Source: Methanocorpusculum sp. (GTDB lineage Archaea; Halobacteriota; Methanomicrobia; Methanomicrobiales; Methanocorpusculaceae). Taken from it: a stretch of DNA of 64,000 nucleotides. The stretch spans positions 1 to 64,000 of the forward strand of contig JAFQBW010000060.1 in the NCBI GenBank assembly GCA_017399555.1, written 5' to 3'. Of this stretch, positions 1-64,000 are shown one piece after another. The notes under the pieces were generated by a model, which ran no database searches, had not been told where the DNA came from, and worked only from the letters and a program-made list of their open reading frames with translations. A program made the translations under genes and the position numbers. How positions within the stretch are numbered: the stretch's first letter is position 1; the number at the start of each line of letters is the position of its first letter.

Positions 1-118
1 CCTTTTCCAACGCCTTTTCATACACCGATTCCAGATAACCGGGATTGAAGTGATTGTACACCGCAAGGGCGCATCCGACAATTCTGTACATATCTGAGTT
101 AACATCTAACTTATTCAT
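1..118 (-). CDS. GxxxExxY-family protein, N-terminal part only (runs off window)
   Basis: On the minus strand an ATG at 118 opens a frame that stays open to the window edge (39 codons). It begins MNKLDVNSDMYRIVGCA and continues through PGYLESVYEKAL. That last block is the hallmark of the GxxxExxY family (PDDEXK_3 type), small proteins of unknown role whose fold is related to PD-(D/E)XK nucleases. An alternative start is the internal Met at codon 10. No clear Shine-Dalgarno is visible, and the upstream DNA (119-400) is GC-rich and structured. The family call is good for so short a piece. The rest of the gene lies outside the window. Confidence 0.7.
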   Translation of the reverse strand, partial: MNKLDVNSDMYRIVGCALAVYNHFNPGYLESVYEKALEK

Positions 119-675
119 GGTTACACACAGAAGCCAACCGGGCAACCCGGCGGGCTTACACCGGGGGCGTGTAAACCGCGAGACGATATTGCTCACGGGA
201 TTGGAGCGAAGCGACAAGACCGAGGGCATTATCCTCTCGCGGGTGAACGCCTGTGCCCCGCCAACTCCGCGCTATTAAGGAGGGCGTGGGAAAACAGGCG
301 AGTGCGCCGAGCATGCAGGTGTGAAGAGGCGATTAGCCGATGAACACCGAAGGCGAAGGAGCAGTCGAATGTTTTTAGCCCGACGGAAAACCACTAAAAG
401 AGCATCAACCCACCAAAACTACATCATACAAAATTCCCGAACAAAACAACCCTGATTTCCCCGCCGGAATAGGGCGACGCGATTAGCAGTCGCCCCGGCG
501 GGCACGCAAAACATACTCGAAAGCAAATCCCCGCCACATAGCCCTCCAACACCAGAAGTGAAGGCGGGCTGTCACATACACTCAAAAGAAATACCTCCAA
601 AACCCAAAACATCACCTCTCATACATACTCCTTTATCCTGCCTCACACCAAATAAGTACAACAGGTTAGAGATAT
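119..675. other. GC-rich structured noncoding stretch upstream of argH
   Basis: There is no convincing gene in these 557 bases. Bases 124-400 are visibly GC-rich and full of complementary arms: CCGGG-CAA-CCCGG at 138-150, TTACAC/GTGTAA at 156-174, and a GGTGT...ACACC pairing around 320-346 enclosing AGGC...GCC. The stretch ends in TTTTTAG near 379. A second strong hairpin lies at 460-502. Bases 500-675 are AC-rich and hold the argH promoter region. The pattern could be an unidentified structured RNA, or remains of a repeat element linked to the GxxxExxY gene. I could not match it to RNase P or SRP RNA. Confidence 0.4.
460..502. repeat. Long hairpin (14-bp stem with bulge)
   Basis: CCCGCCG (460-466) pairs with CGGCGGG (496-502). 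GGGCGAC (472-478) pairs with GTCGCCC (489-495). A 5-nt bulge (467-471) lies on one side and the loop has 10 nt. There is no oligo-T after it, so a processing site or a repeat-derived hairpin fits better than an intrinsic terminator. Confidence 0.6.
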
Positions 676-2148
676 ATGGCAAAAGACCAGATACGAAACG
701 GCAGACTGGAAGGCAACCGTTCCGAAGACTGCGAGATTTACCTCGCATCCATGAACGCGGACCGTGAAATCGCCGAATGCGACATCAGAGTCGACATGGC
801 GCACGTCTTAATGCTTGTTCAGCAGAACTTAATCGACAAAGAATCCGCCAAAAAAATCCTCGTAGCTCTCAAAGGCTACATGGAAAACGGACTTCCCGAA
901 AACGCCTTCGACCCTGCCCGTGAAGACATCCACGCAGGAATCGAAGCACAGTTAATGGAAGACGTCGGCGCCGACGCCGGAGGCCGCATGCACCTTGGCA
1001 GAAGCAGAAACGACGAAGTCGCAACCTGCCTGAGAATGCGTACCCGCCAGTACATCTTAGATGCTTTATCCGGCATCTTCGAACTGCGCCGCTCCTTAAT
1101 CACCCGCGCCGAAGAACACACAACAACCATCATGCCGGGATTCACCCATCTCCAGCATGCACAGCCAACCACTCTCGCCCACTATCTTTTAGCCTACGAA
1201 AACCTCTTCGCCCGTGACGCCGGCCGTCTCTTCGACGCCTACGCCCGGGTAAACCGCTCCCCGCTCGGCTCTGCGGCATTCGCCGGAACCGGTTTCCCGC
1301 TTGATAGGGAACTTACCGCCTCCTACCTCGGCTTTACCTCGCCGATGGAAAACAGCATGGACGGTGTTGCCTCCCGCGACTTCATCGTCGAAACAATCTC
1401 CGCATTTGCAATCCTCATGACCAACATCAGCCGCATCTGCGAAGAATTAATCCTCTGGTCCTCCGCACTCGTCCGGTTCGTCTCCTTAGACGACGCCTTC
1501 TGCTCCACCAGCAGTATCATGCCGCAGAAGAAAAACCCGGACACCTTAGAAATCATGCGGGCAAAATCCGCCGCGGTCACCGGAGAACTCATGACCGCTC
1601 TCATGCTCATCAAATCCCTTCCGATGAGCTACAACCGCGACCTGCAGGACCTAAACCCGCACTTATGGCGCGCCTGTCATGAAACCGTCTCCTCGCTTCC
1701 GCTCCTTGCGGAAATCATCGAGACCGCCGAATTCGACACCAACGCCATGAAAAAGAGCGCCAAAGCCGGAAACACCGGAGCAACCGAAGTCGCCGACTAC
1801 CTGGTCCGCGAATTCAACATCCCCTTCCGTGCCGCCCACAACATCGTCGGCCGTGCCGTAAAACTCGGCTCGTTTGACCTCAAAGTCGTTGACGATGCCG
1901 CAAAAGAACTTGCCGGCATCTCCCTTGCCGACCGCGGCTTAACCCAGGAAGCCATCGACAAAGCCCAGAACCCCAAGGAAATCGTCCGCGCCAAAAAGAC
2001 TCTCGGTTCTCCAAACCCGCGCCTGGTCAAAAAAGCCGTACAGGTTGCAGACGTCAAACTCGTTCAGGATGAAGTAACCGGAGACATCCTCCGCGACCAG
2101 TTAGAAGACGCCGACAACAGAATGAAACACGCAATCGAGGAATTATAA
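676..2148 (+). CDS. argH: Argininosuccinate lyase
   Basis: This 490-residue protein catalyses the last step of arginine biosynthesis, cleaving argininosuccinate to arginine and fumarate in the cytoplasm as a homotetramer. Residues about 106-115 carry HLGRSRNDEVAT, which binds substrate. TSSIMPQKKNP near 280-289 is the fumarase/lyase superfamily signature with the catalytic serine loop. THLQHAQPTT, with the general-acid His region, lies near 156. Length is normal for the family (about 460-490). The chosen ATG at 676 follows AGGTTAGAG at a suitable distance and gives a normal N-terminus. The stop TAA directly abuts the ATG of gatD, so the two are co-transcribed and probably co-translated. Confidence 0.97.
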   Translation: MAKDQIRNGRLEGNRSEDCEIYLASMNADREIAECDIRVDMAHVLMLVQQNLIDKESAKKILVALKGYMENGLPENAFDPAREDIHAGIEAQLMEDVGADAGGRMHLGRSRNDEVATCLRMRTRQYILDALSGIFELRRSLITRAEEHTTTIMPGFTHLQHAQPTTLAHYLLAYENLFARDAGRLFDAYARVNRSPLGSAAFAGTGFPLDRELTASYLGFTSPMENSMDGVASRDFIVETISAFAILMTNISRICEELILWSSALVRFVSLDDAFCSTSSIMPQKKNPDTLEIMRAKSAAVTGELMTALMLIKSLPMSYNRDLQDLNPHLWRACHETVSSLPLLAEIIETAEFDTNAMKKSAKAGNTGATEVADYLVREFNIPFRAAHNIVGRAVKLGSFDLKVVDDAAKELAGISLADRGLTQEAIDKAQNPKEIVRAKKTLGSPNPRLVKKAVQVADVKLVQDEVTGDILRDQLEDADNRMKHAIEEL

Positions 2149-3384
2149 ATGACATTCACCAACACCGACCCGGTCACCGTCTCCTTCGCCGGCCTTGAAA
2201 TGGAAGGCATCTACATCAGCGCATCCGGAGACAACGCCGTCGTCAAACTGAAAAGCGGATACAACATCTGCGTCCCGGAAACCGCAGTAACCGCCCGCGA
2301 GGGAACACCTGCACCGGAAAAACCATCCGCACAGCCGCTTGCACAGAACGAAAAACTCCCGCTGCTCTCCATCATCTCCACCGGAGGCACTATCGCCAGT
2401 ACCGTTGACTACAGAACCGGTGCTGTCTCTTCCAAGTTCACCGCAGAAGATATCCTGAGAAGCATCCCGGAGCTTGCCGGAATCGCCCGCTACCACACCC
2501 TTCAGCCGTTCAACATCTTATCCGAGAACATGAACCCGGCCATGTGGCAGGAGCTTGCCCGCACCATCTACGACGAAATCAAAGACGGCGCACAGGGAAT
2601 TATCGTAACCCACGGAACAGACACCATGCTCTACAGCGCGGCCGCAGTCTCCTTCATGCTCGACACCCCGGTTCCGGTAATCTTCGTCGGTGCACAGAGA
2701 AGCGCTGACCGTCCGTCCTCTGACAACGCAGTCAACGCCATCTGCTCCGCACAGGCAGGAGTCTCCGACCTCGGCGAAGTCGTCGTCTGCATGCACGCAA
2801 CCTCCAACGACACCGCATGCTCGCTCCACCGGGCAACCCGTGTCCGGAAGAACCACACCTCCTGCCGCGACGCCTTCCAGAGCATCGGCCGCTCTCCGGT
2901 TGGAACCGTCACCTATCCGGACGGCAAAGTCGTCCTCGCCGACGACGCCGTAAAACGCGACGATGTGCGCCTCTCCCTCTTAGACGAGTTAGAGCCGGCC
3001 TGCGGACTGCTCACCTACTATCCGGGCATGAACCCGTCAGTCCTTGACGCGTTCAAAGGATACAAAGGCCTTGTCATCGCCGGAACCGGTCTCGGACACA
3101 CCGGAACCGACTGCATCGAAAAGATTGCAGACCTCGTTGCCGCAGGCACTACCGTTGTCATGACCTCCCAGTGTATGGCAGGCTCTGTCTGCGACCGTGT
3201 CTACGAGACCGGCCGCTACCTCCTTGACGCAGGCGTTATCGAAGGCGGCAGTATGCTTCCGGAAGTAGCTCTCGTCAAACTCATGTGGGTCTTAGCCAAC
3301 GCCAAAGATGCCGCAGACGTCAAACGTCTCATGCAGAAAAATCTCAAAGGAGAATTAGATGTTGATATCAGAGGTGAGAACTGA
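2149..3384 (+). CDS. gatD: Glutamyl-tRNA(Gln) amidotransferase subunit D
   Basis: GatD is the asparaginase-like subunit of the archaeal GatDE complex. It releases ammonia from glutamine so that GatE can convert Glu-tRNA(Gln) to Gln-tRNA(Gln), replacing a glutaminyl-tRNA synthetase. The protein has 411 residues. A small N-terminal beta domain (about 1-60) precedes the L-asparaginase type I fold. STGGT at 77-81 holds the nucleophilic Thr, and THGTDTM near 154-160 holds the second catalytic Thr-Asp pair. The ATG abuts the argH stop. The gatD stop (TGA) shares its last base with the ATG of gatE, so equimolar synthesis by translational coupling is likely. Confidence 0.97.
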   Translation: MTFTNTDPVTVSFAGLEMEGIYISASGDNAVVKLKSGYNICVPETAVTAREGTPAPEKPSAQPLAQNEKLPLLSIISTGGTIASTVDYRTGAVSSKFTAEDILRSIPELAGIARYHTLQPFNILSENMNPAMWQELARTIYDEIKDGAQGIIVTHGTDTMLYSAAAVSFMLDTPVPVIFVGAQRSADRPSSDNAVNAICSAQAGVSDLGEVVVCMHATSNDTACSLHRATRVRKNHTSCRDAFQSIGRSPVGTVTYPDGKVVLADDAVKRDDVRLSLLDELEPACGLLTYYPGMNPSVLDAFKGYKGLVIAGTGLGHTGTDCIEKIADLVAAGTTVVMTSQCMAGSVCDRVYETGRYLLDAGVIEGGSMLPEVALVKLMWVLANAKDAADVKRLMQKNLKGELDVDIRGEN

Positions 3385-5210
3385 TGGACTATAAAGCACT
3401 CGGCTTAAAAGCCGGTATTGAAATCCACCAGCAGCTCAACACCAAAGAAAAGCTGTTCTGCCATTCGCCGACCGTCATCCGCGACTCCGACGAACACTAC
3501 GATGTCGTCCAGCGCTACCTCAGAGTTGCCGCATCCGAAATGGGAGACGTCGACCGTGCCGCACAGGAAGAGACCATGCAGCACCGTCTCTTCACCTACT
3601 ACACCTACGACACCACCGGTCTTGTCGAGATCGACGAAGAGCCGCCGGCACCGTTAAACCGCGAGGCATTAGACATCGTCTTAACCATCGCCAAGATGTT
3701 TGACATGACGCCGCTGCCGGAAATCCACACCATGCGCAAGATGATTGTGGACGGCTCTGCCACCTCCGGATTCCAGAGAACCGCCCTTGTCGCACTCAAC
3801 GGAAAGATTGCAGACACCTGCAGAATCGAAACCGTTGCCGTCGAAGAGGAAGCCTGCCAGCGTGTCAAGGACACCATCTTCTCTGTGGACCGCTTAGGAA
3901 TCCCGTTAATCGAGATTACCACCGCTCCCTGCATGAAGACTCCGGAAGAGGTCCACGACGTCGCCCAGTACATCGGTATGACCTTACGCTCCACCGGACG
4001 CGTGAAACGCGGTCTTGGAACTATTCGTCAGGATGTCAACGTCTCCATCGCAGACGGCGCCCGTGTCGAGATTAAGGGTGTTCAGGAACTCGACTTAATC
4101 GCGGAAGTCGTCCGCCGCGAGGTTCAGCGCCAGTTATCCCTCCTTGCAATCCGCGACGAACTCATTGCCCGCAATGCACTTGTCAACGGCGAGGTCTATG
4201 ATGTCACCAAGGTCTTTGCAGAGACTCAGTCCAATGTCTTAAAGAAGGCAAAGTGCATCCTCGGAACTGTGCTTCACGGCTTTGCCGGCCTTGTCGGAAC
4301 CGAAATCCAGCCGGGAAGACGTCTCGGCTCTGAGATGTCCGACTACGCAAAGAAGTGCGGCGTCGGCGGTCTTTTCCACACGGATGAGCTTCCGGCATAT
4401 GGTGTTACCGCGGAAGAGGTCCACATCTTAAAGGAGACCTTAGGCGCAGGAGAACAGGATGCCGTTATCATCGTCGCGGCAACCGAGCAGAAATGCAGAT
4501 GCGCAATGCAGATGATTATCCGCCGTGCAAAGATGGCATTTGACGGTGTGCCTGAAGAGACCAGAAAGATGCTCGAAGGCGGTTCTACCGCATACATGCG
4601 TCCGCTGCCGGGAGCTGCCCGTATGTACCCGGAGACGGATGTTTTACCGGTCCCGGTTACCGCAGAGCACTTCGCCGGAATCGAGATGCCGGAGCTGTTA
4701 ACGGACAAGGTCAAGCGTTTTGCAACCGAGTACGGCATGGATGACGGCATGGCCCGCCAGATGGCATACTCCGAGCAGCTCCCGCTCTTTGAGCGTGCGG
4801 TTGCAGAGGGCATCCGTCCGGTGTTTGCCGCAAGAACCATTCTCGCATCCTTAAAGGAGGCAAGCCGCGCAGAGGGTGCCGGCATCATCTCCGACGATGC
4901 AGTAATCGGCGTCATGAAGGCAGTTGAGGCCGGCAATGCCGCAAAGGAGGCAGTCTTAGACATCCTTTCCGCATGCGCGAAGGGGTTAAGCGTCAAAGAT
5001 GCTATTGCCAAAGTCGCTCCGGCCTTCTCCCGCGAGGAGTTGCAGGAGCTTGTCCGCGGTATCGTCTCCGAGCGTGTGGATTTCATCAAATCGCGCGGAA
5101 AAGCCGCTTTAGGGCCGGTGATGGGCGTTGTTATGAAGGAAGTCAGAGGCAGAATTGACGGAAAAGTCGTCTCTGAAGTCTTAAATGACGAGCTCAACCG
5201 TATCATGTAA
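3384..5210 (+). CDS. gatE: Glutamyl-tRNA(Gln) amidotransferase subunit E
   Basis: GatE is the kinase/transamidase subunit. It phosphorylates the glutamate on Glu-tRNA(Gln) and amidates it with ammonia from GatD. It has 608 residues, typical for the family. The N-terminus GLKAGIEIHQQLNT is the GatB/GatE signature. An AspRS-like insertion domain occupies roughly 270-410, which separates GatE from bacterial GatB. The C-terminal helical and YqeY-like tail binds tRNA. The start overlaps the gatD stop by one base. No separate promoter is visible, so argH-gatD-gatE is read as one unit. A TATA-like GTTTAAGTG for the next gene begins about 20 bases after the stop. Confidence 0.97.
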   Translation: MDYKALGLKAGIEIHQQLNTKEKLFCHSPTVIRDSDEHYDVVQRYLRVAASEMGDVDRAAQEETMQHRLFTYYTYDTTGLVEIDEEPPAPLNREALDIVLTIAKMFDMTPLPEIHTMRKMIVDGSATSGFQRTALVALNGKIADTCRIETVAVEEEACQRVKDTIFSVDRLGIPLIEITTAPCMKTPEEVHDVAQYIGMTLRSTGRVKRGLGTIRQDVNVSIADGARVEIKGVQELDLIAEVVRREVQRQLSLLAIRDELIARNALVNGEVYDVTKVFAETQSNVLKKAKCILGTVLHGFAGLVGTEIQPGRRLGSEMSDYAKKCGVGGLFHTDELPAYGVTAEEVHILKETLGAGEQDAVIIVAATEQKCRCAMQMIIRRAKMAFDGVPEETRKMLEGGSTAYMRPLPGAARMYPETDVLPVPVTAEHFAGIEMPELLTDKVKRFATEYGMDDGMARQMAYSEQLPLFERAVAEGIRPVFAARTILASLKEASRAEGAGIISDDAVIGVMKAVEAGNAAKEAVLDILSACAKGLSVKDAIAKVAPAFSREELQELVRGIVSERVDFIKSRGKAALGPVMGVVMKEVRGRIDGKVVSEVLNDELNRIM

Positions 5211-5227
5211 TCGGTGAAGTCTAAGAG

Positions 5228-5270
5228 ATACGTTTAAGTGAATAGGAAACCAACAAATTTAGGAGTTCAA
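5228..5270 (+). promoter_or_regulatory. Promoter and RBS of the small basic protein
   Basis: A TATA-like GTTTAAG at about 5232, preceded by purine-rich AAGAGATAC, stands about 40 nt before the ATG at 5272. AGGAG at 5261-5265 is a good Shine-Dalgarno. The gene therefore probably has its own start site besides read-through from gatE. Confidence 0.45.
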
Positions 5271-5271
5271 T

Positions 5272-5544
5272 ATGGGAAAGACAGGAAGTGTTACCTGGCA
5301 CCAGATTAAAGGTGTCAACGGACAGATTCGCCTCGTTCCACAGAAAGAGGGAGAGGTTAAGAAACCAGGACCGAACCAGAGATTTAAGAGAGCAAGCATC
5401 GTCTCCAAGATTGAGGCACGCATGGCAAACTCCCAGCAGCAGGGCCGCGGACGCGGACCGAAGATTGCTGATCAGAGACTTCGCCGCAGAATCCGCCGCT
5501 CCAAGAAGTCCATGATGGGCGCAAAAGCAAAGTCCAAGCGTTAA
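5272..5544 (+). CDS. Small, very basic conserved protein (DUF5350-like)
   Basis: This 90-residue protein is rich in Lys and Arg, with an N-terminus MGKTGSVTWHQIKGVNG and a basic tail containing LRRRIRRSKKSM. From memory it resembles a small family conserved in Methanomicrobia (DUF5350), but I am not certain of the number. Its size, charge and strong RBS (AGGAG, 7 nt before the ATG) suggest a ribosome- or nucleic-acid-associated protein that is well expressed. The function is unknown. A hairpin with a T-run follows at 5572, so it ends its transcription unit. Confidence 0.8.
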   Translation: MGKTGSVTWHQIKGVNGQIRLVPQKEGEVKKPGPNQRFKRASIVSKIEARMANSQQQGRGRGPKIADQRLRRRIRRSKKSMMGAKAKSKR

Positions 5545-5571
5545 TCTTACTTTATCGGAATGGCACAATAG

Positions 5572-5602
5572 GCATGGAATCATCCATGCTCAATCATTTT
5601 TT
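5572..5602 (+). terminator. Hairpin plus T-run terminator
   Basis: GCATGGA (5572-5578) pairs perfectly with TCCATGC (5583-5589) around a 4-nt loop. A six-T run follows within about 10 bases. It closes the gene ending at 5544. Confidence 0.65.
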
Positions 5603-5847
5603 CCTCGCCCGTATGCCCGCAACGGACGAGAGCTTGCTCGAGTCATGAGCAAGGTACGTAGCAGTTTGCGACCCTGTGGGGTATTCGAGAAAAATACAAA
5701 TTATTTTCGTATCTTTTGTTTATGATATCTTTTCCGCATACTCTGCCGTAGCGAAAAAATCTGGAAAACGGAAAATCATCATGAATGCCTGGTAGGCAGC
5801 CGTCTCGGCCGCCGGCATCCGTCATTAATCCGGAAAAAGGGTTATAT
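5603..5847. other. Intergenic region between convergent genes
   Basis: I see no gene here. A 7-bp hairpin, CTTGCTC (5633-5639) with GAGCAAG (5647-5653), lies in the middle. CTTTTT at about 5834-5841 on the minus strand can end the histone transcript. The hairpin-rich part (5600-5690) is reminiscent of the structured stretches at 119-400 and 27500-27710. Confidence 0.4.
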
Positions 5848-6054
5848 TTACTCTTTCTTGGTGGCGAGGTCAACGTCCTCTGCCTTGATGGTCTTACGAC
5901 CTGCGTGCTTTGCGAGCTCGTTTGCTTCTTTTGCAATAGCTTCGATGTATGCTTCTGCCTTGAGAACAAGGGCGTCTGCTGCATCTTCGCCAACGCGCTC
6001 TGCACCAGCTTTCTTTGCGAGTCTGACGACTGCTGCTTTCGGTAAGTCTGCCAT
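5848..6054 (-). CDS. Archaeal histone
   Basis: This is a single histone-fold protein of 68 residues. It dimerises and wraps DNA into archaeal nucleosome-like particles. It starts MADLPKAAVVRLAKKAGAER, has the conserved helix 1 with the Ala-Glu-Arg/Val pattern, a long helix 2 around AYIEAIAKEANELAKHA, and the RKTIKAEDV motif that forms the second L1L2 DNA-binding loop. The frame can be extended four codons upstream (to 6066), but the ATG at 6054 gives the family N-terminus and is preceded by GGTAAT, so I chose it. A strong TATA box lies just upstream. The gene is monocistronic. Confidence 0.95.
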   Translation of the reverse strand: MADLPKAAVVRLAKKAGAERVGEDAADALVLKAEAYIEAIAKEANELAKHAGRKTIKAEDVDLATKKE

Positions 6055-6082
6055 AGTTATTACCAAGAAAAAATTGGAATGG

Positions 6083-6097
6083 AAAATATATAAAAGT
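6083..6097 (-). promoter_or_regulatory. TATA box of the histone gene
   Basis: On the minus strand the sequence reads CTTTTATATATTTTCC about 30-43 nt before the histone ATG. That gives a short leader of roughly 10 nt, and the box is close to the archaeal consensus. Confidence 0.65.
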
Positions 6098-6225
6098 ATC
6101 TCAAAATCTGGCTCTTTTCCGCCATTCAGGCAAAATACTTTGGCAGGTTGGAAATTCCGGCCAGAATCTTGCGTAAAATAGAATATTGTATTAATATACA
6201 GTCTGTTTCAGAAAAAAGGGTTAAT

Positions 6226-6987
6226 TTACCGGATTTTGTCCTGCATGAGTCTCTTTGTCATAGCAAGAATTCCTGCATATCCGGCCGATGCGCGCGAACT
6301 GTCCACAAAAAGGTCCGGAATATTTACTATCAGCGCTCCGTGTCCGATGCCGCCTCCTAAAAAGACGAGGGTGCGGAAAATCAGGTTGCCGGAGATTCCA
6401 TCCGGAGCAATAATAACTCCTGCATCCTTTACCGCGTCCTCGATGAGAATCTCTCCGTGCACTGCGCCGGCCGCTAATGCGGCCTCTTCCGCGTCCCGGA
6501 TTGTTTTATCCACGGCCTCATGCCGTCCGATATCTCCCAGGCGTCCTCCGGAAAGCAGAACGGTCTTTTCCGGCAGACCAAACGCCCGTGCAAGCCGTCT
6601 GCCGTCCTCTGCGAAGGAAACCTTCTCTGCAACCGTCCAGCCTTCGTCCACGCCGACCGGTGCAAAGAAGAACTTCTGCCCGGCGGCGGTTTCCAGAAGT
6701 GCAATGCGTTCCAGACGGGGAACAGCATACACGGATTTGAGATACTGCAGGGTATCATTTGCCGGCAGAGAACCGCGTACTGCCGCCTGGATATTTCCGG
6801 CATGCAGATCATCTATCAGCGCTTTTTCCGGCGCATCAGAAAAAAGAAGCGTGACGCCTTTTGCCGGAGCGGGAAGTTCCTCTCCGGTTTTGGCGTAACA
6901 GACAATTTCCGTATCCGGTGATGCCGCATCCCCCGCGCTTCGCACCACCTTTGCTGCGTCAACGCCGCAGCCGATTCCGATTTTCAT
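6226..6987 (-). CDS. mtxX: Methanogenesis marker protein 4 (MtxX family)
   Basis: This 253-residue protein is of the MtxX/methanogenesis marker 4 type, found essentially only in methanogens and related to phosphate acyl/acetyltransferase folds (PlsX, Pta). Visible features are the N-terminal MKIGIGCGV strand, LLSGGRLGDIGRH near the middle, and the Gly-rich LGGGIGHGALIV followed by DSSRASAGYAGILAM at the C-terminus. Its exact reaction is not established to my knowledge. The ATG at 6987 overlaps the stop of the upstream marker 2 gene by four bases (ATGA), so the two are translationally coupled and probably act in one pathway. Confidence 0.85.
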   Translation of the reverse strand: MKIGIGCGVDAAKVVRSAGDAASPDTEIVCYAKTGEELPAPAKGVTLLFSDAPEKALIDDLHAGNIQAAVRGSLPANDTLQYLKSVYAVPRLERIALLETAAGQKFFFAPVGVDEGWTVAEKVSFAEDGRRLARAFGLPEKTVLLSGGRLGDIGRHEAVDKTIRDAEEAALAAGAVHGEILIEDAVKDAGVIIAPDGISGNLIFRTLVFLGGGIGHGALIVNIPDLFVDSSRASAGYAGILAMTKRLMQDKIR

Positions 6988-7970
6988 ATATTGGTAATGC
7001 CTTCTGAACAGAAGTTGAAGATGGTTGCCTTCTCCTCTCCTTTCGTGAGAGTGAGACTGCGTTCCTTTACCACCGTTCCAATAACCTGGGAGGCCATACC
7101 TGCTTCGCGGAACAGCCGGCAGACTTCATTTACCGAGTCCTTGTTTGCGGTCATGATGAATCCCATTCCCGGATACATTCTGACCCATTCCTCAAAGGTA
7201 ATGCCGAAGCGGTCCAGGTCCGGATGCGGAATGGACGGGAGGTCAACCACACCACCCACACCGGATGCTTCCAGAAGCATGCCGAGCGTTCCGATAACTC
7301 CCGGATTCGAGATGTCCTTTCCGGCGGTTAACAGATGGTGCTCGCCAAGCTCCTTCATCACGCCAAGCTGTTTCTGCAGAACCTCTGCGGACTTTTGTGT
7401 CACAGAATCCCAGTTCATCCGGGCGCTCGGGTGCACACGGCCGTTTAAATCGATGGCCATGATAATGGAGTCGCCGACATTTGCGGTACTGCTGTAGATG
7501 ACATTCTCTAACTCGGCAACACCCAGGATGGAGACATCAATTACATTGTACGGTGCGTCCGGATGCAGGTGACCGCCGACGACCGGGACATTGAACGCGG
7601 TTGCCGCATCACGCATACCGTTGGAGACCTGTGCCATAATCTCGTCATCAGATGAGGACAGAATATCCACCATCGCCACGGGACGGCCTCCCATCGCGGC
7701 GATATCGTGAACGTTTACCAGAATCGCACAGTATCCGGCCCAGTAGGGGTCTATTTCCATGAGTTTATTCCAGATACCGTCTGCTGCAAGAAGGAGCGCG
7801 GTTCTGCCGTTCTGAATAACTGCGGCATCCTCACCATAGGATGCGATAACATCCAGATTATCTATGTGGAGGGTCTTTACCAGTGAGCCGATTGCCTGCT
7901 TTCTGCGGACACCGTCATATTTTTTGACTTCTGCCGCAACAGACGCGGGGGTATAGTTATCTGACTGCAT
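6984..7970 (-). CDS. Methanogenesis marker protein 2 (AIR synthase-like)
   Basis: This PurM/ThiL/SelD/HypE-like ATP-binding protein of the methanogenesis marker 2 family has 328 residues from the chosen start. GEDAAVI near the N-terminus, NVHDIAAMGGRPVAM and VVGGHLHPD are the typical Asp- and Gly-rich nucleotide/Mg sites of this superfamily. The frame could open at a GTG (7997), but the ATG at 7970 is preceded by GGTGA with good spacing and starts MQSDNYTP, so I prefer it. It overlaps mtxX by ATGA. The substrate is unknown. The family is thought to serve cofactor or enzyme maturation in methanogenesis. Confidence 0.88.
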   Translation of the reverse strand: MQSDNYTPASVAAEVKKYDGVRRKQAIGSLVKTLHIDNLDVIASYGEDAAVIQNGRTALLLAADGIWNKLMEIDPYWAGYCAILVNVHDIAAMGGRPVAMVDILSSSDDEIMAQVSNGMRDAATAFNVPVVGGHLHPDAPYNVIDVSILGVAELENVIYSSTANVGDSIIMAIDLNGRVHPSARMNWDSVTQKSAEVLQKQLGVMKELGEHHLLTAGKDISNPGVIGTLGMLLEASGVGGVVDLPSIPHPDLDRFGITFEEWVRMYPGMGFIMTANKDSVNEVCRLFREAGMASQVIGTVVKERSLTLTKGEEKATIFNFCSEGITNI

Positions 7971-8019
7971 TGTAAATTCACCGGAGGGGAAAGACACGGG
8001 CTCTTCTGTATCCCCTGTA

Positions 8020-8103
8020 GTTTGTGGTAATATATTTCCTCTTTAAAGGGATAATATATTGCACTCTTTGTTCCCCGGATACCTTTGCCGCCCTTTATTA
8101 TCC
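8020..8103. promoter_or_regulatory. Divergent promoter region of mmp2 and rfcL
   Basis: Two opposing AT-rich boxes, GGTAATATATTTCC and GGATAATATATTGC (about 8023-8062), flank CTCTTTAAAGG. A separate TTTATTAT at 8094-8101 stands 27-34 nt before the rfcL ATG, implying a near-leaderless rfcL transcript. The minus-facing box would serve mmp2-mtxX. Confidence 0.5.
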
Positions 8104-8127
8104 TCCACCTCCAATATATGAGTAATT

Positions 8128-9558
8128 ATGGATTGGGCAGAGAAGTACCGGCCAAAACATCTCGACGAAATTCTGGGAAATGCCGCAGCAGTAAAGCAGA
8201 TGGCGCTCTGGGCGCAGACCTGGACGCCGGATTCCGCTCCGCTGCTGTTAACCGGAAAACCGGGAATCGGCAAAACCTCGGCAGCGCTTGCTCTTGCCCG
8301 TGACATGGACTGGGAGGTTCTGGAACTGAATGCGTCAGATGCCAGAACCAAAGCAGTAATCGAGAGAATCGCCGGAAATTCGGCAACTACTGCAAGTCTT
8401 TTCGGTGCATCCCGGAAGATGATTATCATTGATGAAGCAGATAATCTCGAAGGAAATGCGGACAGAGGCGGAGCGCGGGCAATCGCTGATTTGCTGAAAA
8501 CCGCAAAACAGCCGGTGCTTTTAATCGCAAACGATGCCTACGGAGTGTCTGATTCCATCCGCAGAATCTGCGAGTCCGTTCCCTTCCGCGCGATTTCCTC
8601 GTCAACCCTTGCAAAGCGCATGAAGGAAATCTGCGCTTTGGAACAGATTTCCTGCGGGGAGGATGCGGTACAGGAGATTGCCGGCAGTGCCGCAGGAGAT
8701 ATGCGAAGCGCAGTAAACATGCTCTTTGGTTCAGCCGCGGGACGTACCGAGCTTTCCGCAGAAGGTGTTTCAACTGCACAGAAGGATGAGCGGGCAACCA
8801 TTTTCGATCTGGTTGCCGCGGTTGCTTCGGGTACTTCGGATGACCGGCTGATGAAGCTCTCGCGCGAGTGCGAGGAGAAGCCGGATTATGTGGTGCAGTG
8901 GGTCGAGGAAGCGGTCTCTCAGATTCCGGACCGCGCGAGAAGAATCCGTGCATACCGCAGGGTGAGCCGTGCGGATGTGTATCTGGGACGGACGATGACG
9001 CGCCAGTACTACACGCTCTGGCGGTATGCAACCTCCCTGATGACCGTCGGCGTTGCCGCAGAGGAGGAGAGTTCCGGATACCGTCCCCGCGTAATGCCGC
9101 CGTCCCGCTGGAAGCGTATGGCAACCGCGAAGAAACAGAAGACGGTGCGCAGAACGCTTTCCGCGGCACTTGCAGAAGGATACTCCATTCCCGATTCCCA
9201 GATTCAGTCCGAGTACATTGACCTGCTGTCCCGGGTTGCGGAAGCAAATCCTGAGGAGTTCTGCGAGCGCCATAATCTTGATGCGGACCAGATGACTGTT
9301 CTTCTGCATGACAAAGCGCGGGCGGCTGCGGCATTCAAGGCTGTGCAGAAGGCGGCAAAGGAACGGGAGATGAAGGTGAAAAAAGCGGCCGCGGCAAAGA
9401 AGGCTGAGGCACGCAAAAAAGCTGATCTGGAAGAGGCACTGAAAAAAGCCGAGGAAGAGGCAGCGCCTGCACCGGTTGTACCGGAAGTTCCCGCTGAAGA
9501 AGAAAAGCCGGTCGAAAAGAAGCCTGCCGCAACCCAGGCAACCCTCGACTTCTTCTGA
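8128..9558 (+). CDS. rfcL: Replication factor C large subunit
   Basis: RfcL is the large subunit of the archaeal clamp loader. It opens the PCNA ring and loads it at primer-template junctions with ATP hydrolysis by RfcS. The protein has 476 residues. Walker A is GKPGIGKT at about 43-50, Walker B is IIIDEADN near 100-107, and the N-terminus WAEKYRPKHLDEILGN is the AAA+ RFC box. A helical collar region occupies about 230-400. A long charged Lys/Glu/Ala tail follows (about 405-465), and the final TQATLDFF is a PCNA-interacting (PIP) box. No good Shine-Dalgarno is seen, which fits a near-leaderless transcript. Confidence 0.96.
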   Translation: MDWAEKYRPKHLDEILGNAAAVKQMALWAQTWTPDSAPLLLTGKPGIGKTSAALALARDMDWEVLELNASDARTKAVIERIAGNSATTASLFGASRKMIIIDEADNLEGNADRGGARAIADLLKTAKQPVLLIANDAYGVSDSIRRICESVPFRAISSSTLAKRMKEICALEQISCGEDAVQEIAGSAAGDMRSAVNMLFGSAAGRTELSAEGVSTAQKDERATIFDLVAAVASGTSDDRLMKLSRECEEKPDYVVQWVEEAVSQIPDRARRIRAYRRVSRADVYLGRTMTRQYYTLWRYATSLMTVGVAAEEESSGYRPRVMPPSRWKRMATAKKQKTVRRTLSAALAEGYSIPDSQIQSEYIDLLSRVAEANPEEFCERHNLDADQMTVLLHDKARAAAAFKAVQKAAKEREMKVKKAAAAKKAEARKKADLEEALKKAEEEAAPAPVVPEVPAEEEKPVEKKPAATQATLDFF

Positions 9559-9565
9559 TTTTTTT
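9559..9565 (+). terminator. Oligo-T terminator of rfcL
   Basis: Seven T residues directly follow the rfcL stop and overlap the end of the convergent flavoprotein gene. Confidence 0.5.
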
Positions 9566-10706
9566 AGCGGAACAGCCGGAACAGGGTTTTCATTCCCATT
9601 TTTCCGCCGAGCGCTAACAGCTCCGGGCGTTTGATGAGCTGTTTGAAGAGTACCGACGGTCTGTCGATGTCGCCGGACTCGGTGATGATTTTCAGGACTT
9701 CCGGATTGTTTAATGCGGAAATTGCGGAGTCAACTTCATCAGTGGTAAAGGTCCGGCGGACTTTCAGGAAGTTGAGTCCCATCTCAATCTCGCGGCCGAA
9801 ATCATTCTTCCACGCAGATTCATAGGGGGCGAGCGCCTTTGCTGACGTATCCTCTTTTTCCAGTGCGGAAACGGCGGCTGATACTGCATGACGGGCGGAA
9901 CGGATTCCGGTGTATACTCCTCCGCCGGAGGTCGGTTTGGGAAATCCCGCGGCATCTCCGCAGAGCATCCAGCTGTTTCCATATGTTTTTTTCCGAACGC
10001 CGATAGGAATCGTTCCGGTGACGGAATGCACGTTCATGACCGTGAACCGCTTTTTGAATGCGGCAAACAGTTCCGGGACATTTTTTGTTCCGCAGAGTCC
10101 GATTCTGGCCCGGTCCGGCGACAGGGGAATAACCCAGGCGAAGAACTCCGGGGCGGCATTCGGGTGAAGCTCGACCTGCGGGGTATCTGTTTTGCAGAGT
10201 ACTTCCGCCTGGATTCCGGAATAGATAAACGGAGACGGCGGAACACCAAAAGACCTGGCGCAGACACTGCGCGGTCCGTCTGCGGCTATCAGTATTCTAT
10301 AGGAGATATCCTCTCCTCCTGCGGTGTGGATGCAGTGCTTTTCCTCGTTTACTTTGGTAACGCAGGTCTTCATCCGAAACTCTGCGCCGGCTTCGGCGGC
10401 ACGCTCGGCCATTTCATGGTCCAGTGTTCCGCGGTCCACCACATAGGCTTTTGTTGTTCCGGCATCAAAGGAGAGCGGTTCGCCTGTTGAGCCGAAGATT
10501 TTTGCGCCGGAGACGGTCTGGAACACCGAACGGTTTGAGACCTCGCACTCGGCAAACGCTGAGTTGGACAGAAGCCCTGCACACTGAACCGGATAGCCTA
10601 TCATCGCGTGCTCTTCAACCACGAGTGTTGAGAATCCGGCGTCGGCACAGAGACGGGCTGCAGAAGAGCCTGTCGGTCCGCCGCCGATAATTACCACATC
10701 GTACAC
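9564..10706 (-). CDS. Geranylgeranyl reductase-family FAD oxidoreductase
   Basis: This 380-residue flavoprotein belongs to the family that saturates isoprenoid chains of archaeal lipids or quinones. The N-terminal Rossmann motif is VVIIGGGPTGSSAA (Gly 8, 10, 13). PVQCAGLL near 39-46 matches the conserved P-x-x-C-x-G of digeranylgeranylglycerophospholipid reductases. GDAAGFPKPTSGGGVYTG is the second FAD motif, in which the Cys-free P-x-x-x-G pattern binds the ribityl-phosphate. Substrate specificity cannot be read from sequence; membrane lipid hydrogenation is the likeliest role. It faces rfcL tail-to-tail. Confidence 0.88.
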   Translation of the reverse strand: MYDVVIIGGGPTGSSAARLCADAGFSTLVVEEHAMIGYPVQCAGLLSNSAFAECEVSNRSVFQTVSGAKIFGSTGEPLSFDAGTTKAYVVDRGTLDHEMAERAAEAGAEFRMKTCVTKVNEEKHCIHTAGGEDISYRILIAADGPRSVCARSFGVPPSPFIYSGIQAEVLCKTDTPQVELHPNAAPEFFAWVIPLSPDRARIGLCGTKNVPELFAAFKKRFTVMNVHSVTGTIPIGVRKKTYGNSWMLCGDAAGFPKPTSGGGVYTGIRSARHAVSAAVSALEKEDTSAKALAPYESAWKNDFGREIEMGLNFLKVRRTFTTDEVDSAISALNNPEVLKIITESGDIDRPSVLFKQLIKRPELLALGGKMGMKTLFRLFR

Positions 10707-10730
10707 AATAGATAGAGATTGGTTGTTCTC

Positions 10731-10743
10731 AGATATATATCTT
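10731..10743 (-). promoter_or_regulatory. TATA box of the reductase gene
   Basis: AAGATATATATCT on the minus strand lies about 25-37 nt before the ATG at 10706, so a near-leaderless transcript is expected. Confidence 0.55.
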
Positions 10744-10758
10744 TGAAAAAAGAGAGGG

Positions 10759-11433
10759 TTATTTGAAGTAGACGCCGACGTCTTTTAATCCGTTTCTCAT
10801 GGCTATAGTAATAACCAGCGGCGTGATTCCTTCAATGACTTTGGACATTGCCAGCGGTCCTGCATCCAGCGGCTGGAGTTTGGAAACACTGGCGACCAGT
10901 TCCATAACCTCTTTCTTCGCGTCCTCGTCGTCTCCGCAGACGGCAACGGTGTAGTCAAGCTCTTCATCTAAGAGCATCCACTTGTTTGCGGCAACATTGT
11001 TGAATGCGCAAACCAGTTTTGCAGACTCCGGAAGCATCTTTTTGATTGCAAGAGCGGCCGAGCCTTCTTCGGGTGCGTCGGGGAGGAAATACTTCTCCTT
11101 CGGGTTTCTTACCATCGGGTTGATTAAAGAGACCACAATCTTGTTCTCGAAGCAGTCTTTTCCGATGGTCTCAATGGTAGACTCGATTCTCTCGAACGGG
11201 AGCGAGAGAATCAGGATGTCTGCCCCGCAGACATCTGCATTGGTGCCGCCGGTACAGGTAGTACAGGTGCAGTTGTGTTCGATAAGGCAGGTACAGACGC
11301 CTTCTGCTGCGGCTTCGGCTTTTTCCGCTCCGCGGGAACCGATTTCCACATCGAACTTCTCTCCAAGACAGATACGGCGGGCTAAGCCTTCGCCGATATT
11401 TCCGGTACCGCCGAGGATTGCAACTTTCTTCAT
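10759..11433 (-). CDS. fno: F420H2:NADP+ oxidoreductase with cysteine-rich insert
   Basis: Fno (NpdG) moves hydride between reduced coenzyme F420 and NADP+, supplying NADPH for biosynthesis. The protein has 224 residues. The Rossmann motif is VAILGGTGNIGEGLARR (residues 4-20), followed by GSRGAEKAE, which binds the NADP 2'-phosphate. VSLINPMV, CAFNNVAANKW and VCGDDEDAKKEV are family blocks. What is odd is the segment 47-69, which holds six cysteines (C47, C49, C55, C57, C60, C69) between the nucleotide-binding half and the ADILILSLP strand. Other Fno proteins I remember have no such cluster. A metal or Fe-S site is possible but unproven. Confidence 0.92.
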   Translation of the reverse strand: MKKVAILGGTGNIGEGLARRICLGEKFDVEIGSRGAEKAEAAAEGVCTCLIEHNCTCTTCTGGTNADVCGADILILSLPFERIESTIETIGKDCFENKIVVSLINPMVRNPKEKYFLPDAPEEGSAALAIKKMLPESAKLVCAFNNVAANKWMLLDEELDYTVAVCGDDEDAKKEVMELVASVSKLQPLDAGPLAMSKVIEGITPLVITIAMRNGLKDVGVYFK

Positions 11434-11456
11434 AATAGTCTTTAATTGTTGCTTAT

Positions 11457-11470
11457 AGTATTTAAATAAG
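11457..11470 (-). promoter_or_regulatory. TATA box of fno
   Basis: CTTATTTAAATAC on the minus strand, 25-37 nt before the ATG at 11433, predicts an almost leaderless fno mRNA. Confidence 0.55.
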
Positions 11471-11490
11471 ATAGCGGAATGTGCGGCTTT

Positions 11491-12558
11491 CTACTGCTGT
11501 TTTCGAAACTCTGCATTAATCTGTTTCAGCCGTCTGACCACAGCCTGTCTGTCCAGCCGGTTTGACCGGATAAAGGAGGCCAGTTCCTGCGCCCGCGAAA
11601 ATTCAGTTGCCTGCGCGTTGTACTGGTGAATGGTTCTCTGCAGACGCTGCAGTTTCTGTCCTGCCGCATCCCGCAGTTCCTTTTCCTCGCTTTCGGTGAG
11701 TTCGCTGTCCCGCTCCAGGGTGTCTTTTATGCCGCGAAGAATTTCCGTCTGGTTTTCGATACTGTTTTTCAGCCGCAGAAGTTCTGCTACCGTTGTTCCT
11801 TCGGGGTTGAGTTTTTCTTCGAGTTCCCGGATGACCGTAAGGATTTTTGCGGTGTCACGGATTGCGCTGTAGGTTTTGGTGCCGTTTCCAATCGGGATGA
11901 CCTTCGGGCGGGTTATCAGACTTCCTTTGGTTTCCGTGCAGGGGTCAGAACCGATATAGGATACCGCGGTCGTTTCTATTACGGTGTATCCGGTTTTTTT
12001 GAAGTCGAATCCCGCCGGGGCAGGGATTCCGACAGCTAAGTGGTTTTCCTTTCCGAAATGGAGAAGAGATACTGCATATCCTTCGTTGGAAAGCATTCCG
12101 GCCAGAAGCAGGCTTTTGTCACTGCAGATTCCCATGCCGTCCACGACGGTTTCGACCGGAAACCGCGGGGCGATTTCGATGGATGCAAGTTTTTCGCGGT
12201 CATAGGGAAGCGCCTGCACGTACGCGGTTAAGAGTTCCAGATAGCGGTCGCTGTCGAGGTTCAGTTCCCGGCGGATTTTCCGAAACGGCGCAAGGAGTTT
12301 TGGGTAAAATCCGGCTAAGTGTTTGTCGAAGATGAAGGCATTATAGTATCCTGCAAGCCAGGCATCGCCGATTCCAGCAGGAACGGATGCGGATTTTCCG
12401 GAAGCTTTTGCTCCGTTGTAGAGTGCCCGGTCGATTTCGATGATGTGGGGATAGTTCAGGTGGGCATAGGGAATCTTCACGGTAACTTTGATTTCCCCTT
12501 CGGTATCTGCAGGGGTGATTTTCGGGTAGGTTACCAGGTGAAGCGGCGGTTTTGCCAT
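11491..12558 (-). CDS. Transglutaminase-like fold protein with C-terminal coiled coil
   Basis: This is a 355-residue protein. The frame extends to 12663, but that would overlap the divergent gene at 12642, so the internal Met starting MAKPPLHLV (12558) is chosen. GMGICSDKSLLLAGML (Cys about 145), ENHLAVGI (His about 173) and TVIETT (Glu about 195) have the order and spacing of the Cys-His-Asp/Glu triad of transglutaminase-like thiol hydrolases. Residues from about 230 to the end are highly charged and helical, consistent with coiled coil. No signal peptide is seen, so it is probably cytoplasmic. Substrate and role are unknown. Confidence 0.75.
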   Translation of the reverse strand: MAKPPLHLVTYPKITPADTEGEIKVTVKIPYAHLNYPHIIEIDRALYNGAKASGKSASVPAGIGDAWLAGYYNAFIFDKHLAGFYPKLLAPFRKIRRELNLDSDRYLELLTAYVQALPYDREKLASIEIAPRFPVETVVDGMGICSDKSLLLAGMLSNEGYAVSLLHFGKENHLAVGIPAPAGFDFKKTGYTVIETTAVSYIGSDPCTETKGSLITRPKVIPIGNGTKTYSAIRDTAKILTVIRELEEKLNPEGTTVAELLRLKNSIENQTEILRGIKDTLERDSELTESEEKELRDAAGQKLQRLQRTIHQYNAQATEFSRAQELASFIRSNRLDRQAVVRRLKQINAEFRKQQ

Positions 12559-12641
12559 ATGATATAGAGAGTTTTTCCGGGCAGGATATATCTCTGCCGC
12601 TTCCGTATTTCTTAAATTGTTTCCGGACAAAGTAAGAAGCA

Positions 12642-13226
12642 ATGCAAAAGAAACTTCTTGCAATCTCCACGTCTCCCAGGACTCACGGGAACTCTGATTC
12701 AGCGGTTGATTTGCTGATTGATGCGGTCGGCAGTCATTTTTCAGTTGAGAAGGTTTCGCTTAAGTCGGTGCCGTTTTCCGCCTGCTGCGGATGCGGGTTC
12801 TGTGAGAAGGAAGGAGAGTGCATACAAAAGGACGGGTTTATTCCGCTGATGGAAAAGCTGATTTCCTGCGATGTGCTGGTTTTTGCATCTCCGGTGTATG
12901 CTCTCTCTGTCTGTGCTCAGGCAAAAGCAGTCATTGACCGCTGTCAGGCGCTTTGGGCACGCAAGTATCTGCTGAAAACGATTGCAAATATGCCGGACAA
13001 ACGCGGGATTTTTATCGCTACGGCAGGACAGACGTATCCGGAGGTTTTTGACCATACGGTGCCGGTCGCCCGCTTTTTGTTTGATGTTTCCGGCGTGCGG
13101 AATGCGAATATGCAGTATGTTCTGCTCAAGGGGCTGGATAAGAAACAGGATTTCAGCAAATCAGATGAGGCAAAGGAAGCAGTTCTGCAGGCGGCCGCAG
13201 AGCTGGTAAAAAATATGGATGGGTGA
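12642..13226 (+). CDS. Iron-sulfur flavoprotein (Isf family)
   Basis: This 194-residue FMN protein is related to flavodoxin and NADPH-dependent FMN reductases, with the compact cysteine motif of methanogen iron-sulfur flavoproteins (C48-x2-C51-x2-C54-x5-C60) that binds a 4Fe-4S cluster. The N-terminal STSPRTHGNSDSA is the FMN-phosphate loop, and FASPVYALSVCAQAKAVIDR is the second flavin-binding block. Isf proteins carry electrons from ferredoxin and help detoxify oxygen or peroxide in anaerobes. The start is divergent from the transglutaminase-like gene, 83 nt away. A perfect hairpin ends the gene. Confidence 0.88.
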   Translation: MQKKLLAISTSPRTHGNSDSAVDLLIDAVGSHFSVEKVSLKSVPFSACCGCGFCEKEGECIQKDGFIPLMEKLISCDVLVFASPVYALSVCAQAKAVIDRCQALWARKYLLKTIANMPDKRGIFIATAGQTYPEVFDHTVPVARFLFDVSGVRNANMQYVLLKGLDKKQDFSKSDEAKEAVLQAAAELVKNMDG

Positions 13227-13247
13227 AACCGGTTTAAAGCCGGTTTC
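13225..13247. terminator. Bidirectional hairpin between convergent genes
   Basis: GAAACCGG (13225-13232) pairs perfectly with CCGGTTTC (13240-13247) around a 7-nt loop. It overlaps the 3' ends of both convergent genes and can serve either strand. Confidence 0.55.
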
Positions 13248-13743
13248 CGTTTTCGTCCACGAAGGTGTATTCACCTGAAAATATCCGCGTTGAGTAAACA
13301 AACGGTGTTTCATCGACCGGAATTCTGTTTATACTTTCGTCCTGATACGTAATTTCGAGGGCAGTACAGTTTGGATTGTCGATACAGCAGACGAAGTTGT
13401 CCTTCCAGTAGACAACAGCTGTTTTGTCGCCCCGGTCAATCGGTTTGTAGGTTTTTTCGAAGCGGTATTTGTCGTCTCCGAGGGCAGTGAATGCTATGGG
13501 GGTATAGCGGTTATTCTGGTATTCGTTTCCGGATTTGAACCAGACAAGTATCTCGTCTCCGTCGGTGACTTCTCCTGCGATTACGAGGTCAATGGTGTCT
13601 GCTTCTGCAACGGGGATTTCCTTGCGGGCTTTTTCGATGAGGCCTTCTTCTCCTTCAATTACTCCGCCGAAGCTGATTACTGCAGGGACTGCGATGCAGA
13701 GACAGATAAGGCAGAGAATGAGGATGATGATACCTTTTTTCAT
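13234..13743 (-). CDS. Membrane-anchored or secreted hypothetical protein
   Basis: This 169-residue protein starts MKKGIIILILCLICLC. The hydrophobic segment 3-22 is a signal anchor or signal peptide. The rest is a small extracytoplasmic domain with mixed beta character and three cysteines in VCCIDNPNC. I do not recognise a family. The frame extends upstream to 13893, but that part is basic and overlaps the next gene, so the ATG at 13743 is preferred. It lies 32 nt downstream of the WG/phosphatase gene on the same strand and may share its transcript. Confidence 0.75.
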   Translation of the reverse strand: MKKGIIILILCLICLCIAVPAVISFGGVIEGEEGLIEKARKEIPVAEADTIDLVIAGEVTDGDEILVWFKSGNEYQNNRYTPIAFTALGDDKYRFEKTYKPIDRGDKTAVVYWKDNFVCCIDNPNCTALEITYQDESINRIPVDETPFVYSTRIFSGEYTFVDENGNRL

Positions 13744-13775
13744 AGTGAGTAATAGGCGGGCGGGATTAATAGAGT

Positions 13776-14912
13776 TTATGGGAGACTCTTTTCCCCTTCT
13801 CTCCAGACAAGCCGCCAGCTGTCTCCTTCCCTTAGGAGAATACAGCCGTCCATGAAGTCCACCCAGTCGTCTGCGAAGTCGTATCCGGTACATTCTGCGA
13901 TGAAGGCGGCGGCAAAGGCATCATGCGTGATGCAGAGCGTAAGTCCGTTTTTGCCAATCTCTTTCAGATGAGCGAGCAGTCTTTCCGCTCCTTCGGCGAT
14001 GGGGTAATGTCCGGGAAGCTCTGCGCCTTTAATGTAGGCGCGGATAGCAGACGCGGTTGAGGTGTTCTGATAGAACTCGTGGCTTTTGGCGTTGTCGAAG
14101 ATAAACGCACTTGGGTCTCCAAGCAGGGTATCTGCCTGCGGGGAAATTCCGGCGATGAGTTCTGCGGTCCGCATACACCGCGGCATGGGGCTTGCATGGG
14201 CTTTGGTGATTTTTGGAAGCGATGCGCCAAGCGCTTCTGCCGTCTTTTCTCCGCGTGCGGTTACCAGTTTTCCGACTCCCGGCTCTCCGCGATAGAACGG
14301 TTCGCGTTCCGCATGCCGGAGAAGCAGAACCGCGGAGTCATACTGCTGACCTGCAAGGAGTTCTGCAATCCGGTTCTTCCGCGGTTCGATGCGGACAGAA
14401 CCCCTCGGGAGGTCGTCCTCCGGAGCTTCGGCAGGGCCGAGATTCTCTCCTCCGCGGCTGATGTACTGCCAGCCGGAATCTCCGCGGACAAGGGCCTTTC
14501 CGTCTGCAAAGGGCCGGACATCATAATACCAGTCGTTATAGAGCATCTCGCCCGCGGTTGTGATGTGCGTTGCCCCGCAGACTGCATGGAACACTGCCGC
14601 TGTTTTATCCGCAAAGTCTGAGGCATAGGTGTATGTTTCCGCATTGATGCGGGCGCCGTTCTCGTCGATATAGAAAAATCCGTCAGCGGTTTTTACCCAT
14701 GCGGTACTGTCTGCAAAGTCGCCGACTGATTCGTAGCGTTCGGCATACAGCGGACGGCCGAAGAAGTCGATATGGTATGCGCCGGTTTCGTCACGGACTG
14801 CGGCAAGTCCCGGGAAACGGAACTCGCGGACTTCCAGAAAACGGGCTTCGTAAATCGGCGAGCCGTCGAATACATGGTGCGTTTTGTCCGCACTGGGGAG
14901 TGGAAATTCCAT
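13776..14912 (-). CDS. WG-repeat / histidine phosphatase fusion protein
   Basis: This 378-residue protein has two parts. Residues about 15-155 contain WG-like repeats (YHIDFFGRPLYAERY, FFYIDENGARINAE, ALVRGDSGWQYISRGG), a beta-rich repeat usually thought to mediate protein contacts. Residues about 190-375 form a histidine-phosphatase (phosphoglycerate mutase-like) domain. LLLRHAEREP has catalytic His200 in the RHG-type motif, R245 lies in SPMPRCMRTAEL, and ITHD (His330) is the second catalytic His. No signal peptide is present. The substrate is unknown. The gene is 8 nt downstream of gap, so they are probably one operon. Confidence 0.82.
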   Translation of the reverse strand: MEFPLPSADKTHHVFDGSPIYEARFLEVREFRFPGLAAVRDETGAYHIDFFGRPLYAERYESVGDFADSTAWVKTADGFFYIDENGARINAETYTYASDFADKTAAVFHAVCGATHITTAGEMLYNDWYYDVRPFADGKALVRGDSGWQYISRGGENLGPAEAPEDDLPRGSVRIEPRKNRIAELLAGQQYDSAVLLLRHAEREPFYRGEPGVGKLVTARGEKTAEALGASLPKITKAHASPMPRCMRTAELIAGISPQADTLLGDPSAFIFDNAKSHEFYQNTSTASAIRAYIKGAELPGHYPIAEGAERLLAHLKEIGKNGLTLCITHDAFAAAFIAECTGYDFADDWVDFMDGCILLREGDSWRLVWREGEKSLP

Positions 14913-14920
14913 AAAAAAAG

Positions 14921-15946
14921 TTAGCGGATGGCGGTTAAGCCGACTGCTTTGTTGGTGATTGCAATAGATTCTGCCGCGGTCTTGACTTCGCCAATCATAG
15001 CGCGGATACAGTCAACGGTCTCGACAACAACATCTGCTTCCTGGTGGATTGCCTGGAAGAGGTAGAGGTCGGTTCCGTCCTGGACGGAGACAGAGTCCTG
15101 GAAGATTCCGTTCTCCCAGAGGTCGCCTCTTGGGCGGAGCATATCTGTTGTCAGCTCTTTGAGCTGTGCGGTGCTGGTGATTCCGGTTGCTTTGGTGATG
15201 AGACCTAAGCGGGAGTGGGATTTGATAAGCTCAATGACTTCTTCCTTGGTTGCTTCCTTTTCCAGCTCCATGTTTAAGAAGTGCATGTGCATTAAGGTGG
15301 TCGGCACAATCATTGCGGATGTGACAATCTTGATGTGCGGAAGAACGCTTTGTACATCCGGTCCGTGGTGGGACGGGATGGTGACCGGGTTTAAGGCGAT
15401 TGCATCGATTGGACCGCGTTTGATGTCTCCCGGGTCGCCTCCGCGGCGAACCATGGTTGCACGGACTTTCTTGACGCCGAATGCGGTGTCGATTAAGTTG
15501 ATGATGCGGCAAAGACCGGTGGTGTTGCAGGAGACAACACGTGCAGTGTCGCGTCCGAGAGCTTCTGCGTAGTTGCAGGAGGAGTTGAAGGAGAATCCTG
15601 CGACTTCGTGGTCTTCTCCGCCCTGCCAGATGGCTTTCTTCTGGTATTTTGCATAGAGCTCTTTGTTGGAGACGCCGACTCCTCCCGGGGTTGCATCGAC
15701 AACGATGTCTGCCTTGGCAATCATCTCTTCAACGCTTCCGGCGACGGGGATTCCGGCTTTCTCGAATGCCTCTTTCTTGGAGATGTCTGCGATGTAGAGC
15801 GGGTATCCGCGTTCTAAGGCAACGAATGCCTCTGCTCCCGGCTTTGTTTTGGAGACGCCGATAATCTCCATATCAGGCTGTGCTGCAACTGCATCTGCGA
15901 CACGTTTTCCAATGGTTCCGTATCCGTTGACTGCGACCTTAATCAT
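14921..15946 (-). CDS. gap: Glyceraldehyde-3-phosphate dehydrogenase, archaeal type II
   Basis: This 341-residue phosphorylating GAPDH interconverts glyceraldehyde-3-phosphate and 1,3-bisphosphoglycerate with NAD(P). In a methanogen it mainly serves gluconeogenesis. The N-terminal VAVNGYGTIGKRVADAV is the nucleotide-binding motif. SCNTTGLCR contains the catalytic Cys140. RRGGDPGDIKRGPIDAI is the archaeal anion-site block, and HHGPDVQ follows. Length is normal. A TATA-like stretch lies 20-32 nt upstream, suggesting a near-leaderless mRNA that continues into the WG/phosphatase gene. Confidence 0.96.
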   Translation of the reverse strand: MIKVAVNGYGTIGKRVADAVAAQPDMEIIGVSKTKPGAEAFVALERGYPLYIADISKKEAFEKAGIPVAGSVEEMIAKADIVVDATPGGVGVSNKELYAKYQKKAIWQGGEDHEVAGFSFNSSCNYAEALGRDTARVVSCNTTGLCRIINLIDTAFGVKKVRATMVRRGGDPGDIKRGPIDAIALNPVTIPSHHGPDVQSVLPHIKIVTSAMIVPTTLMHMHFLNMELEKEATKEEVIELIKSHSRLGLITKATGITSTAQLKELTTDMLRPRGDLWENGIFQDSVSVQDGTDLYLFQAIHQEADVVVETVDCIRAMIGEVKTAAESIAITNKAVGLTAIR

Positions 15947-15964
15947 ACAGTATGCTTTGTGTTC

Positions 15965-15978
15965 CAGATAAAAAAAGG
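15965..15978 (-). promoter_or_regulatory. TATA-like box of gap
   Basis: CCTTTTTTTATCT on the minus strand is at archaeal TATA distance from the gap ATG (15946). Confidence 0.45.
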
Positions 15979-16097
15979 TTGGTATTAGTTGGGGTTGGGG
16001 ATTTTTGGATTACTGGTTTCTTTCTTCCGAGAGATTTTATGAATCTGAAAAATTGCGGCTGTGGGGTATATGAACTGGTGTTGATGGGAATCTCCAA

Positions 16098-16113
16098 TCC
16101 TATTACCATAGGA
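16098..16113 (+). promoter_or_regulatory. Palindromic operator-like site, copy 1
   Basis: TCCTATTACCATAGGA is a perfect dyad (TCCTAT/ATAGGA) with a 4-nt spacer. It is followed at once by TATATT, a TATA-like box. Confidence 0.55.
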
Positions 16114-16470
16114 TATATTCGCATCTTGTGGTAATAAATCATTCCTAAACCATGAACACTGTATTTACTGAGGGGGTTAAGTGGTGCTATTAATGTGTAG
16201 TTTATCAATATTTTTGCGGGTGTAAAGTACCGGAAAAATCAAAAAAGCGAGTTATTTCAGACAAATATACACGGCGCTCTCAAAAAGATGTTGTTGATAA
16301 AAACAAGACTAAATGTTGTTAAAATCATTCTTGAAAATGAACGCTCCATATTACTCAAATTACCTCCTATTTTTGTAGGAATTAAAACTGTTTTGAAATA
16401 GTACGAGAGTCGAGAGAAATATCATACAGAATTTCAACAAATTTTCAGGAATTATCAACACATCATTACT

Positions 16471-16486
16471 TCCTATGGTAAGAGGA
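16471..16486 (+). promoter_or_regulatory. Palindromic operator-like site, copy 2
   Basis: TCCTATGGTAAGAGGA keeps the TCCT...AGGA half-sites and is followed by TTTAATT, a TATA-like box. It lies 239 nt upstream of the adhesin ATG. The closest relative is copy 3 at 30000. Confidence 0.55.
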
Positions 16487-16724
16487 TTTAATTCTCACAA
16501 TTCTATCAGAAGAAAACATCCTCATGTGTCCCAAACTCTGATATTCTACCCAATATGCCCGTTTCCCGGCGTTAGGGGTTGTGCTGTTTCGGGCATTTCT
16601 TCGGCGCGGTGACTCGGGTGCAGTTTATCACAGTTTGGTGGATGAAACAACAAAGAAGAGAATTGACGGCGCTGTTTGTTGGTATCTGTGCATCAGCCGT
16701 CTTTGAAATTGAGATAAAAGGTAT

Positions 16725-19700
16725 ATGAAAAAAGTATTGACCGTTCTCCTTATCCTTGCCATGGTGTTTTCACTGGCAGGTTTTGCAGTTGCGGAAGATT
16801 CTGTAGATACGATGCCGCAGTCTGCGTGTCTGGACTGCGGATTTAGCGAGGGGCATGCTGTTTCCTGTCCTCTGTATGCCGCAGAGTTTCCGCTTCCGGA
16901 ATTTTCAGATGCGTGTTCTGAGTGCGACGGGGTTTTCGGGGAGCATGCAGAGAGCTGTTCTGCATATGTCATTTCGGATGATGAAAGCAGTTTTGCCGAT
17001 GTGCCGCAGACAGGAGATGAACCGGTCGATGGAGACGATACTCTTCTGCCGGAGTCTCCGGAAACGCCGGATACTCCGCAGTCTTTTTCCGGTCAGCTTC
17101 TGGCAGCGGATACTCTGGAGGAGATGTATTCTCTGATGCTGTCTGCAATGGATGAAGATATCAGTCTTCTCTATCAGTTAACCGCAGAGGAACTTGCAGT
17201 TCTGAAGAGTCATGCGGACGGGTTATATCTTGGAATTGCTGAACCGGTCGATGGTGACGATACAGATAACTGGGAAGGGATTATTTCGACGCTGACGGTT
17301 CTGGAAGAAGAGCAGGCAGGAGTTGACAGAGATGTAGCGGTCTATGGTTCTTCTACCACGCCATTGAGCGGAAATGGCTATATTTATTTTGACCTTTCGG
17401 CAGGTAATGTGGTAATCAATGCAAATTCCTATACTGGTTCATATTACGACGGTTCAACTACTATAACCGTAACTGGTACTCATAATGCAGATAATAAGTA
17501 CTATGTTTATCAGTCAAATGCGGACCATAAGCCAAAGATTTCAGGAAATACCCTAACAAACCTTCCAAACTACAATAGAGTATCATCACCGTTAGGTTCT
17601 GGTACATGGGGAGATTACATCACTAATAACAGTAATGTTGAAGAAGTAATCAAAAATTGGAAAACAGAGGCAACAAATGTTGGACGTACAGAGACTCAAT
17701 ACAGACTTGACGTAACTGGTTCCAGCACATATGATATCACTATAGATAATTTGTGGTCATCTTACCAGATAGGATCAACATCCAGAACGTCTGGCGGTCT
17801 TTCCTTTACTCCTGATACAAATGGAAAATTAACAGTTCATCTTGTCGGAGATAACAGATTTGGTAATATTCATTACGATGCCACTACGGATCAGAATGCT
17901 CAGATTATCTTCACCAGTGATTCAGTAAATCCAGGAACACTTACTGTTGCAAATATTGTGGAGAATTCAGGTACTAACCACTATAATGCTGCAATAGGAG
18001 GAAATGACAGTGGTGCCGGAAATGCTGTAGGGATTATATTCGATGGTGGAATTGTCTTTGCAGGAACCACGCCTGAAGACAACTGCAGTGCAATTGGTGG
18101 CGGGGGTAATGATTTGGGTGATATTACCATTAACGGCGGTAATATAACTGCTGTTGCACAGTCAAGTGGTGCTGCAATTGGTGGCGGTATTGGAAATACA
18201 GCCACAGGTGGAAAAGGAAATATTATTATTACAGGTGGGTTTGTTTATGCCTATAATAAGGGGTCTTATGGTTCATCTGAAACAAAAAACCCATTTATTC
18301 CTGCAGCAGCCATTGGCGGTGGCAGTTCCTGTAATGTGAATGGAAATACTGGAAATGTAACTATTTCCGGAGGATTTGTCTATGCAGAAAGTCTGGGAGG
18401 TGCAGCCATTGGCGGTGGCAGTTCTACAAGGGGTAAAGGAGGGGATGCTGTGGTCAGAATCACCGGCGGTACTGTTGTTGCAAAAAGTGTGAGTGGGATG
18501 GCAAAATCCTCATATATGAAAGGAGATGGGTGGGAAGATTTCTCAGTAAATGCAGGTGCTGGTATTGGTGGCGGTACTGCCGGAGCGTTGGGGTCTGGAA
18601 GTGGCGGTCATGCAGAGTTAATCGTATCCGGTGGAACAGTAAACACTGGGTCTATTGGAGGTGGAGGGGTTGCAAATACTGGTGGTTCTATTGGAAAAGC
18701 AGTTGTTACCATCTCCGGCGGGACTCTTCTCGGTCAGGTGATTATGGAAGGTACTGGTTCTACCTTCACCATGACCGGGGGCGAAATCAACAACGCAAAT
18801 CATGCAGGCTATAACTTCCTGCAGGAGAACGGTGGTGCAGTCTGGATTCAAACTGGTGATGCCTCCATGTCCGGCGGCATTATCAAAAATGCCAATGCCG
18901 GAAACGGCGGTGCTATTTATGTGAACGGCGGCAGTTTTGCAATGTCCGTTAACGGTGAAATTCAGAACTGTACGGCAACTGAAAAGGGCGGCGCTGTGTA
19001 CGTCTCCGGCGGTAAAGTAACCATGTCCGGCGGAACGATTAATGGTGTTTCTGCAAAGGAAGGTGGTGCTGTGTATGTGAATGCTGAATCCACAGCGGAA
19101 GACAGTTTTACTATGTCCGGCGGCACGATTCAGAATGCCAAAGCCACCTCTGGAAACGGCGGTGCTGTTGCTGTTGCGAACGGTAAGGCATCTATGAGCG
19201 AGGGTTCGATTCAGAACAGTATCGCAACCGGAAATGGTGGTGCTGTTGCCGTATCTAATGGTAACTTTGTGATTTCCGGCGGAACTATACAGACTGTCGG
19301 TGCGGAGGGAAGCGGAGGTGCTGTTTCTGTTAGCGGAAGCGGTTCTGTTGAGATGAGCGGTTCAGCTGTAATCAAAAATACAACCACTCAGGGTGACGGC
19401 GGCGCTGTCTCTGTTTCCGGCGGCAGTTTTACCATGTCCGGCGGTACAATCGGCGGTACTGATTTGGAAAAATCTACTGCAGTAAATGGCGGTGCTGTTG
19501 CGGTAAACGATGGTGCGTTTACCATGAGTGCGGGTTTAATCCAAAACTCAACTGCAACCGGAAACGGTGGTGCTGTATATGTTACCGGCGGGACTGCATC
19601 TGTCAGCGGCGGTTCGATGCGTTCCTGTTCTGCTGTTGATGGCGGTGCTGTCTATGTGTCAGTAACCGGAAATCCAACTGAAGACAGTTTCACTATGAGC

Positions 19701-20999
19701 AGTTCTGCCGAAATTGCGAGCTGTACTGCAACCGGAAACGGTGGGGCTGTATGTGTTGCCGGCGGTAATGCCCGCATGGAGAATGGAGATATTGAAAAGT
19801 GCTCTGCGGTAAATGGCGGTGCTGTTTATATCTCCAATGGGAATTTCACCATTGATTTTGGTGATGTCAGTTCCTGTACCGCAACTGGAAACGGCGGTGC
19901 TGTTGCGGTACTGAACGGTAACTTTGTAATGGACAGCGGAAATCTGACCGCAAATATCGCAACAGGTGATGGCGGCGGAGCATATGTTAACGGCGGATTG
20001 ATTACTATTGGCAATGTCAGCTGTAAAGATGTAAAAGTTGCCACCCATGTCCATCCGACAACGAAAGACAATAATGCTAAAAATGGCGGGGCTTTCTCTG
20101 TCTCCGGCGGAACACTGACCGTTTACTGCGGAGAGTATAGCGGAAATACTGCGGCTGACTCCAACAGTAACAGTATCTATCAGACGGATGGTAAGGTCAA
20201 CATCTTCAAAGGAGTTGACGAAGCTTCGCTTCCGCTTTCTGAAGTTCTCATCACCGGAAACACGTTTGTGTACACAGATGCACGGTCAAAAATCCTCACG
20301 GTAACATTATGCCGCTCCCCTGATGATTCTGCCCCGGTCTCAAAACTTGTGGACTCAACAGAGTTTCACTCTATACGGCTGAACAAATCATTGCTGATAA
20401 ACCAGGATTCGCTGTATCCTGGAACGCAGTTGATGGGGTGGTCTGTTTCCCGTACAGATACTAACGAAACGGTAAAAGAAAAGCCTAAGGATTACTATCC
20501 GGAAAACAGCCGTTATCCGGTTACCGGTGGAGGAAATGTAACCTTCTATGCTATCTGGGGACAACCTGCAGATGTCTTAACCTATACGGTAATTATTCCG
20601 GAGTCTCTTGATATCAAGGTAAATGGTGATGAGGCAACCATCAAAGTTGATACAGCGAGTTCGTTCTTTATTCCGGATGGAGTCGGACGGGTTAATGTTA
20701 CGTTAAGTACATTTTCCGGTAAGCTTACCCTGCAGGAGAAATCTGGCCAGCAACTCACGTACTCTCTGTTGGGAGATATGATTCCATTGAAGAAAGGCGA
20801 TGTTGTCGCCTCGTTTACCTATGACAAAAGTGAAAACTACCAGTCTCAGGCCGTCACTCTCTCTGCAAGAGTGGATACTGAGCCTATCTATGCCGGAACA
20901 TATCAGGAAACAGTGACATTTACCGCCTCTGTTGTCATGGACGCGTATGACTCTGATACTTCAGATTCGAAGGATTGCTACATGGGGGATTCACCATGA
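16725..20999 (+). CDS. Secreted beta-helix adhesin-like protein
   Basis: This protein of 1424 residues has a signal peptide (MKKVLTVLLILAMVFSLAGF). Residues about 30-85 hold two copies of a C-x2-C-x(5-6)-H-A-x-S-C motif (CLDCGFSEGHAVSC; CSECDGVFGEHAESC). The region 430-690 has AIGGG/ITGG repeats. About 700-1130 contains 16 units with GGAVYV/GGAVAV plus SGGTI, a right-handed parallel beta-helix typical of adhesins. After that comes a segment ending VTFYAIW, like InlB-type B repeats, and a final beta domain (YTVIIPESLDI ... YAGTYQETVTFTASV). No C-terminal membrane anchor is seen. The style is that of gut Firmicutes surface proteins. It heads a four-gene locus. Confidence 0.85.
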   Translation: MKKVLTVLLILAMVFSLAGFAVAEDSVDTMPQSACLDCGFSEGHAVSCPLYAAEFPLPEFSDACSECDGVFGEHAESCSAYVISDDESSFADVPQTGDEPVDGDDTLLPESPETPDTPQSFSGQLLAADTLEEMYSLMLSAMDEDISLLYQLTAEELAVLKSHADGLYLGIAEPVDGDDTDNWEGIISTLTVLEEEQAGVDRDVAVYGSSTTPLSGNGYIYFDLSAGNVVINANSYTGSYYDGSTTITVTGTHNADNKYYVYQSNADHKPKISGNTLTNLPNYNRVSSPLGSGTWGDYITNNSNVEEVIKNWKTEATNVGRTETQYRLDVTGSSTYDITIDNLWSSYQIGSTSRTSGGLSFTPDTNGKLTVHLVGDNRFGNIHYDATTDQNAQIIFTSDSVNPGTLTVANIVENSGTNHYNAAIGGNDSGAGNAVGIIFDGGIVFAGTTPEDNCSAIGGGGNDLGDITINGGNITAVAQSSGAAIGGGIGNTATGGKGNIIITGGFVYAYNKGSYGSSETKNPFIPAAAIGGGSSCNVNGNTGNVTISGGFVYAESLGGAAIGGGSSTRGKGGDAVVRITGGTVVAKSVSGMAKSSYMKGDGWEDFSVNAGAGIGGGTAGALGSGSGGHAELIVSGGTVNTGSIGGGGVANTGGSIGKAVVTISGGTLLGQVIMEGTGSTFTMTGGEINNANHAGYNFLQENGGAVWIQTGDASMSGGIIKNANAGNGGAIYVNGGSFAMSVNGEIQNCTATEKGGAVYVSGGKVTMSGGTINGVSAKEGGAVYVNAESTAEDSFTMSGGTIQNAKATSGNGGAVAVANGKASMSEGSIQNSIATGNGGAVAVSNGNFVISGGTIQTVGAEGSGGAVSVSGSGSVEMSGSAVIKNTTTQGDGGAVSVSGGSFTMSGGTIGGTDLEKSTAVNGGAVAVNDGAFTMSAGLIQNSTATGNGGAVYVTGGTASVSGGSMRSCSAVDGGAVYVSVTGNPTEDSFTMSSSAEIASCTATGNGGAVCVAGGNARMENGDIEKCSAVNGGAVYISNGNFTIDFGDVSSCTATGNGGAVAVLNGNFVMDSGNLTANIATGDGGGAYVNGGLITIGNVSCKDVKVATHVHPTTKDNNAKNGGAFSVSGGTLTVYCGEYSGNTAADSNSNSIYQTDGKVNIFKGVDEASLPLSEVLITGNTFVYTDARSKILTVTLCRSPDDSAPVSKLVDSTEFHSIRLNKSLLINQDSLYPGTQLMGWSVSRTDTNETVKEKPKDYYPENSRYPVTGGGNVTFYAIWGQPADVLTYTVIIPESLDIKVNGDEATIKVDTASSFFIPDGVGRVNVTLSTFSGKLTLQEKSGQQLTYSLLGDMIPLKKGDVVASFTYDKSENYQSQAVTLSARVDTEPIYAGTYQETVTFTASVVMDAYDSDTSDSKDCYMGDSP

Positions 21000-21027
21000 C
21001 CTCACACTCCTTGCCCTATCTCTTTCC

Positions 21028-21060
21028 GGAAGTGAGACCGGGTTAGCCGGACTCACTTCC
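21028..21060. other. Strong stem-loop between adhesin and next gene
   Basis: GGAAGTGAG (21028-21036) pairs perfectly with CTCACTTCC (21052-21060). Inside, across an A/A mismatch, CCGG pairs with CCGG around a GTTAG loop. There is no T-run, so an mRNA processing or partial attenuation role is plausible between the adhesin and the three small genes. Confidence 0.55.
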
Positions 21061-21204
21061 CGTATCGAATTCTGAACAACACGGGTACAGAACCACTCTG
21101 TTCCCAGGAAATCATGTGCTGTATCCTTCAGCACAGCAGAAGAACAGCACAAAAGAACAAACCACGCTGTGTCAACAGCAGAAAATCCTATGGAGGTTTC
21201 TTCT

Positions 21205-21780
21205 ATGACAGAACAGAATGGAACAGAGGAAAAGTCGGACCGAAAGTCAAAGGTAATCATTATCATCCTGATTATCCTTCTGCTTCTCGCTCTGCTTTTC
21301 GGCGGAATCCTGCTTGGTATCCTGATTTCAGGAGACGACAGCTTCCTCACCTGGCTTGGTATTACCAACAAACAACAGTGGGGAGGACTAAAGGTGGATG
21401 TCAATGCTGGGGAGTATGTAACTCCGGTGATTAATCATACTTCTCAGCCGGGTGTCGCAATCCCCGGTTGGGGTACGATGACAATTCCTCCGGGAACAAC
21501 GAGGATAACAACCGTTGACTTCTACAACCCCGAAGCGAACAACGGCACATACTATCTGACGTTTGAACTGCTCATACCAAAAACAGGTACTAATGGCGAG
21601 TACGAGTCAATCTACAAATCTGATTTAATCCCGCCGGGACTGCATGTACAGACAATCAATCTCACCCGCCCGCTTTCAACGGGGACGTATGATGCTGTTA
21701 TCCATGTACAGCCGTACCGCATCGCCGACAAATCACCGACGAACAATGCGGATATGAAGACAACGCTCATTGTCAGATGA
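21205..21780 (+). CDS. Membrane-anchored surface protein of the adhesin locus
   Basis: This is a 191-residue protein. A GTG start at 21169 is possible, but the ATG at 21205 has GGAGGT (21192-21197) at ideal spacing. A short charged N-terminus is followed by one very hydrophobic helix (about 16-42, VIIIILIILLLLALLFGG). The outer domain has PGWGTMTIPPGTTRITTVDFYNPEANNG-type beta strands and STGTYDAVIHVQPY. It resembles small anchored proteins that accompany adhesins in clostridia, where a PGY-S-TIPA block precedes a predicted Ig-like fold. That resemblance is from memory. Its role may be anchoring or assembly of the upstream adhesin. Confidence 0.75.
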   Translation: MTEQNGTEEKSDRKSKVIIIILIILLLLALLFGGILLGILISGDDSFLTWLGITNKQQWGGLKVDVNAGEYVTPVINHTSQPGVAIPGWGTMTIPPGTTRITTVDFYNPEANNGTYYLTFELLIPKTGTNGEYESIYKSDLIPPGLHVQTINLTRPLSTGTYDAVIHVQPYRIADKSPTNNADMKTTLIVR

Positions 21781-21825
21781 GCGGATAGAAAAATTGTGTG
21801 AAAAAAGAGAAAGGAGAAACACAAA

Positions 21826-22389
21826 ATGAAAATGAAAAATGTATTAATGATTCTCATCAGCCTTGCTGTGGTGTTTGCTATGGCTGGTGCTGTGAGTGGT
21901 GGGGAGACATTAACCCTCTCTGATAGAGAGGGTGATACTAAATTAACCTATACGGTTCAGGATGTCTATGAAGTTACAATTCCTTCAGATGTTACGTTTC
22001 AAGCCTCTAATCTGTACATTATTGATAAAGTTAATGTAACGAAAGCTCTTCTCCAGCCTACTATGTATTTACATGTGAATCTCTCATCGAACAACTACTC
22101 TAATGGTTTCAGATTAGTTAATGCTGGTAGTTTTATTCCATATAATATTACCAATGCATCTGCCAATCCTGAAACTGATGTTGCTAACGGTCAGGTTATC
22201 TTAACAGTTGCAGCAGGTACTCACCATCCTGAGATTGCTGGAAATCCTGTTGGAGGATATGGTATTGGTAATGTTATGAAACTTAACTTCAGTACTACAA
22301 TGAATTATATTGATATGGCTACGAAATCTGGCAGTCATATGGATGTTTTGAAGTTTATGTTCTGGGTTAACAATGATCCGGCTCAGTAA
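21826..22389 (+). CDS. Small secreted beta-rich protein of the adhesin locus
   Basis: This 187-residue protein has a signal peptide (MKMKNVLMILISLAVVFAMAGA). The mature part begins with threonine-rich strands and includes YTVQDVYEVTIPSDVTF, echoing the YTVIIPESLDI segment at the C-terminus of the 16725 protein. It could therefore share a domain, or be a pilin-like or camelysin-like subunit. Asn-x-Ser/Thr sequons are frequent, as in archaeal glycoproteins. GGAG about 12 nt before the ATG is the RBS. No membrane anchor is present after the signal peptide. The function is unknown. Confidence 0.75.
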   Translation: MKMKNVLMILISLAVVFAMAGAVSGGETLTLSDREGDTKLTYTVQDVYEVTIPSDVTFQASNLYIIDKVNVTKALLQPTMYLHVNLSSNNYSNGFRLVNAGSFIPYNITNASANPETDVANGQVILTVAAGTHHPEIAGNPVGGYGIGNVMKLNFSTTMNYIDMATKSGSHMDVLKFMFWVNNDPAQ

Positions 22390-22407
22390 ACCCCATAATC
22401 CCTTACC

Positions 22408-22938
22408 ATGACGCCCTCTGCTCTGACAAAAATCGGCATCGTCCTCTGCCTCATTTGCCTTCTATCAGCTTCGGCAGCGGCGGCTGACAGTCAGAGCATG
22501 GTTGTGTCTCTTGCGGTATCTGAGATTTCTATCGAAGTCGATGAAGAACTTAGAACCGCAGGATACACGGTGGAGGGAAAATGCGGTGTCACGTCGGTGT
22601 TTACAGTAACCGGAGGCAGAACTGCAGTATGCTTTGAAGAACTGCCTGCGGGAAAAAATCTCCATGCTGAAATCACCGGCGGACGGCTAATTCTGGGAGA
22701 AAAATCGGTCGTCATCATCCCGCAGGAAAAGGAGACAACAGTCAGTCTGTCGCTTGTATCCGCTGACGGGAGAAACACTCCGCAGTCTGTACTCAACCGG
22801 ATTTGGATGATTACCGAATCAGACAGCTACCCGCTGGAACACTTCCTTGTCCGCAAAATCACCTCAATGAACATCACAGAGTTTTTGGGAAAAACCTCTG
22901 TTCCGGCCGGACAATATCTGATGCCTATTCATTCATAG
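22408..22938 (+). CDS. Secreted hypothetical protein closing the adhesin locus
   Basis: This 176-residue protein has a signal peptide (MTPSALTKIGIVLCLICLL, cleavage near AAAADS). The mature part looks like a small carboxypeptidase-regulatory or Ig-like beta domain (VFTVTGGRTAVCFEELPAGK) with two cysteines, followed by a less regular tail. I recognise no family. It follows the preceding gene by 18 nt and is probably co-transcribed. An RBS is not obvious. Confidence 0.7.
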   Translation: MTPSALTKIGIVLCLICLLSASAAAADSQSMVVSLAVSEISIEVDEELRTAGYTVEGKCGVTSVFTVTGGRTAVCFEELPAGKNLHAEITGGRLILGEKSVVIIPQEKETTVSLSLVSADGRNTPQSVLNRIWMITESDSYPLEHFLVRKITSMNITEFLGKTSVPAGQYLMPIHS

Positions 22939-22957
22939 ATACGTCAATCAATCTACA

Positions 22958-22970
22958 CGGGATTATCCCG
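22958..22970 (+). terminator. Small hairpin after the adhesin locus
   Basis: CGGGA-TTA-TCCCG is followed by ACATTTTCC. The stem is short (5 bp), so this is a weak terminator candidate. Confidence 0.35.
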
Positions 22971-23118
22971 ACATTTTCCACTTCTGCCGCAAACAGAAGC
23001 CATCTGAAAACGGTGCGTCAGATATCCGGATACCGGATATTTTCTCTTTTGCTTTTGTCCTTACTTTGAGTGAATATAGAAGATATTGGAATTATTTCCC
23101 CCTCGAAACAAACTGCTT

Positions 23119-23413
23119 GAGGATTTCTAACAACCCAAATATTTCCAAATTGACCGTCTTTTGACATATACAAATAGACGATATTTCCACCGCGAGCCGC
23201 TCCGCGCCGGAGTCGCGGCTCCGCACCCCTAATTTTTGGAAAATGATTGTCTAACCGTTATTTCTGAAATGGGGTGCGGGGCGGCGACTTACGAGCCGGA
23301 GCCGCCCGCGGTGGAAATATCCTCTTGACGGTAAGAAACAGGACAGAACCATATCCTAAATATTGGATGTTGGGATGTGGTCTTTTTGAAAATTGAGGTT
23401 GTTAGAAATCCTC
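23119..23413. mobile_element. MITE-like element, 295 bp
   Basis: The ends are perfect 17-bp inverted repeats: GAGGATTTCTAACAACC at 23119-23135 and its reverse complement at 23397-23413. The element is flanked on both sides by TGCTT (23114-23118 and 23414-23418), a 5-bp target-site duplication. It has no coding capacity. Inside, GATATTTCCACCGCG (23180-23194) pairs perfectly with 23307-23321, and the GC-rich interior (23195-23306) folds further, including GAGCCGC/GCGGCTC. This is the structure of a non-autonomous miniature inverted-repeat transposable element. No transposase gene is in the window. Confidence 0.8.
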
Positions 23414-23521
23414 TGCTTATCTTTACATCCTCAGTGTTATTGACTGTAATTAGCCCTCCTCTCCGTTAATTTCTAATAGGGTGGAAAGATATATTCTGTT
23501 ACTGTTTTTCGAGAGGTTTCT

Positions 23522-25384
23522 ATGCGTACTTCTTCTATTAACCCGAAACGGGTCTTATTTGTTGCCGCGTTTGCCGCGTTTCTTGCAACATTTAACGAGA
23601 CCTATCTCAATGTCGGCTTTGCCCCCATTATGGAGTACTTCTCCGTCGATGTGGGAACTGTTCAGTGGTTAGCCACTGCATACATGCTTGGCGCCGCAGT
23701 CATGGTGCCGGTTTCTGCCTTCCTCTACAAGAGCATCAAGACCAGAACCCTGTTCCTGACTTCTGTCGGTCTTCTTATTGCAGGCAGTATCGTTGCCGCT
23801 GCCGCTCCGTCCTTCCCGGTGCTTCTTGCAGGCCGTATCTTACAGTCCCTTGGTACCGGAATGTTAATTCCGGTCGGCATGAACATCACCTTAGAGGTCG
23901 CCCCGCGAAAGAAACTGGGAACCTATATGGGAATTATGGGCGCTATGACGACCATAGGCCCTGCCTCGAGTGTCATTTTAGCCGGTGTCATTCTCTCTTT
24001 CTTTGACTGGAGAATGCTGCTGATTGTCTTTGCGGTTCTCGCGATTATCTGCTTCCTCGCTGCCGCATTCATCTTAGGCGACATCGCAAAACTCACCCAT
24101 CCGAAGCTGGATGTTCTCTCCACGATTCTGATTGGTCTTGCGTTAATCGGCATCCTCTACGGAATCTCTACCGCATTCACCGGAAACGTTGTCATCTCCG
24201 CAATCACCGCAGTTCTTGGTATCCTCTGTCTGATTCTTTTCTTACGCCGTCAGAACAGAATCGAACACCCGTTAATCGACCTGCGTCCCCTGTCCATCAG
24301 ACCGTTTGCGGTCGGGGTTATCATCAACATGCTTTCCCTGATTGTCATCTTTGCGATGAACATCGTCATGCCGATTTATCTGCAGTCTGCACTCGGCGTT
24401 CCGGCGATTTTCGCCTCCCTTACCCTCTTCCCGGCCATTCTGCTCTCCTGCATTATCTCGGTTGTTGCCGGCAGAGTCTATGACAAACACGGTCCGGGCG
24501 TTCTGCTGCCGCTTGGTTTTGCCTGTATCGCGGTCTTTACCGCAGCCCTTGCCGGCCTGATTACCACCGGTTCTCTCCTGCTGTTTGCCGTCCTCTACAT
24601 CCCGGTTATCTGCGGTTCGGCACTGATTATCGGTCCGGTCCAGAGCTTTGCGCTCTCCCGCTTAAGCTATGAGATGAACCCGCACGGGGTTATCGTTATG
24701 AGTACCGGATTCCAGATTGCCGGCTGTATCGGCTCGTCTCTGTTTGCCGGCGTCTATACAATCGGCGCCGTCTCTGCCGCTGAGACCGGATTTTCTGCGG
24801 CAGCTCTCTTAGCCGCTCTTCTTGCGGTTGTTGGTTTCTGCTGTGCTCTCTACATCAGACGCGTAAGCCGTCAGGCACAGCATGAGGAAAAACCTGCGGC
24901 TGAGGTTGTTATGGAGAACACGCTTTCTTCGATGATGAAGAAGGACGTCTACTCCGTCTCCGCGTCTGCATCGGTTCTGGATGCGGTCCGCTGTATGGTT
25001 GAGCACAAGAGCAGCGGAATTCCGGTTATCTCTGAAGATGGTCATGCCGCAGGGTTCATCTCCGACGGCGATGTTATCCGCCATATGGCAGATGTGAATG
25101 CCGACGCGCCGGTCGCTTCCATGTATCCGCTTTGGAAGAACAAGGAACTGCTCGATGCAAAACTCGCCGGCCTTTCGCAGATTCCGGTCATGCAGCTTGC
25201 AACGGAGAAGGTTGTCTCCGTCAAACTCACCGCCGGCGTTGCCGAGGTGTTTACTCTTCTCTCGGACAAGAGAATCAAGAAGGTCCCGGTCGAGGATGAC
25301 ACTGGAAAGGTTGTCGGAGTACTTTCCCGTTCCGACGTCCTCCGTGCACTGCTCATGCAGTCCCCGCTCCTGAAAAAGGAGTAA
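23522..25384 (+). CDS. MFS transporter (DHA2-like) fused to a CBS-domain pair
   Basis: This 620-residue membrane protein has residues 1-465 as a major facilitator of the EmrB/QacA (DHA2, drug:H+ antiporter) type, with about 14 predicted helices. Family blocks include PIMEYFSVDVGTVQWLATAY and AGRILQSLGTGMLIPVG. Residues about 475-615 carry two CBS domains (SSMMKKDVYSVSASASVLDA with VISEDGHAAGFISDGDVIRH; VVSVKLTAGVAEVFTLL with GVLSRSDVLRALL). CBS pairs bind adenine nucleotides or S-adenosylmethionine, so transport may be gated by energy status. That is inference, and the substrate is unknown. GAGAGGTT precedes the ATG, and GATATATT at about 23487 is the likely TATA box. Confidence 0.9.
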   Translation: MRTSSINPKRVLFVAAFAAFLATFNETYLNVGFAPIMEYFSVDVGTVQWLATAYMLGAAVMVPVSAFLYKSIKTRTLFLTSVGLLIAGSIVAAAAPSFPVLLAGRILQSLGTGMLIPVGMNITLEVAPRKKLGTYMGIMGAMTTIGPASSVILAGVILSFFDWRMLLIVFAVLAIICFLAAAFILGDIAKLTHPKLDVLSTILIGLALIGILYGISTAFTGNVVISAITAVLGILCLILFLRRQNRIEHPLIDLRPLSIRPFAVGVIINMLSLIVIFAMNIVMPIYLQSALGVPAIFASLTLFPAILLSCIISVVAGRVYDKHGPGVLLPLGFACIAVFTAALAGLITTGSLLLFAVLYIPVICGSALIIGPVQSFALSRLSYEMNPHGVIVMSTGFQIAGCIGSSLFAGVYTIGAVSAAETGFSAAALLAALLAVVGFCCALYIRRVSRQAQHEEKPAAEVVMENTLSSMMKKDVYSVSASASVLDAVRCMVEHKSSGIPVISEDGHAAGFISDGDVIRHMADVNADAPVASMYPLWKNKELLDAKLAGLSQIPVMQLATEKVVSVKLTAGVAEVFTLLSDKRIKKVPVEDDTGKVVGVLSRSDVLRALLMQSPLLKKE

Positions 25385-25391
25385 CCTTTTC

Positions 25392-25400
25392 TTTTTTTTT
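25392..25400 (+). terminator. Oligo-T terminator of the MFS-CBS gene
   Basis: A run of nine T follows TTTTC just after the stop at 25384. Confidence 0.55.
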
Positions 25401-25636
25401 GCTGTTTGCTAACAGGGAATAATGCGGCACCACTCATCTCTTGAACACATGTGCGCGTTTTGTAAATTATTGACAATCCGCCAAACTCCCCGCCGCATCC
25501 GCACCCCGGATTCGCAGAATTTTGGCACAAATTCAAAAAGTGTCAATTATCAGGACGAATCAGATTCGCTTTCTGCCGAATCTCTGCGGGGTTTTTCCGC
25601 GGAATTCTCTGCAGAAATCCGCATAAATGCCTGAAT
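25401..25636. other. Intergenic region before the first acyl-CoA synthetase gene
   Basis: No gene is seen. ATTATTGACA (25466-25475) and TGTCAATTAT (25541-25550) form an imperfect inverted pair. Several short repeats of AATCCGC/GCAGAA occur between 25480 and 25680. I cannot assign a role. Confidence 0.35.
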
Positions 25637-25715
25637 AATTCGTCAATAAGCGCAGAAAAATCCGGAATCAGGACGGAAGACTATTTATCTAGAATAACGA
25701 ACACTAAACAATAAT
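25637..25715 (+). promoter_or_regulatory. Duplicated promoter region, copy A
   Basis: AATTCGTCAATAAGCGCAG, then CTATTTATC (TATA-like, about 35 nt before the ATG), then TAACGAACAC. The same three blocks in the same order precede the paralogous gene at 27828, so the promoters were duplicated with the genes. Confidence 0.6.
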
Positions 25716-27395
25716 ATGTCTAACAAACGTCTCATCACCAATCTGCACTTCTCGGAAGAAACCCAGCGTTCCCTCTACAATATGGCAGCATACGGAATGT
25801 CCCGCGTGGGACGGGATGCGGAGGTATTCACCTACTTCTCCCGGAAGGTTACCTATGGTCAGCTCATGGATGATATCCACGCCTGTGCCGCCGGTCTCCT
25901 GGAACTGGGTGTCCGGAAAGGGGACTTTGTCACCATTTTTCTGCCGAACATCCCGCAGTGTGTAATCGCTCTCTATGCCGTAAACCGTATCGGGGCTGTC
26001 TGCAACATGGTGCATCCGCTCTCCACCAAAGACGAGATTGAAAAAGCCGTCCGCCTCACCGAAAGCCGGTTTATTCTCACCTTCGAACTCAACGAAGGTC
26101 TGGTTAAAGACCTCGGGGCAACCGTCATCCGCTGTCCGACACCGGCATTCTTCCCGAAGAATCCGAAGGGACTGGTGATGAAAAGCGTCTATAACTTCTC
26201 GGTCAGAAAGGCCGCCCGCGCCCCAGGTGCCGTCTCCTGGGCATCGGTTATGGAGTCCGGCAGAAAATTCCTCGAGAAACACCCGCTTCCAAAGGATACG
26301 GTCAAAGCCGCGGACACTGCCGCACTGATGTACACGGGAGGTACCACAGGAGATGCAAAAGGCGTTATCCTCACCAATCAGGCATTCAACTTCACAACCT
26401 CCAGCTTCGTTCACTTAAAGCTGGAAAACCAGTGCCATGAAGGGGGCGCTTTCCTTTCCATCCTGCCGCTGTTCCATGCGTTTGGTATGGTTGCAAGCGT
26501 ACACGCTCCGCTCTGCTGCGGTATGCGTATGATTCTCTCGCCGAAGTTCGACCCGAAGGAGTGTGCAAATCTGATCTTAAAGGAGAAGATTGAGATTATT
26601 GCCGGTGTTCCGGCGATGTATGAGCGGATGTATCCGCTCCTGAAAGGGCATGACCTCTCCTTTGTTGTCCACGCGGTAGCAGGCGGGGATTTAGTTTCCT
26701 CTGATCTGATTCGCCGCTACAATGAAATTCTGGACAGCGAACACGGCGGTGCTTCTTTCCTGGCAGGCTACGGTCTGACCGAAGCCTGCGGACCGGTTTG
26801 TGTTTCGTCCGGCAGTGATACCGAGCTTCCCGAAGGAGCGCTTGGAAAGCCGCTTACCGGCATTGAGATGTGTCTGGTAGAGCCGGGAACAACCCGAGTT
26901 CTCCCGAACACTGAAGAAGGGGAGCTGTGCTTCTTCGGCCCGTCTCTCATGGGCGGATATTATCAGAATCCGGCGGCAACAGCAGATGTCATGCGAAAGC
27001 ACAAAGACGGCAGAATCTGGCTGCACACTGGAGATGTGGTAACGCTTGATGCGGACCTGAATATTATCTTCAAGTCCCGCTGCAAGCGTATGGTAAAGGT
27101 TAACGGATACAATGTCTATCCAACTCTTATCGAGAATACGATGGAGAAGTGTCCGCTTATTTCGGAGGTCTGTGCGGTTGCGGCTCCCTGGAAGACGGAC
27201 AAGAAGATTAAGCTCTATGTAACGCTTGCTGATGCGAAGACGGATGAGGAGAAGGCAAAGGAGGAGATTATGGCGTTCGCCAAAGCAAACTTAAACCACT
27301 GGAGCTGTCCGTTTGCGGTTGCGGTTCTCAAAGAGATGCCGCGAACGAAGATGAACAAGAAGGACTACAAGGTTCTGGAATCCCGCGACGAGTAA
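25716..27395 (+). CDS. AMP-forming acyl-CoA synthetase, paralogue 1
   Basis: This 559-residue member of the ANL superfamily activates a carboxylic acid with ATP to an acyl-AMP and then to acyl-CoA. The P-loop-like A3 motif is MYTGGTTGDAKGVIL (about 205-220). GYGLTEACGP is motif A5. WLHTGDVVTLDADLNI and FKSRCKRMVKVNGYNVYP are the hinge/A8 region, and PRTKMNKKDYKVL carries the catalytic Lys near the C-terminus. Length is normal. The substrate (medium or long chain) cannot be told. It is clearly a duplicate of the next gene: both share unusual segments such as EKIEI-AGVPAMYERMYPLL and FPKNPKG-VMK. Confidence 0.92.
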   Translation: MSNKRLITNLHFSEETQRSLYNMAAYGMSRVGRDAEVFTYFSRKVTYGQLMDDIHACAAGLLELGVRKGDFVTIFLPNIPQCVIALYAVNRIGAVCNMVHPLSTKDEIEKAVRLTESRFILTFELNEGLVKDLGATVIRCPTPAFFPKNPKGLVMKSVYNFSVRKAARAPGAVSWASVMESGRKFLEKHPLPKDTVKAADTAALMYTGGTTGDAKGVILTNQAFNFTTSSFVHLKLENQCHEGGAFLSILPLFHAFGMVASVHAPLCCGMRMILSPKFDPKECANLILKEKIEIIAGVPAMYERMYPLLKGHDLSFVVHAVAGGDLVSSDLIRRYNEILDSEHGGASFLAGYGLTEACGPVCVSSGSDTELPEGALGKPLTGIEMCLVEPGTTRVLPNTEEGELCFFGPSLMGGYYQNPAATADVMRKHKDGRIWLHTGDVVTLDADLNIIFKSRCKRMVKVNGYNVYPTLIENTMEKCPLISEVCAVAAPWKTDKKIKLYVTLADAKTDEEKAKEEIMAFAKANLNHWSCPFAVAVLKEMPRTKMNKKDYKVLESRDE

Positions 27396-27433
27396 GCGGG
27401 ATTTATTTCCGCTTTCTCTTTTTCAAAAAAATG

Positions 27434-27455
27434 AAGCAACACTATCGTGTTGCTT
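27434..27455 (+). terminator. Hairpin terminator of paralogue 1
   Basis: AAGCAACAC pairs perfectly with GTGTTGCTT (9 bp) around a TATC loop, 38 nt after the stop codon. It is flanked by A- and T-rich runs. Confidence 0.6.
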
Positions 27456-27460
27456 TGGAC

Positions 27461-27475
27461 GGTTGTTAGAAATCC
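27461..27475. repeat. Solo copy of the MITE terminal repeat
   Basis: GGTTGTTAGAAATCC is identical to 15 of the 17 bases of the right terminal repeat of the element at 23119-23413. No second end is seen nearby, so this may be a remnant. Confidence 0.5.
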
Positions 27476-27748
27476 ATTACAATAACATAATTTAGGAGCA
27501 ACGCCGTGAAGTGCCGTGCCTTACGAACCGATACGGCTTTCAGTAGAGTCGTCTCCCTTTATGCGCGGCAGGGGCAGACGGCTGAATGTATAAAATCTTT
27601 CTCCTCTCCAGTCTCCCGCAGCCGGATAGATATTTTCGGAATTCCGAAACTCTCGGCAATTTTGGCGAATTTACCTTCGCCTTCCGTCGAAGCCCCTGCC
27701 CCCGCTATCTAACCCTTGTGCTCGACATCTGCCGCATAATAACTCTCC
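27476..27748. other. Noncoding, hairpin-rich region between the two synthetase genes
   Basis: No credible gene is present. GGCAGGGGC (27567-27575) pairs with GCCCCTGCC (27692-27700), and inside it GACGG pairs with CCGTC. A separate hairpin, GGCGAA-TTTACC-TTCGCC, lies at 27664-27681. The GC-rich, folded character recalls 119-400. It could be a remnant repeat or an unrecognised RNA. Confidence 0.4.
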
Positions 27749-27827
27749 AATTCGTCAATCAGCGCAGGATATTTCCGTGCCGCGACGAAAGGCTATTTAT
27801 TCTCACTAACGAACACAAATAATACTT
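27749..27827 (+). promoter_or_regulatory. Duplicated promoter region, copy B
   Basis: AATTCGTCAATCAGCGCAG, CTATTTATTC and TAACGAACAC recur at nearly the same spacing from the ATG as in copy A (25637-25715). Confidence 0.6.
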
Positions 27828-29519
27828 ATGTCTCCTTCTTCCGCAGAAAAACCGCTTATCCGGGGGCTGACCTATCCGGAGGTTGTCCAGCGCTCGCTCT
27901 ACTCCATGTTTGAATTCGGCTGTTCCCGTGTGGGACGCGATGCGGAAGCGATTCTGTATTTCGGAAACAGAATCACCTATGGGGAACTGATGGACGATGT
28001 CCATGCATTTGCCGCAGGTCTTGTGTCGTTAGGCGTGAAGAAGGGAGACTTTGTGACCATCTGCCTGCCGAATATGCCGCAGTGCGTGGTTGCGGTCTAT
28101 GCCGTAAACCGCATCGGGGCAGTCTGTAATCTGGTGCATCCGCTCTCAACGAAGAAGGAGATTGCAGATGCGGTCCGCCTCTGCGACAGCAAGATTATCC
28201 TGACCTTTGAGATGAACGAAGGCCATGCGGAAGGTCTTGGGGCACAGATTATCCGCTGTGCAACGCCGGAGTTTTTCCCGAAGAATCCGAAGGGCTTTGT
28301 GATGAAGACGGTCTACCGCCACTCTGTCCGCAAAGCGCCGAAAGCAGCAGAGGTTCTGCTCTGGCGTGATGTTCTGCAGTCGGGACGCGACTATCTGCAG
28401 ACCGCAGAGCTTCCCAAAGATACCGTACGCTATGAGGATACGGCGGCGGTGATGTATACCGGGGGCACTACCGGCGAGGCGAAGGGCGTTCTGCTTTCCA
28501 ATGGGGCATTTAACATCACGACCTCTTCGCTTATCGTGATGAAGGTAAACGACCGCTGTCATGAGCACGGGGCATTTCTCTCGGTCCTGCCGGTGTTTCA
28601 TGCGTTCGGTCTTGCCATCTGTATTCATGCCCCGCTTTCCTGCGGTATGCGGATGGTTCTTTCTCCGCGGTTTACGCCGAAGGACTGCGCAAATCTGGTG
28701 CTGAAGGAGAAAATCGAGATTCTCGCAGGTGTTCCTGCAATGTATGAGCGGATGTATCCGCTCCTGAAAGGACATGACCTCTCGTTTATCCAGCATATCG
28801 TCTGCGGAGGAGACATGGTGTCGTCGGATTTAATCGACCGGTACAATGTGATTCTGGGAAGAAAGAACGGCGGGGCTTCGTTCCTGCCGGGATACGGACT
28901 TACCGAGTGCGGCGGGGCCTGTATTCTGGTCGATGAGGACCGGGATGATATTCCGGAGGGCTGTGTCGGAAAGCCGGTCAACGGTCTTGAGATGTGTCTG
29001 GTCGAGCCGGGAACAACGAAGGTGATTGCAGACAACGAAGAAGGCGAGCTGTGTCTGCTCGGCGGGTCGATTATGACCGGCTACTACAAGAACGAGAAGG
29101 CAACGGCTGATGTTATGCGCAAGCACAAAGACGGCAGAATCTGGCTGCACACGGGAGATATTGTGACCTTCGATGAGGGACGAAATATTATCTTCCGTTC
29201 CCGCTGCAAGCGCATGGTAAAGATTAACGGATATAATGTGTATCCGACTATCATCGAGAATACGATGGAGAAGAGTCCGGTTGTTTCAGAAGTCTGTGCG
29301 GTGTCTGTTCCCTGGAAGACGGATAAGAAGATGAAGCTCTATGTGACGCTTGCGGACTCTGCCGCTGACCGGAAGAAGGCGGAAGCGGAGATTATGGCGT
29401 TTGCGAAGGAGAACTTAAATCACTGGGAGTGTCCGCTTGCGGTGTCGGTGATTGACGAGATGCCGAGAACGAAGATGAATAAGAAGGATTACAAGGTCTT
29501 TGAGGAGACGGAGGAGTAA
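27828..29519 (+). CDS. AMP-forming acyl-CoA synthetase, paralogue 2
   Basis: This 563-residue protein has the same architecture as the gene at 25716. MYTGGTTGEAKGVLL is the ATP-binding motif, GYGLTECGGA is A5, WLHTGDIVTFDEGRNI and FRSRCKRMVKINGYNVYP are the hinge, and PRTKMNKKDYKV holds the C-terminal Lys. It is very similar to paralogue 1 along its whole length, including the C-terminal tail, so it arose by tandem duplication. The two differ in the middle (about residues 120-190) and at the A5 loop, where substrate is sensed, so substrate preference may have diverged. A hairpin follows at 29551. Confidence 0.92.
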   Translation: MSPSSAEKPLIRGLTYPEVVQRSLYSMFEFGCSRVGRDAEAILYFGNRITYGELMDDVHAFAAGLVSLGVKKGDFVTICLPNMPQCVVAVYAVNRIGAVCNLVHPLSTKKEIADAVRLCDSKIILTFEMNEGHAEGLGAQIIRCATPEFFPKNPKGFVMKTVYRHSVRKAPKAAEVLLWRDVLQSGRDYLQTAELPKDTVRYEDTAAVMYTGGTTGEAKGVLLSNGAFNITTSSLIVMKVNDRCHEHGAFLSVLPVFHAFGLAICIHAPLSCGMRMVLSPRFTPKDCANLVLKEKIEILAGVPAMYERMYPLLKGHDLSFIQHIVCGGDMVSSDLIDRYNVILGRKNGGASFLPGYGLTECGGACILVDEDRDDIPEGCVGKPVNGLEMCLVEPGTTKVIADNEEGELCLLGGSIMTGYYKNEKATADVMRKHKDGRIWLHTGDIVTFDEGRNIIFRSRCKRMVKINGYNVYPTIIENTMEKSPVVSEVCAVSVPWKTDKKMKLYVTLADSAADRKKAEAEIMAFAKENLNHWECPLAVSVIDEMPRTKMNKKDYKVFEETEE

Positions 29520-29550
29520 CTCCTCTCTCCTCCAAGCAGGAGACGAAGCA

Positions 29551-29567
29551 GGCACTCTTCGAGTGCC
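29551..29567 (+). terminator. Hairpin after paralogue 2
   Basis: GGCACTC-TTC-GAGTGCC is a perfect 7-bp stem 31 nt after the stop. TTTT follows about 20 nt later. Confidence 0.5.
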
Positions 29568-29802
29568 GGATATACAGAAGAGCTGTTTTCGGGGCTTTAT
29601 CGGTTTTTGGTTTTTTTGTCTGGTTGTCTGTTCGCTGTTGCCTGGTTTTTCTGCGGCTGGTTCGATTTTTTATAAATCAGTATGTGGTTTATTTGGTCTT
29701 TGTGCGGTTTGTGCTGTGCTTTGGAAATTCAATGTTGGTGTGTGCGGTATTTGAATGTTTTTATGGTTATTTTTGCGAAATTGTTATGGTATTTGCGGTT
29801 AA

Positions 29803-29858
29803 AAAACCAAACCTATACGGAAATTTTAGAATATAGTATTCTGCATAGGTTTGGTTTT
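29803..29858. repeat. Perfect 14-bp inverted repeat with inner dyad
   Basis: AAAACCAAACCTAT (29803-29816) is the exact reverse complement of 29845-29858. Between them AGAATATAGTATTCT (29828-29842) is itself a dyad. The whole 56 bp folds into one cruciform-like hairpin ending in TTTT. It could be a terminator for either side or a small repeat element. Confidence 0.65.
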
Positions 29859-29999
29859 GAAAGGGGTGGGTGCGGGGATGGCAGGAGGTGGTGGCGCGCG
29901 TGGGTATGTCGTAGAAAAAGAAGCAGGAGGTTGGCTATCTCGCTGAATCGTTTTTTTTGTAACCGAGAGATTTTTACTGGATTTTCTATGATGTTTACA

Positions 30000-30015
30000 T
30001 CCTATGATAAGAGGA
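30000..30015 (+). promoter_or_regulatory. Palindromic operator-like site, copy 3
   Basis: TCCTATGATAAGAGGA differs from copy 2 (16471) by one base and is followed by TTTAAAT, TATA-like. It lies 405 nt before the first cohesin-like gene. Confidence 0.6.
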
Positions 30016-30304
30016 TTTAAATCACTTGGTATCTCAATCTCATTTTTTGCAGTTATTGTGAAAAAATGCTGTATATTTTTGTGCAATCCATTGTTGAATT
30101 CATATGTTGGAATTTATTCCTACAAAAAAAGGAACAAAAATGCAGTTTATTTTTTCCTTGTTTCTTTTCCAGTATGATGTGATTTTGTGTTCATACTACA
30201 TCACATATGTCGTCATCAGTGTGTGGCGAGCTCTTTTTTGGAGGTTGGTTGTTGCTTATTTGGATTTATTTTGACAATGATTTATCACTAATGAGGACAT
30301 ATAT

Positions 30305-30320
30305 TCCTCTTATCATAGTC
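30305..30320 (-). promoter_or_regulatory. Palindromic operator-like site, copy 4 (inverted)
   Basis: On the minus strand this reads GACTATGATAAGAGGA followed by ATATATG, again a TATA-like box directly after AGGA. It has two mismatches in the first half-site. It lies 100 nt before the gene at 30420. Confidence 0.5.
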
Positions 30321-30419
30321 ATTGACTTAATGTCTGGGGCTTGTTCTCTCACCTATGCTGATAAATTAGCAATTATTTGTTAGTGTTTGGAAAATTGAAC
30401 AAAAATCTGAAGTATCTCT

Positions 30420-31241
30420 ATGATTGAAAATAGTCTGTCCGAAGATGTGCCAATCATGCGCTCTTTGGAAAAGGTCCTGCGGCATCTTTTTGGTGCGGCT
30501 GTTGTGGTGCTTGTGCTTTGTCTGCTGTGCGCAGCTCCGGCTGGGGCTGAAAAGTCCATTTCAGTTGATGTCCCGGCAGTTCCAGTGTCGATTAATGAAC
30601 CGGTTACTGTCCCGGTGACAATTCATGATGCGGATAATATTCTTGGTTTTCTGATTGAGGTTCCAAATACTATCCCAGGAACAGTCATTACTATTGCTGA
30701 GAATGCGCCGGCTGCAGCACTGCCCGGAGCTTCTGCTCTGGTAAATTCAGGGGAATCTGCTGATGTTCAGAAGTATATCTGGTTTACTTCTGCAGCTCAG
30801 GGGATTTCCGGTGATATGACACTCTTCTCTCTGGAAATTACTGCAACAGTTGATTCTCCATCATCTATCCCGCTGACCGTTTCGGCAGTTGAGATTGATA
30901 ATGCTGAGTTTCAGGATGTTTATGCAGAGTATAAGGTAATTTCCGGAACCCTTGCGGTTACCGGAGCTCAGGGACAGAATCAGCCCGTTCAATCGGGCGG
31001 TTCACTTCCAGATGTTTCTATGGATACTGCTAACAATGGCACGACCGTGGAGTCAATCCCTGGGATGAATTCTGATGTATTGCCAACCGAATCCAATACG
31101 ACTGAGCCGTCGGATGATGTTCCGCCGGAGATAGGCTATGATGTGCCGACACCGGAAGCACCAGGCTCTGCATTCCCCCTGTTTGGTCTCTTTGCGGCTG
31201 TCGGTCTTATTTTCCTGATGTCAGGAGTACGGAGAGGATAA
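30420..31241 (+). CDS. Membrane-anchored cohesin-like domain protein 1
   Basis: This 273-residue protein has a signal peptide (about 18-43; LFGAAVVVLVLCLLC). Residues about 46-182 look like a cohesin fold: SISVDVPAVPVSINEPVTVP, IHDADNILGFLIEVP, a GDMTLFSLEI strand and a closing ISGTLAVTG. A Ser/Pro/Glu-rich linker follows (about 185-248), then a C-terminal hydrophobic helix (FPLFGLFAAVGLIFL) and an Arg-Arg-Gly end. That is an anchor in the manner of archaeosortase or TM-anchored proteins. The start may be the ATG at 30420 or the one at 30456. The signal-peptide DNA is similar to that of the 46066 gene. Four nt separate it from the next gene. Cohesin assignment is by pattern only. Confidence 0.75.
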   Translation: MIENSLSEDVPIMRSLEKVLRHLFGAAVVVLVLCLLCAAPAGAEKSISVDVPAVPVSINEPVTVPVTIHDADNILGFLIEVPNTIPGTVITIAENAPAAALPGASALVNSGESADVQKYIWFTSAAQGISGDMTLFSLEITATVDSPSSIPLTVSAVEIDNAEFQDVYAEYKVISGTLAVTGAQGQNQPVQSGGSLPDVSMDTANNGTTVESIPGMNSDVLPTESNTTEPSDDVPPEIGYDVPTPEAPGSAFPLFGLFAAVGLIFLMSGVRRG

Positions 31242-31245
31242 ACAC

Positions 31246-34200
31246 ATGAAAGTTATGAAAAGAACATTTTATGCTTTAACCGCACTTCTGCTGCTTGCAG
31301 CCTTCTTCGGAGGGGCTGCTGCAGCTGCGGAACAGTCAATTACAATTGATGTTCCAAGTACTGAAGTGCCGTGGAACGAAAAAACAACCGTTCCGGTAAC
31401 GATTCACGGTCCTGTTGAAATAGGGGCTGTGACAATTGACTTACCAGAAATTCCTGGTGTCATCATCTCAGTGAATGAAACTCAAAACCCGCTTGGTGCA
31501 ACTATCAATAATGAAAATGATGGCGCTAAGTATACCTGGCTCACTCTTTCTAAAACAGGTTATCTGAATGCTGACACTGTCTTATGTTATTTGGATATTG
31601 TTCCAGATGTAAGTACTCCGGTAACTAAGGTAGAAATTACTGTAATTATAGACGAGTTGGCTGACAAAAGCTTAGTTGACCAGATTTCAACATACCCGGT
31701 CAAACCAGCAACTCTGAAGATTCAGAAAGCCCCATCAATCGCCACCATGGTTGTAATCACTGCACCGGTCGGTGATACCGAGCTTGCCTACGGAACCGAG
31801 GGCACAGCTGTTGCTGTTGTCTACGACCAGTATGGCGATGTTATGGAAGATGAACCAGTTACCTGGTCTGTTTGTAAATCTGACAGTACTGAGCCTGCAA
31901 CCGGACTTTCCATTGATGCAAATGGAAACTACAAGGTTGTAAACTGTGCAGAAGGAACTGTTCAGATTTTTGCTGCAGCGGGTACTACATCGACCTGCAA
32001 TGTTGTCAAACTTGTTAAAGCAGACCTCGAAGCGGATGACTTTACCGTTACCGGTCTTGGCGAGTTTGTCTGGACAGGACAGCCGTTTGCAGTTACTGTT
32101 GAAGCCAAAGATAACGGAGTTGGAGACATCACCGTTACTTACAATGGTGCATCCGAAGCTCCAACGGCAAAGGGAACCTATGCGGTTAACATCTCCGTAA
32201 CTGACGGCGACAACTACAATGAAGTTGCCAACCTCTTCCTTGGAGAAGTTAAGATTACCGGAACTGTTATTGTCCCGCCAACTCTTGGAACCTTCCCGAC
32301 CTACAATGGTGAGGAACAGACCATTGATCTTGTTGACAGTGCAAACAGTGCAGGTATGTATGATGTTTCCGGAAACACCGGAACTGATGCCGGCAACTAC
32401 ATGCTTACCCTTACCCTGAAAGATACGGTAAACACTGAATGGAAGGATGCTGATTCTGCTTCCATCACTCTTGACTGGAAGATTTTACCAAAGTCTCTTG
32501 CAGATGCAGTTATCGAGGCAACTGCTGTCACCTACACCGGTGAAGAACAGACTCCGGAGTTTACCGTAACCCTTGACGGAGCAATCCTTGCTGCAGATAC
32601 TGACTACACGCTTGACGTAGAGGGCAGTATCGCTGCAGGAGACTACACAGTCACGGTTACTGGAAAGGGCAACTACGAAGGAACCGCATCTGCTACGTGG
32701 ACCATTGCAAAAGCTGTTCCAACTGCAGAGATGATTTCCTGTGAGATTCCAGATGACCTTGTCTACACTGGAGAATCGCAGACCCTTACTGCATCCGTAA
32801 AAGACGGTATCTACGGTCTTGGTGCAGTCACCCTGATGTACAACGGAGCAGAAGCTGCTGTTGACGCAGGAGAGTATGCTGTCACTGCAAACGTTGCAGA
32901 AGGTACAAACTACACTGCAGCCGCTGACCTTGCTGTCGGCACTCTCACGATTGGAAAAGCAGACCTTGACAAGGATGACTTTACTCTCAGTGCAACCAGT
33001 GCCGAGTACAACGGCAAGCCACAGGAAGTTACTGTTGCGCCGAAGGTTGACGGAGTTGCCGTCACTGCAATCAAGTACACTGGAGATGCCAATGCACCGT
33101 CCGCAAAGGGAACCTACACCATTACCATTTCCGCAACCGGCGGTAACAACTACAATGATGTAGCTGACCTCGAGGTTGGTACCTTTGTCATCACCGGACG
33201 TCAGGTTGCTGAGCCGGAAATCACCGGTTCGTACACCTACACCGGCGCAGAACTCACCGCAGTTATTGCAGAGAGTGCTGACTACAAAGTTACCGGAAAC
33301 AAAGCAACAGCAGCCGGAACCCACATTGTCACTGTCTCTTTAATGGACAAAGCAAACACTGCATGGAAGAACGGCGAAACTGATGACCTCAAACTTAACT
33401 GGGTTATTGCACCAAAGTCGATTGCAGGCGCAGGTGTGACCACCTCAACCGAAAATGACGCATTCACCTATGACGGCACAGTTAAGGTTCCGACCTTCAT
33501 TGTCACTGATGGTGCGCTTTCCATCGCAGAAACTGACTACTCTGTCGAAGGAGACAGCAGCAGTGCTGTTGCCGGAAAGCATCAGGTAACGATTGTCGGA
33601 CAGAACAACTACACCGGCGAAGTCAAGGCTGAGTGGCAGATTGCACAGGCAGTTCCAGTCATTGAGAACATGGAATTCACCATCCCGACCGGCGTTGTCT
33701 ATGGTCAGACCTATGAAGTCACCGCAGACGCAGCAGAAGGTGTTGTCGGACTTGGTGAGATTACTCTGCTCTACAATGGAACCGCAACCGCACCGGTCAA
33801 TGCAGGAACCTATCTGGTTAACGCAAGCATTGCCGCCGGCGTCAACTACACTGCAGCAGAAATTGAACTTGGCACACTGGTAATCGCAAAAGCAGTTCCA
33901 GTCATTGAAAACATCACTTTTGCAATTCCGGTTGATGTTGTCTATGACGGTAAGGAACATGCAGCTACCGCAACCGCCGCTGAAGGTGTTGTCGGTCTTG
34001 GTGCAATCAAGCTCCTCTACAATGATGCAGAAGCAGTACCGGTTGCTGCAGGAACCTACAAGGTGAATGCAAGCGTTGCTGCAGGTGACAATTATGAAGC
34101 CGCAGTCATTGAACTCGGTGAACTTACCATTGCAAAAGCAACGCTTACCAAAGCTGACCTTGTCATCACTCCGGAACTTCCGGTGAGCTATGAGGCAGGA

Positions 34201-35256
34201 AGCGCAGAAGCTGTTGTTGTTACTGTTAAGGAAGGCATCCTTGGAAACGGTACTATTACTGTCAAGTATAGCGATGCAACCACTGTCCCGAGTGAAGCCG
34301 GCATCTACAAGGTGAATGCAACCTTCGAAGCTGGTGTCAACTACACTGCCGCTGACATTTACCTTGGTGATATGACTGTTGTTGCAACGGTCGCACCAGG
34401 CTTTGGTGATATTGGAGTCGCAAACGATGACGGATCTCACACCATCACCGGTGGAGACGTTGATTCTGAAAACAACACCACGACCCTTGAGTCCAATGGT
34501 GTTCAGCTTGTCATTGCATTCTCTGACATGACTGCAGTATCCGGCGGAGTGAAAGGAAACATCACTGGTGTTACTGTCATTTATCCGGAAGCTGTTGCAG
34601 CATCTCCGAAAGCCGGTGACTTTGCATACAACCTGACCATTAACCTTGGAAACAAACTGACCACTCTGCTTCCAGATATGAGCGGTGTTTACAACAACAC
34701 TGTTGCCACGAAGGTTTCCTCGTTCCTTGGTACCAAGGCAACCTTTGACGGACTGGTTATGCTGACCGCAACCGGTGACAATGTTGATGACATCAATGCC
34801 AACATTACCGCCGGAAATGGAAACATCCAGATTGTCTTCAAGATTCCAAAAGCAACTGTTTCTGACAAGTCAAAGCTTGTTGTCTACCATGTTGGAAACA
34901 ACGTAAAGAAGGCAACTATCAAGTCCGTTGCAGAGGACGGAGAATTCTGGCTTGTTACCGTCACCGGCAACGGCTTCTCCAGCTATGTTGCAGGTATTGA
35001 GACTGCAGCTCCCAGCGGAGGAAACGGTGGAGGATCTGCAATTATTATCCCAAGCTCAGGAAAGACCCCATCCTCTGGAGATGTACCAACCGAGACTCCG
35101 TCCGATGAACCATCCGACGACCCGACCGATGTCCCGGGAGACGTCCCGTATGACATTCCGGGAACCACTCCGTCCGAGCCAGGAAAATCCCCGGCACCGG
35201 TTGCAGGAATGATTCTTGGAGCACTGGCGGCAGCAGCAGTTCTCAGAAGAAAGTAA
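31246..35256 (+). CDS. Cohesin-like protein 2 with MBG-type repeats and C-terminal anchor
   Basis: This protein of 1336 residues has a signal peptide (MKVMKRTFYALTALLLLAAF). Residues about 28-165 repeat the cohesin-like pattern of the upstream gene (SITIDVPSTEVPWNEKTTVP, IGAVTIDLP). An Ig-like domain follows (VYDQYGDVMEDEPVTWSV). About 265-1050 holds roughly ten MBG/YDG-like modules with the recurrent Y-x-G-x-x-x-x, AGTY-VN and NYTAAxxLGTLxIAKA patterns. Residues 1055-1250 form a domain ending in GFSSYVAGI. A Pro/Ser/Asp linker leads to PGKSPAPVAGMILGALAAAA and LRRK, a cell-surface anchor resembling PGF-CTERM. The first gene's stop overlaps this RBS (GAGAGGAT). Confidence 0.82.
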   Translation: MKVMKRTFYALTALLLLAAFFGGAAAAAEQSITIDVPSTEVPWNEKTTVPVTIHGPVEIGAVTIDLPEIPGVIISVNETQNPLGATINNENDGAKYTWLTLSKTGYLNADTVLCYLDIVPDVSTPVTKVEITVIIDELADKSLVDQISTYPVKPATLKIQKAPSIATMVVITAPVGDTELAYGTEGTAVAVVYDQYGDVMEDEPVTWSVCKSDSTEPATGLSIDANGNYKVVNCAEGTVQIFAAAGTTSTCNVVKLVKADLEADDFTVTGLGEFVWTGQPFAVTVEAKDNGVGDITVTYNGASEAPTAKGTYAVNISVTDGDNYNEVANLFLGEVKITGTVIVPPTLGTFPTYNGEEQTIDLVDSANSAGMYDVSGNTGTDAGNYMLTLTLKDTVNTEWKDADSASITLDWKILPKSLADAVIEATAVTYTGEEQTPEFTVTLDGAILAADTDYTLDVEGSIAAGDYTVTVTGKGNYEGTASATWTIAKAVPTAEMISCEIPDDLVYTGESQTLTASVKDGIYGLGAVTLMYNGAEAAVDAGEYAVTANVAEGTNYTAAADLAVGTLTIGKADLDKDDFTLSATSAEYNGKPQEVTVAPKVDGVAVTAIKYTGDANAPSAKGTYTITISATGGNNYNDVADLEVGTFVITGRQVAEPEITGSYTYTGAELTAVIAESADYKVTGNKATAAGTHIVTVSLMDKANTAWKNGETDDLKLNWVIAPKSIAGAGVTTSTENDAFTYDGTVKVPTFIVTDGALSIAETDYSVEGDSSSAVAGKHQVTIVGQNNYTGEVKAEWQIAQAVPVIENMEFTIPTGVVYGQTYEVTADAAEGVVGLGEITLLYNGTATAPVNAGTYLVNASIAAGVNYTAAEIELGTLVIAKAVPVIENITFAIPVDVVYDGKEHAATATAAEGVVGLGAIKLLYNDAEAVPVAAGTYKVNASVAAGDNYEAAVIELGELTIAKATLTKADLVITPELPVSYEAGSAEAVVVTVKEGILGNGTITVKYSDATTVPSEAGIYKVNATFEAGVNYTAADIYLGDMTVVATVAPGFGDIGVANDDGSHTITGGDVDSENNTTTLESNGVQLVIAFSDMTAVSGGVKGNITGVTVIYPEAVAASPKAGDFAYNLTINLGNKLTTLLPDMSGVYNNTVATKVSSFLGTKATFDGLVMLTATGDNVDDINANITAGNGNIQIVFKIPKATVSDKSKLVVYHVGNNVKKATIKSVAEDGEFWLVTVTGNGFSSYVAGIETAAPSGGNGGGSAIIIPSSGKTPSSGDVPTETPSDEPSDDPTDVPGDVPYDIPGTTPSEPGKSPAPVAGMILGALAAAAVLRRK

Positions 35257-35446
35257 CGACGAATGAACAAAACCGGTGGTAAGACAGCGTAACTGCCGTC
35301 TTTCTGCCATCCTGTAACGGAGACGAAGTACACCTTCCCCTGCGTGTCTTTGTCTCCTACTCTCGCGGGTCTGCTGCTTCGTTGTTGCAGCTCTCCCGCT
35401 TCCTTGACGGTTGAACAAAAAAAACTGACGAGGTTAGTTGAAGATT
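35257..35446 (+). promoter_or_regulatory. Leader of the first giant gene, with stem-loop
   Basis: At 35365-35399 GCGGG pairs with CCCGC and GCTGC pairs with GCAGC, separated by a symmetric TCT/TCT internal loop, with a 9-nt apical loop. The same element stands at 45989-46023. GAGGT at 35430-35434 is the RBS. The rest of the leader and the first codons are also repeated there. Confidence 0.65.
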
Positions 35447-38400
35447 ATGATGAAGAAAAGTGAGACTGAGGCAGGCTCAACGAGGCGTGCTTCGGTAAAG
35501 ACACTGCGGCTTGTGGTGTGTGCTGCGGTTGTATTGATGACGCTGTGTCTGGCGATGGCCATGCCTGTCTTAGCGGAGAATGAAACTCTTGATAGTGAAT
35601 TGAATTTTTCGGTGAGTAACAGTGATTCTGAACAGGATACTGCTGTATTGCCGGAAGATAGTTCGGGAGCATCAGAATCAGAGCTTCCTGTGGAACAGAG
35701 TGCGTCTCTGCCCGCTGTCACATCCTCACCATCATCTGAGATTCCTGTTGTATTTGTATATCAGAACACAGGCTATGAGGGCGAATGGACCTGCGGAAGT
35801 AATTCCGTCACCTTTGTCAACGGAGTAGTTACCGGTGATGATATTACTCCTGGAATCTACACGAATTCATCTGGTTACTCTATTAATCTGATGTATCCTA
35901 CAGCAGAGATTGACATCACGCTGAATGGTGAATCCATTATTGGAAAAACCATTCATCCGGCAGATGCTCCGTTTGTTGTTGTCTCGGTAAGCACCGAGAA
36001 TGGATACTATACTGAAGGCGGAAGCAACCTTGGTCTGGTTTTCAGTAATGAGGAGCAGAATATCCATGACACCCATATCTTTGGTGGAAAGTATTACAAT
36101 TACAGGTGGAATGAGACTCGTTATTCTCAGTATTCTGCATCATCGTATGCAGAAATCGGTGAGTGGACTGTACGTGCTCTGTTCTCTACAGGTTATGCAG
36201 ATGGTTCGTTGAGTTATAGTACTCCATCTGAGTATTGTTATAGCCAGAATTACTCATTCACTGTTTCAGATACTGCTGATGCAGTAAATTTCCCTTGTCT
36301 CATTATAAATGGGCCATCCGGAGTATCGCTTGATACTCGCTATTCATCTGATATTGATTTCTATGCCACCTATTATGATGCAGATGGAATCTCCAAATCA
36401 GAAACAATTCTCTGGACAAGCAGCAATCCGTCTGTTCTTACAATAGATTCATATGGTTACATAACTCCTAAAAAGATTGGAGAGGTTGAAATTACTGCCT
36501 CTCTTGTAACCAATCCAGCAGTATCTGCGTCAACTACTGTTTCAGTTGAAGAGACAAGAGTTACAAAAATATCCGGTTCTTACTCATCAACTCTGTCAAT
36601 AGGAACAACACGGTCTACTTACGTAGAACTGTATGATCAGTTCGGTATAGAAGTGTCTCCCAAAGATCTTCAATGGGAAATTCTTGAGGGAAATAGCAAT
36701 ATCACTCTTACGAATTATCTTCCGACTGAAAATCGTGTGACAATTACACCAGTTCATCCCGGTACTGCAACAATTCTTGCATATCCAGAATCTAATCCCA
36801 CACTTCAATGGAAACATAAGGTTACGGTAGTTAATTCGTCACCAGTAGGTGACATTACTTCTATCAGTGTAAGTGATAACCATGTTATCTTATACATAGG
36901 AGCAAAACCAAGTACTGATACTGTTGATGCATATGTATGTGACCAGTTCGGGTCATACATTTATGATGAGGAGGTTGAATGGACGGTTGACAACACTTCA
37001 GTGGTTTCTGTTACCGTAAACCCTGATGTTAATCACCCAACTCTTGAAGCATTGTTTACTCCAAAAGCAGTAGGTACAACAACAGTTCTTGTTTCTGCGA
37101 AGAATAATCCTCTGGTTAATGCGACAATTAATGTGGAGGTTCGAGAGTCAATAATTACATCTGTTGGTTTCCTATGGCATGATTATCCTGATGTGATGAC
37201 AGTTACTTCTTCTGAATCTGATCGTATTCGAAGTTTTGATCAGTACAACAGAGTTGTTTATGATGACACGTTAAATGTCACGGTAAGTCCAGCAGGTCTC
37301 CTGCAACTTTATGATTACTCACAGAAATCAACATCAGGAATCATTATTGATTCGGATGACTCTGTAGAAATCACAGCTCTTCATGCAGGAAATGTAACTC
37401 TGCGTGCAGAGTCTATATCTAATTCATCCGTATACATCGAAAAGCAGATTCAGATTCTGCCGTTTGATGTTGCAAGAATTGATATCACGTCTGCGCCCTC
37501 CAATCTCAAATTTGGTGACACTGATTATGTATATAGTCATCTCTATGATTCATTTGGGGAGTTAATTTCCAGATCTGGTTTTACTGTTCTCTGGACAGTT
37601 GATAACTACTCCACTCTTGGACTATCTGTAAACGAAAGCAGTGCTGATTCGAGCATTCAGTTCATTGGTTTAAATACAGGAACAGCAACTGTTCGTGCGA
37701 CATTGAAGGAGATTCCGTCTGTTTATGATGAGGTGACAGTACGGGTAGTTCCAGCGTCAGAAGGAGCATATGTAGAAATCAAGTCTAATCCTGAGAAAAT
37801 CTCCACTCTTGCAGAGCGTGACGAAATCTATGCCTACTTGGAAGACCAGTATGGCAGTTCTCTCCGTAATAGTCCTATTGTGTGGACTGTTGAAAACTCT
37901 TCAGTTCTTTACCTCTCCTTGAATGAGACAGAACATAATGATTATGTTGAACTGATTCCGGTGAATCCTGGTACTACTACGATTCGTGCAGCTGCAAAGA
38001 ATGATCAGACACGGTATGACGAAATTGAAGTCACTGTGGAAGAGACAGTACTGACATCGGTTAAACTCTCTGGAACTACAGAGATGTCACTTTTGGAAGA
38101 TAGACGTGGTTCAGCATCTGCAAAAGTTCTTGATCAGTTTGGCTGTAATGTGCCGTCAGAACAGATTAAATGGATACAGTCGAATTCTGCAGTTCTTAGA
38201 CTATCCTCATCAACAAGTAAGTCTGGCTCTTCTATCTATTTGTATCCGGCATCAGTAGGAACAACAGTTCTCCGGGCATCATCAGTAACGAACTCTAATT
38301 TGTTCTGGGAGATGGAAGTAACAGTTGAAGAACCGGTTGCAACGGAGGTAAAATTGAATGCTGATTCTCTCACGTATGATTCAATAAACAAGGTCTATGT

Positions 38401-41400
38401 TCTGGTTCTTGGTGATACATCAGAGTATGTAGTTGGATATGTTTATGATCAGTTTGGACATGATCTCTCCGGCTTCAATCTAAGTTGGTCTGTTGATAAT
38501 CAGGATATTCTGTCGTTCTCTTCTGCAGAATCAAAACAGGGTGAAGATGTACATCTCATTCCAAACAAGGCAGGAAACGCAGTAATTACCATGGCTGCTG
38601 TCGGGAATACATCTGCAATAAAAACATTGCCGATAGTTGTTGAGGAACCAGTGGCGAAATCATTCTATCTTCCGGAATATCGGAGAAGTATTACTATCAC
38701 TCTTGGAAACTCCTATGATTTGGACGCACCCTCTACCCGTCATCAGGGTGGCGGTTGGATGAAGAATGAAACAATCGTTTGGTCTGTTGACAACCCGTCT
38801 GTTATCTCTTTATATAACGAAACCAGTATCACTGATAGATGGGGTGATTCTAGTGTTATAATAACCGCAAACGCATTAGGTACTGCTGAAATTACTGTCT
38901 ATCCAAAATCGAATCCATCACTGAAAGAAACAGTGGTGATAACTGTTGAAGATCCGGTAATTACCCGTATTTCAGACAAGACCTATATTGGCTCAGGAAT
39001 TACTTTCACTTCCTCGCAGCCAAGAGATGTGACACTTTATCTTAGTGATCAGCGTGGATTTGGTATATCTAATGAAACTCTGCTCTGGAGTGTGGACAAT
39101 GCTTCAATCCTGAACCTGTCACAGGAAGAAACGATTACTGGAATTGGTGGTATGTCTACAGTAACAATTACACCGAAGATGAATGGAGTTACAAATGTAA
39201 CGATTCAGTCTGCAACGAACACCTCCATCGTCCGGACGATTCCAGTTACAGTAAACATGCCAGTGCTCTCAAAAATCGTTACATCTCCATCGGAAGTAGT
39301 TATCAGTACCGCATCGGGAGATAAGAGTATTACTATTCGTGTATATGATCAGCGTGGATACAGTATATCTGGACAAAACTTAATTCTCTCTGTAGATAAT
39401 CCATCTGTTATAACTCTCTCAGAGAAATCCCTGATAACAGATGATTATAATTACATAGATATTACTCCAAATAAAGCAGGAACTGCCGTAATCACTATTA
39501 CTTCAGCAGACAATCCATCTATCTCAAAACAGGTTAATGTCACTGTCGAAGAACCTGTTCTTTCAAAGTTACAAACTGGAAATTCTATTTCTGTAACATT
39601 AGGTCACTCGACCAGTGCATATGTTTATGCATATGATCAGTTTGGTTATGGTATTTCAAATGAGAAGATTTCCTGGGATATTAAAGATTCATCGATAGCC
39701 ACTTTATCCTCAGAGTCAACACTTACCAGTAAGAGTGGTTATTCCACCATTAATATTATTCCAAAGAAGGAAGGAACAACTGTTCTCACTATTCGTTCTG
39801 AAACGAATAAATCACTGATAAAAGAGATTCCAATTACTGTAGAGAATCCGGGGCTGAACAGTATCGATGTATCTCTATCATCCATTAAGTTAACTATAGG
39901 AAATACTCAATTAATTTCTGTTGGCGCTCGTGATCAGTTTAACTATGGTATTGCAAATGAAGTAATCCATCTTGAGGTTGATAATTCATCTGTCATATCA
40001 ATATCAGAAACAGATGTAGTTACCAGCTCTTCAGGTTATGGTTATCTTACTGTCACTCCAAAATCGGTAGGTACAACAAAGATTACTGTTCATTCAAAAT
40101 CCAATCCATCTCTGACAAAAACAATCACAGTTGTTGTTGAAAAGCCAGTGGTGTATAGTTTATCTCTATTGTCATTTCAGGGATATTACAATCAAGCATA
40201 TTTCACTACCGGTAATGTTGATACAATTAATGCATTTGTATATGATCAGTTTTCTAACAGGCTTAATGGAATCTCACTTCTTTGGTCAATAGATAATTCC
40301 TCAGTTCTCAGTTTGGCTACGTCCTCATCAGTAACTGCAGATAGTGGATATTCAACAATGGATGTCACACCAAAAGCCGAAGGGACAGCAGTAATTACTG
40401 TTTATCCTTCTTCAAATCCATCTCTGAAAAAAGAAATCCGTGTAACTGTTGAAGACGAGATCATAAGCAAGATGTCTGCCAAGTCATCCATGTCCTTGGT
40501 TGTTGGAGACACAAAAAGTGCAGCGGCATATGTTGATAATCAGTTTGGTGATGGAGTTGAAGGTGAGGTAGTATTGTGGACTGTGGATAATCCCTCTGTT
40601 ATATCCCTGGGTGCTGCATCCAGTGAGACAAACAGTTATGGTACTGCCTCTGTCATGACAACTGCAAAAGCACCGGGTAGTGCAACCATTACTGCAACCC
40701 TTGCTTCTAATAGTTCCATGAAGGTAACGATTCCGGTTACTGTGGAAGAATTAGTGGTGAGCAGTATTACTGGAAGCTCTGCAATATCGGTAACACCAGG
40801 AACAAAACCCGCTGTGTATTGTTCTGTCTTTAATCAGTTTGGAACAAGTGTTGGTGCTGGAGAAATTATTTACTGGAAATCTGAAGACACATCAATCCTT
40901 GAATTAGAGACATCTTCATCAGTTACAACAGGCAGCTATTCATCTACTTCCATGTCCGTTATCCCGAAGAAACCGGGAGTTACAAAGATTATCGTAAGTT
41001 CTCAGAATAATCCTTCAGTAACTCACACGATAACAGTTACGGTTGAAGAGGCAATTGTATCTTCTATTGGGTCTTATGACTCACTCTCTTCGTCGGAGGA
41101 TAAAACAGCAGAAATCCTCCTTCTGAACCAGGTTGGAAATGAGTACATTTATGGTTATGTTTATAATCAGTTTGATCACTCACTCACAGGTGAGAGAATC
41201 AAATGGACCGTGAGTAATCCTTCTGTTCTCTCCCTCTCCACATATGAATCCGAGAGTTCAAAAACAGTATATCTCACACCAAAATCAGAAGGTACTGCAG
41301 TTATAACTCTGTCTTCTATAAAGAATCCAGCTATCTCTAAGGAGATTACGATTCGTGTGGTAAAACCGGTAATCACTGATATTGCTTCTTCACCGAATGT

Positions 41401-44400
41401 GGATGAGTATACTGTTGTTCTTGACTCACCTTCATATCTCTATGGAAATGTGAGGTATCAGGATAGTACACCTGCATCGGATGAACTGATATCATGGACC
41501 GTTGAGGATGATTCAGTACTTTCTCTCTCAACCCCGTTGTCCCTGAGTTCGGAAGCAGTCATGCTGACTCCGGTTTCGGTTGGCAGTACTACGCTCACGC
41601 TGACTTCTGTCGCATACCCCGAATTAACTAAAACTATTCATGTCTCGGTTAAGGAAGCAGCGCCTGCTAAATTAACAGTATCATGGCCAACTTATCCAGC
41701 CACAAGGTCAGATGGAACGATTGCAATTGATGCATACACGTATCTTACTGCAGTTGTAACAACTGCAGATGGTGCAGTCTTACCTGCTGAAATGGTGAAT
41801 ATTACGATCTCCAACCCTGATATTGTAACTGTAACACCGCTGAATACGGAAAATGACCTTTCCTCTTTAACTGGAGTCTACTCTGTGGTACCGAAGTCTG
41901 TTGGTCAGACAATTATCCACGTATCTGCAGTTGACAATCCGGCAATATCAGAAGACGTAACGGTAACTGTTGTTGGTGAGACAAAACCGGAGATTACATT
42001 AAACAATGTTGCAGATCCATTAACCATGGATTCAGTGGAACGGAAATCGTTCTCTGCAAAAGATCAGTTTGGAAACCCGTTGAAACCTGAATTAATCAAG
42101 TTCAAATCAAGTGATAATTCGATAGTAGATATCGAAGTTATTGATAGATATCTTGGCGCATCTATATTCAGCACATATGGCAGCGGTTATTATCCGATTC
42201 ACTACACACCTAAATCTGTCGGAAGCACAGAGATTCAGGCATATCTGACATCCAATCCGTCTGCTCTCTCTAACAGCATTACACTCACCGTTACATCTGA
42301 GAATGCTAAAGTCTCTGCCATGTACTTTGGTATCGTGCAGAATACAGTCAAAGTAGAGAAAGCCAATGGCGGTGGAACTTATGTTCATGCTCCACCAGTT
42401 CCATCCAACCTTCCGGAAATTCATGGTTCCAGTAATGGTGTTGTCGTATTATCTCAGAATGGAAACTATGAAGGTGCTGTCCTTCTCGTAGATCAGTATG
42501 GAAACAATCTGCCGTTAGAAGGTGCAATCATCTCTGCAGATACTGATGGTATTGTCTCTATCGATACGTATACTCCTGTATTTGGATGTGATGGATATGA
42601 ACATTGTTACAGCTTCAAGATTACTGCCTTAAAAGAAGGACAGACTACCCTGACAGCTGTTTCAAAATCTAACTCATCATTATCCAAGTCCCTTAAGGTT
42701 TATGTGACTAATGGTTCTTCCTTTGTATCACCGCTCCCGCCGGCAGAAAAACCGAAGGAAGAAACAACAGTAATCCCGCCTGACTTCTCTCCGGCTGCAG
42801 GAACATTTACTGATTCAACCACTGTCACTCTTATGACAGGAACAGCTGACGCAGACATCTACTACACAACCGATGGTTCAACACCAACGAAGAACAGCAA
42901 CCGCTACACCGCTCCATTTACTGTAAGTGACACAACCCTTGTCAAAGCTGTTGCTATCAAAGGAGATGCAGTAAGTACTGAGGTCTCTGCTCTGTACACC
43001 AAATATGAACCGGTAAAAGAGTATGCAGTCAGCATATCAGATTCAAACGGTGGAACAGTAACCGCAGACAAGACAACCGCAAAAGATGGTGATTTAATCA
43101 GCCTCACCTTTACACCGGGTAACAACCATCAGCTTGTCAGCTGGAGCATTACCGGAACACTTTCTGGAAAGACAGTTGAGAAGACTGCTAAGGTAACTGA
43201 ATTTGCTATGTGGGGAGAACCGGTAATCGTCAAGGCAGAGTTTGTAGAAACTATTGACAAGACGCCAAAACCAGTCACAGTAAAAATTATCAATAATCCA
43301 TCCCGTGTTTATGAAGGAGATACTGGCACACTTAATGCAGTTATATATGACCAGTTCGGCGAGAGGATGGAGTACAACACAGTAACATGGACATCTGACA
43401 ACAGCTCCATCCTTGAAATCGACAGCACGAGCGGAGCATACACTGCACACAACGGCGGCTCTGTGTTAATCACTGCAACAGCAGTCTCTGATGCAAACCT
43501 CACCTCAAAACTGACCATATCAGTTTACGTTCCGCCAAAGCCGCTTGTATCCGGCAAGATTGACGGACCAACTACTGCCTATTATGGCGTCATGAGCGAA
43601 CCGTTTGTTGTAACATCTGAGTATACCTCTCACCTCCACTGGGATTGGGGAGACGGTTCAAAGACACAGTCTATGACAAAAGGATTTGTTGACTTACTTC
43701 TCCAGAACATCGATGCTGATTGGGCATACAGAAGTGTCGATGTCGTAGCACACACCTTCATTCAATTAGGTGATGTGGAAGTAACACTGACCCCGGCAAA
43801 CACCTACCGGTTTGGTGATGAGAAGACCTTCAATGTATATGTAACTTATGCACCTCCACGAAATCTGAAGATTACTGATGGTCCATCTGCAGTAACTGCA
43901 GGTGAAACTGCTGTATACACAGCATTCGCAACAGGGGCTGACAGATTCACCTGGTATCTTGACGGTGTTGAGGTAACAGGTCAGAACTCTCACGTTGCAT
44001 CTATACCAATTCCGGATACTGCAACTGCAAAGACTTCTGAACTGAAAGTTGTAGCATACAAAGAAGGAACAGCATGCAGTCCGGTAACTATGTCTGTTGA
44101 CGTCTCTGTTCCAGGAGGAGAACTTGGAAACTTTGGCTCTCTTATAGTGAATCCAGTAAAACCCACGAAGGGCGAAGTAACAGTATTTACCATAGACAGT
44201 GTATCCAATGCAGTAAACTACAAATGGGAGTTCGATGATGGAACAATACTGGAAACAACTGCTCCTTCAGTCTCATATACATTAAAAGACAAGCAGACTG
44301 ACAGAGTCACAGTTACTGCATACAACAGTGTCGGTGTTTCGAAGTCTCAGGAGTTCTCGTTCACTGCAGCGGGCGAAAAACCTGAGACTCCAAAAGTTAC

Positions 44401-45901
44401 TGCTGATATCGAAACAGCATACACAGGAAACACAACGGTGTTCACTGCTTCAGCTGATACTGCAACCTCATGGACATGGTCTATTGACGGTGTAGTTGAT
44501 ACCGGTGTGACCTCTAATACATATTCCAGATTCTGGACTGTCGATGAAGTTGGTAAGCATCTTATTACTGTCACTGCCGAAAACGAGTATGGGTTAACAA
44601 CGAAAAACATGGGATATACTGTCCTTCCGAAACCAGGAAAGCCTGCAGTAATTGAGAGTCTGCTTGGCCCGTCCATCTTCATCGAAGGAGCAGAGGCAAC
44701 ATTCAGCGCTGTTATCAAATCCAATGATAAGTATGATGTTGCATGGTATTTGAATGACAACACGTTAAGCGAGACATCCTCTGTTCTTAGACAGACACTT
44801 ACTCCTGGAACCTACACTCTGACAGTTGTTGTAACTACTGAATATGAGGAAGTATCCAAGCTTGAAAAATCCATTGTTGTAAAAGAACGTGACACAGCAT
44901 CCACTGCAAAGAAAGATACTCTGAAGACCGCAGCCGAAAATGCTCAGACCTTACGTCTTGAAGATGGTTCAGCAGACGGAACAAGTGCTCTTGGAAGTGT
45001 TGGTTCAGTCAGTGTTGATGCCGTAGATATCAGTGAATCTGCAGATTCTGTGTCTATTTCAGTATCACAGATTGATACCGAAGACCTCTATGGATTCACC
45101 ACAGAGATGGGAGATGCCAAAGACGCGCTTCTGAGTGTTAATATTACTCCAACAGGTCTTAAGAATGAAAAAGACTTAAGCAGCAATGCTGAAATCACTT
45201 TCTCTCTTATGAAGGATGATGTCGCAGATCCAGACAACATTGAGTTCTACAGACTTGATACTGGTTCAGGAATTGATCAGTGGGTCAAACTACATAAGTT
45301 AAGTTGTACAGAAGAAGGAGACTTCTATGTATTCTGTGTGGCAGCATCGGGAATGTCTCAATTCGTTGCAGTACCTGTTGCAGATTTACAGGATTCTAAT
45401 CTACCTTCTGTCCCGACCGTTGAGATTACCAACACTACTGCAACCTTCAATGCAAAGATTCCGGCAGAAGTAAGCTACACGTTATCTCCTGACAGCATTA
45501 GCAGTCTTCGTGCACCGGTTCTGACAAAAGGCGGCTTGACACTTACTATCGGCAATGTTATCGTCGAGAAAGTTGTTGGTGGTTCTTCCACAAAAGTATC
45601 TGCAGAGGTTCTGGCAAACGGTGAGGTTTCTGTGTCTGGTGATATCAGCGATGCAGAGTCTCTGAAGGTAAGCTTCATGGGAAGAATTCTGGGTGACACC
45701 CTCGGCAATGGAAAAGTCGGTGCGGTCAGTGCATTAAAGATCGCCCAGAATATTGTTGGTCTCGAATCCGGAAAGATGAGTGACACGGACAAATTCTATG
45801 GTGACGTCAATGGTGACGGCAATGTCAAGGTTGTCGATGCACTCATGATTGCGCAGTACACTGTTGGAATCCTGGATGAGAACTATGTGAGAGTTGCATA
45901 A
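35447..45901 (+). CDS. Giant dockerin-tipped Big_2 surface protein
   Basis: This protein has 3484 residues from the ATG at 35447. A TTG nine bases earlier is less likely, since the parallel gene at 46066 starts at the equivalent ATG. Order: signal peptide; a DUF3821-like N-domain (VVFVYQNTGYEGEWTCG); about 21 Big_2 Ig-like repeats of 90-105 residues (DQFG, W-VDN-SV-L, P-GT--I, NPS, VTVEE-V); a chitobiase C-terminal-like domain (IYYTTDGSTPTKNSNRY); another Big_2; PKD-like domains (HWDWGDGS); a PGF-pre-PGF-like block (DVADPDNIEFYRLDTGSG); and a type I dockerin (about 3416-3484). No membrane anchor is seen. Predicted role: a long rod attached through dockerin-cohesin contact. Confidence 0.88.
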   Translation: MMKKSETEAGSTRRASVKTLRLVVCAAVVLMTLCLAMAMPVLAENETLDSELNFSVSNSDSEQDTAVLPEDSSGASESELPVEQSASLPAVTSSPSSEIPVVFVYQNTGYEGEWTCGSNSVTFVNGVVTGDDITPGIYTNSSGYSINLMYPTAEIDITLNGESIIGKTIHPADAPFVVVSVSTENGYYTEGGSNLGLVFSNEEQNIHDTHIFGGKYYNYRWNETRYSQYSASSYAEIGEWTVRALFSTGYADGSLSYSTPSEYCYSQNYSFTVSDTADAVNFPCLIINGPSGVSLDTRYSSDIDFYATYYDADGISKSETILWTSSNPSVLTIDSYGYITPKKIGEVEITASLVTNPAVSASTTVSVEETRVTKISGSYSSTLSIGTTRSTYVELYDQFGIEVSPKDLQWEILEGNSNITLTNYLPTENRVTITPVHPGTATILAYPESNPTLQWKHKVTVVNSSPVGDITSISVSDNHVILYIGAKPSTDTVDAYVCDQFGSYIYDEEVEWTVDNTSVVSVTVNPDVNHPTLEALFTPKAVGTTTVLVSAKNNPLVNATINVEVRESIITSVGFLWHDYPDVMTVTSSESDRIRSFDQYNRVVYDDTLNVTVSPAGLLQLYDYSQKSTSGIIIDSDDSVEITALHAGNVTLRAESISNSSVYIEKQIQILPFDVARIDITSAPSNLKFGDTDYVYSHLYDSFGELISRSGFTVLWTVDNYSTLGLSVNESSADSSIQFIGLNTGTATVRATLKEIPSVYDEVTVRVVPASEGAYVEIKSNPEKISTLAERDEIYAYLEDQYGSSLRNSPIVWTVENSSVLYLSLNETEHNDYVELIPVNPGTTTIRAAAKNDQTRYDEIEVTVEETVLTSVKLSGTTEMSLLEDRRGSASAKVLDQFGCNVPSEQIKWIQSNSAVLRLSSSTSKSGSSIYLYPASVGTTVLRASSVTNSNLFWEMEVTVEEPVATEVKLNADSLTYDSINKVYVLVLGDTSEYVVGYVYDQFGHDLSGFNLSWSVDNQDILSFSSAESKQGEDVHLIPNKAGNAVITMAAVGNTSAIKTLPIVVEEPVAKSFYLPEYRRSITITLGNSYDLDAPSTRHQGGGWMKNETIVWSVDNPSVISLYNETSITDRWGDSSVIITANALGTAEITVYPKSNPSLKETVVITVEDPVITRISDKTYIGSGITFTSSQPRDVTLYLSDQRGFGISNETLLWSVDNASILNLSQEETITGIGGMSTVTITPKMNGVTNVTIQSATNTSIVRTIPVTVNMPVLSKIVTSPSEVVISTASGDKSITIRVYDQRGYSISGQNLILSVDNPSVITLSEKSLITDDYNYIDITPNKAGTAVITITSADNPSISKQVNVTVEEPVLSKLQTGNSISVTLGHSTSAYVYAYDQFGYGISNEKISWDIKDSSIATLSSESTLTSKSGYSTINIIPKKEGTTVLTIRSETNKSLIKEIPITVENPGLNSIDVSLSSIKLTIGNTQLISVGARDQFNYGIANEVIHLEVDNSSVISISETDVVTSSSGYGYLTVTPKSVGTTKITVHSKSNPSLTKTITVVVEKPVVYSLSLLSFQGYYNQAYFTTGNVDTINAFVYDQFSNRLNGISLLWSIDNSSVLSLATSSSVTADSGYSTMDVTPKAEGTAVITVYPSSNPSLKKEIRVTVEDEIISKMSAKSSMSLVVGDTKSAAAYVDNQFGDGVEGEVVLWTVDNPSVISLGAASSETNSYGTASVMTTAKAPGSATITATLASNSSMKVTIPVTVEELVVSSITGSSAISVTPGTKPAVYCSVFNQFGTSVGAGEIIYWKSEDTSILELETSSSVTTGSYSSTSMSVIPKKPGVTKIIVSSQNNPSVTHTITVTVEEAIVSSIGSYDSLSSSEDKTAEILLLNQVGNEYIYGYVYNQFDHSLTGERIKWTVSNPSVLSLSTYESESSKTVYLTPKSEGTAVITLSSIKNPAISKEITIRVVKPVITDIASSPNVDEYTVVLDSPSYLYGNVRYQDSTPASDELISWTVEDDSVLSLSTPLSLSSEAVMLTPVSVGSTTLTLTSVAYPELTKTIHVSVKEAAPAKLTVSWPTYPATRSDGTIAIDAYTYLTAVVTTADGAVLPAEMVNITISNPDIVTVTPLNTENDLSSLTGVYSVVPKSVGQTIIHVSAVDNPAISEDVTVTVVGETKPEITLNNVADPLTMDSVERKSFSAKDQFGNPLKPELIKFKSSDNSIVDIEVIDRYLGASIFSTYGSGYYPIHYTPKSVGSTEIQAYLTSNPSALSNSITLTVTSENAKVSAMYFGIVQNTVKVEKANGGGTYVHAPPVPSNLPEIHGSSNGVVVLSQNGNYEGAVLLVDQYGNNLPLEGAIISADTDGIVSIDTYTPVFGCDGYEHCYSFKITALKEGQTTLTAVSKSNSSLSKSLKVYVTNGSSFVSPLPPAEKPKEETTVIPPDFSPAAGTFTDSTTVTLMTGTADADIYYTTDGSTPTKNSNRYTAPFTVSDTTLVKAVAIKGDAVSTEVSALYTKYEPVKEYAVSISDSNGGTVTADKTTAKDGDLISLTFTPGNNHQLVSWSITGTLSGKTVEKTAKVTEFAMWGEPVIVKAEFVETIDKTPKPVTVKIINNPSRVYEGDTGTLNAVIYDQFGERMEYNTVTWTSDNSSILEIDSTSGAYTAHNGGSVLITATAVSDANLTSKLTISVYVPPKPLVSGKIDGPTTAYYGVMSEPFVVTSEYTSHLHWDWGDGSKTQSMTKGFVDLLLQNIDADWAYRSVDVVAHTFIQLGDVEVTLTPANTYRFGDEKTFNVYVTYAPPRNLKITDGPSAVTAGETAVYTAFATGADRFTWYLDGVEVTGQNSHVASIPIPDTATAKTSELKVVAYKEGTACSPVTMSVDVSVPGGELGNFGSLIVNPVKPTKGEVTVFTIDSVSNAVNYKWEFDDGTILETTAPSVSYTLKDKQTDRVTVTAYNSVGVSKSQEFSFTAAGEKPETPKVTADIETAYTGNTTVFTASADTATSWTWSIDGVVDTGVTSNTYSRFWTVDEVGKHLITVTAENEYGLTTKNMGYTVLPKPGKPAVIESLLGPSIFIEGAEATFSAVIKSNDKYDVAWYLNDNTLSETSSVLRQTLTPGTYTLTVVVTTEYEEVSKLEKSIVVKERDTASTAKKDTLKTAAENAQTLRLEDGSADGTSALGSVGSVSVDAVDISESADSVSISVSQIDTEDLYGFTTEMGDAKDALLSVNITPTGLKNEKDLSSNAEITFSLMKDDVADPDNIEFYRLDTGSGIDQWVKLHKLSCTEEGDFYVFCVAASGMSQFVAVPVADLQDSNLPSVPTVEITNTTATFNAKIPAEVSYTLSPDSISSLRAPVLTKGGLTLTIGNVIVEKVVGGSSTKVSAEVLANGEVSVSGDISDAESLKVSFMGRILGDTLGNGKVGAVSALKIAQNIVGLESGKMSDTDKFYGDVNGDGNVKVVDALMIAQYTVGILDENYVRVA
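45411..45901 (+). repeat. 491-bp repeat encoding X-like module and dockerin, copy 1
   Basis: Starting at TCCCGACCGTTGAGATTACC, this stretch is nearly identical base-for-base, without indels, to 63192-63682. It encodes a beta module (VEITNTTATFNAKIPAEVSY) and the dockerin. Confidence 0.85.
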
Positions 45902-45988
45902 GCAGCGAATCACTGAACAGAAAGACGAAAAACAAATACAGAAATGCGGCTGCTTTCCGGAACAGGATGGAGACTGGCTGCATTTCCT

Positions 45989-46023
45989 GCGGGTCTGCTG
46001 CTTCATGGTTGCAGCTCTCCCGC
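45989..46023 (+). promoter_or_regulatory. Leader stem-loop before the GLUG protein gene
   Basis: This has the same stem as 35365-35399 (GCGGG/CCCGC, GCTGC/GCAGC, TCT/TCT internal loop) but a changed apical loop (TTCATGGTT versus TTCGTTGTT). It lies 42 nt before the ATG at 46066. Bases change in the loop and not in the stem. Confidence 0.65.
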
Positions 46024-46065
46024 TTCTATACTGGTTGAACAAAACTCAATGAGGTTTATTGAATT

Positions 46066-49000
46066 ATGATGAAGAAAACTGGGACTGAGGCAGGCTCAAC
46101 GGGGCGTGCTTTGACAAAGGTTCTGCGGCGTCTTTTGGGTGCTGCGGTTGTATTGATGGCGCTTTGTCTGGTGTTGGCTGTACCGGCTACGGCAACAGGA
46201 ACGCCGGATACAAGCTGGTATGATGCTAGTCAGAATGAGTTTGTTATAGATACAGCTGATGAACTTGCCGGTCTTGCAGTTCTGGTGAACAACGGGGACT
46301 CATTCGAAGGCAAGACAGTGTCGCTTGGTGCGGACATTGACTTAAGCGGATATCCAAACTGGACGCCGATTGGAAATGCAACTCATGCTTTTAGTGGTAA
46401 ATTCCACGGCAAGACATATGGTATTTCCAACCTCTACATCAGTTTACCGGAGAATGAATATGTTGGTCTCTTTGGAAACATTACCAATGAAATAAATGGA
46501 ATTCATCTTTCTGACAGTTTTGTTGCGGGATATGGATATGTGGGCAGTATTGCCGGCATTGTCAATGGTGGTTCTATTGTTGACTGCATAGTAGAGAACT
46601 TTATCGTAGATGGTGGAGGTCACTCTGTAGGAGGTATGGCTGGAGAAATCTGTGATGACAGTAGCATAAATGCCTGTATTATTACAGATGGTAGAATTGA
46701 TGGAAATAGTTATGTTGGAAGTGTTGTAGGTACTATTTCACGCATCAGCAGCTGCAGTTACTGTATCATCAGTAATTGCACTGTTGCTGGAGATTATACG
46801 ACCGGAGGAGTTGCCGGAGATATTCACAGCAGCAGTCTCAACAACATCACTATATCTTCTAGTACTGTCACCGGAGTCTATGATTCAGGTGGTCTTGGAG
46901 GTATGTTCTGGACAGGTGCAAACTGGCCAGGAAGCAGTGCTAAAGACTGTGTAATGAATAATTGTACAATTACCGGTAGCGGTATTACCGGACATCTGTG
47001 GAACAGTGAGGTTCAGAATTGTACGCTGAATTCCTGTACGATGAGTGTCAGTGGTATTGCAGATATGGTTTCCACTGGTGTTATTGATAATTGTACATTA
47101 CGTGATTGTACCATTGATGGCGAAAGTTTCCTGGGAGGAATTGGTGGTACGGTTAGTTCTTGGAGTAGAGTTAGTGACTGCATTCTGGAAAACTGTACAA
47201 TCAGCAGTAGTTCCAGTCTTGGCGGTATTGTCGAAAATCTGGTTGACAGTTCTATTATTAATTGTACTTTGATGGACTGCAATATTCAGAGTCTCGGTGA
47301 TGTCAGTGGTGTGGCTCTTCGTATTTCTCACAGTCCGGGGGTTTACAATAGTACCCATATCATCGATTGTACATTACAGAATTGTCGAATTACTGGTGAA
47401 TGTTTAGCAAGTGGTGTCGCAGGTGATGTTACCTCTACGAACATTGACGGTTGTGTGTTAGAGGATTGTACGATTCTTGGAGAGGATTTAGTTGCAGGAG
47501 TTGTTAGTAGAGCAATTAATACTACTGTTCACGCCTGTGAGGTAATTGATTGTACTATAACTGGAATTGATAATGATGTTGGCGGTATTGGCGGATACAT
47601 TTATGATGGAAGCTCTATTACCTCCTGTCTGGTCGAGAATTCTGTAATCAGCGGAACAAATAATGTTGGCGGTATTTCCGGAAAATTATGGGAGGATAGT
47701 ACTGCAGGTTCCTGTGCTGTCAGTTCATGCAGTATCTCCAGTAAAGACATTCATGTTGGCGGTGTTGTCGGAGATCTCTGGAATAGTGATGTCTATGACG
47801 CAACCCTGATTAATGGGACAATTATTGGTAAAGAGTATGTCGGAGGTCTAATTGGCGGTGCTCAAGGAAATGTTAGTAATTGTTCTGTTACCGCAGAAAT
47901 TACCGGAACAAGTTATGTTGGCGGAATCACCGGTAGTTTGTTTTTAGGAACAGTCAGTAACTGTATTTCTCTGGTTCAGTATATTGATACAGATGGAACT
48001 GTTCCGGGAAGAATTGATAATTCCTCATCGTTTGGTTTTGTTCTCCTGAACAACTACGCCTGGAAAGGAATGACCTCAAACGGTAATCTTTTCACGAGTG
48101 ATATTGGGCCAAACGAAATGAATGGTGCATCCGTCTCTTCCTCTGAGTTATGGAACAACCAGTCCTTCTTCGAAGACACCCTTGGTTGGGACTTTGAAAA
48201 CACCTGGATGATGAATTCCGGAAACGACAAGTACCAGCTTCCGGTTCTGCAGTTCCAGGACACACCAGTTGCCGGTGATGCAACGTATTTGTTAGGTGAA
48301 GATGTGAAGCCAACGCCTACACCGACTCCCGGTCCAACCACAGCACCAGTTCCAAATACAGACTGGTATGATGCAAATGAGACGGAGTTTGTAATCTACA
48401 CCGCAGATGAGCTTGCTGGTTTTGCAGTTCTGGTGAACAACGGAACTTCTTTCAAAGATAAGACTGTGTCGCTTGGTACAGATATTGACTTAAGCGGATA
48501 CCCGAACTGGACGCCAATTGGAACTGTTGAAAATCAATTCAATGCATCTTTCGATGGTAAATGCCATATCATCTCGAATTTATCCATGGATGATATCCCT
48601 GAAATTCGATTTATGGGATTATTTGGTATTGTTACCCCCAATACAACAATAAAAAATTGTTATATTGAAAACATTAGGATAAATTTACATACGAATGAGG
48701 ATTTGTATGTTGGAGGTATTGTAGGCTCCCACTATGGTTTACTTGAGAACTGTAGGGTTGAGGGCAATTTCTCTGTAACATCTACAGATAGAGTTCACAT
48801 TGGAGGGATTGCAGGATCTAGTGTGGGAACTATTCTGGATTCAAAAGTTACTGGAACTATTTTTTCAAATAGCTTAGGTTCTGCTTATATTGGGGGTATC
48901 GTTGGAAGTGTTAACAAAGGTACTGTCAGAACTTGTTATGTATCAGGATTGATTGATGGGGATTCTATGGGGTATGTAACTATAGGAGGTATTGTTGGTT

Positions 49001-50337
49001 ATTCATCTAATGCAAAGATAATCGAAAAATGTTCTGTTGAATCTATCATTAGGGGCAATAGTTCAGGTGAGGTAAAAATTGGCGGTATTGCAGGTACTAA
49101 TCACTATGGCAGTACCATTGATTCTTGTTATACAAATTGCTCTATATTTGGTAGTTGTAATAAATCTAACGATTACTCAGCAGCAATAGACTGTGGGGGC
49201 ATTGCTGGGTGGAATGTGCATGATATTCGTAGCTGCTACTCTGTGGGAAACATTTCTGTAATCAGAAATGCACCACCATCATATGATATTATGTATGTTG
49301 GTCTTGCTACTATTGGAGGTATTGTTGGTTATAATAACAATATTGTTGACTCATGTTATGCAGTTAATAGTCTTCATGTAACTGGATTTAACCCACATAT
49401 TGGTGGAATTGTTGGCTATACATATAATGGACTTATTCAGAATAATTATGCACTGAACAACCATCTTATTGGAACAACAAGTAATATTTCAAGACTTGTT
49501 GGAACCATAAGCGAGGAAGCAATTCAATCCACGACTATTTCCAATAATTATGGGTGGGATAGATTACAGATTTCAAGATTGGGGTTATCATATTCGAACA
49601 CTACAGATGAAATTCTCAATGGTTTTGATATTTCAGCAACTGATGTTTGGAATAATACTAATTTTTGCAATCAGTTAGGGAGCACAACTTGGAAGATGAA
49701 CTCCGGAAACGACAAGTACCAGCTTCCGGTTTTGCAGTTCCAGGATGCTCCGGTTGCAGGTGATGCAACGTATCTGTTAGCCGATGAACCAGAACCAACT
49801 CCAACACCAACCCCGGACAACACTTCAGACTTCACTCTGAATCTCTCCCCCGGCTGGAACTTTATTTCCATCCCCAAAGCCTTAGATGCTTCCAACGCAA
49901 CAGCCCTCGCCCTCTTCGGTTCTCTTGACACCGCAGGCAATGCAATTCTGGGATACAATGCAGAAACACAGAGCTGGGAGCAGATTACTGCAGACACTGT
50001 TATCAAACCGCTTACCGGCTACTGGGTTTATTCAACAACCAGTACTGCTGTCCCGCTTACGTACCCGGATGTTCCAACAGTTCCGGCAATGAAGCAGCTC
50101 CACCCCGGCTGGAACGCAGTTGGTCTGTCCGCAGATACTGACACTTCAGCCTCAACTTTCTTTGCGGGCCTGAATTGGAGAGTGGCACTTCCGTGGAACT
50201 GTGAGAATGGCATGTATGACTCTGCAATCGTTAACGGCGGCGGTTCCGGAAACTCTCCGGACAGACTGCTGACCTTAGGTAACGGCTGCTGGCTCTATGT
50301 AGAGGAGGCGAATGTGCTTCCGGGACTTACCGCATGA
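46066..50337 (+). CDS. GLUG-repeat surface protein with C-terminal GWNF domain
   Basis: This protein of 1423 residues has a signal peptide at about 20-44. It carries two modules, each opening with DTSWYDA/NTDWYDA, then EFVI-TADELAG-AVLVNNG-SF and VSLG-DIDLSGYPNWTPIG (residues about 48 and 765). Each is followed by many GLUG-like repeats (VGGIVG, GGIAG, NC.L.NCTI) that form a beta-solenoid. Each module ends SGNDKYQLPVLQFQD. A TPTPTP linker follows each. The C-terminal 165 residues form the two-lobed GWNF domain (SPGWNFISIPKALDA ... GYWVYS; PGWNAVGL ... NGCWLYVE, end PGLTA). GAGGT is the RBS. The second solenoid (48540-49680) is strikingly AT-rich compared with its flanks. Confidence 0.87.
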   Translation: MMKKTGTEAGSTGRALTKVLRRLLGAAVVLMALCLVLAVPATATGTPDTSWYDASQNEFVIDTADELAGLAVLVNNGDSFEGKTVSLGADIDLSGYPNWTPIGNATHAFSGKFHGKTYGISNLYISLPENEYVGLFGNITNEINGIHLSDSFVAGYGYVGSIAGIVNGGSIVDCIVENFIVDGGGHSVGGMAGEICDDSSINACIITDGRIDGNSYVGSVVGTISRISSCSYCIISNCTVAGDYTTGGVAGDIHSSSLNNITISSSTVTGVYDSGGLGGMFWTGANWPGSSAKDCVMNNCTITGSGITGHLWNSEVQNCTLNSCTMSVSGIADMVSTGVIDNCTLRDCTIDGESFLGGIGGTVSSWSRVSDCILENCTISSSSSLGGIVENLVDSSIINCTLMDCNIQSLGDVSGVALRISHSPGVYNSTHIIDCTLQNCRITGECLASGVAGDVTSTNIDGCVLEDCTILGEDLVAGVVSRAINTTVHACEVIDCTITGIDNDVGGIGGYIYDGSSITSCLVENSVISGTNNVGGISGKLWEDSTAGSCAVSSCSISSKDIHVGGVVGDLWNSDVYDATLINGTIIGKEYVGGLIGGAQGNVSNCSVTAEITGTSYVGGITGSLFLGTVSNCISLVQYIDTDGTVPGRIDNSSSFGFVLLNNYAWKGMTSNGNLFTSDIGPNEMNGASVSSSELWNNQSFFEDTLGWDFENTWMMNSGNDKYQLPVLQFQDTPVAGDATYLLGEDVKPTPTPTPGPTTAPVPNTDWYDANETEFVIYTADELAGFAVLVNNGTSFKDKTVSLGTDIDLSGYPNWTPIGTVENQFNASFDGKCHIISNLSMDDIPEIRFMGLFGIVTPNTTIKNCYIENIRINLHTNEDLYVGGIVGSHYGLLENCRVEGNFSVTSTDRVHIGGIAGSSVGTILDSKVTGTIFSNSLGSAYIGGIVGSVNKGTVRTCYVSGLIDGDSMGYVTIGGIVGYSSNAKIIEKCSVESIIRGNSSGEVKIGGIAGTNHYGSTIDSCYTNCSIFGSCNKSNDYSAAIDCGGIAGWNVHDIRSCYSVGNISVIRNAPPSYDIMYVGLATIGGIVGYNNNIVDSCYAVNSLHVTGFNPHIGGIVGYTYNGLIQNNYALNNHLIGTTSNISRLVGTISEEAIQSTTISNNYGWDRLQISRLGLSYSNTTDEILNGFDISATDVWNNTNFCNQLGSTTWKMNSGNDKYQLPVLQFQDAPVAGDATYLLADEPEPTPTPTPDNTSDFTLNLSPGWNFISIPKALDASNATALALFGSLDTAGNAILGYNAETQSWEQITADTVIKPLTGYWVYSTTSTAVPLTYPDVPTVPAMKQLHPGWNAVGLSADTDTSASTFFAGLNWRVALPWNCENGMYDSAIVNGGGSGNSPDRLLTLGNGCWLYVEEANVLPGLTA

Positions 50338-51083
50338 AATCGAGATATCTTGCTATAACGGTGCTGCTTGCTGTCTTTGCCTTTGCAGTACTTCCGGCTG
50401 CTGTTGCTGCGGACTCTTCCTCCGCTCCGCAGCTTCCGGCACAGATTCATGGAACAGTGGTTGACAAAAACGGTGTTCCGCTTCCGGCAGGAACGGTGAT
50501 TACCGCAACGGTGGATGGAAACGAGTTCACGTACACCATCAAGGAGGATGGAAAGATTGGTGAGCCGGGAACTTTTGGAGAAAAGTTCCTGGTTCATGGA
50601 GAAAATGCCGGAAGTTCGATTGAGTTCTCGGTAAACGGAGAGCCGGCAGGAGAGCTTCCACTCTACACGCCGGGAAAATCCATGGAGTTTGATTTAAGCT
50701 TCCCGGTAGATGCTGATAATCTGCAGCCCTCCGGTTCTTCCGCATCCGGTGATTCACCGTCAACTCCGTCAGTTCCTGCAGATACACCGGGCAAAAATCC
50801 GGTAGAGACACCATTGGCATCCAATCCGTCAAAGACTCCGTCTGAATCAACCTCGTCTCCATCAGAAACACCAGAGGCTACGGATTTGCCGGTAGAGGAT
50901 GACCCTGGCGAGATTCTGCCGCCAGCCGGTGATACCGGAGATTCTCCGGTTGAGGTTGTCCAGCCGATTGAGCCTATCGTGCATCCGACTGATGTTCAAA
51001 CACCCGGCTTCTCATTCGGGTTACTTATGGGAGCATTAACTCTTAGCGTATTCCTTACCAGAAAGGGGGGAGATAAACAATGA
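50334..51083 (+). CDS. PGF-CTERM surface protein with carboxypeptidase-regulatory-like domain
   Basis: This 249-residue protein has a signal peptide (MKSRYLAITVLLAVFAFAVL). Residues about 32-125 form a small beta domain (QIHGTVVDKNGVPLPAGTVI ... GEKFLVHGENAGSSIEF), and the same domain opens the protein at 55208. A Ser/Pro/Thr-rich linker, probably glycosylated, spans about 128-222. The end, TPGFSFGLLMGALTLSVF followed by Arg-Lys, is a PGF-CTERM signal, expected to be processed by an archaeosortase and lipid-anchored. Both junctions are ATGA overlaps (50334 with the upstream stop, 51080 with the downstream start), so it is translationally coupled to its neighbours. Confidence 0.85.
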   Translation: MKSRYLAITVLLAVFAFAVLPAAVAADSSSAPQLPAQIHGTVVDKNGVPLPAGTVITATVDGNEFTYTIKEDGKIGEPGTFGEKFLVHGENAGSSIEFSVNGEPAGELPLYTPGKSMEFDLSFPVDADNLQPSGSSASGDSPSTPSVPADTPGKNPVETPLASNPSKTPSESTSSPSETPEATDLPVEDDPGEILPPAGDTGDSPVEVVQPIEPIVHPTDVQTPGFSFGLLMGALTLSVFLTRKGGDKQ

Positions 51084-53773
51084 AAAAAGATTCTCAGAAA
51101 AACCATGGCTGTGCTTCGACACGGCTTTACAATTCTGCGGTGAAAGCAGGTCTTGTTCTGCTGACTCTTCTGCTGCTGAGCACCATTCCGGCAGCAGCAT
51201 CAGCTGAAGGTATTATTACTATAACTACGGAGACATCATCCGTATATCTTGGTGATTCCTTCACCCTTTCCGGAGTGAACACTGAGTCGGATTATGTTAC
51301 CCTCTACATGCAGGGAACAAATTTCCAATCAACACCGCTGGTATCTCACCCGGTTTCTGTCTCTGCGGATGATTCCTGGAGTGCTACAATCGACACAGCA
51401 GGAATAACTGATGTAAATGGAAAAAGAATGGATCTTGGAACATACACAATCACTGCTGTTGCTTCCAACTCCTCTACTGGATTCCTGAAGGCAACTGTTG
51501 CGATGTCATTTAAACAACCGTTTATCAGCGTCACTTCTGCGCCGGAAGTCATTGTTCAGGGAACTGCTGCAGACTTTGTCGTGAAAGCTGAGGCTTCTCC
51601 GAATGGAATTCAGTGGTACATCTTTGGAACCAACTTCTTTGACTATGGAGCAGTGGCAACGCCAAACAGCAAAGACACGCCGAACCTGTTCACTGTTACA
51701 CTCACCAAAGAGGATACGAACAGAGCTACTATGTCTGCAGGTCAGTACTTCGCTGTTTTCCAGCACCCGATGTATGATGGAATGTTCAACATCATGGCCA
51801 ATGATACGGTATTCTATCTGAATACGACTGGAAATGCTGTCGATACGTCTACCACTCCTGCAACTGTTAATGGTTTTATGCTCTTCAATGCTTTAGACCG
51901 CCAGACGGCAAACGCAGCTCAGGCACTTTGTGATGCACTTGACTCACAGAACATTGATGATATATATGTCAAGTACTCCTTTTTCGTCATAGGAGACGAC
52001 CAGTCCTTCTCCATCAGTGAGATACCAACCGAGGTTCTTAAGGGAGAAAAAATTGTCATCTCTGGTGTTGATACAGCAAACGTTGGAGAAACCGTTGTTG
52101 TTGAGATGATTTCCACTGCTTTCGCTGCAGTTCCAAAAGAGGAGGTTGGTTCTGCAGCATTCATCGTTGCAACTGCAGAAATTGCAGAAGACGGAACTTG
52201 GGAAATCACCCTCGACACTTCTGACTTAAATGTTGATGAGTATGCAGTTTCTGTTGCAGTGAATTCAGAAGTCAGGACGAGTGTTCATGTTAATATCATC
52301 GATCCGAATGGGTCAGTTCCAACCCCGACACCAACCCCAACACCCACACCAACTCCAACACCTGTCGGTTCTGTCTTCACCTATTCATCGAGCGATGCCG
52401 TTGTAACTCCGTCTGGTGTGTTATCAGTAGGTCAGCGTGTTACTGCAACGATGAAGATTACTGTCCGTGGTGGTTCCCTATGGGTAGATGATAAAATCTC
52501 TTTCAGTACTCCTCTGAGCAATGCAAAATGGTCTACCGACATTTACCGTGGTGGAGTTCTCATTGTAAGTGATTATCAGTCATCCAGTATTTCCGGATTC
52601 ATGCTGGAAAGTGACTCAAATCTTGTCCTCAAGATTTCTTTATCAGGTACTGTATCTGCTTCATCAGGAGGTAAGGAAATCTCCGTACTGAATATTGTTT
52701 CAACAGGAAATGACCCGTCTTCCTTCTCCACCAAGGCTCAGAAGGTGTATACCGTTGCAGAATTTACTACTGACCTTGCAGCCGCAAAGAAAGCCGCTGC
52801 AGACTTAAATGTACGCTCTGATGTATATGCAGGATATGGAATTGATACTGCAGCAGTAAATCAGTATGTCGCACAGGCTGAAACAAAAATTTCTGCAGCG
52901 GAATCTGCGGGAACTGCAAACCTTGCGACTGCCTATGCAAACATCGAAGCGGCCAAGACGTATCTGAAAAAGGCTGAAAGAGATTTGGCACTTGTCGGAT
53001 TAAATGATGCAAACACTGACCTTGGAACGATTAACTCGATTGCTGATACTCTCTATAATCGTGGAATGGACAGCGAGGCACTGTATCTGGAAACAAAGGC
53101 AGTATCTCTGAAATACACCTATGATATCCTTTCTGCAGCATACAAGGCTGGCGGCGTACCGGATGCAGAAGAACTTGACTCCTTCATGGCTGATGTGCAG
53201 AAAACCCTGAAGAGAGCAAACGAGTACTTCCCGGTGTATGGAGAAGATCCGGAGATAACACTGCCAAACAATTTAACCCTGAAAGATGGTTGGAACTTTA
53301 TCTCCGTTCCAAAAGTTCTCACTGCTGAATCTGCCGTTGCTTCCACCTTCTTTGCCGGAGTTGATACTGCAGACAATGCAGTTCTCTTCTACAACGCATC
53401 CGCTCAGGGATGGAATCAGGTAACTGCATCCGCTGTCATCAAACCGCTTACCGGCTACTGGGTTTACTCCAATGGAACGGCAGATATTCCGCTCTCCTAT
53501 GTAACTACGCCAACTGTTCCGGCAGTAAAACAGCTCTACCCTGGATGGAATGCAGTCGGTGTCTCTGCTGACTGTGCTGTTCCTGCCGCCTCTTTCCTTG
53601 CCGGAACTCCGTGGCGTGTTGCCCTCCCGTGGAATCTGGACGCAGGAAACTGGAAGAATGCCATTGTCAACGGCGGAAGCAGTGTCAACTCTGCTGAACA
53701 GTATCTGATCCTTGGAAACGGTATCTGGGTATACGCAGAATCTGAGGGAACACTCATTGGACTTACCGCATGA
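51080..53773 (+). CDS. Methanomicrobiales S-layer-type surface protein with GWNF domain
   Basis: This protein of 897 residues has a signal peptide with a long N-region (hydrophobic 22-42). Residues about 45-405 form the tandem surface module known from Methanomicrobiales S-layer-like proteins, with GQYFAVFQHPMYDGMFNI and ANAAQALCDALDSQNIDD. A Pro-Thr linker (about 413-430) and a beta domain (435-555) follow. Then comes an Ala/Lys-rich helical, possibly coiled-coil segment (560-722, e.g. AKKAAADLNV, AKTYLKKAERDLALVG). The GWNF domain (about 732-897, LKDGWNFISVPKVL ... LIGLTA) ends it. The start overlaps the previous stop (ATGA). It has no other membrane anchor. Probable cell envelope component. 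Confidence 0.87.
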   Translation: MKKDSQKNHGCASTRLYNSAVKAGLVLLTLLLLSTIPAAASAEGIITITTETSSVYLGDSFTLSGVNTESDYVTLYMQGTNFQSTPLVSHPVSVSADDSWSATIDTAGITDVNGKRMDLGTYTITAVASNSSTGFLKATVAMSFKQPFISVTSAPEVIVQGTAADFVVKAEASPNGIQWYIFGTNFFDYGAVATPNSKDTPNLFTVTLTKEDTNRATMSAGQYFAVFQHPMYDGMFNIMANDTVFYLNTTGNAVDTSTTPATVNGFMLFNALDRQTANAAQALCDALDSQNIDDIYVKYSFFVIGDDQSFSISEIPTEVLKGEKIVISGVDTANVGETVVVEMISTAFAAVPKEEVGSAAFIVATAEIAEDGTWEITLDTSDLNVDEYAVSVAVNSEVRTSVHVNIIDPNGSVPTPTPTPTPTPTPTPVGSVFTYSSSDAVVTPSGVLSVGQRVTATMKITVRGGSLWVDDKISFSTPLSNAKWSTDIYRGGVLIVSDYQSSSISGFMLESDSNLVLKISLSGTVSASSGGKEISVLNIVSTGNDPSSFSTKAQKVYTVAEFTTDLAAAKKAAADLNVRSDVYAGYGIDTAAVNQYVAQAETKISAAESAGTANLATAYANIEAAKTYLKKAERDLALVGLNDANTDLGTINSIADTLYNRGMDSEALYLETKAVSLKYTYDILSAAYKAGGVPDAEELDSFMADVQKTLKRANEYFPVYGEDPEITLPNNLTLKDGWNFISVPKVLTAESAVASTFFAGVDTADNAVLFYNASAQGWNQVTASAVIKPLTGYWVYSNGTADIPLSYVTTPTVPAVKQLYPGWNAVGVSADCAVPAASFLAGTPWRVALPWNLDAGNWKNAIVNGGSSVNSAEQYLILGNGIWVYAESEGTLIGLTA

Positions 53774-53792
53774 AACAGAGGAGATAATCAGA

Positions 53793-55211
53793 GTGAAAGA
53801 AAAAAACCATATCCGAATACTCCCTCTCCTCCTTCTTACTGCCCTTGCCCTATCCGGCACAGCGACAGCAATGGATTACGGGACCTTCTTTGTCTATCAA
53901 AACGAAACAGGACTGCCTGATGGCGTGTGGACATCTGGTGCTGCAACAGTAACCGTCACTGACGGTGACCTCTATCCGGGAGAAAACTTTGTTCAGGGAA
54001 CATACAAACAGGGGGATAATACCATCTTCATCAGTTATCCCACGGCTGTATATTCTGCAGTAGCATCCCTTGACGAAATCTATTACATCGTCCCGGATGG
54101 CGGAACCGTCTATAAAGGCTCAAACCTGTACTTCAATGTCTCCGCAATCAGCAATATGGTACCTGTTGAATATCTGTTTATCACTGAACCGTCTGGTGCA
54201 GTGATGCGGATGGATAGCTTCTCATATGAATTCCCTGCTGAAGCAGATACTGGAACCTATAGGGTAATGGCTGTATTTGATATGGCATACTTTGTTCCGG
54301 GGGTTCCTGCAGATGTTTTGCTTGATCGTGACAACTCGTTCTTATTCACCGTTGTTGAAGAAACAGCTGCATCAATCTCCTCTTCGGTGGATACAGTCTA
54401 CAACGGCGATGGTGTTGCTGTGACAATTACTGGAATGCCGGGAAGAGAGTATACAATTGAAGTGCTCGGCTTTGACGTCATAGAAAACCAGATTCTCGAA
54501 ATTCAGAAAACGGAAACAGCGAATCAGTATAGATTTACCATGCCAAACATTGGAAAAGTAACCTTTCCTGTCACCGTAAACACCACTGGAAATTCTGCCT
54601 CTGTCAAACTCGTAGGTGTTGACAATGCAAAAGTTGTCTTCACTGTTGTCACCGATTCAAGTACTGGAGGAGGGGGAACAATCACGCCAAACAGCACGCT
54701 CCCGTCTTCCCTGACACTGCAGAACGGCTGGAACTTTGTCTCTGTTCCAAAAGCTCTTGCAGCCTCTGCAAACACCGCATCCAAACTCTTTGCTAATGTT
54801 GACACCGCAGACAGAGCCATTCTTGCTTACGATGCTTCCGGACAGAAGTGGGACCAGGTTGAGGCAACTACTGTTATCAAACCACTTCACGGCTACTGGA
54901 TTTATTCCAACAGCGTAGCCGCTGTCCCCCTCTCCTATGTTACAGACCCAACCGTTCCGGCAGTAAAACAGCTCTACACCGGATGGAACGCTGTCGGTGT
55001 ATCTGCCCATGAAGCAGTCACTGCAGACACCGTATTCTCCGGAACCAACTGGCGTGTGGCTCTTCCCTGGAATCTGTCAGAAGGTCTCTGGGGCAGAGCC
55101 GTTGTCAACGGCGGCGGCGCTTCTAACAGTGCAGAACAGTATATGACTCTTGGAAATGGTATCTGGCTCTATGTCGACACCAATGGAACAATGATAGGAC
55201 TTACCGCATGA
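53793..55211 (+). CDS. DUF3821-like surface protein with GWNF domain
   Basis: This protein has 472 residues. The frame is open from 53712, but the GTG at 53793 follows GAGGAGAT (53778-53785), lies 19 nt after the previous stop and begins a proper signal peptide (VKEKNHIRILPLLLLTALAL), so it is chosen. The mature N-terminus YGTFFVYQNETGLPDGVWTS and the next 180 residues match a DUF3821-type domain, also found at the start of the 35447 protein. A beta domain (about 195-310) and a TGGGG linker follow. The GWNF domain fills the last 165 residues (LQNGWNFVSVPKAL ... MIGLTA). Its stop overlaps the start of the 55208 gene (ATGA). Confidence 0.85.
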   Translation: MKEKNHIRILPLLLLTALALSGTATAMDYGTFFVYQNETGLPDGVWTSGAATVTVTDGDLYPGENFVQGTYKQGDNTIFISYPTAVYSAVASLDEIYYIVPDGGTVYKGSNLYFNVSAISNMVPVEYLFITEPSGAVMRMDSFSYEFPAEADTGTYRVMAVFDMAYFVPGVPADVLLDRDNSFLFTVVEETAASISSSVDTVYNGDGVAVTITGMPGREYTIEVLGFDVIENQILEIQKTETANQYRFTMPNIGKVTFPVTVNTTGNSASVKLVGVDNAKVVFTVVTDSSTGGGGTITPNSTLPSSLTLQNGWNFVSVPKALAASANTASKLFANVDTADRAILAYDASGQKWDQVEATTVIKPLHGYWIYSNSVAAVPLSYVTDPTVPAVKQLYTGWNAVGVSAHEAVTADTVFSGTNWRVALPWNLSEGLWGRAVVNGGGASNSAEQYMTLGNGIWLYVDTNGTMIGLTA

Positions 55212-58200
55212 AACAAAAACTCATTCTCATAATTACCCTGCTCCTGGCTCTCGCCTGCGCAGCAGTGCCTGCAGTTGCTGACTCCTCCTCCTCTGCACCG
55301 CTTCTGCCGATGCAGTTCTTTGGAACCGCATCCTATGAAAACGGTGATGCAGTCCCTGCAGGATTTAGTATCGTTGCCGAACTCGGCGGACAAACATTCA
55401 CCCACACCCTGACCGAAGATGGTATCTTTGGTTCTGACGGTGTATGGGGTGAGAAGTTCCTCGTAGACGGAGATACCGCAGGGGAAATAATTACCTTCTC
55501 GCTCGTTGATACTGCCGGAGACAGCGTCTCTGCTGCAGAAACCGTCACATACAACCCCGGTGAAATCTCAGAGATCGCACTGACTTTTGAAAGTCAGAGC
55601 GATGACACGCCAAAACACAGTGCATGGCTCAGTACTGACAATGTTTCTGTTGGCGATGTCTTCTATCTGAATATCTCCGGAAACGCTGAAGAAACGGTAT
55701 TTGTTATTGTTGATACGTATCGGGTCTCTATTCACCCGGACCTTGATAATGTTGACTACACCATTTCCTCAAATGCCTACAACATAACCCTTGATGCAAC
55801 TGGTAACTGTTCAGTACCGTTCACTGCAGAAAGAATTGGTGATGCTCAGTTTGATATAGGGTTCAGTGATAACTCTGGTATCTCAGTATCTGTCAACATC
55901 ACTGCTGCTAAAGAGGGCTATCTGAAAATCCAGGCACCAGCAGGACTTTCCCTTGATGCAGGAGACAAATGGGTATATGCACACTACTACAATGAATTTG
56001 GAAAATGGCAGGGTGATGTTTATGTTACCTGGAAGATTGACGACAAATCTGTAATCGGTTTAGCCGAGATGGAAGATAGAAGTGTCCGTCTTTCCCCGAG
56101 AAGCATAGGCACTGCTGTACTCTATGCTGAACTCTCTGACAACCCGTTAATCAATGCAACAGTTGAACTTGTCGTAGAGGAGACGGAGATTGTCGGAATT
56201 ACCGGTGGTTGTTCTTCCTCTACCCTGTCCCTTGGTACAACGGGAAGTGCCTGGGCAAATGCTGTTGACCAGTTTGGAAAAGAGTTTTCCTATAATGAAA
56301 TTGAATGGTCTGTTTCTGGCGGAAATATTTCCCTTACTAGTTCTGAGGACGATAAGCACAAAGTAACTATAACGCCAATCGCTGTTGGTACAGAGACAAT
56401 TACTGCATTGTCTTTATCAACAGGTCTCACCTGGAATCTTACTGTTACTGTTGTTGCAGGTACTACTAACCCAGATGCAGGTGATCCCTATGAAGTGGTC
56501 TATGGTCCTGGTGATTTGTATCTCTCTGTTGATGCAGTTCCTCATGCTGCTTCAGCATATGTTCTTGATATATTTGGAAATGTTCTCTATAATGAAGAAA
56601 TTGAGTGGGTAATCGATAATGAATCCGTAGCAGTGGTCTCAGTTGAAACAGATATCAATGATAATACACATGAAATAAAAGTTACTCCAAAAGCAAATGG
56701 CACAACAGTTCTGCACGCATATGCTAAATCAAACCCTCTCTTAAATGAATCAGCAGTTATACATGTTGAGGATACAATCATTAGTTCTGTATCAGGTCCA
56801 TACATTCCTGAAAAAATAACAATTGGTGGCATGAATTGGTGGTCTAGTGTATATGTATGTGACCAGTTTGGTTATCCGGTTCCTGGTGAAAAGGCAACTG
56901 TAACTGTTAATAACAGTTCTGTTCTAATCCTCTATTCTGATAATGGTAGTGGTTCTTCAGTTCAGCTAACGAATGGTGAGACCATGTCATATGGGGGATT
57001 AAGTCAGGGAGTTGTTACAGTTAAAACAGTTGCTGTATCTAACCTCTCTGCTTCCCTTTCTCAAACAGTAACGGTTGAGAATTCCATTGTTGCATTAATC
57101 TCACTGCAGAATCATGCCGACAGCATACTTCCAATGCGTTCTAATCATTATTTCCACGCAGAGGTAGTTGATCAATATGGGGATTACTTATATTCTCAGG
57201 AACTGGTGTGGACAGTTGGAAATGAGGGTGTAGTATCTATCACAGATACCTGGGATTATTCAGTAGAATTATGTCCAATCGCTCCTGGTACAACTACCAT
57301 CCGTGCTGCTTTGAAGAGTGATCGTACCATCTATGATGAGATTACGGTAACGGTCGAAGAGACCATTCTTCGTTCCATCTACTTAAGTGGAACAACAGAG
57401 ATGTCTCTCTTCGCTCAAGGAGATGCGTATGCAGTTGCAAAAGATCAGTATGGAAATGATCTCCCTGAAGAAGAGATTGGTTGGAAGGTAGACAATCCGG
57501 CAATTCTGGAGATTAGTGACGGTTGGTCATCTGGAAACCACTGGGTTGATCTTTATCCCAAAGCATTGGGAAGCACTAAGATTCATGCTTATGCGGTATC
57601 CGACCCATCCATTACCTGGAACATGACTGTTTCTGTGGTAAAGCCGGTTCTGACCAAGATTGAACTCCCGTACTCCACCAAGACCGTTTCCATGAACACC
57701 TTGGCGTCCATCTCAGCAGATGTATGGGATCAGTTCGATAACCATCCGGATTATGCTGAGATATACTGGACGGTGGACAACGAATCTGTTCTTGAACTCT
57801 CCTCTACTCTCTCCAAGAATGGACGAGAAATCCTGCTCATCCCGCAGATGCCGGGTGTGGTGAATCTTACCGTATCTCCGGTAGGCTTCCCGGAGTACAG
57901 TGAGACAGTGCAGATAATAGTTTCAGGTTCCGCTCTTCCAACCGTCACCACTGACTTCCCGGTAACTGCGTATAATGGAGAGACACTGAAAATCTCCGGA
58001 ACTGCAGAAGACGGCATGGTGCTTCAGGCGATCATCTTTGGTAAAGACGGAGTATGGAAACACACTGCATCTGCAAACGCAGATGGCGAGTTTACCTTCA
58101 CTATTCCGACCGCAAACCTCAGCACCGGCTCCTACTCATTGGTGTTGCAGAGTCCGATGTATGATGGATACTTCAATATTGACGCGGCTGCAGACGGCAA

Positions 58201-61200
58201 AGTCTATCTGAACACAACCGGTCCTGCAGTTGTTGACGGTGTCGGATGCGGTACTGTTCTCTTCAAACCTGCTGACCGCAACCCGGCAAATGCTGCACAG
58301 GCATTCTATGATGCAGTGTTTGCATCGGGAGTTGATGACTGGTGTGCTATTGGGGCATTCACTGTAGAAGATTCCTCACTGGTAATGAACGATGTAGAAG
58401 ACATCGTTGTCGGTGCTCCGCTGGAAGTTTCCGGAACCTCTTCCTATCCGGCAGGAACGAAAATCTTCATTGAACTCTCTGATTACTGGTCTGGTGAACT
58501 GGTTCTGAATGAGACAGCAACCGTATCTGCATCCGGAACATGGAATGCAACCTTTAACACCACTGGTCTTGCGACAGGTAACTATCAGGTATATGCTGAA
58601 CTCCCTGGAGTTTCTTCGTGGTCTTCCTCTGTTTACCTTTATGAGGGAATACAGCTCTATCTGTATGGCCCTACCTATGTAGAGCTGGATTCAGCAGATG
58701 AATATCTGAGTGTCGGCTATTGGGCTAATATCCCGGTTTCTGATGACGGACTGGACTGTATATGGAATGTCAGCAACGAAAGTGTGTTAACAATTATTGA
58801 CACTGATTCTTGGGGTCTGAAAGAGATTCGTCCGGCAGCAGAAGGTACCACAACCATTCGTGTATCTCTTGTTGACGATCCGTCTGTATTTGCTGAAACA
58901 GAAGTAACTGTTGTTTCTGAATTTATTCCCACTTCTCTGAGCATCTGGCTCTATGATGACACCATATCAACTGCTGCTTCCGGAATATTCTCTGTCGATA
59001 TCTTTGATCAGTTTGGTCAGTCCCTCTATTCGAAGAATGGTGAGTCACTGAGTACACTCATAAATGTCACCTCTGATAACACCTCAGTTGTGACTGTTGC
59101 TCCATCCAGTGAGTCTGGTAACTATCTTCTCATTCCGGTAGCTCCGGGTACTGCTGAGATTCGGGCTGTTCTCAGCACTGATGATTCACTTTCCGCAGCT
59201 GCAACGGTTACTGTTGTTGCATCGGAGATGGGAATCTATCTCTGGGCTGACAGCGAGACAATCTCTGTTGGCACGGAAAGCTATATTCAGGCATATGTCT
59301 ATGACCAGTTCGAACATCCGGCAGCCATGTACACCGATGAGTTCATCTGGAGCGTGAGCAATCCAGATATCCTGCAGCTTGCGGCAGACTACGATGAGCG
59401 GTACAGCAGTAACTACAGAATGAAGATGACCGCTCTTGCTCCGGGAACTGCTACAGTTACCGCAGTCTGGAAGGAGAATCCATTCTATGTTGCTGAGTAC
59501 ACTGTGACCGTGGAAAAACCGGTTCACAACTATATCTCTACTGAAGTTTGGGGTCAGATAACACTGGATGCAGTTGTCGGAGCTGAGAATGGATACATTG
59601 AAGGTGTACTTTGCGATCAGCATGGAAATATTATCCTCACTAATCCCGTCTCCGCTACAATTGTAAACAAATCGGTCATTTCGCTTACCAAAGATTCGGA
59701 AAATACCGCACGCTGGATTATCCAGCCGCTTGCTGTCGGTACAACAGATGTTGTCCTTTCCGTAAAAGACAGCTCGGTAGAACCATCTATCGTTTCAGTT
59801 ACTGTTGAAGATACGAAGCCGCGTCTGTCAATCGATACGCTGGGAAGCTTATACAGCAATGAAATCTCACTGTCATATGCAGATCTCCTGTATTTCGGTG
59901 CAGTTGATCAATTTGGAAACTTCCTTAATCCGGAGAAATATCCGGTCTCCTGGAATGTCAGTGACACTACTGTTCTGAACGTAACAACAGTCACTCAGGA
60001 AACAGAAGTATATGATGTTCTTGTTGTCAAACCAAACACCACAGGAACTGCAGTTCTGACATTCTCTCTGGAAAATGGCGTGTCTAAATCAGTAGAACTC
60101 ACAGTCTCTGAAGAAACAGAGATTATCTATGTTGGAATCGGAGATATTTCTGCATATGAGACTGATGCAGCACCTGCAGCACCTCTGCAGACTGCCTCTC
60201 TGAACACTCCATACCCGCCGTATCCGGAACACTCTGATGTACAGCGGTTAACCCTTGGTACTGATTATGCTGCTGTAATTCTGGCCGCTGATCAGTTTGG
60301 CAACATCTTTGGAACTGATGCATTGGCTATCACGGTGGACAATCCGGGTATCATCTCCTGGGAATGGCAGCAGGAGCTTGCTTCCTATGGAATCCCCGGA
60401 TGGATGCTGAATATTACTCCGCTGAAAGCCGGAACTGTAACGCTTACTGCGGCATCTGCTGACGATCCGTCGGTTTTTGATTCCGTGACTGTCACCGTTG
60501 TTGGCCCAACACTTATTGTCCCAAGCGGTCAGGCAGAAATCATTGTCCCGCCAACTATCAGTCCAAAGGGTGGTATGCTCTATCAGGACATTGAGGTAAC
60601 CATTACTACTGAAACTGTTGGTGCATCCGTCTACTACACGTTAGACGGTACCACACCAACCAACCAGAGTATCCTCTACGAAAAACCATTCGTCCTTGAT
60701 GAATCAGCATTTGCCAATGGAAAATCCCTGATTATCAAAGCAGTTGCTGTCAAAGACGGATGTGCAGACAGTACTGTCGTCACGGAAATCTACACCCACG
60801 CAAAGAAGGACAAACCAAAGCACAAAGTCCAGGCTGCATCGGTTACCGGAGGTTCTGTTACCATCAGTTCCTCCGAATCAGAAGCTGATGAACTCATCAC
60901 CCTGACGTTCACTGAAAACGAAGGCTACAAGCTTGCCGGATGGAGTATTCAGGGCAGCATCAGCGGTACCTACTCCAACAAATCCGGAACAGTCTCTGAC
61001 TTCGCTATGTGGGATGAAGACGTTATCATTGTCCCGGACTTCATCCAGATTGTCGACCAGACACCGAAACCGACTGCAATCAAGTTCCAGCACGTGCCAT
61101 CCAAGATTTATGAAAACGATACCGGAGCATTCAATGCAATCGTCTACGACCAGTTCGGAAACCGCCTTGCAAACAACGCGGTTACCTGGAACTCGTCTGC

Positions 61201-63682
61201 TCCGTCTGTCTTTGCCATCGACAAAGACACTGGTGTCTATCAGGCAAAGGCTGGAGGAATTGCCGTCGTCACTGCAGCATCTATCACCAACCCGGACGTA
61301 TCTGCTTCTGTGACGCTCTCAGTTTATGTCCCGCCAAAGCCGCTTATCACCGGAGAAATCAGCGGCCCGGTCACTGCATACTATGGTGTCATGAGCGACC
61401 CGTACATCGTAACGTCCGAGTACTCTTCCCACCTCAACTGGGACTTCGGCGATGGAACACCGACCGTGAAGACGGAAGTCAACTACCCGTACCCGTACCA
61501 CACGTCAAGCTACGACACCGTTTCCCACACCTTCGTTGAGACTGGAGACTTAACCGTCGAACTGACTCCGTCCAACTCCTACCGTGAGGGAGAGACCAAG
61601 ACCTTCAACGTCCATGTCACCTACGCACCGCCGAGAAACCTCGTTATCACCGACGGACCGACCGCGGTTGTCGGCGGCAAGAGTTATGTCTACACAGCAT
61701 TTGCAACCGGTGCGGATACCTACACCTGGTATCTTGACGGCCAGGTTGTTGAAGGAGAGACTGGTTCTTCTGCAACAATCACGTTCCCAACTTCGCAGAA
61801 CGAGAGAACTGCTGAGGTCAAGGTTGCCGCATCCTACAAAGACAGCGGAAACTGTGATCCTGTCACAAAGACTGTAACAGTCTCTGTTGAAGACGGAGTG
61901 CTCGGCGCATTCGGCGATGACATCACCATGAATCCTGCAAAACCGGCAGTTGGTGATGTGGTTGTCTTCAGCATCGAGAAAGTCTCCAATGCAGTCAAGT
62001 ACCTCTGGACCTTTGAGGACGGCCACACTGAGACCACCACTGCACCGAAGGTCTCCCACGCATTAAAAGACACGACAACTGACTCGGTCACGGTTACCGC
62101 GTACAACAGTGCCGGTCTCACTAAAGAAAAGACCTACACCTTCACCGTGGCCGGTGCAAAGCCGGCAAAGCCGGCAATTTCTGCAAGCAAGACTCCGGCA
62201 AATCCGGGAGATACCATCATCTTCACTGCAGAATCCTCTGGTGCCACGACCTATAAGTGGACAGTTGATGGTTCAGTACAGGAATCCACTGCAAACACCT
62301 GTGAAGTATTCTGGACCGTTGACGATGTTGGAAAACATGAGGTTGCGGTCACGGTCAGCAATGACTATGGAACGGCAAAGAACAGCATTGTATATGAAGT
62401 AGCGGCAAAGAAAGGAAAACCGGCGTTCATCAAGAAGATTACCGGACCGGATGTCATGAACGAACAGGGTTCGGAGACTTTCAATGCGGTAATTCAGTGT
62501 CAGGATGATTATGATATCGCCTGGTATCTGAACAACGAACTCATAGAAGGAGAAACAACCAAGCATCTTAAACTCCAGCTTCCGGTAGGCGAGTATGTCT
62601 TAAAAGTGGTTGTTACCACTGAGTATGAAGAGGTCTCCGAGTATGAGAAGTACTTCAAGGTAGTTTCCAAGAAAGACAAGCAGAAGAACAACAAAGACAA
62701 GAACCTGGCAACTCCGGAGAATGCCGTCACCCCGCAGCTGGTGGACAACAGTTCATCTGGAAAGAGTGCATTCAGCACGGTCGGCTCTCTGAAACTGGAC
62801 AAAGACGATATCAGCAAAGATGCAGATGAAGTCTCTATTGAGATTGCCCCAATCAATCCGGAGGAGTTAGCTGGATTCACTGATGAGATGGGAAGCCGTC
62901 AGAATGTTCTCATGAGTCTGGAAATCAATCCGACCGGTCTGAAGAATGAGAAGAGTCTGGAAAAGAGTGCACATATCACCTTCCGTCTGTTAAAGGATGA
63001 TGTTGCAGATTCTGAAGCAGTTCAGTTCTACCGCTTAGATACCGGTTCCGGTGTTGACCAGTGGGTCAGACTCCACAAAGTAAGCTGTGTTGAAGACGGC
63101 GACTACTATGAGTTCACGGTTGCAACGGCTGGTATGTCTCAGTTTGTTGCAGCACCAGTTTCTCTCTTAGATGAACAGGAGAAGCCGGCTGTCCCGACCG
63201 TTGAGATTACCAACACTACTGCAACCTTCAATGCAAAGATTCCGGCAGAAGTAAGCTACACGTTATCCCCTGACAGCATCAGCAGTCTTCGTGCTCCGGT
63301 TCTGACAAAAGGCGGTCTGACACTTACTATTGGCGATGTTATCGTCGAGAAGGTTGTTGGAGGCACTTCCACAAAAGTATCTTCAGAGGTTCTGGAAAAC
63401 GGTGAGGTTTCTGTGTCTGGTGATATCAGCGATGCAGAGTCTCTGAAGGTAAGCTTCATGGGAAGAATTCTGGGTGACACCCTCGGCAATGGAAAAGTCG
63501 GTGCGGTCAGTGCATTAAAGATTGCCCAGAATATTGTTGGTCTCGAATCCGGAAAGATGAGTGACACGGACAAATTCTATGGTGACGTCAACGGTGACGG
63601 CAATGTCAAGGTTGTCGATGCACTCATGATTGCGCAGTACACTGTTGGAATCCTGGACGAGAACTATGTGAGAGTTGCATAA
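55208..63682 (+). CDS. Second giant dockerin-tipped Big_2 surface protein
   Basis: This protein of 2824 residues has a signal peptide (MKQKLILIITLLLALACAAV). The N-domain (about 32-135) is the one seen in the 50334 protein. Seven Big_2 repeats follow. A methanogen S-layer-type module (about 915-1135, LQSPMYDGYFNI and ANAAQAFYDAVFASGVDD) interrupts the series, and six more Big_2 repeats come after. The last third (from about 60550) is homologous end-to-end with the 35447 protein: chitobiase-like domain (VYYTLDGTTPTNQS), Big_2, PKD-like (NWDFGDGT), PGF-pre-PGF-like block, X-like module and dockerin (about 2756-2824). There is no membrane anchor. It is coupled to the upstream gene by ATGA. The central AT-rich part and the GC-richer C-terminal third suggest a mosaic origin. 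Confidence 0.88.
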   Translation: MKQKLILIITLLLALACAAVPAVADSSSSAPLLPMQFFGTASYENGDAVPAGFSIVAELGGQTFTHTLTEDGIFGSDGVWGEKFLVDGDTAGEIITFSLVDTAGDSVSAAETVTYNPGEISEIALTFESQSDDTPKHSAWLSTDNVSVGDVFYLNISGNAEETVFVIVDTYRVSIHPDLDNVDYTISSNAYNITLDATGNCSVPFTAERIGDAQFDIGFSDNSGISVSVNITAAKEGYLKIQAPAGLSLDAGDKWVYAHYYNEFGKWQGDVYVTWKIDDKSVIGLAEMEDRSVRLSPRSIGTAVLYAELSDNPLINATVELVVEETEIVGITGGCSSSTLSLGTTGSAWANAVDQFGKEFSYNEIEWSVSGGNISLTSSEDDKHKVTITPIAVGTETITALSLSTGLTWNLTVTVVAGTTNPDAGDPYEVVYGPGDLYLSVDAVPHAASAYVLDIFGNVLYNEEIEWVIDNESVAVVSVETDINDNTHEIKVTPKANGTTVLHAYAKSNPLLNESAVIHVEDTIISSVSGPYIPEKITIGGMNWWSSVYVCDQFGYPVPGEKATVTVNNSSVLILYSDNGSGSSVQLTNGETMSYGGLSQGVVTVKTVAVSNLSASLSQTVTVENSIVALISLQNHADSILPMRSNHYFHAEVVDQYGDYLYSQELVWTVGNEGVVSITDTWDYSVELCPIAPGTTTIRAALKSDRTIYDEITVTVEETILRSIYLSGTTEMSLFAQGDAYAVAKDQYGNDLPEEEIGWKVDNPAILEISDGWSSGNHWVDLYPKALGSTKIHAYAVSDPSITWNMTVSVVKPVLTKIELPYSTKTVSMNTLASISADVWDQFDNHPDYAEIYWTVDNESVLELSSTLSKNGREILLIPQMPGVVNLTVSPVGFPEYSETVQIIVSGSALPTVTTDFPVTAYNGETLKISGTAEDGMVLQAIIFGKDGVWKHTASANADGEFTFTIPTANLSTGSYSLVLQSPMYDGYFNIDAAADGKVYLNTTGPAVVDGVGCGTVLFKPADRNPANAAQAFYDAVFASGVDDWCAIGAFTVEDSSLVMNDVEDIVVGAPLEVSGTSSYPAGTKIFIELSDYWSGELVLNETATVSASGTWNATFNTTGLATGNYQVYAELPGVSSWSSSVYLYEGIQLYLYGPTYVELDSADEYLSVGYWANIPVSDDGLDCIWNVSNESVLTIIDTDSWGLKEIRPAAEGTTTIRVSLVDDPSVFAETEVTVVSEFIPTSLSIWLYDDTISTAASGIFSVDIFDQFGQSLYSKNGESLSTLINVTSDNTSVVTVAPSSESGNYLLIPVAPGTAEIRAVLSTDDSLSAAATVTVVASEMGIYLWADSETISVGTESYIQAYVYDQFEHPAAMYTDEFIWSVSNPDILQLAADYDERYSSNYRMKMTALAPGTATVTAVWKENPFYVAEYTVTVEKPVHNYISTEVWGQITLDAVVGAENGYIEGVLCDQHGNIILTNPVSATIVNKSVISLTKDSENTARWIIQPLAVGTTDVVLSVKDSSVEPSIVSVTVEDTKPRLSIDTLGSLYSNEISLSYADLLYFGAVDQFGNFLNPEKYPVSWNVSDTTVLNVTTVTQETEVYDVLVVKPNTTGTAVLTFSLENGVSKSVELTVSEETEIIYVGIGDISAYETDAAPAAPLQTASLNTPYPPYPEHSDVQRLTLGTDYAAVILAADQFGNIFGTDALAITVDNPGIISWEWQQELASYGIPGWMLNITPLKAGTVTLTAASADDPSVFDSVTVTVVGPTLIVPSGQAEIIVPPTISPKGGMLYQDIEVTITTETVGASVYYTLDGTTPTNQSILYEKPFVLDESAFANGKSLIIKAVAVKDGCADSTVVTEIYTHAKKDKPKHKVQAASVTGGSVTISSSESEADELITLTFTENEGYKLAGWSIQGSISGTYSNKSGTVSDFAMWDEDVIIVPDFIQIVDQTPKPTAIKFQHVPSKIYENDTGAFNAIVYDQFGNRLANNAVTWNSSAPSVFAIDKDTGVYQAKAGGIAVVTAASITNPDVSASVTLSVYVPPKPLITGEISGPVTAYYGVMSDPYIVTSEYSSHLNWDFGDGTPTVKTEVNYPYPYHTSSYDTVSHTFVETGDLTVELTPSNSYREGETKTFNVHVTYAPPRNLVITDGPTAVVGGKSYVYTAFATGADTYTWYLDGQVVEGETGSSATITFPTSQNERTAEVKVAASYKDSGNCDPVTKTVTVSVEDGVLGAFGDDITMNPAKPAVGDVVVFSIEKVSNAVKYLWTFEDGHTETTTAPKVSHALKDTTTDSVTVTAYNSAGLTKEKTYTFTVAGAKPAKPAISASKTPANPGDTIIFTAESSGATTYKWTVDGSVQESTANTCEVFWTVDDVGKHEVAVTVSNDYGTAKNSIVYEVAAKKGKPAFIKKITGPDVMNEQGSETFNAVIQCQDDYDIAWYLNNELIEGETTKHLKLQLPVGEYVLKVVVTTEYEEVSEYEKYFKVVSKKDKQKNNKDKNLATPENAVTPQLVDNSSSGKSAFSTVGSLKLDKDDISKDADEVSIEIAPINPEELAGFTDEMGSRQNVLMSLEINPTGLKNEKSLEKSAHITFRLLKDDVADSEAVQFYRLDTGSGVDQWVRLHKVSCVEDGDYYEFTVATAGMSQFVAAPVSLLDEQEKPAVPTVEITNTTATFNAKIPAEVSYTLSPDSISSLRAPVLTKGGLTLTIGDVIVEKVVGGTSTKVSSEVLENGEVSVSGDISDAESLKVSFMGRILGDTLGNGKVGAVSALKIAQNIVGLESGKMSDTDKFYGDVNGDGNVKVVDALMIAQYTVGILDENYVRVA
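63192..63682 (+). repeat. 491-bp repeat encoding X-like module and dockerin, copy 2
   Basis: Equal in length and nearly identical to 45411-45901. The scattered differences are mostly at third codon positions. Confidence 0.85.
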
Positions 63683-63713
63683 ACCGAAAACATCGGTTTT
63701 CTTTCTTCTTTTT
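63682..63713 (+). terminator. Terminator of the surface-protein operon
   Basis: AACCGA pairs with TCGGTT around AAACA directly at the stop codon, followed by T-rich TTTCTTTCTTCTTTTTC. Confidence 0.65.
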
Positions 63714-63872
63714 CACTTTGTGGAGACAAAATATCGAGAATCTCCTTTATTTCTCCTGGAAAATTTCTATATGTCCCTTTTCATCATAGTTCAGGGAACA
63801 TGAATCCTCATATCCACAGTATCTCATAAGATATTGTATGGGGAAATCATTATTTCCCGAAAATCTCTAATA

Positions 63873-64000
63873 TCACAACTCAAGACTGTTCTCATTGAGC
63901 AGGAAATCAAAAATACTCATTGTCACCACCCCGTCCTCATCGCGTTTCAGCATGGCAGGTCCCTTCACCACAATAATCTTCTTAAAACTGTCATCGATAT
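63873..64000 (-). CDS. C-terminal end of a probable ATP-binding (AAA/DUF4143-type) protein
   Basis: On the minus strand, 41 codons run from the window edge to a TGA at 63873-63875. The peptide includes DDSFKKIIVVKGPAML and ends MSIFDFLLNENSLEL. That ending (a strand carrying K-x-x-V, a turn, then I-x-x-FLL near the C-terminus) resembles archaeal and bacterial ATPases of the DUF4143 type, often present in many copies. The family call is tentative because no catalytic motif is inside the window. The region 63714-63872 between it and the operon end holds no gene. Confidence 0.55.
   Translation of the reverse strand, partial: IDDSFKKIIVVKGPAMLKRDEDGVVTMSIFDFLLNENSLEL

Follow-up and report, generated by a model that had tools for sequence, protein, structure and literature searches.

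A candidate cohesin-dockerin system for attaching adhesin-like rods to the cell surface of a Methanocorpusculum methanogen

In the genome of Methanocorpusculum, a gut-type methane-producing archaeon, we describe a gene cluster that probably encodes a two-part surface system, with anchored cohesins holding secreted adhesin-like rods on the producing cell through predicted cohesin-dockerin binding. A short membrane-anchored protein and a second one with a long stalk of MBG repeats would each display a cohesin at the tip, and two giant Ig-like rods would be secreted free of any anchor, both ending in an identical plug of X module and dockerin. Outside the cell, the dockerin is predicted to plug into the cohesin, and the large adhesin would be kept non-covalently, probably with calcium. 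The rod would then be retained on the surface of the very cell that made it (cis attachment). A further gene pair, situated elsewhere in the genome on contig C30, would work in parallel.

Organization of the Gene Cluster

The stretch of DNA analyzed here, 64,000 nucleotides in length and termed the window, is part of contig C55 in a 2.02-Mb assembly that is 92.66% complete and served for the genome search. The cluster spans positions 30420-63682 and comprises eight genes, all on the plus strand. Genes, reading frames and gene order are as described in the original prediction. The following features were assigned:

30420..31241, plus strand, short anchored cohesin protein (273 aa): signal peptide and cohesin, then an acidic linker of Pro/Thr/Ser, membrane segment at the C-terminus followed by RRG
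30543..30974, plus strand, cohesin domain 1: AF2 model, top fold match 2xdh (Archaeoglobus fulgidus cohesin)
31173..31229, plus strand, C-terminal membrane anchor of the short cohesin protein
31246..35256, plus strand, long anchored cohesin protein (1336 aa): signal peptide and cohesin, then about seven Ig-like repeats of the MBG type, C-terminal anchor with LRRK end
31324..31737, plus strand, cohesin domain 2: assigned by sequence homology and profiles
35188..35244, plus strand, C-terminal membrane anchor of the long cohesin protein
35447..45901, plus strand, giant secreted rod 1 (3484 aa): signal peptide, Big_1/Big_2-type Ig-like repeats, chitobiase C-terminal-type and PKD domains, X module and dockerin at the end, no anchor
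45422..45901, plus strand, X module and dockerin cassette of rod 1: 97% DNA identity to the rod 2 cassette
45674..45886, plus strand, dockerin of rod 1: calcium loop canonical in repeat 2, degenerate in repeat 1
46066..50337, plus strand, GLUG-repeat secreted protein: no dockerin, cohesin or anchor, C-terminal 'GWNFxSVPK' domain
50334..51083, plus strand, small anchored protein: PGF-CTERM-like tail, N-domain resembling the N-terminus of rod 2
51080..53773, plus strand, accessory secreted protein: similar to part of an S-layer glycoprotein, C-terminal GWNF domain
53712..55211, plus strand, accessory secreted protein: C-terminal GWNF domain, true start uncertain
55208..63682, plus strand, giant secreted rod 2 (2824 aa): signal peptide, Ig-like and PKD domains, X module and dockerin at the end, no anchor
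63203..63682, plus strand, X module and dockerin cassette of rod 2
63455..63667, plus strand, dockerin of rod 2: protein 100% identical to the rod 1 dockerin

Cohesin Identity of the N-Terminal Domains

The N-terminal domains of the two anchored proteins (30420, residues 42-185; 31246, residues 27-164) share homology (E 5.6e-11). Pfam alone matched neither of them, and Pfam Cohesin returned nothing when run on the whole genome. A cohesin call was likewise absent from NCBIfam, and single-sequence Pfam and phmmer searches missed P0001. Single-sequence searches fail because the cohesin domain of the window is too divergent, and a Pfam search by itself would have led to a wrong rejection of the cohesin finding.

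When a profile of seven Methanocorpusculum members was compared with 177,635 PDB sequences, it retrieved cohesins almost exclusively, with 2xdh as the best match (1.6e-4), cellulosomal scaffoldin cohesins among the others and one weak, unrelated S-layer match. A 19-member profile found 2xdh at 4e-8, followed only by cohesin or cohesin-like entries including the cohesin-like module of NagJ, and 16 of the 19 family members individually matched Pfam Cohesin at E<=1 (best 2.3e-18). Circularity was excluded by a leave-genus-out profile, which was built from other genera only and run on the ORFs of the genus: it recovered eight of eight genus cohesins at E<=8.4e-5, while the next unrelated match was at 0.44.

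Structure prediction covered the domain at 30543-30974, for which AF2 yielded a model (pLDDT 87.8, pTM 0.84) with the jelly-roll beta-sandwich of a cohesin over about 140 residues. The fold of domain 2 was assigned through homology to domain 1. In Foldseek comparisons of the domain 1 model with the PDB, the first 37 matches were all cohesins, headed by 2xdh (probability 1.00, TM up to 0.81). Judged from profiles and model, we regard cohesin identity as settled for domain 1 and, through homology, for domain 2. This agrees with the original prediction, in which both N-domains had been called cohesin-like on the basis of their strands and a comparison with cohesin structures had been proposed: the genus-only, 19-member and leave-genus-out profiles as well as the AF2/Foldseek fold of domain 1 all lead to cohesins.

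Dockerins and the Cassette Shared by Both Rods

Dockerins (PF00404) consist of two tandem loop-helix repeats of 22-24 residues and are usually found at a terminus of the protein. In classical type I dockerins, both calcium loops carry canonical ligands at positions 1, 3, 5, and 12. At the extreme C-terminus of both rods, Dockerin_1 (Pfam, PF00404) scores above its curated cut-off, and the module is made up of two tandem loop-helix repeats; the leave-genus-out profile detects the dockerin with an E value of 2e-17. The calcium loop of repeat 2 is canonical with intact D/N/D/D ligands. That of repeat 1 is degenerate (D1 L3 N5 S12) and misses two of the four ligands, which is why we file the rod dockerins as a dockerin-family module and not as the classical two-calcium type I. 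The earlier assignment of the rod ends to type I dockerins thus holds for the family, as defined by Pfam, but not for a complete calcium chemistry.

The dockerin is preceded by a beta-rich X module, for which AF2 is confident over about residues 30-98 of the X-dockerin construct. The dockerin half is modeled poorly, as three helices at low confidence, and the dockerins 4uyp_B and 5nrk_D are among the weak Foldseek matches of this low-confidence model. At the DNA level, the last 480 nt of rod 1 and rod 2 are 97% identical, compared with about 64% for the preceding 420 nt. This block with its sharp 5' edge indicates that X module and dockerin were copied or homogenized as a unit, and the cassette common to both rods points to a single docking specificity.

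Between the window species and G018, a genome of the same genus, the dockerin is 91-95% identical and the adjacent X module 32-41%. The carriers of the dockerin differ as well, being Ig rods in the window genome and a GLUG protein in G018; the latter is related to the 46066 protein (about 30% identity) and ends with X module and dockerin. Synonymous sites of the dockerin are near saturation between the species (dS about 1), with dN at 0.04-0.06 and dN/dS at about 0.05, which argues for purifying selection. Recent transfer of the dockerin between the species is ruled out by the near-saturated synonymous sites. Conserved as it is beside a divergent module, the dockerin behaves as a constant plug on exchangeable rods, and such a separable plug would let different rods (Ig rod, GLUG, beta-helix) fit the same kind of socket. 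A point against the proposed attachment is that the accessory 46066, 51080 and 53712 proteins have no dockerin, so that the dockerin route is closed to part of the secreted proteins in the cluster.

Membrane Anchors and Topology

Both cohesin proteins possess a signal peptide as well as a C-terminal hydrophobic segment with a basic tail. A membrane anchor was looked for in the rods encoded at 35447 and 55208 and is absent from both. The same division applies to the larger set of proteins: a C-terminal membrane segment is present in 14 of 14 anchored-type cohesin proteins vs. 0 of 17 dockerin proteins, and it is also absent from both fused cohesin-plus-dockerin proteins that were checked from other families. 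The topology originally put forward, anchored cohesin proteins and anchorless giant rods, is therefore confirmed, with a hydrophobic C-terminal segment and basic tail on the cohesin side only.

Gene Pairing and Distribution

In the window genome, the full count is three cohesins and three dockerins. The original prediction had missed the third pair, which resides on contig C30 (C30:62163-63135; also recorded as C30:62163-64600), where the gene for a dockerin-ended protein is directly followed by an overlapping gene for an anchored cohesin protein. This dockerin protein carries a pectate-lyase-like adhesive domain; the first loop of its dockerin is enlarged, and Pfam misses it. Related pairs are present in G006 and G018. 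Dockerin-bearing and cohesin-bearing genes are adjacent at the C55 as well as at the C30 locus. It counts against the proposed pairing that the window cluster opens with its two cohesin genes, of which only 31246 has a dockerin gene as its direct neighbor. In G018, the short and the long cohesin gene, in this order, are flanked by a dockerin gene on either side, and a C30-type pair is present on another contig.

An open cohesin search of the order, followed by a dockerin search of the neighborhoods, yielded 22 cohesin genes from five families, orthologs included. For 19 of these, a dockerin gene resides on the same strand at a distance of <=300 nt; it is located directly upstream in 17 cases, mostly overlapping or within 20 nt. 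Of 25 genus genomes, four have cohesins, and these are also the four with dockerins (Fisher 8e-5; as the loci are linked, the independent events are fewer than this suggests). In an even sample of 99 genomes from the phylum, Pfam detected cohesins in 31 and dockerins in 48, the latter occurring in 26 of the 31 genomes with cohesins vs. 22 of the 68 others (p 2.6e-6). The existence of archaeal examples had been pointed out before, and this is correct, but the term 'isolated' is too weak for such a distribution.

The interpretation of the cluster as an attachment system gains support from the translationally coupled dockerin-then-cohesin pairs across the order and from the matching presence and absence within the genus. 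It appears quite improbable to us that the N-domains serve as Ig-like spacers of cohesin fold and the dockerin-like ends as helical caps, the two no longer forming a binding pair. Cohesin-fold domains without known dockerin partners do exist elsewhere, e.g., in TMEM132 (PMC6030884) and as the cohesin-like module of NagJ, and the degenerate first calcium loop of the dockerin would fit such a role; however, if the modules did not interact, it would be difficult to account for their identical distribution in the genus, the one-to-one gene pairing in five families and the purifying selection acting on the dockerin.

Coupling of the genes also bears on the question of which cell would carry the rods. 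A giant rod that is soluble and has a single plug is able to act between cells, and both ANME archaea and their bacterial partners express cohesin/dockerin proteins, which have been suggested to take part in aggregation (PMC10553843; PMC9012536). Binding in trans, by which shed rods would be caught by the cohesins of neighboring cells as biofilm or aggregate glue or would cross-link cells, is nevertheless an unlikely main function, since co-transcribed, translationally coupled pairs favor cis assembly at secretion, although they are still compatible with use in trans.

Cargo of the Dockerins and Comparison With Cellulosomes

Bacteria employ cohesins and dockerins to build cellulosomes, their machinery for breaking down cellulose. 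In the 92.66%-complete genome none of the dockerins is borne by an enzyme; all three reside on the Ig rods or on the protein with the pectate-lyase-like adhesive domain. Nor does the genome encode a scaffoldin with several cohesins, as each of the three cohesins is the only one in its protein, and Pfam scans revealed no carbohydrate-binding module. Lacking scaffoldin, carbohydrate-binding module and enzyme-borne dockerin, the system is not a cellulosome. The conclusion drawn originally, that adhesin rods rather than enzymes are attached to the cell, is thus supported by the absence of dockerins on enzymes, by the position of the anchors on the cohesin side and by the soluble, dockerin-tipped nature of the rods.

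The anchored cohesins might instead mainly capture enzyme-borne dockerins that went unrecognized in the incomplete genome or stem from other gut microbes. A dockerin enzyme could indeed be encoded in the missing part of the genome, and a subtilase domain is found on a dockerin protein in another family of the order. Against this, the dockerins in the four genomes of the genus are all on adhesin-type or unclassified secreted proteins, nearly all of them beside a cohesin gene, and we consider enzyme capture extremely improbable. It is very doubtful, too, that the system works across species, with cohesins of the methanogen catching bacterial or fungal dockerins of the gut or its dockerin rods plugging into bacterial scaffoldins. 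Were this the case, a hydrogen-consuming methanogen would be physically coupled to fiber-degrading, hydrogen-producing partners.

The proposed attachment of adhesin rods resembles the surface anchoring of bacterial cellulosomes by anchoring scaffoldins and X-dockerin dyads in that an anchored cohesin would catch an X-dockerin protein and that the same module families are used. The system of the window differs from the bacterial cellulosome by having neither enzymes nor a carbohydrate-binding scaffoldin nor repeated cohesins, and its anchors are of the archaeal C-terminal type.

Comparison With Known Archaeal Systems

Non-cellulosomal cohesins and dockerins of archaea have, to our knowledge, been known since 1999, and we know of no agreed function for them. 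In Archaeoglobus fulgidus, the C-terminal dockerin of ORF2375 and the N-terminal cohesin of the adjacent ORF2376 bind strongly and specifically (PMC9705933). By analogy, this pair lends the strongest outside support to the predicted binding in Methanocorpusculum: the genes are adjacent, the dockerin is C-terminal and the cohesin N-terminal, the system is non-cellulosomal, and the C30 pair has the same gene and domain order. Moreover, the A. fulgidus cohesin structure 2xdh is the best match to the window domains in both sequence and fold. In Methanocorpusculum, by comparison, the cohesin proteins are clearly membrane-anchored, one of them on a long MBG stalk, the rods are 2800-3500 aa long and their dockerins follow an X module, and there are two systems per genome.

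ANME archaea contain scaffoldin-like proteins with up to five cohesins as well as dockerins on ABC-transporter binding proteins (PMC9012536; PMC5244752), and their syntrophic bacterial partners also have cohesin/dockerin proteins (PMC10553843). These organisms share with Methanocorpusculum enzyme-poor extracellular cohesin-dockerin proteins with a suspected role in cell contact, whereas single cohesins, the absence of a scaffoldin and an adhesin-only cargo set Methanocorpusculum apart from ANME. Cohesin proteins are furthermore present in another methanogen, the corrosive strain Methanococcus maripaludis Mic1c10, whose type II-like cohesins have been proposed to hold extracellular proteins (PMC11452385). 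The proposed cargo there is a hydrogenase held by glycans, and a dockerin is not mentioned (PMC11452385).

Archaeal non-cellulosomal cohesin-dockerin pairs are hence already known, from Archaeoglobus and ANME, and widespread. New is a version in which all cargo is adhesin-like, the cohesins are anchored and single, the X-dockerin rods are about 3000 residues long and the dockerin-then-cohesin gene order is conserved across the order. No report of a cohesin-dockerin system in Methanocorpusculum was found in the literature searched by keyword, the coverage of which is incomplete. With three sockets, three plugs, adhesin-like cargo and anchors on the socket side only, the genome presents a small and nearly closed case, in which surface attachment of adhesins can be put to a direct test as the function of archaeal cohesin-dockerin pairs. 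It also provides a simple genomic rule for recognizing cognate pairs, namely that the gene immediately preceding an anchored cohesin gene encodes a dockerin protein, and this rule reaches cohesins that Pfam misses.

GWNF Domain and Additional Observations

Three secreted proteins of the cluster end with a domain of about 170 aa ('GWNFxSVPK ... GNGxWxYV ... GLTA'; 49789-50334, 53231-53770 and 54675-55208; 54-66% identity) that is not covered by any model in Pfam or NCBIfam. This GWNF domain was rejected as a second docking tag tied to cohesins: it occurs in six of the 25 genomes of the genus, four of which have no cohesins, and is absent from two of the cohesin genomes. It is possibly another surface-retention tag.

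The small anchored protein (50334-51083) and the N-terminus of rod 2 (55208-55660) are homologous in their N-domains (38% identity, 152 aa), such that one and the same domain occurs in an anchored as well as in a soluble product of a single operon. The protein at 51080-53773 matches, over part of its length, the S-layer glycoprotein family MEMAR_RS02690 (E 1e-50, below the curated cut-off), and residues 929-1128 of rod 2 (about 57990-58590) match that protein with 31% identity. As judged by these similarities, S-layer-like modules are located inside the adhesin cluster.

In other families of the order, a recurrent two-gene unit was noted (L070, L072, L073, L080, and L081), in which the gene for a dockerin-ended protein of about 1770 aa is located directly upstream of a gene whose product, about 1280 aa in length, has a cohesin at its start and a dockerin at its end. 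Such a unit could chain or cross-link. In L070, the protein of about 1770 aa features subtilase and CARDB domains.

Upstream of the cluster, inspection of the window revealed a secreted protein of 1424 aa with repeated 'GGAVYVSGG'-type units and no obvious anchor or dockerin (16725-20999), an MFS-type transporter with two C-terminal CBS-like domains, which constitutes an unusual fusion (23522-25384), and, just before the first cohesin gene, tandem and closely similar genes for acyl-CoA-synthetase-like (AMP-forming) proteins (25716-27395 and 27828-29519).
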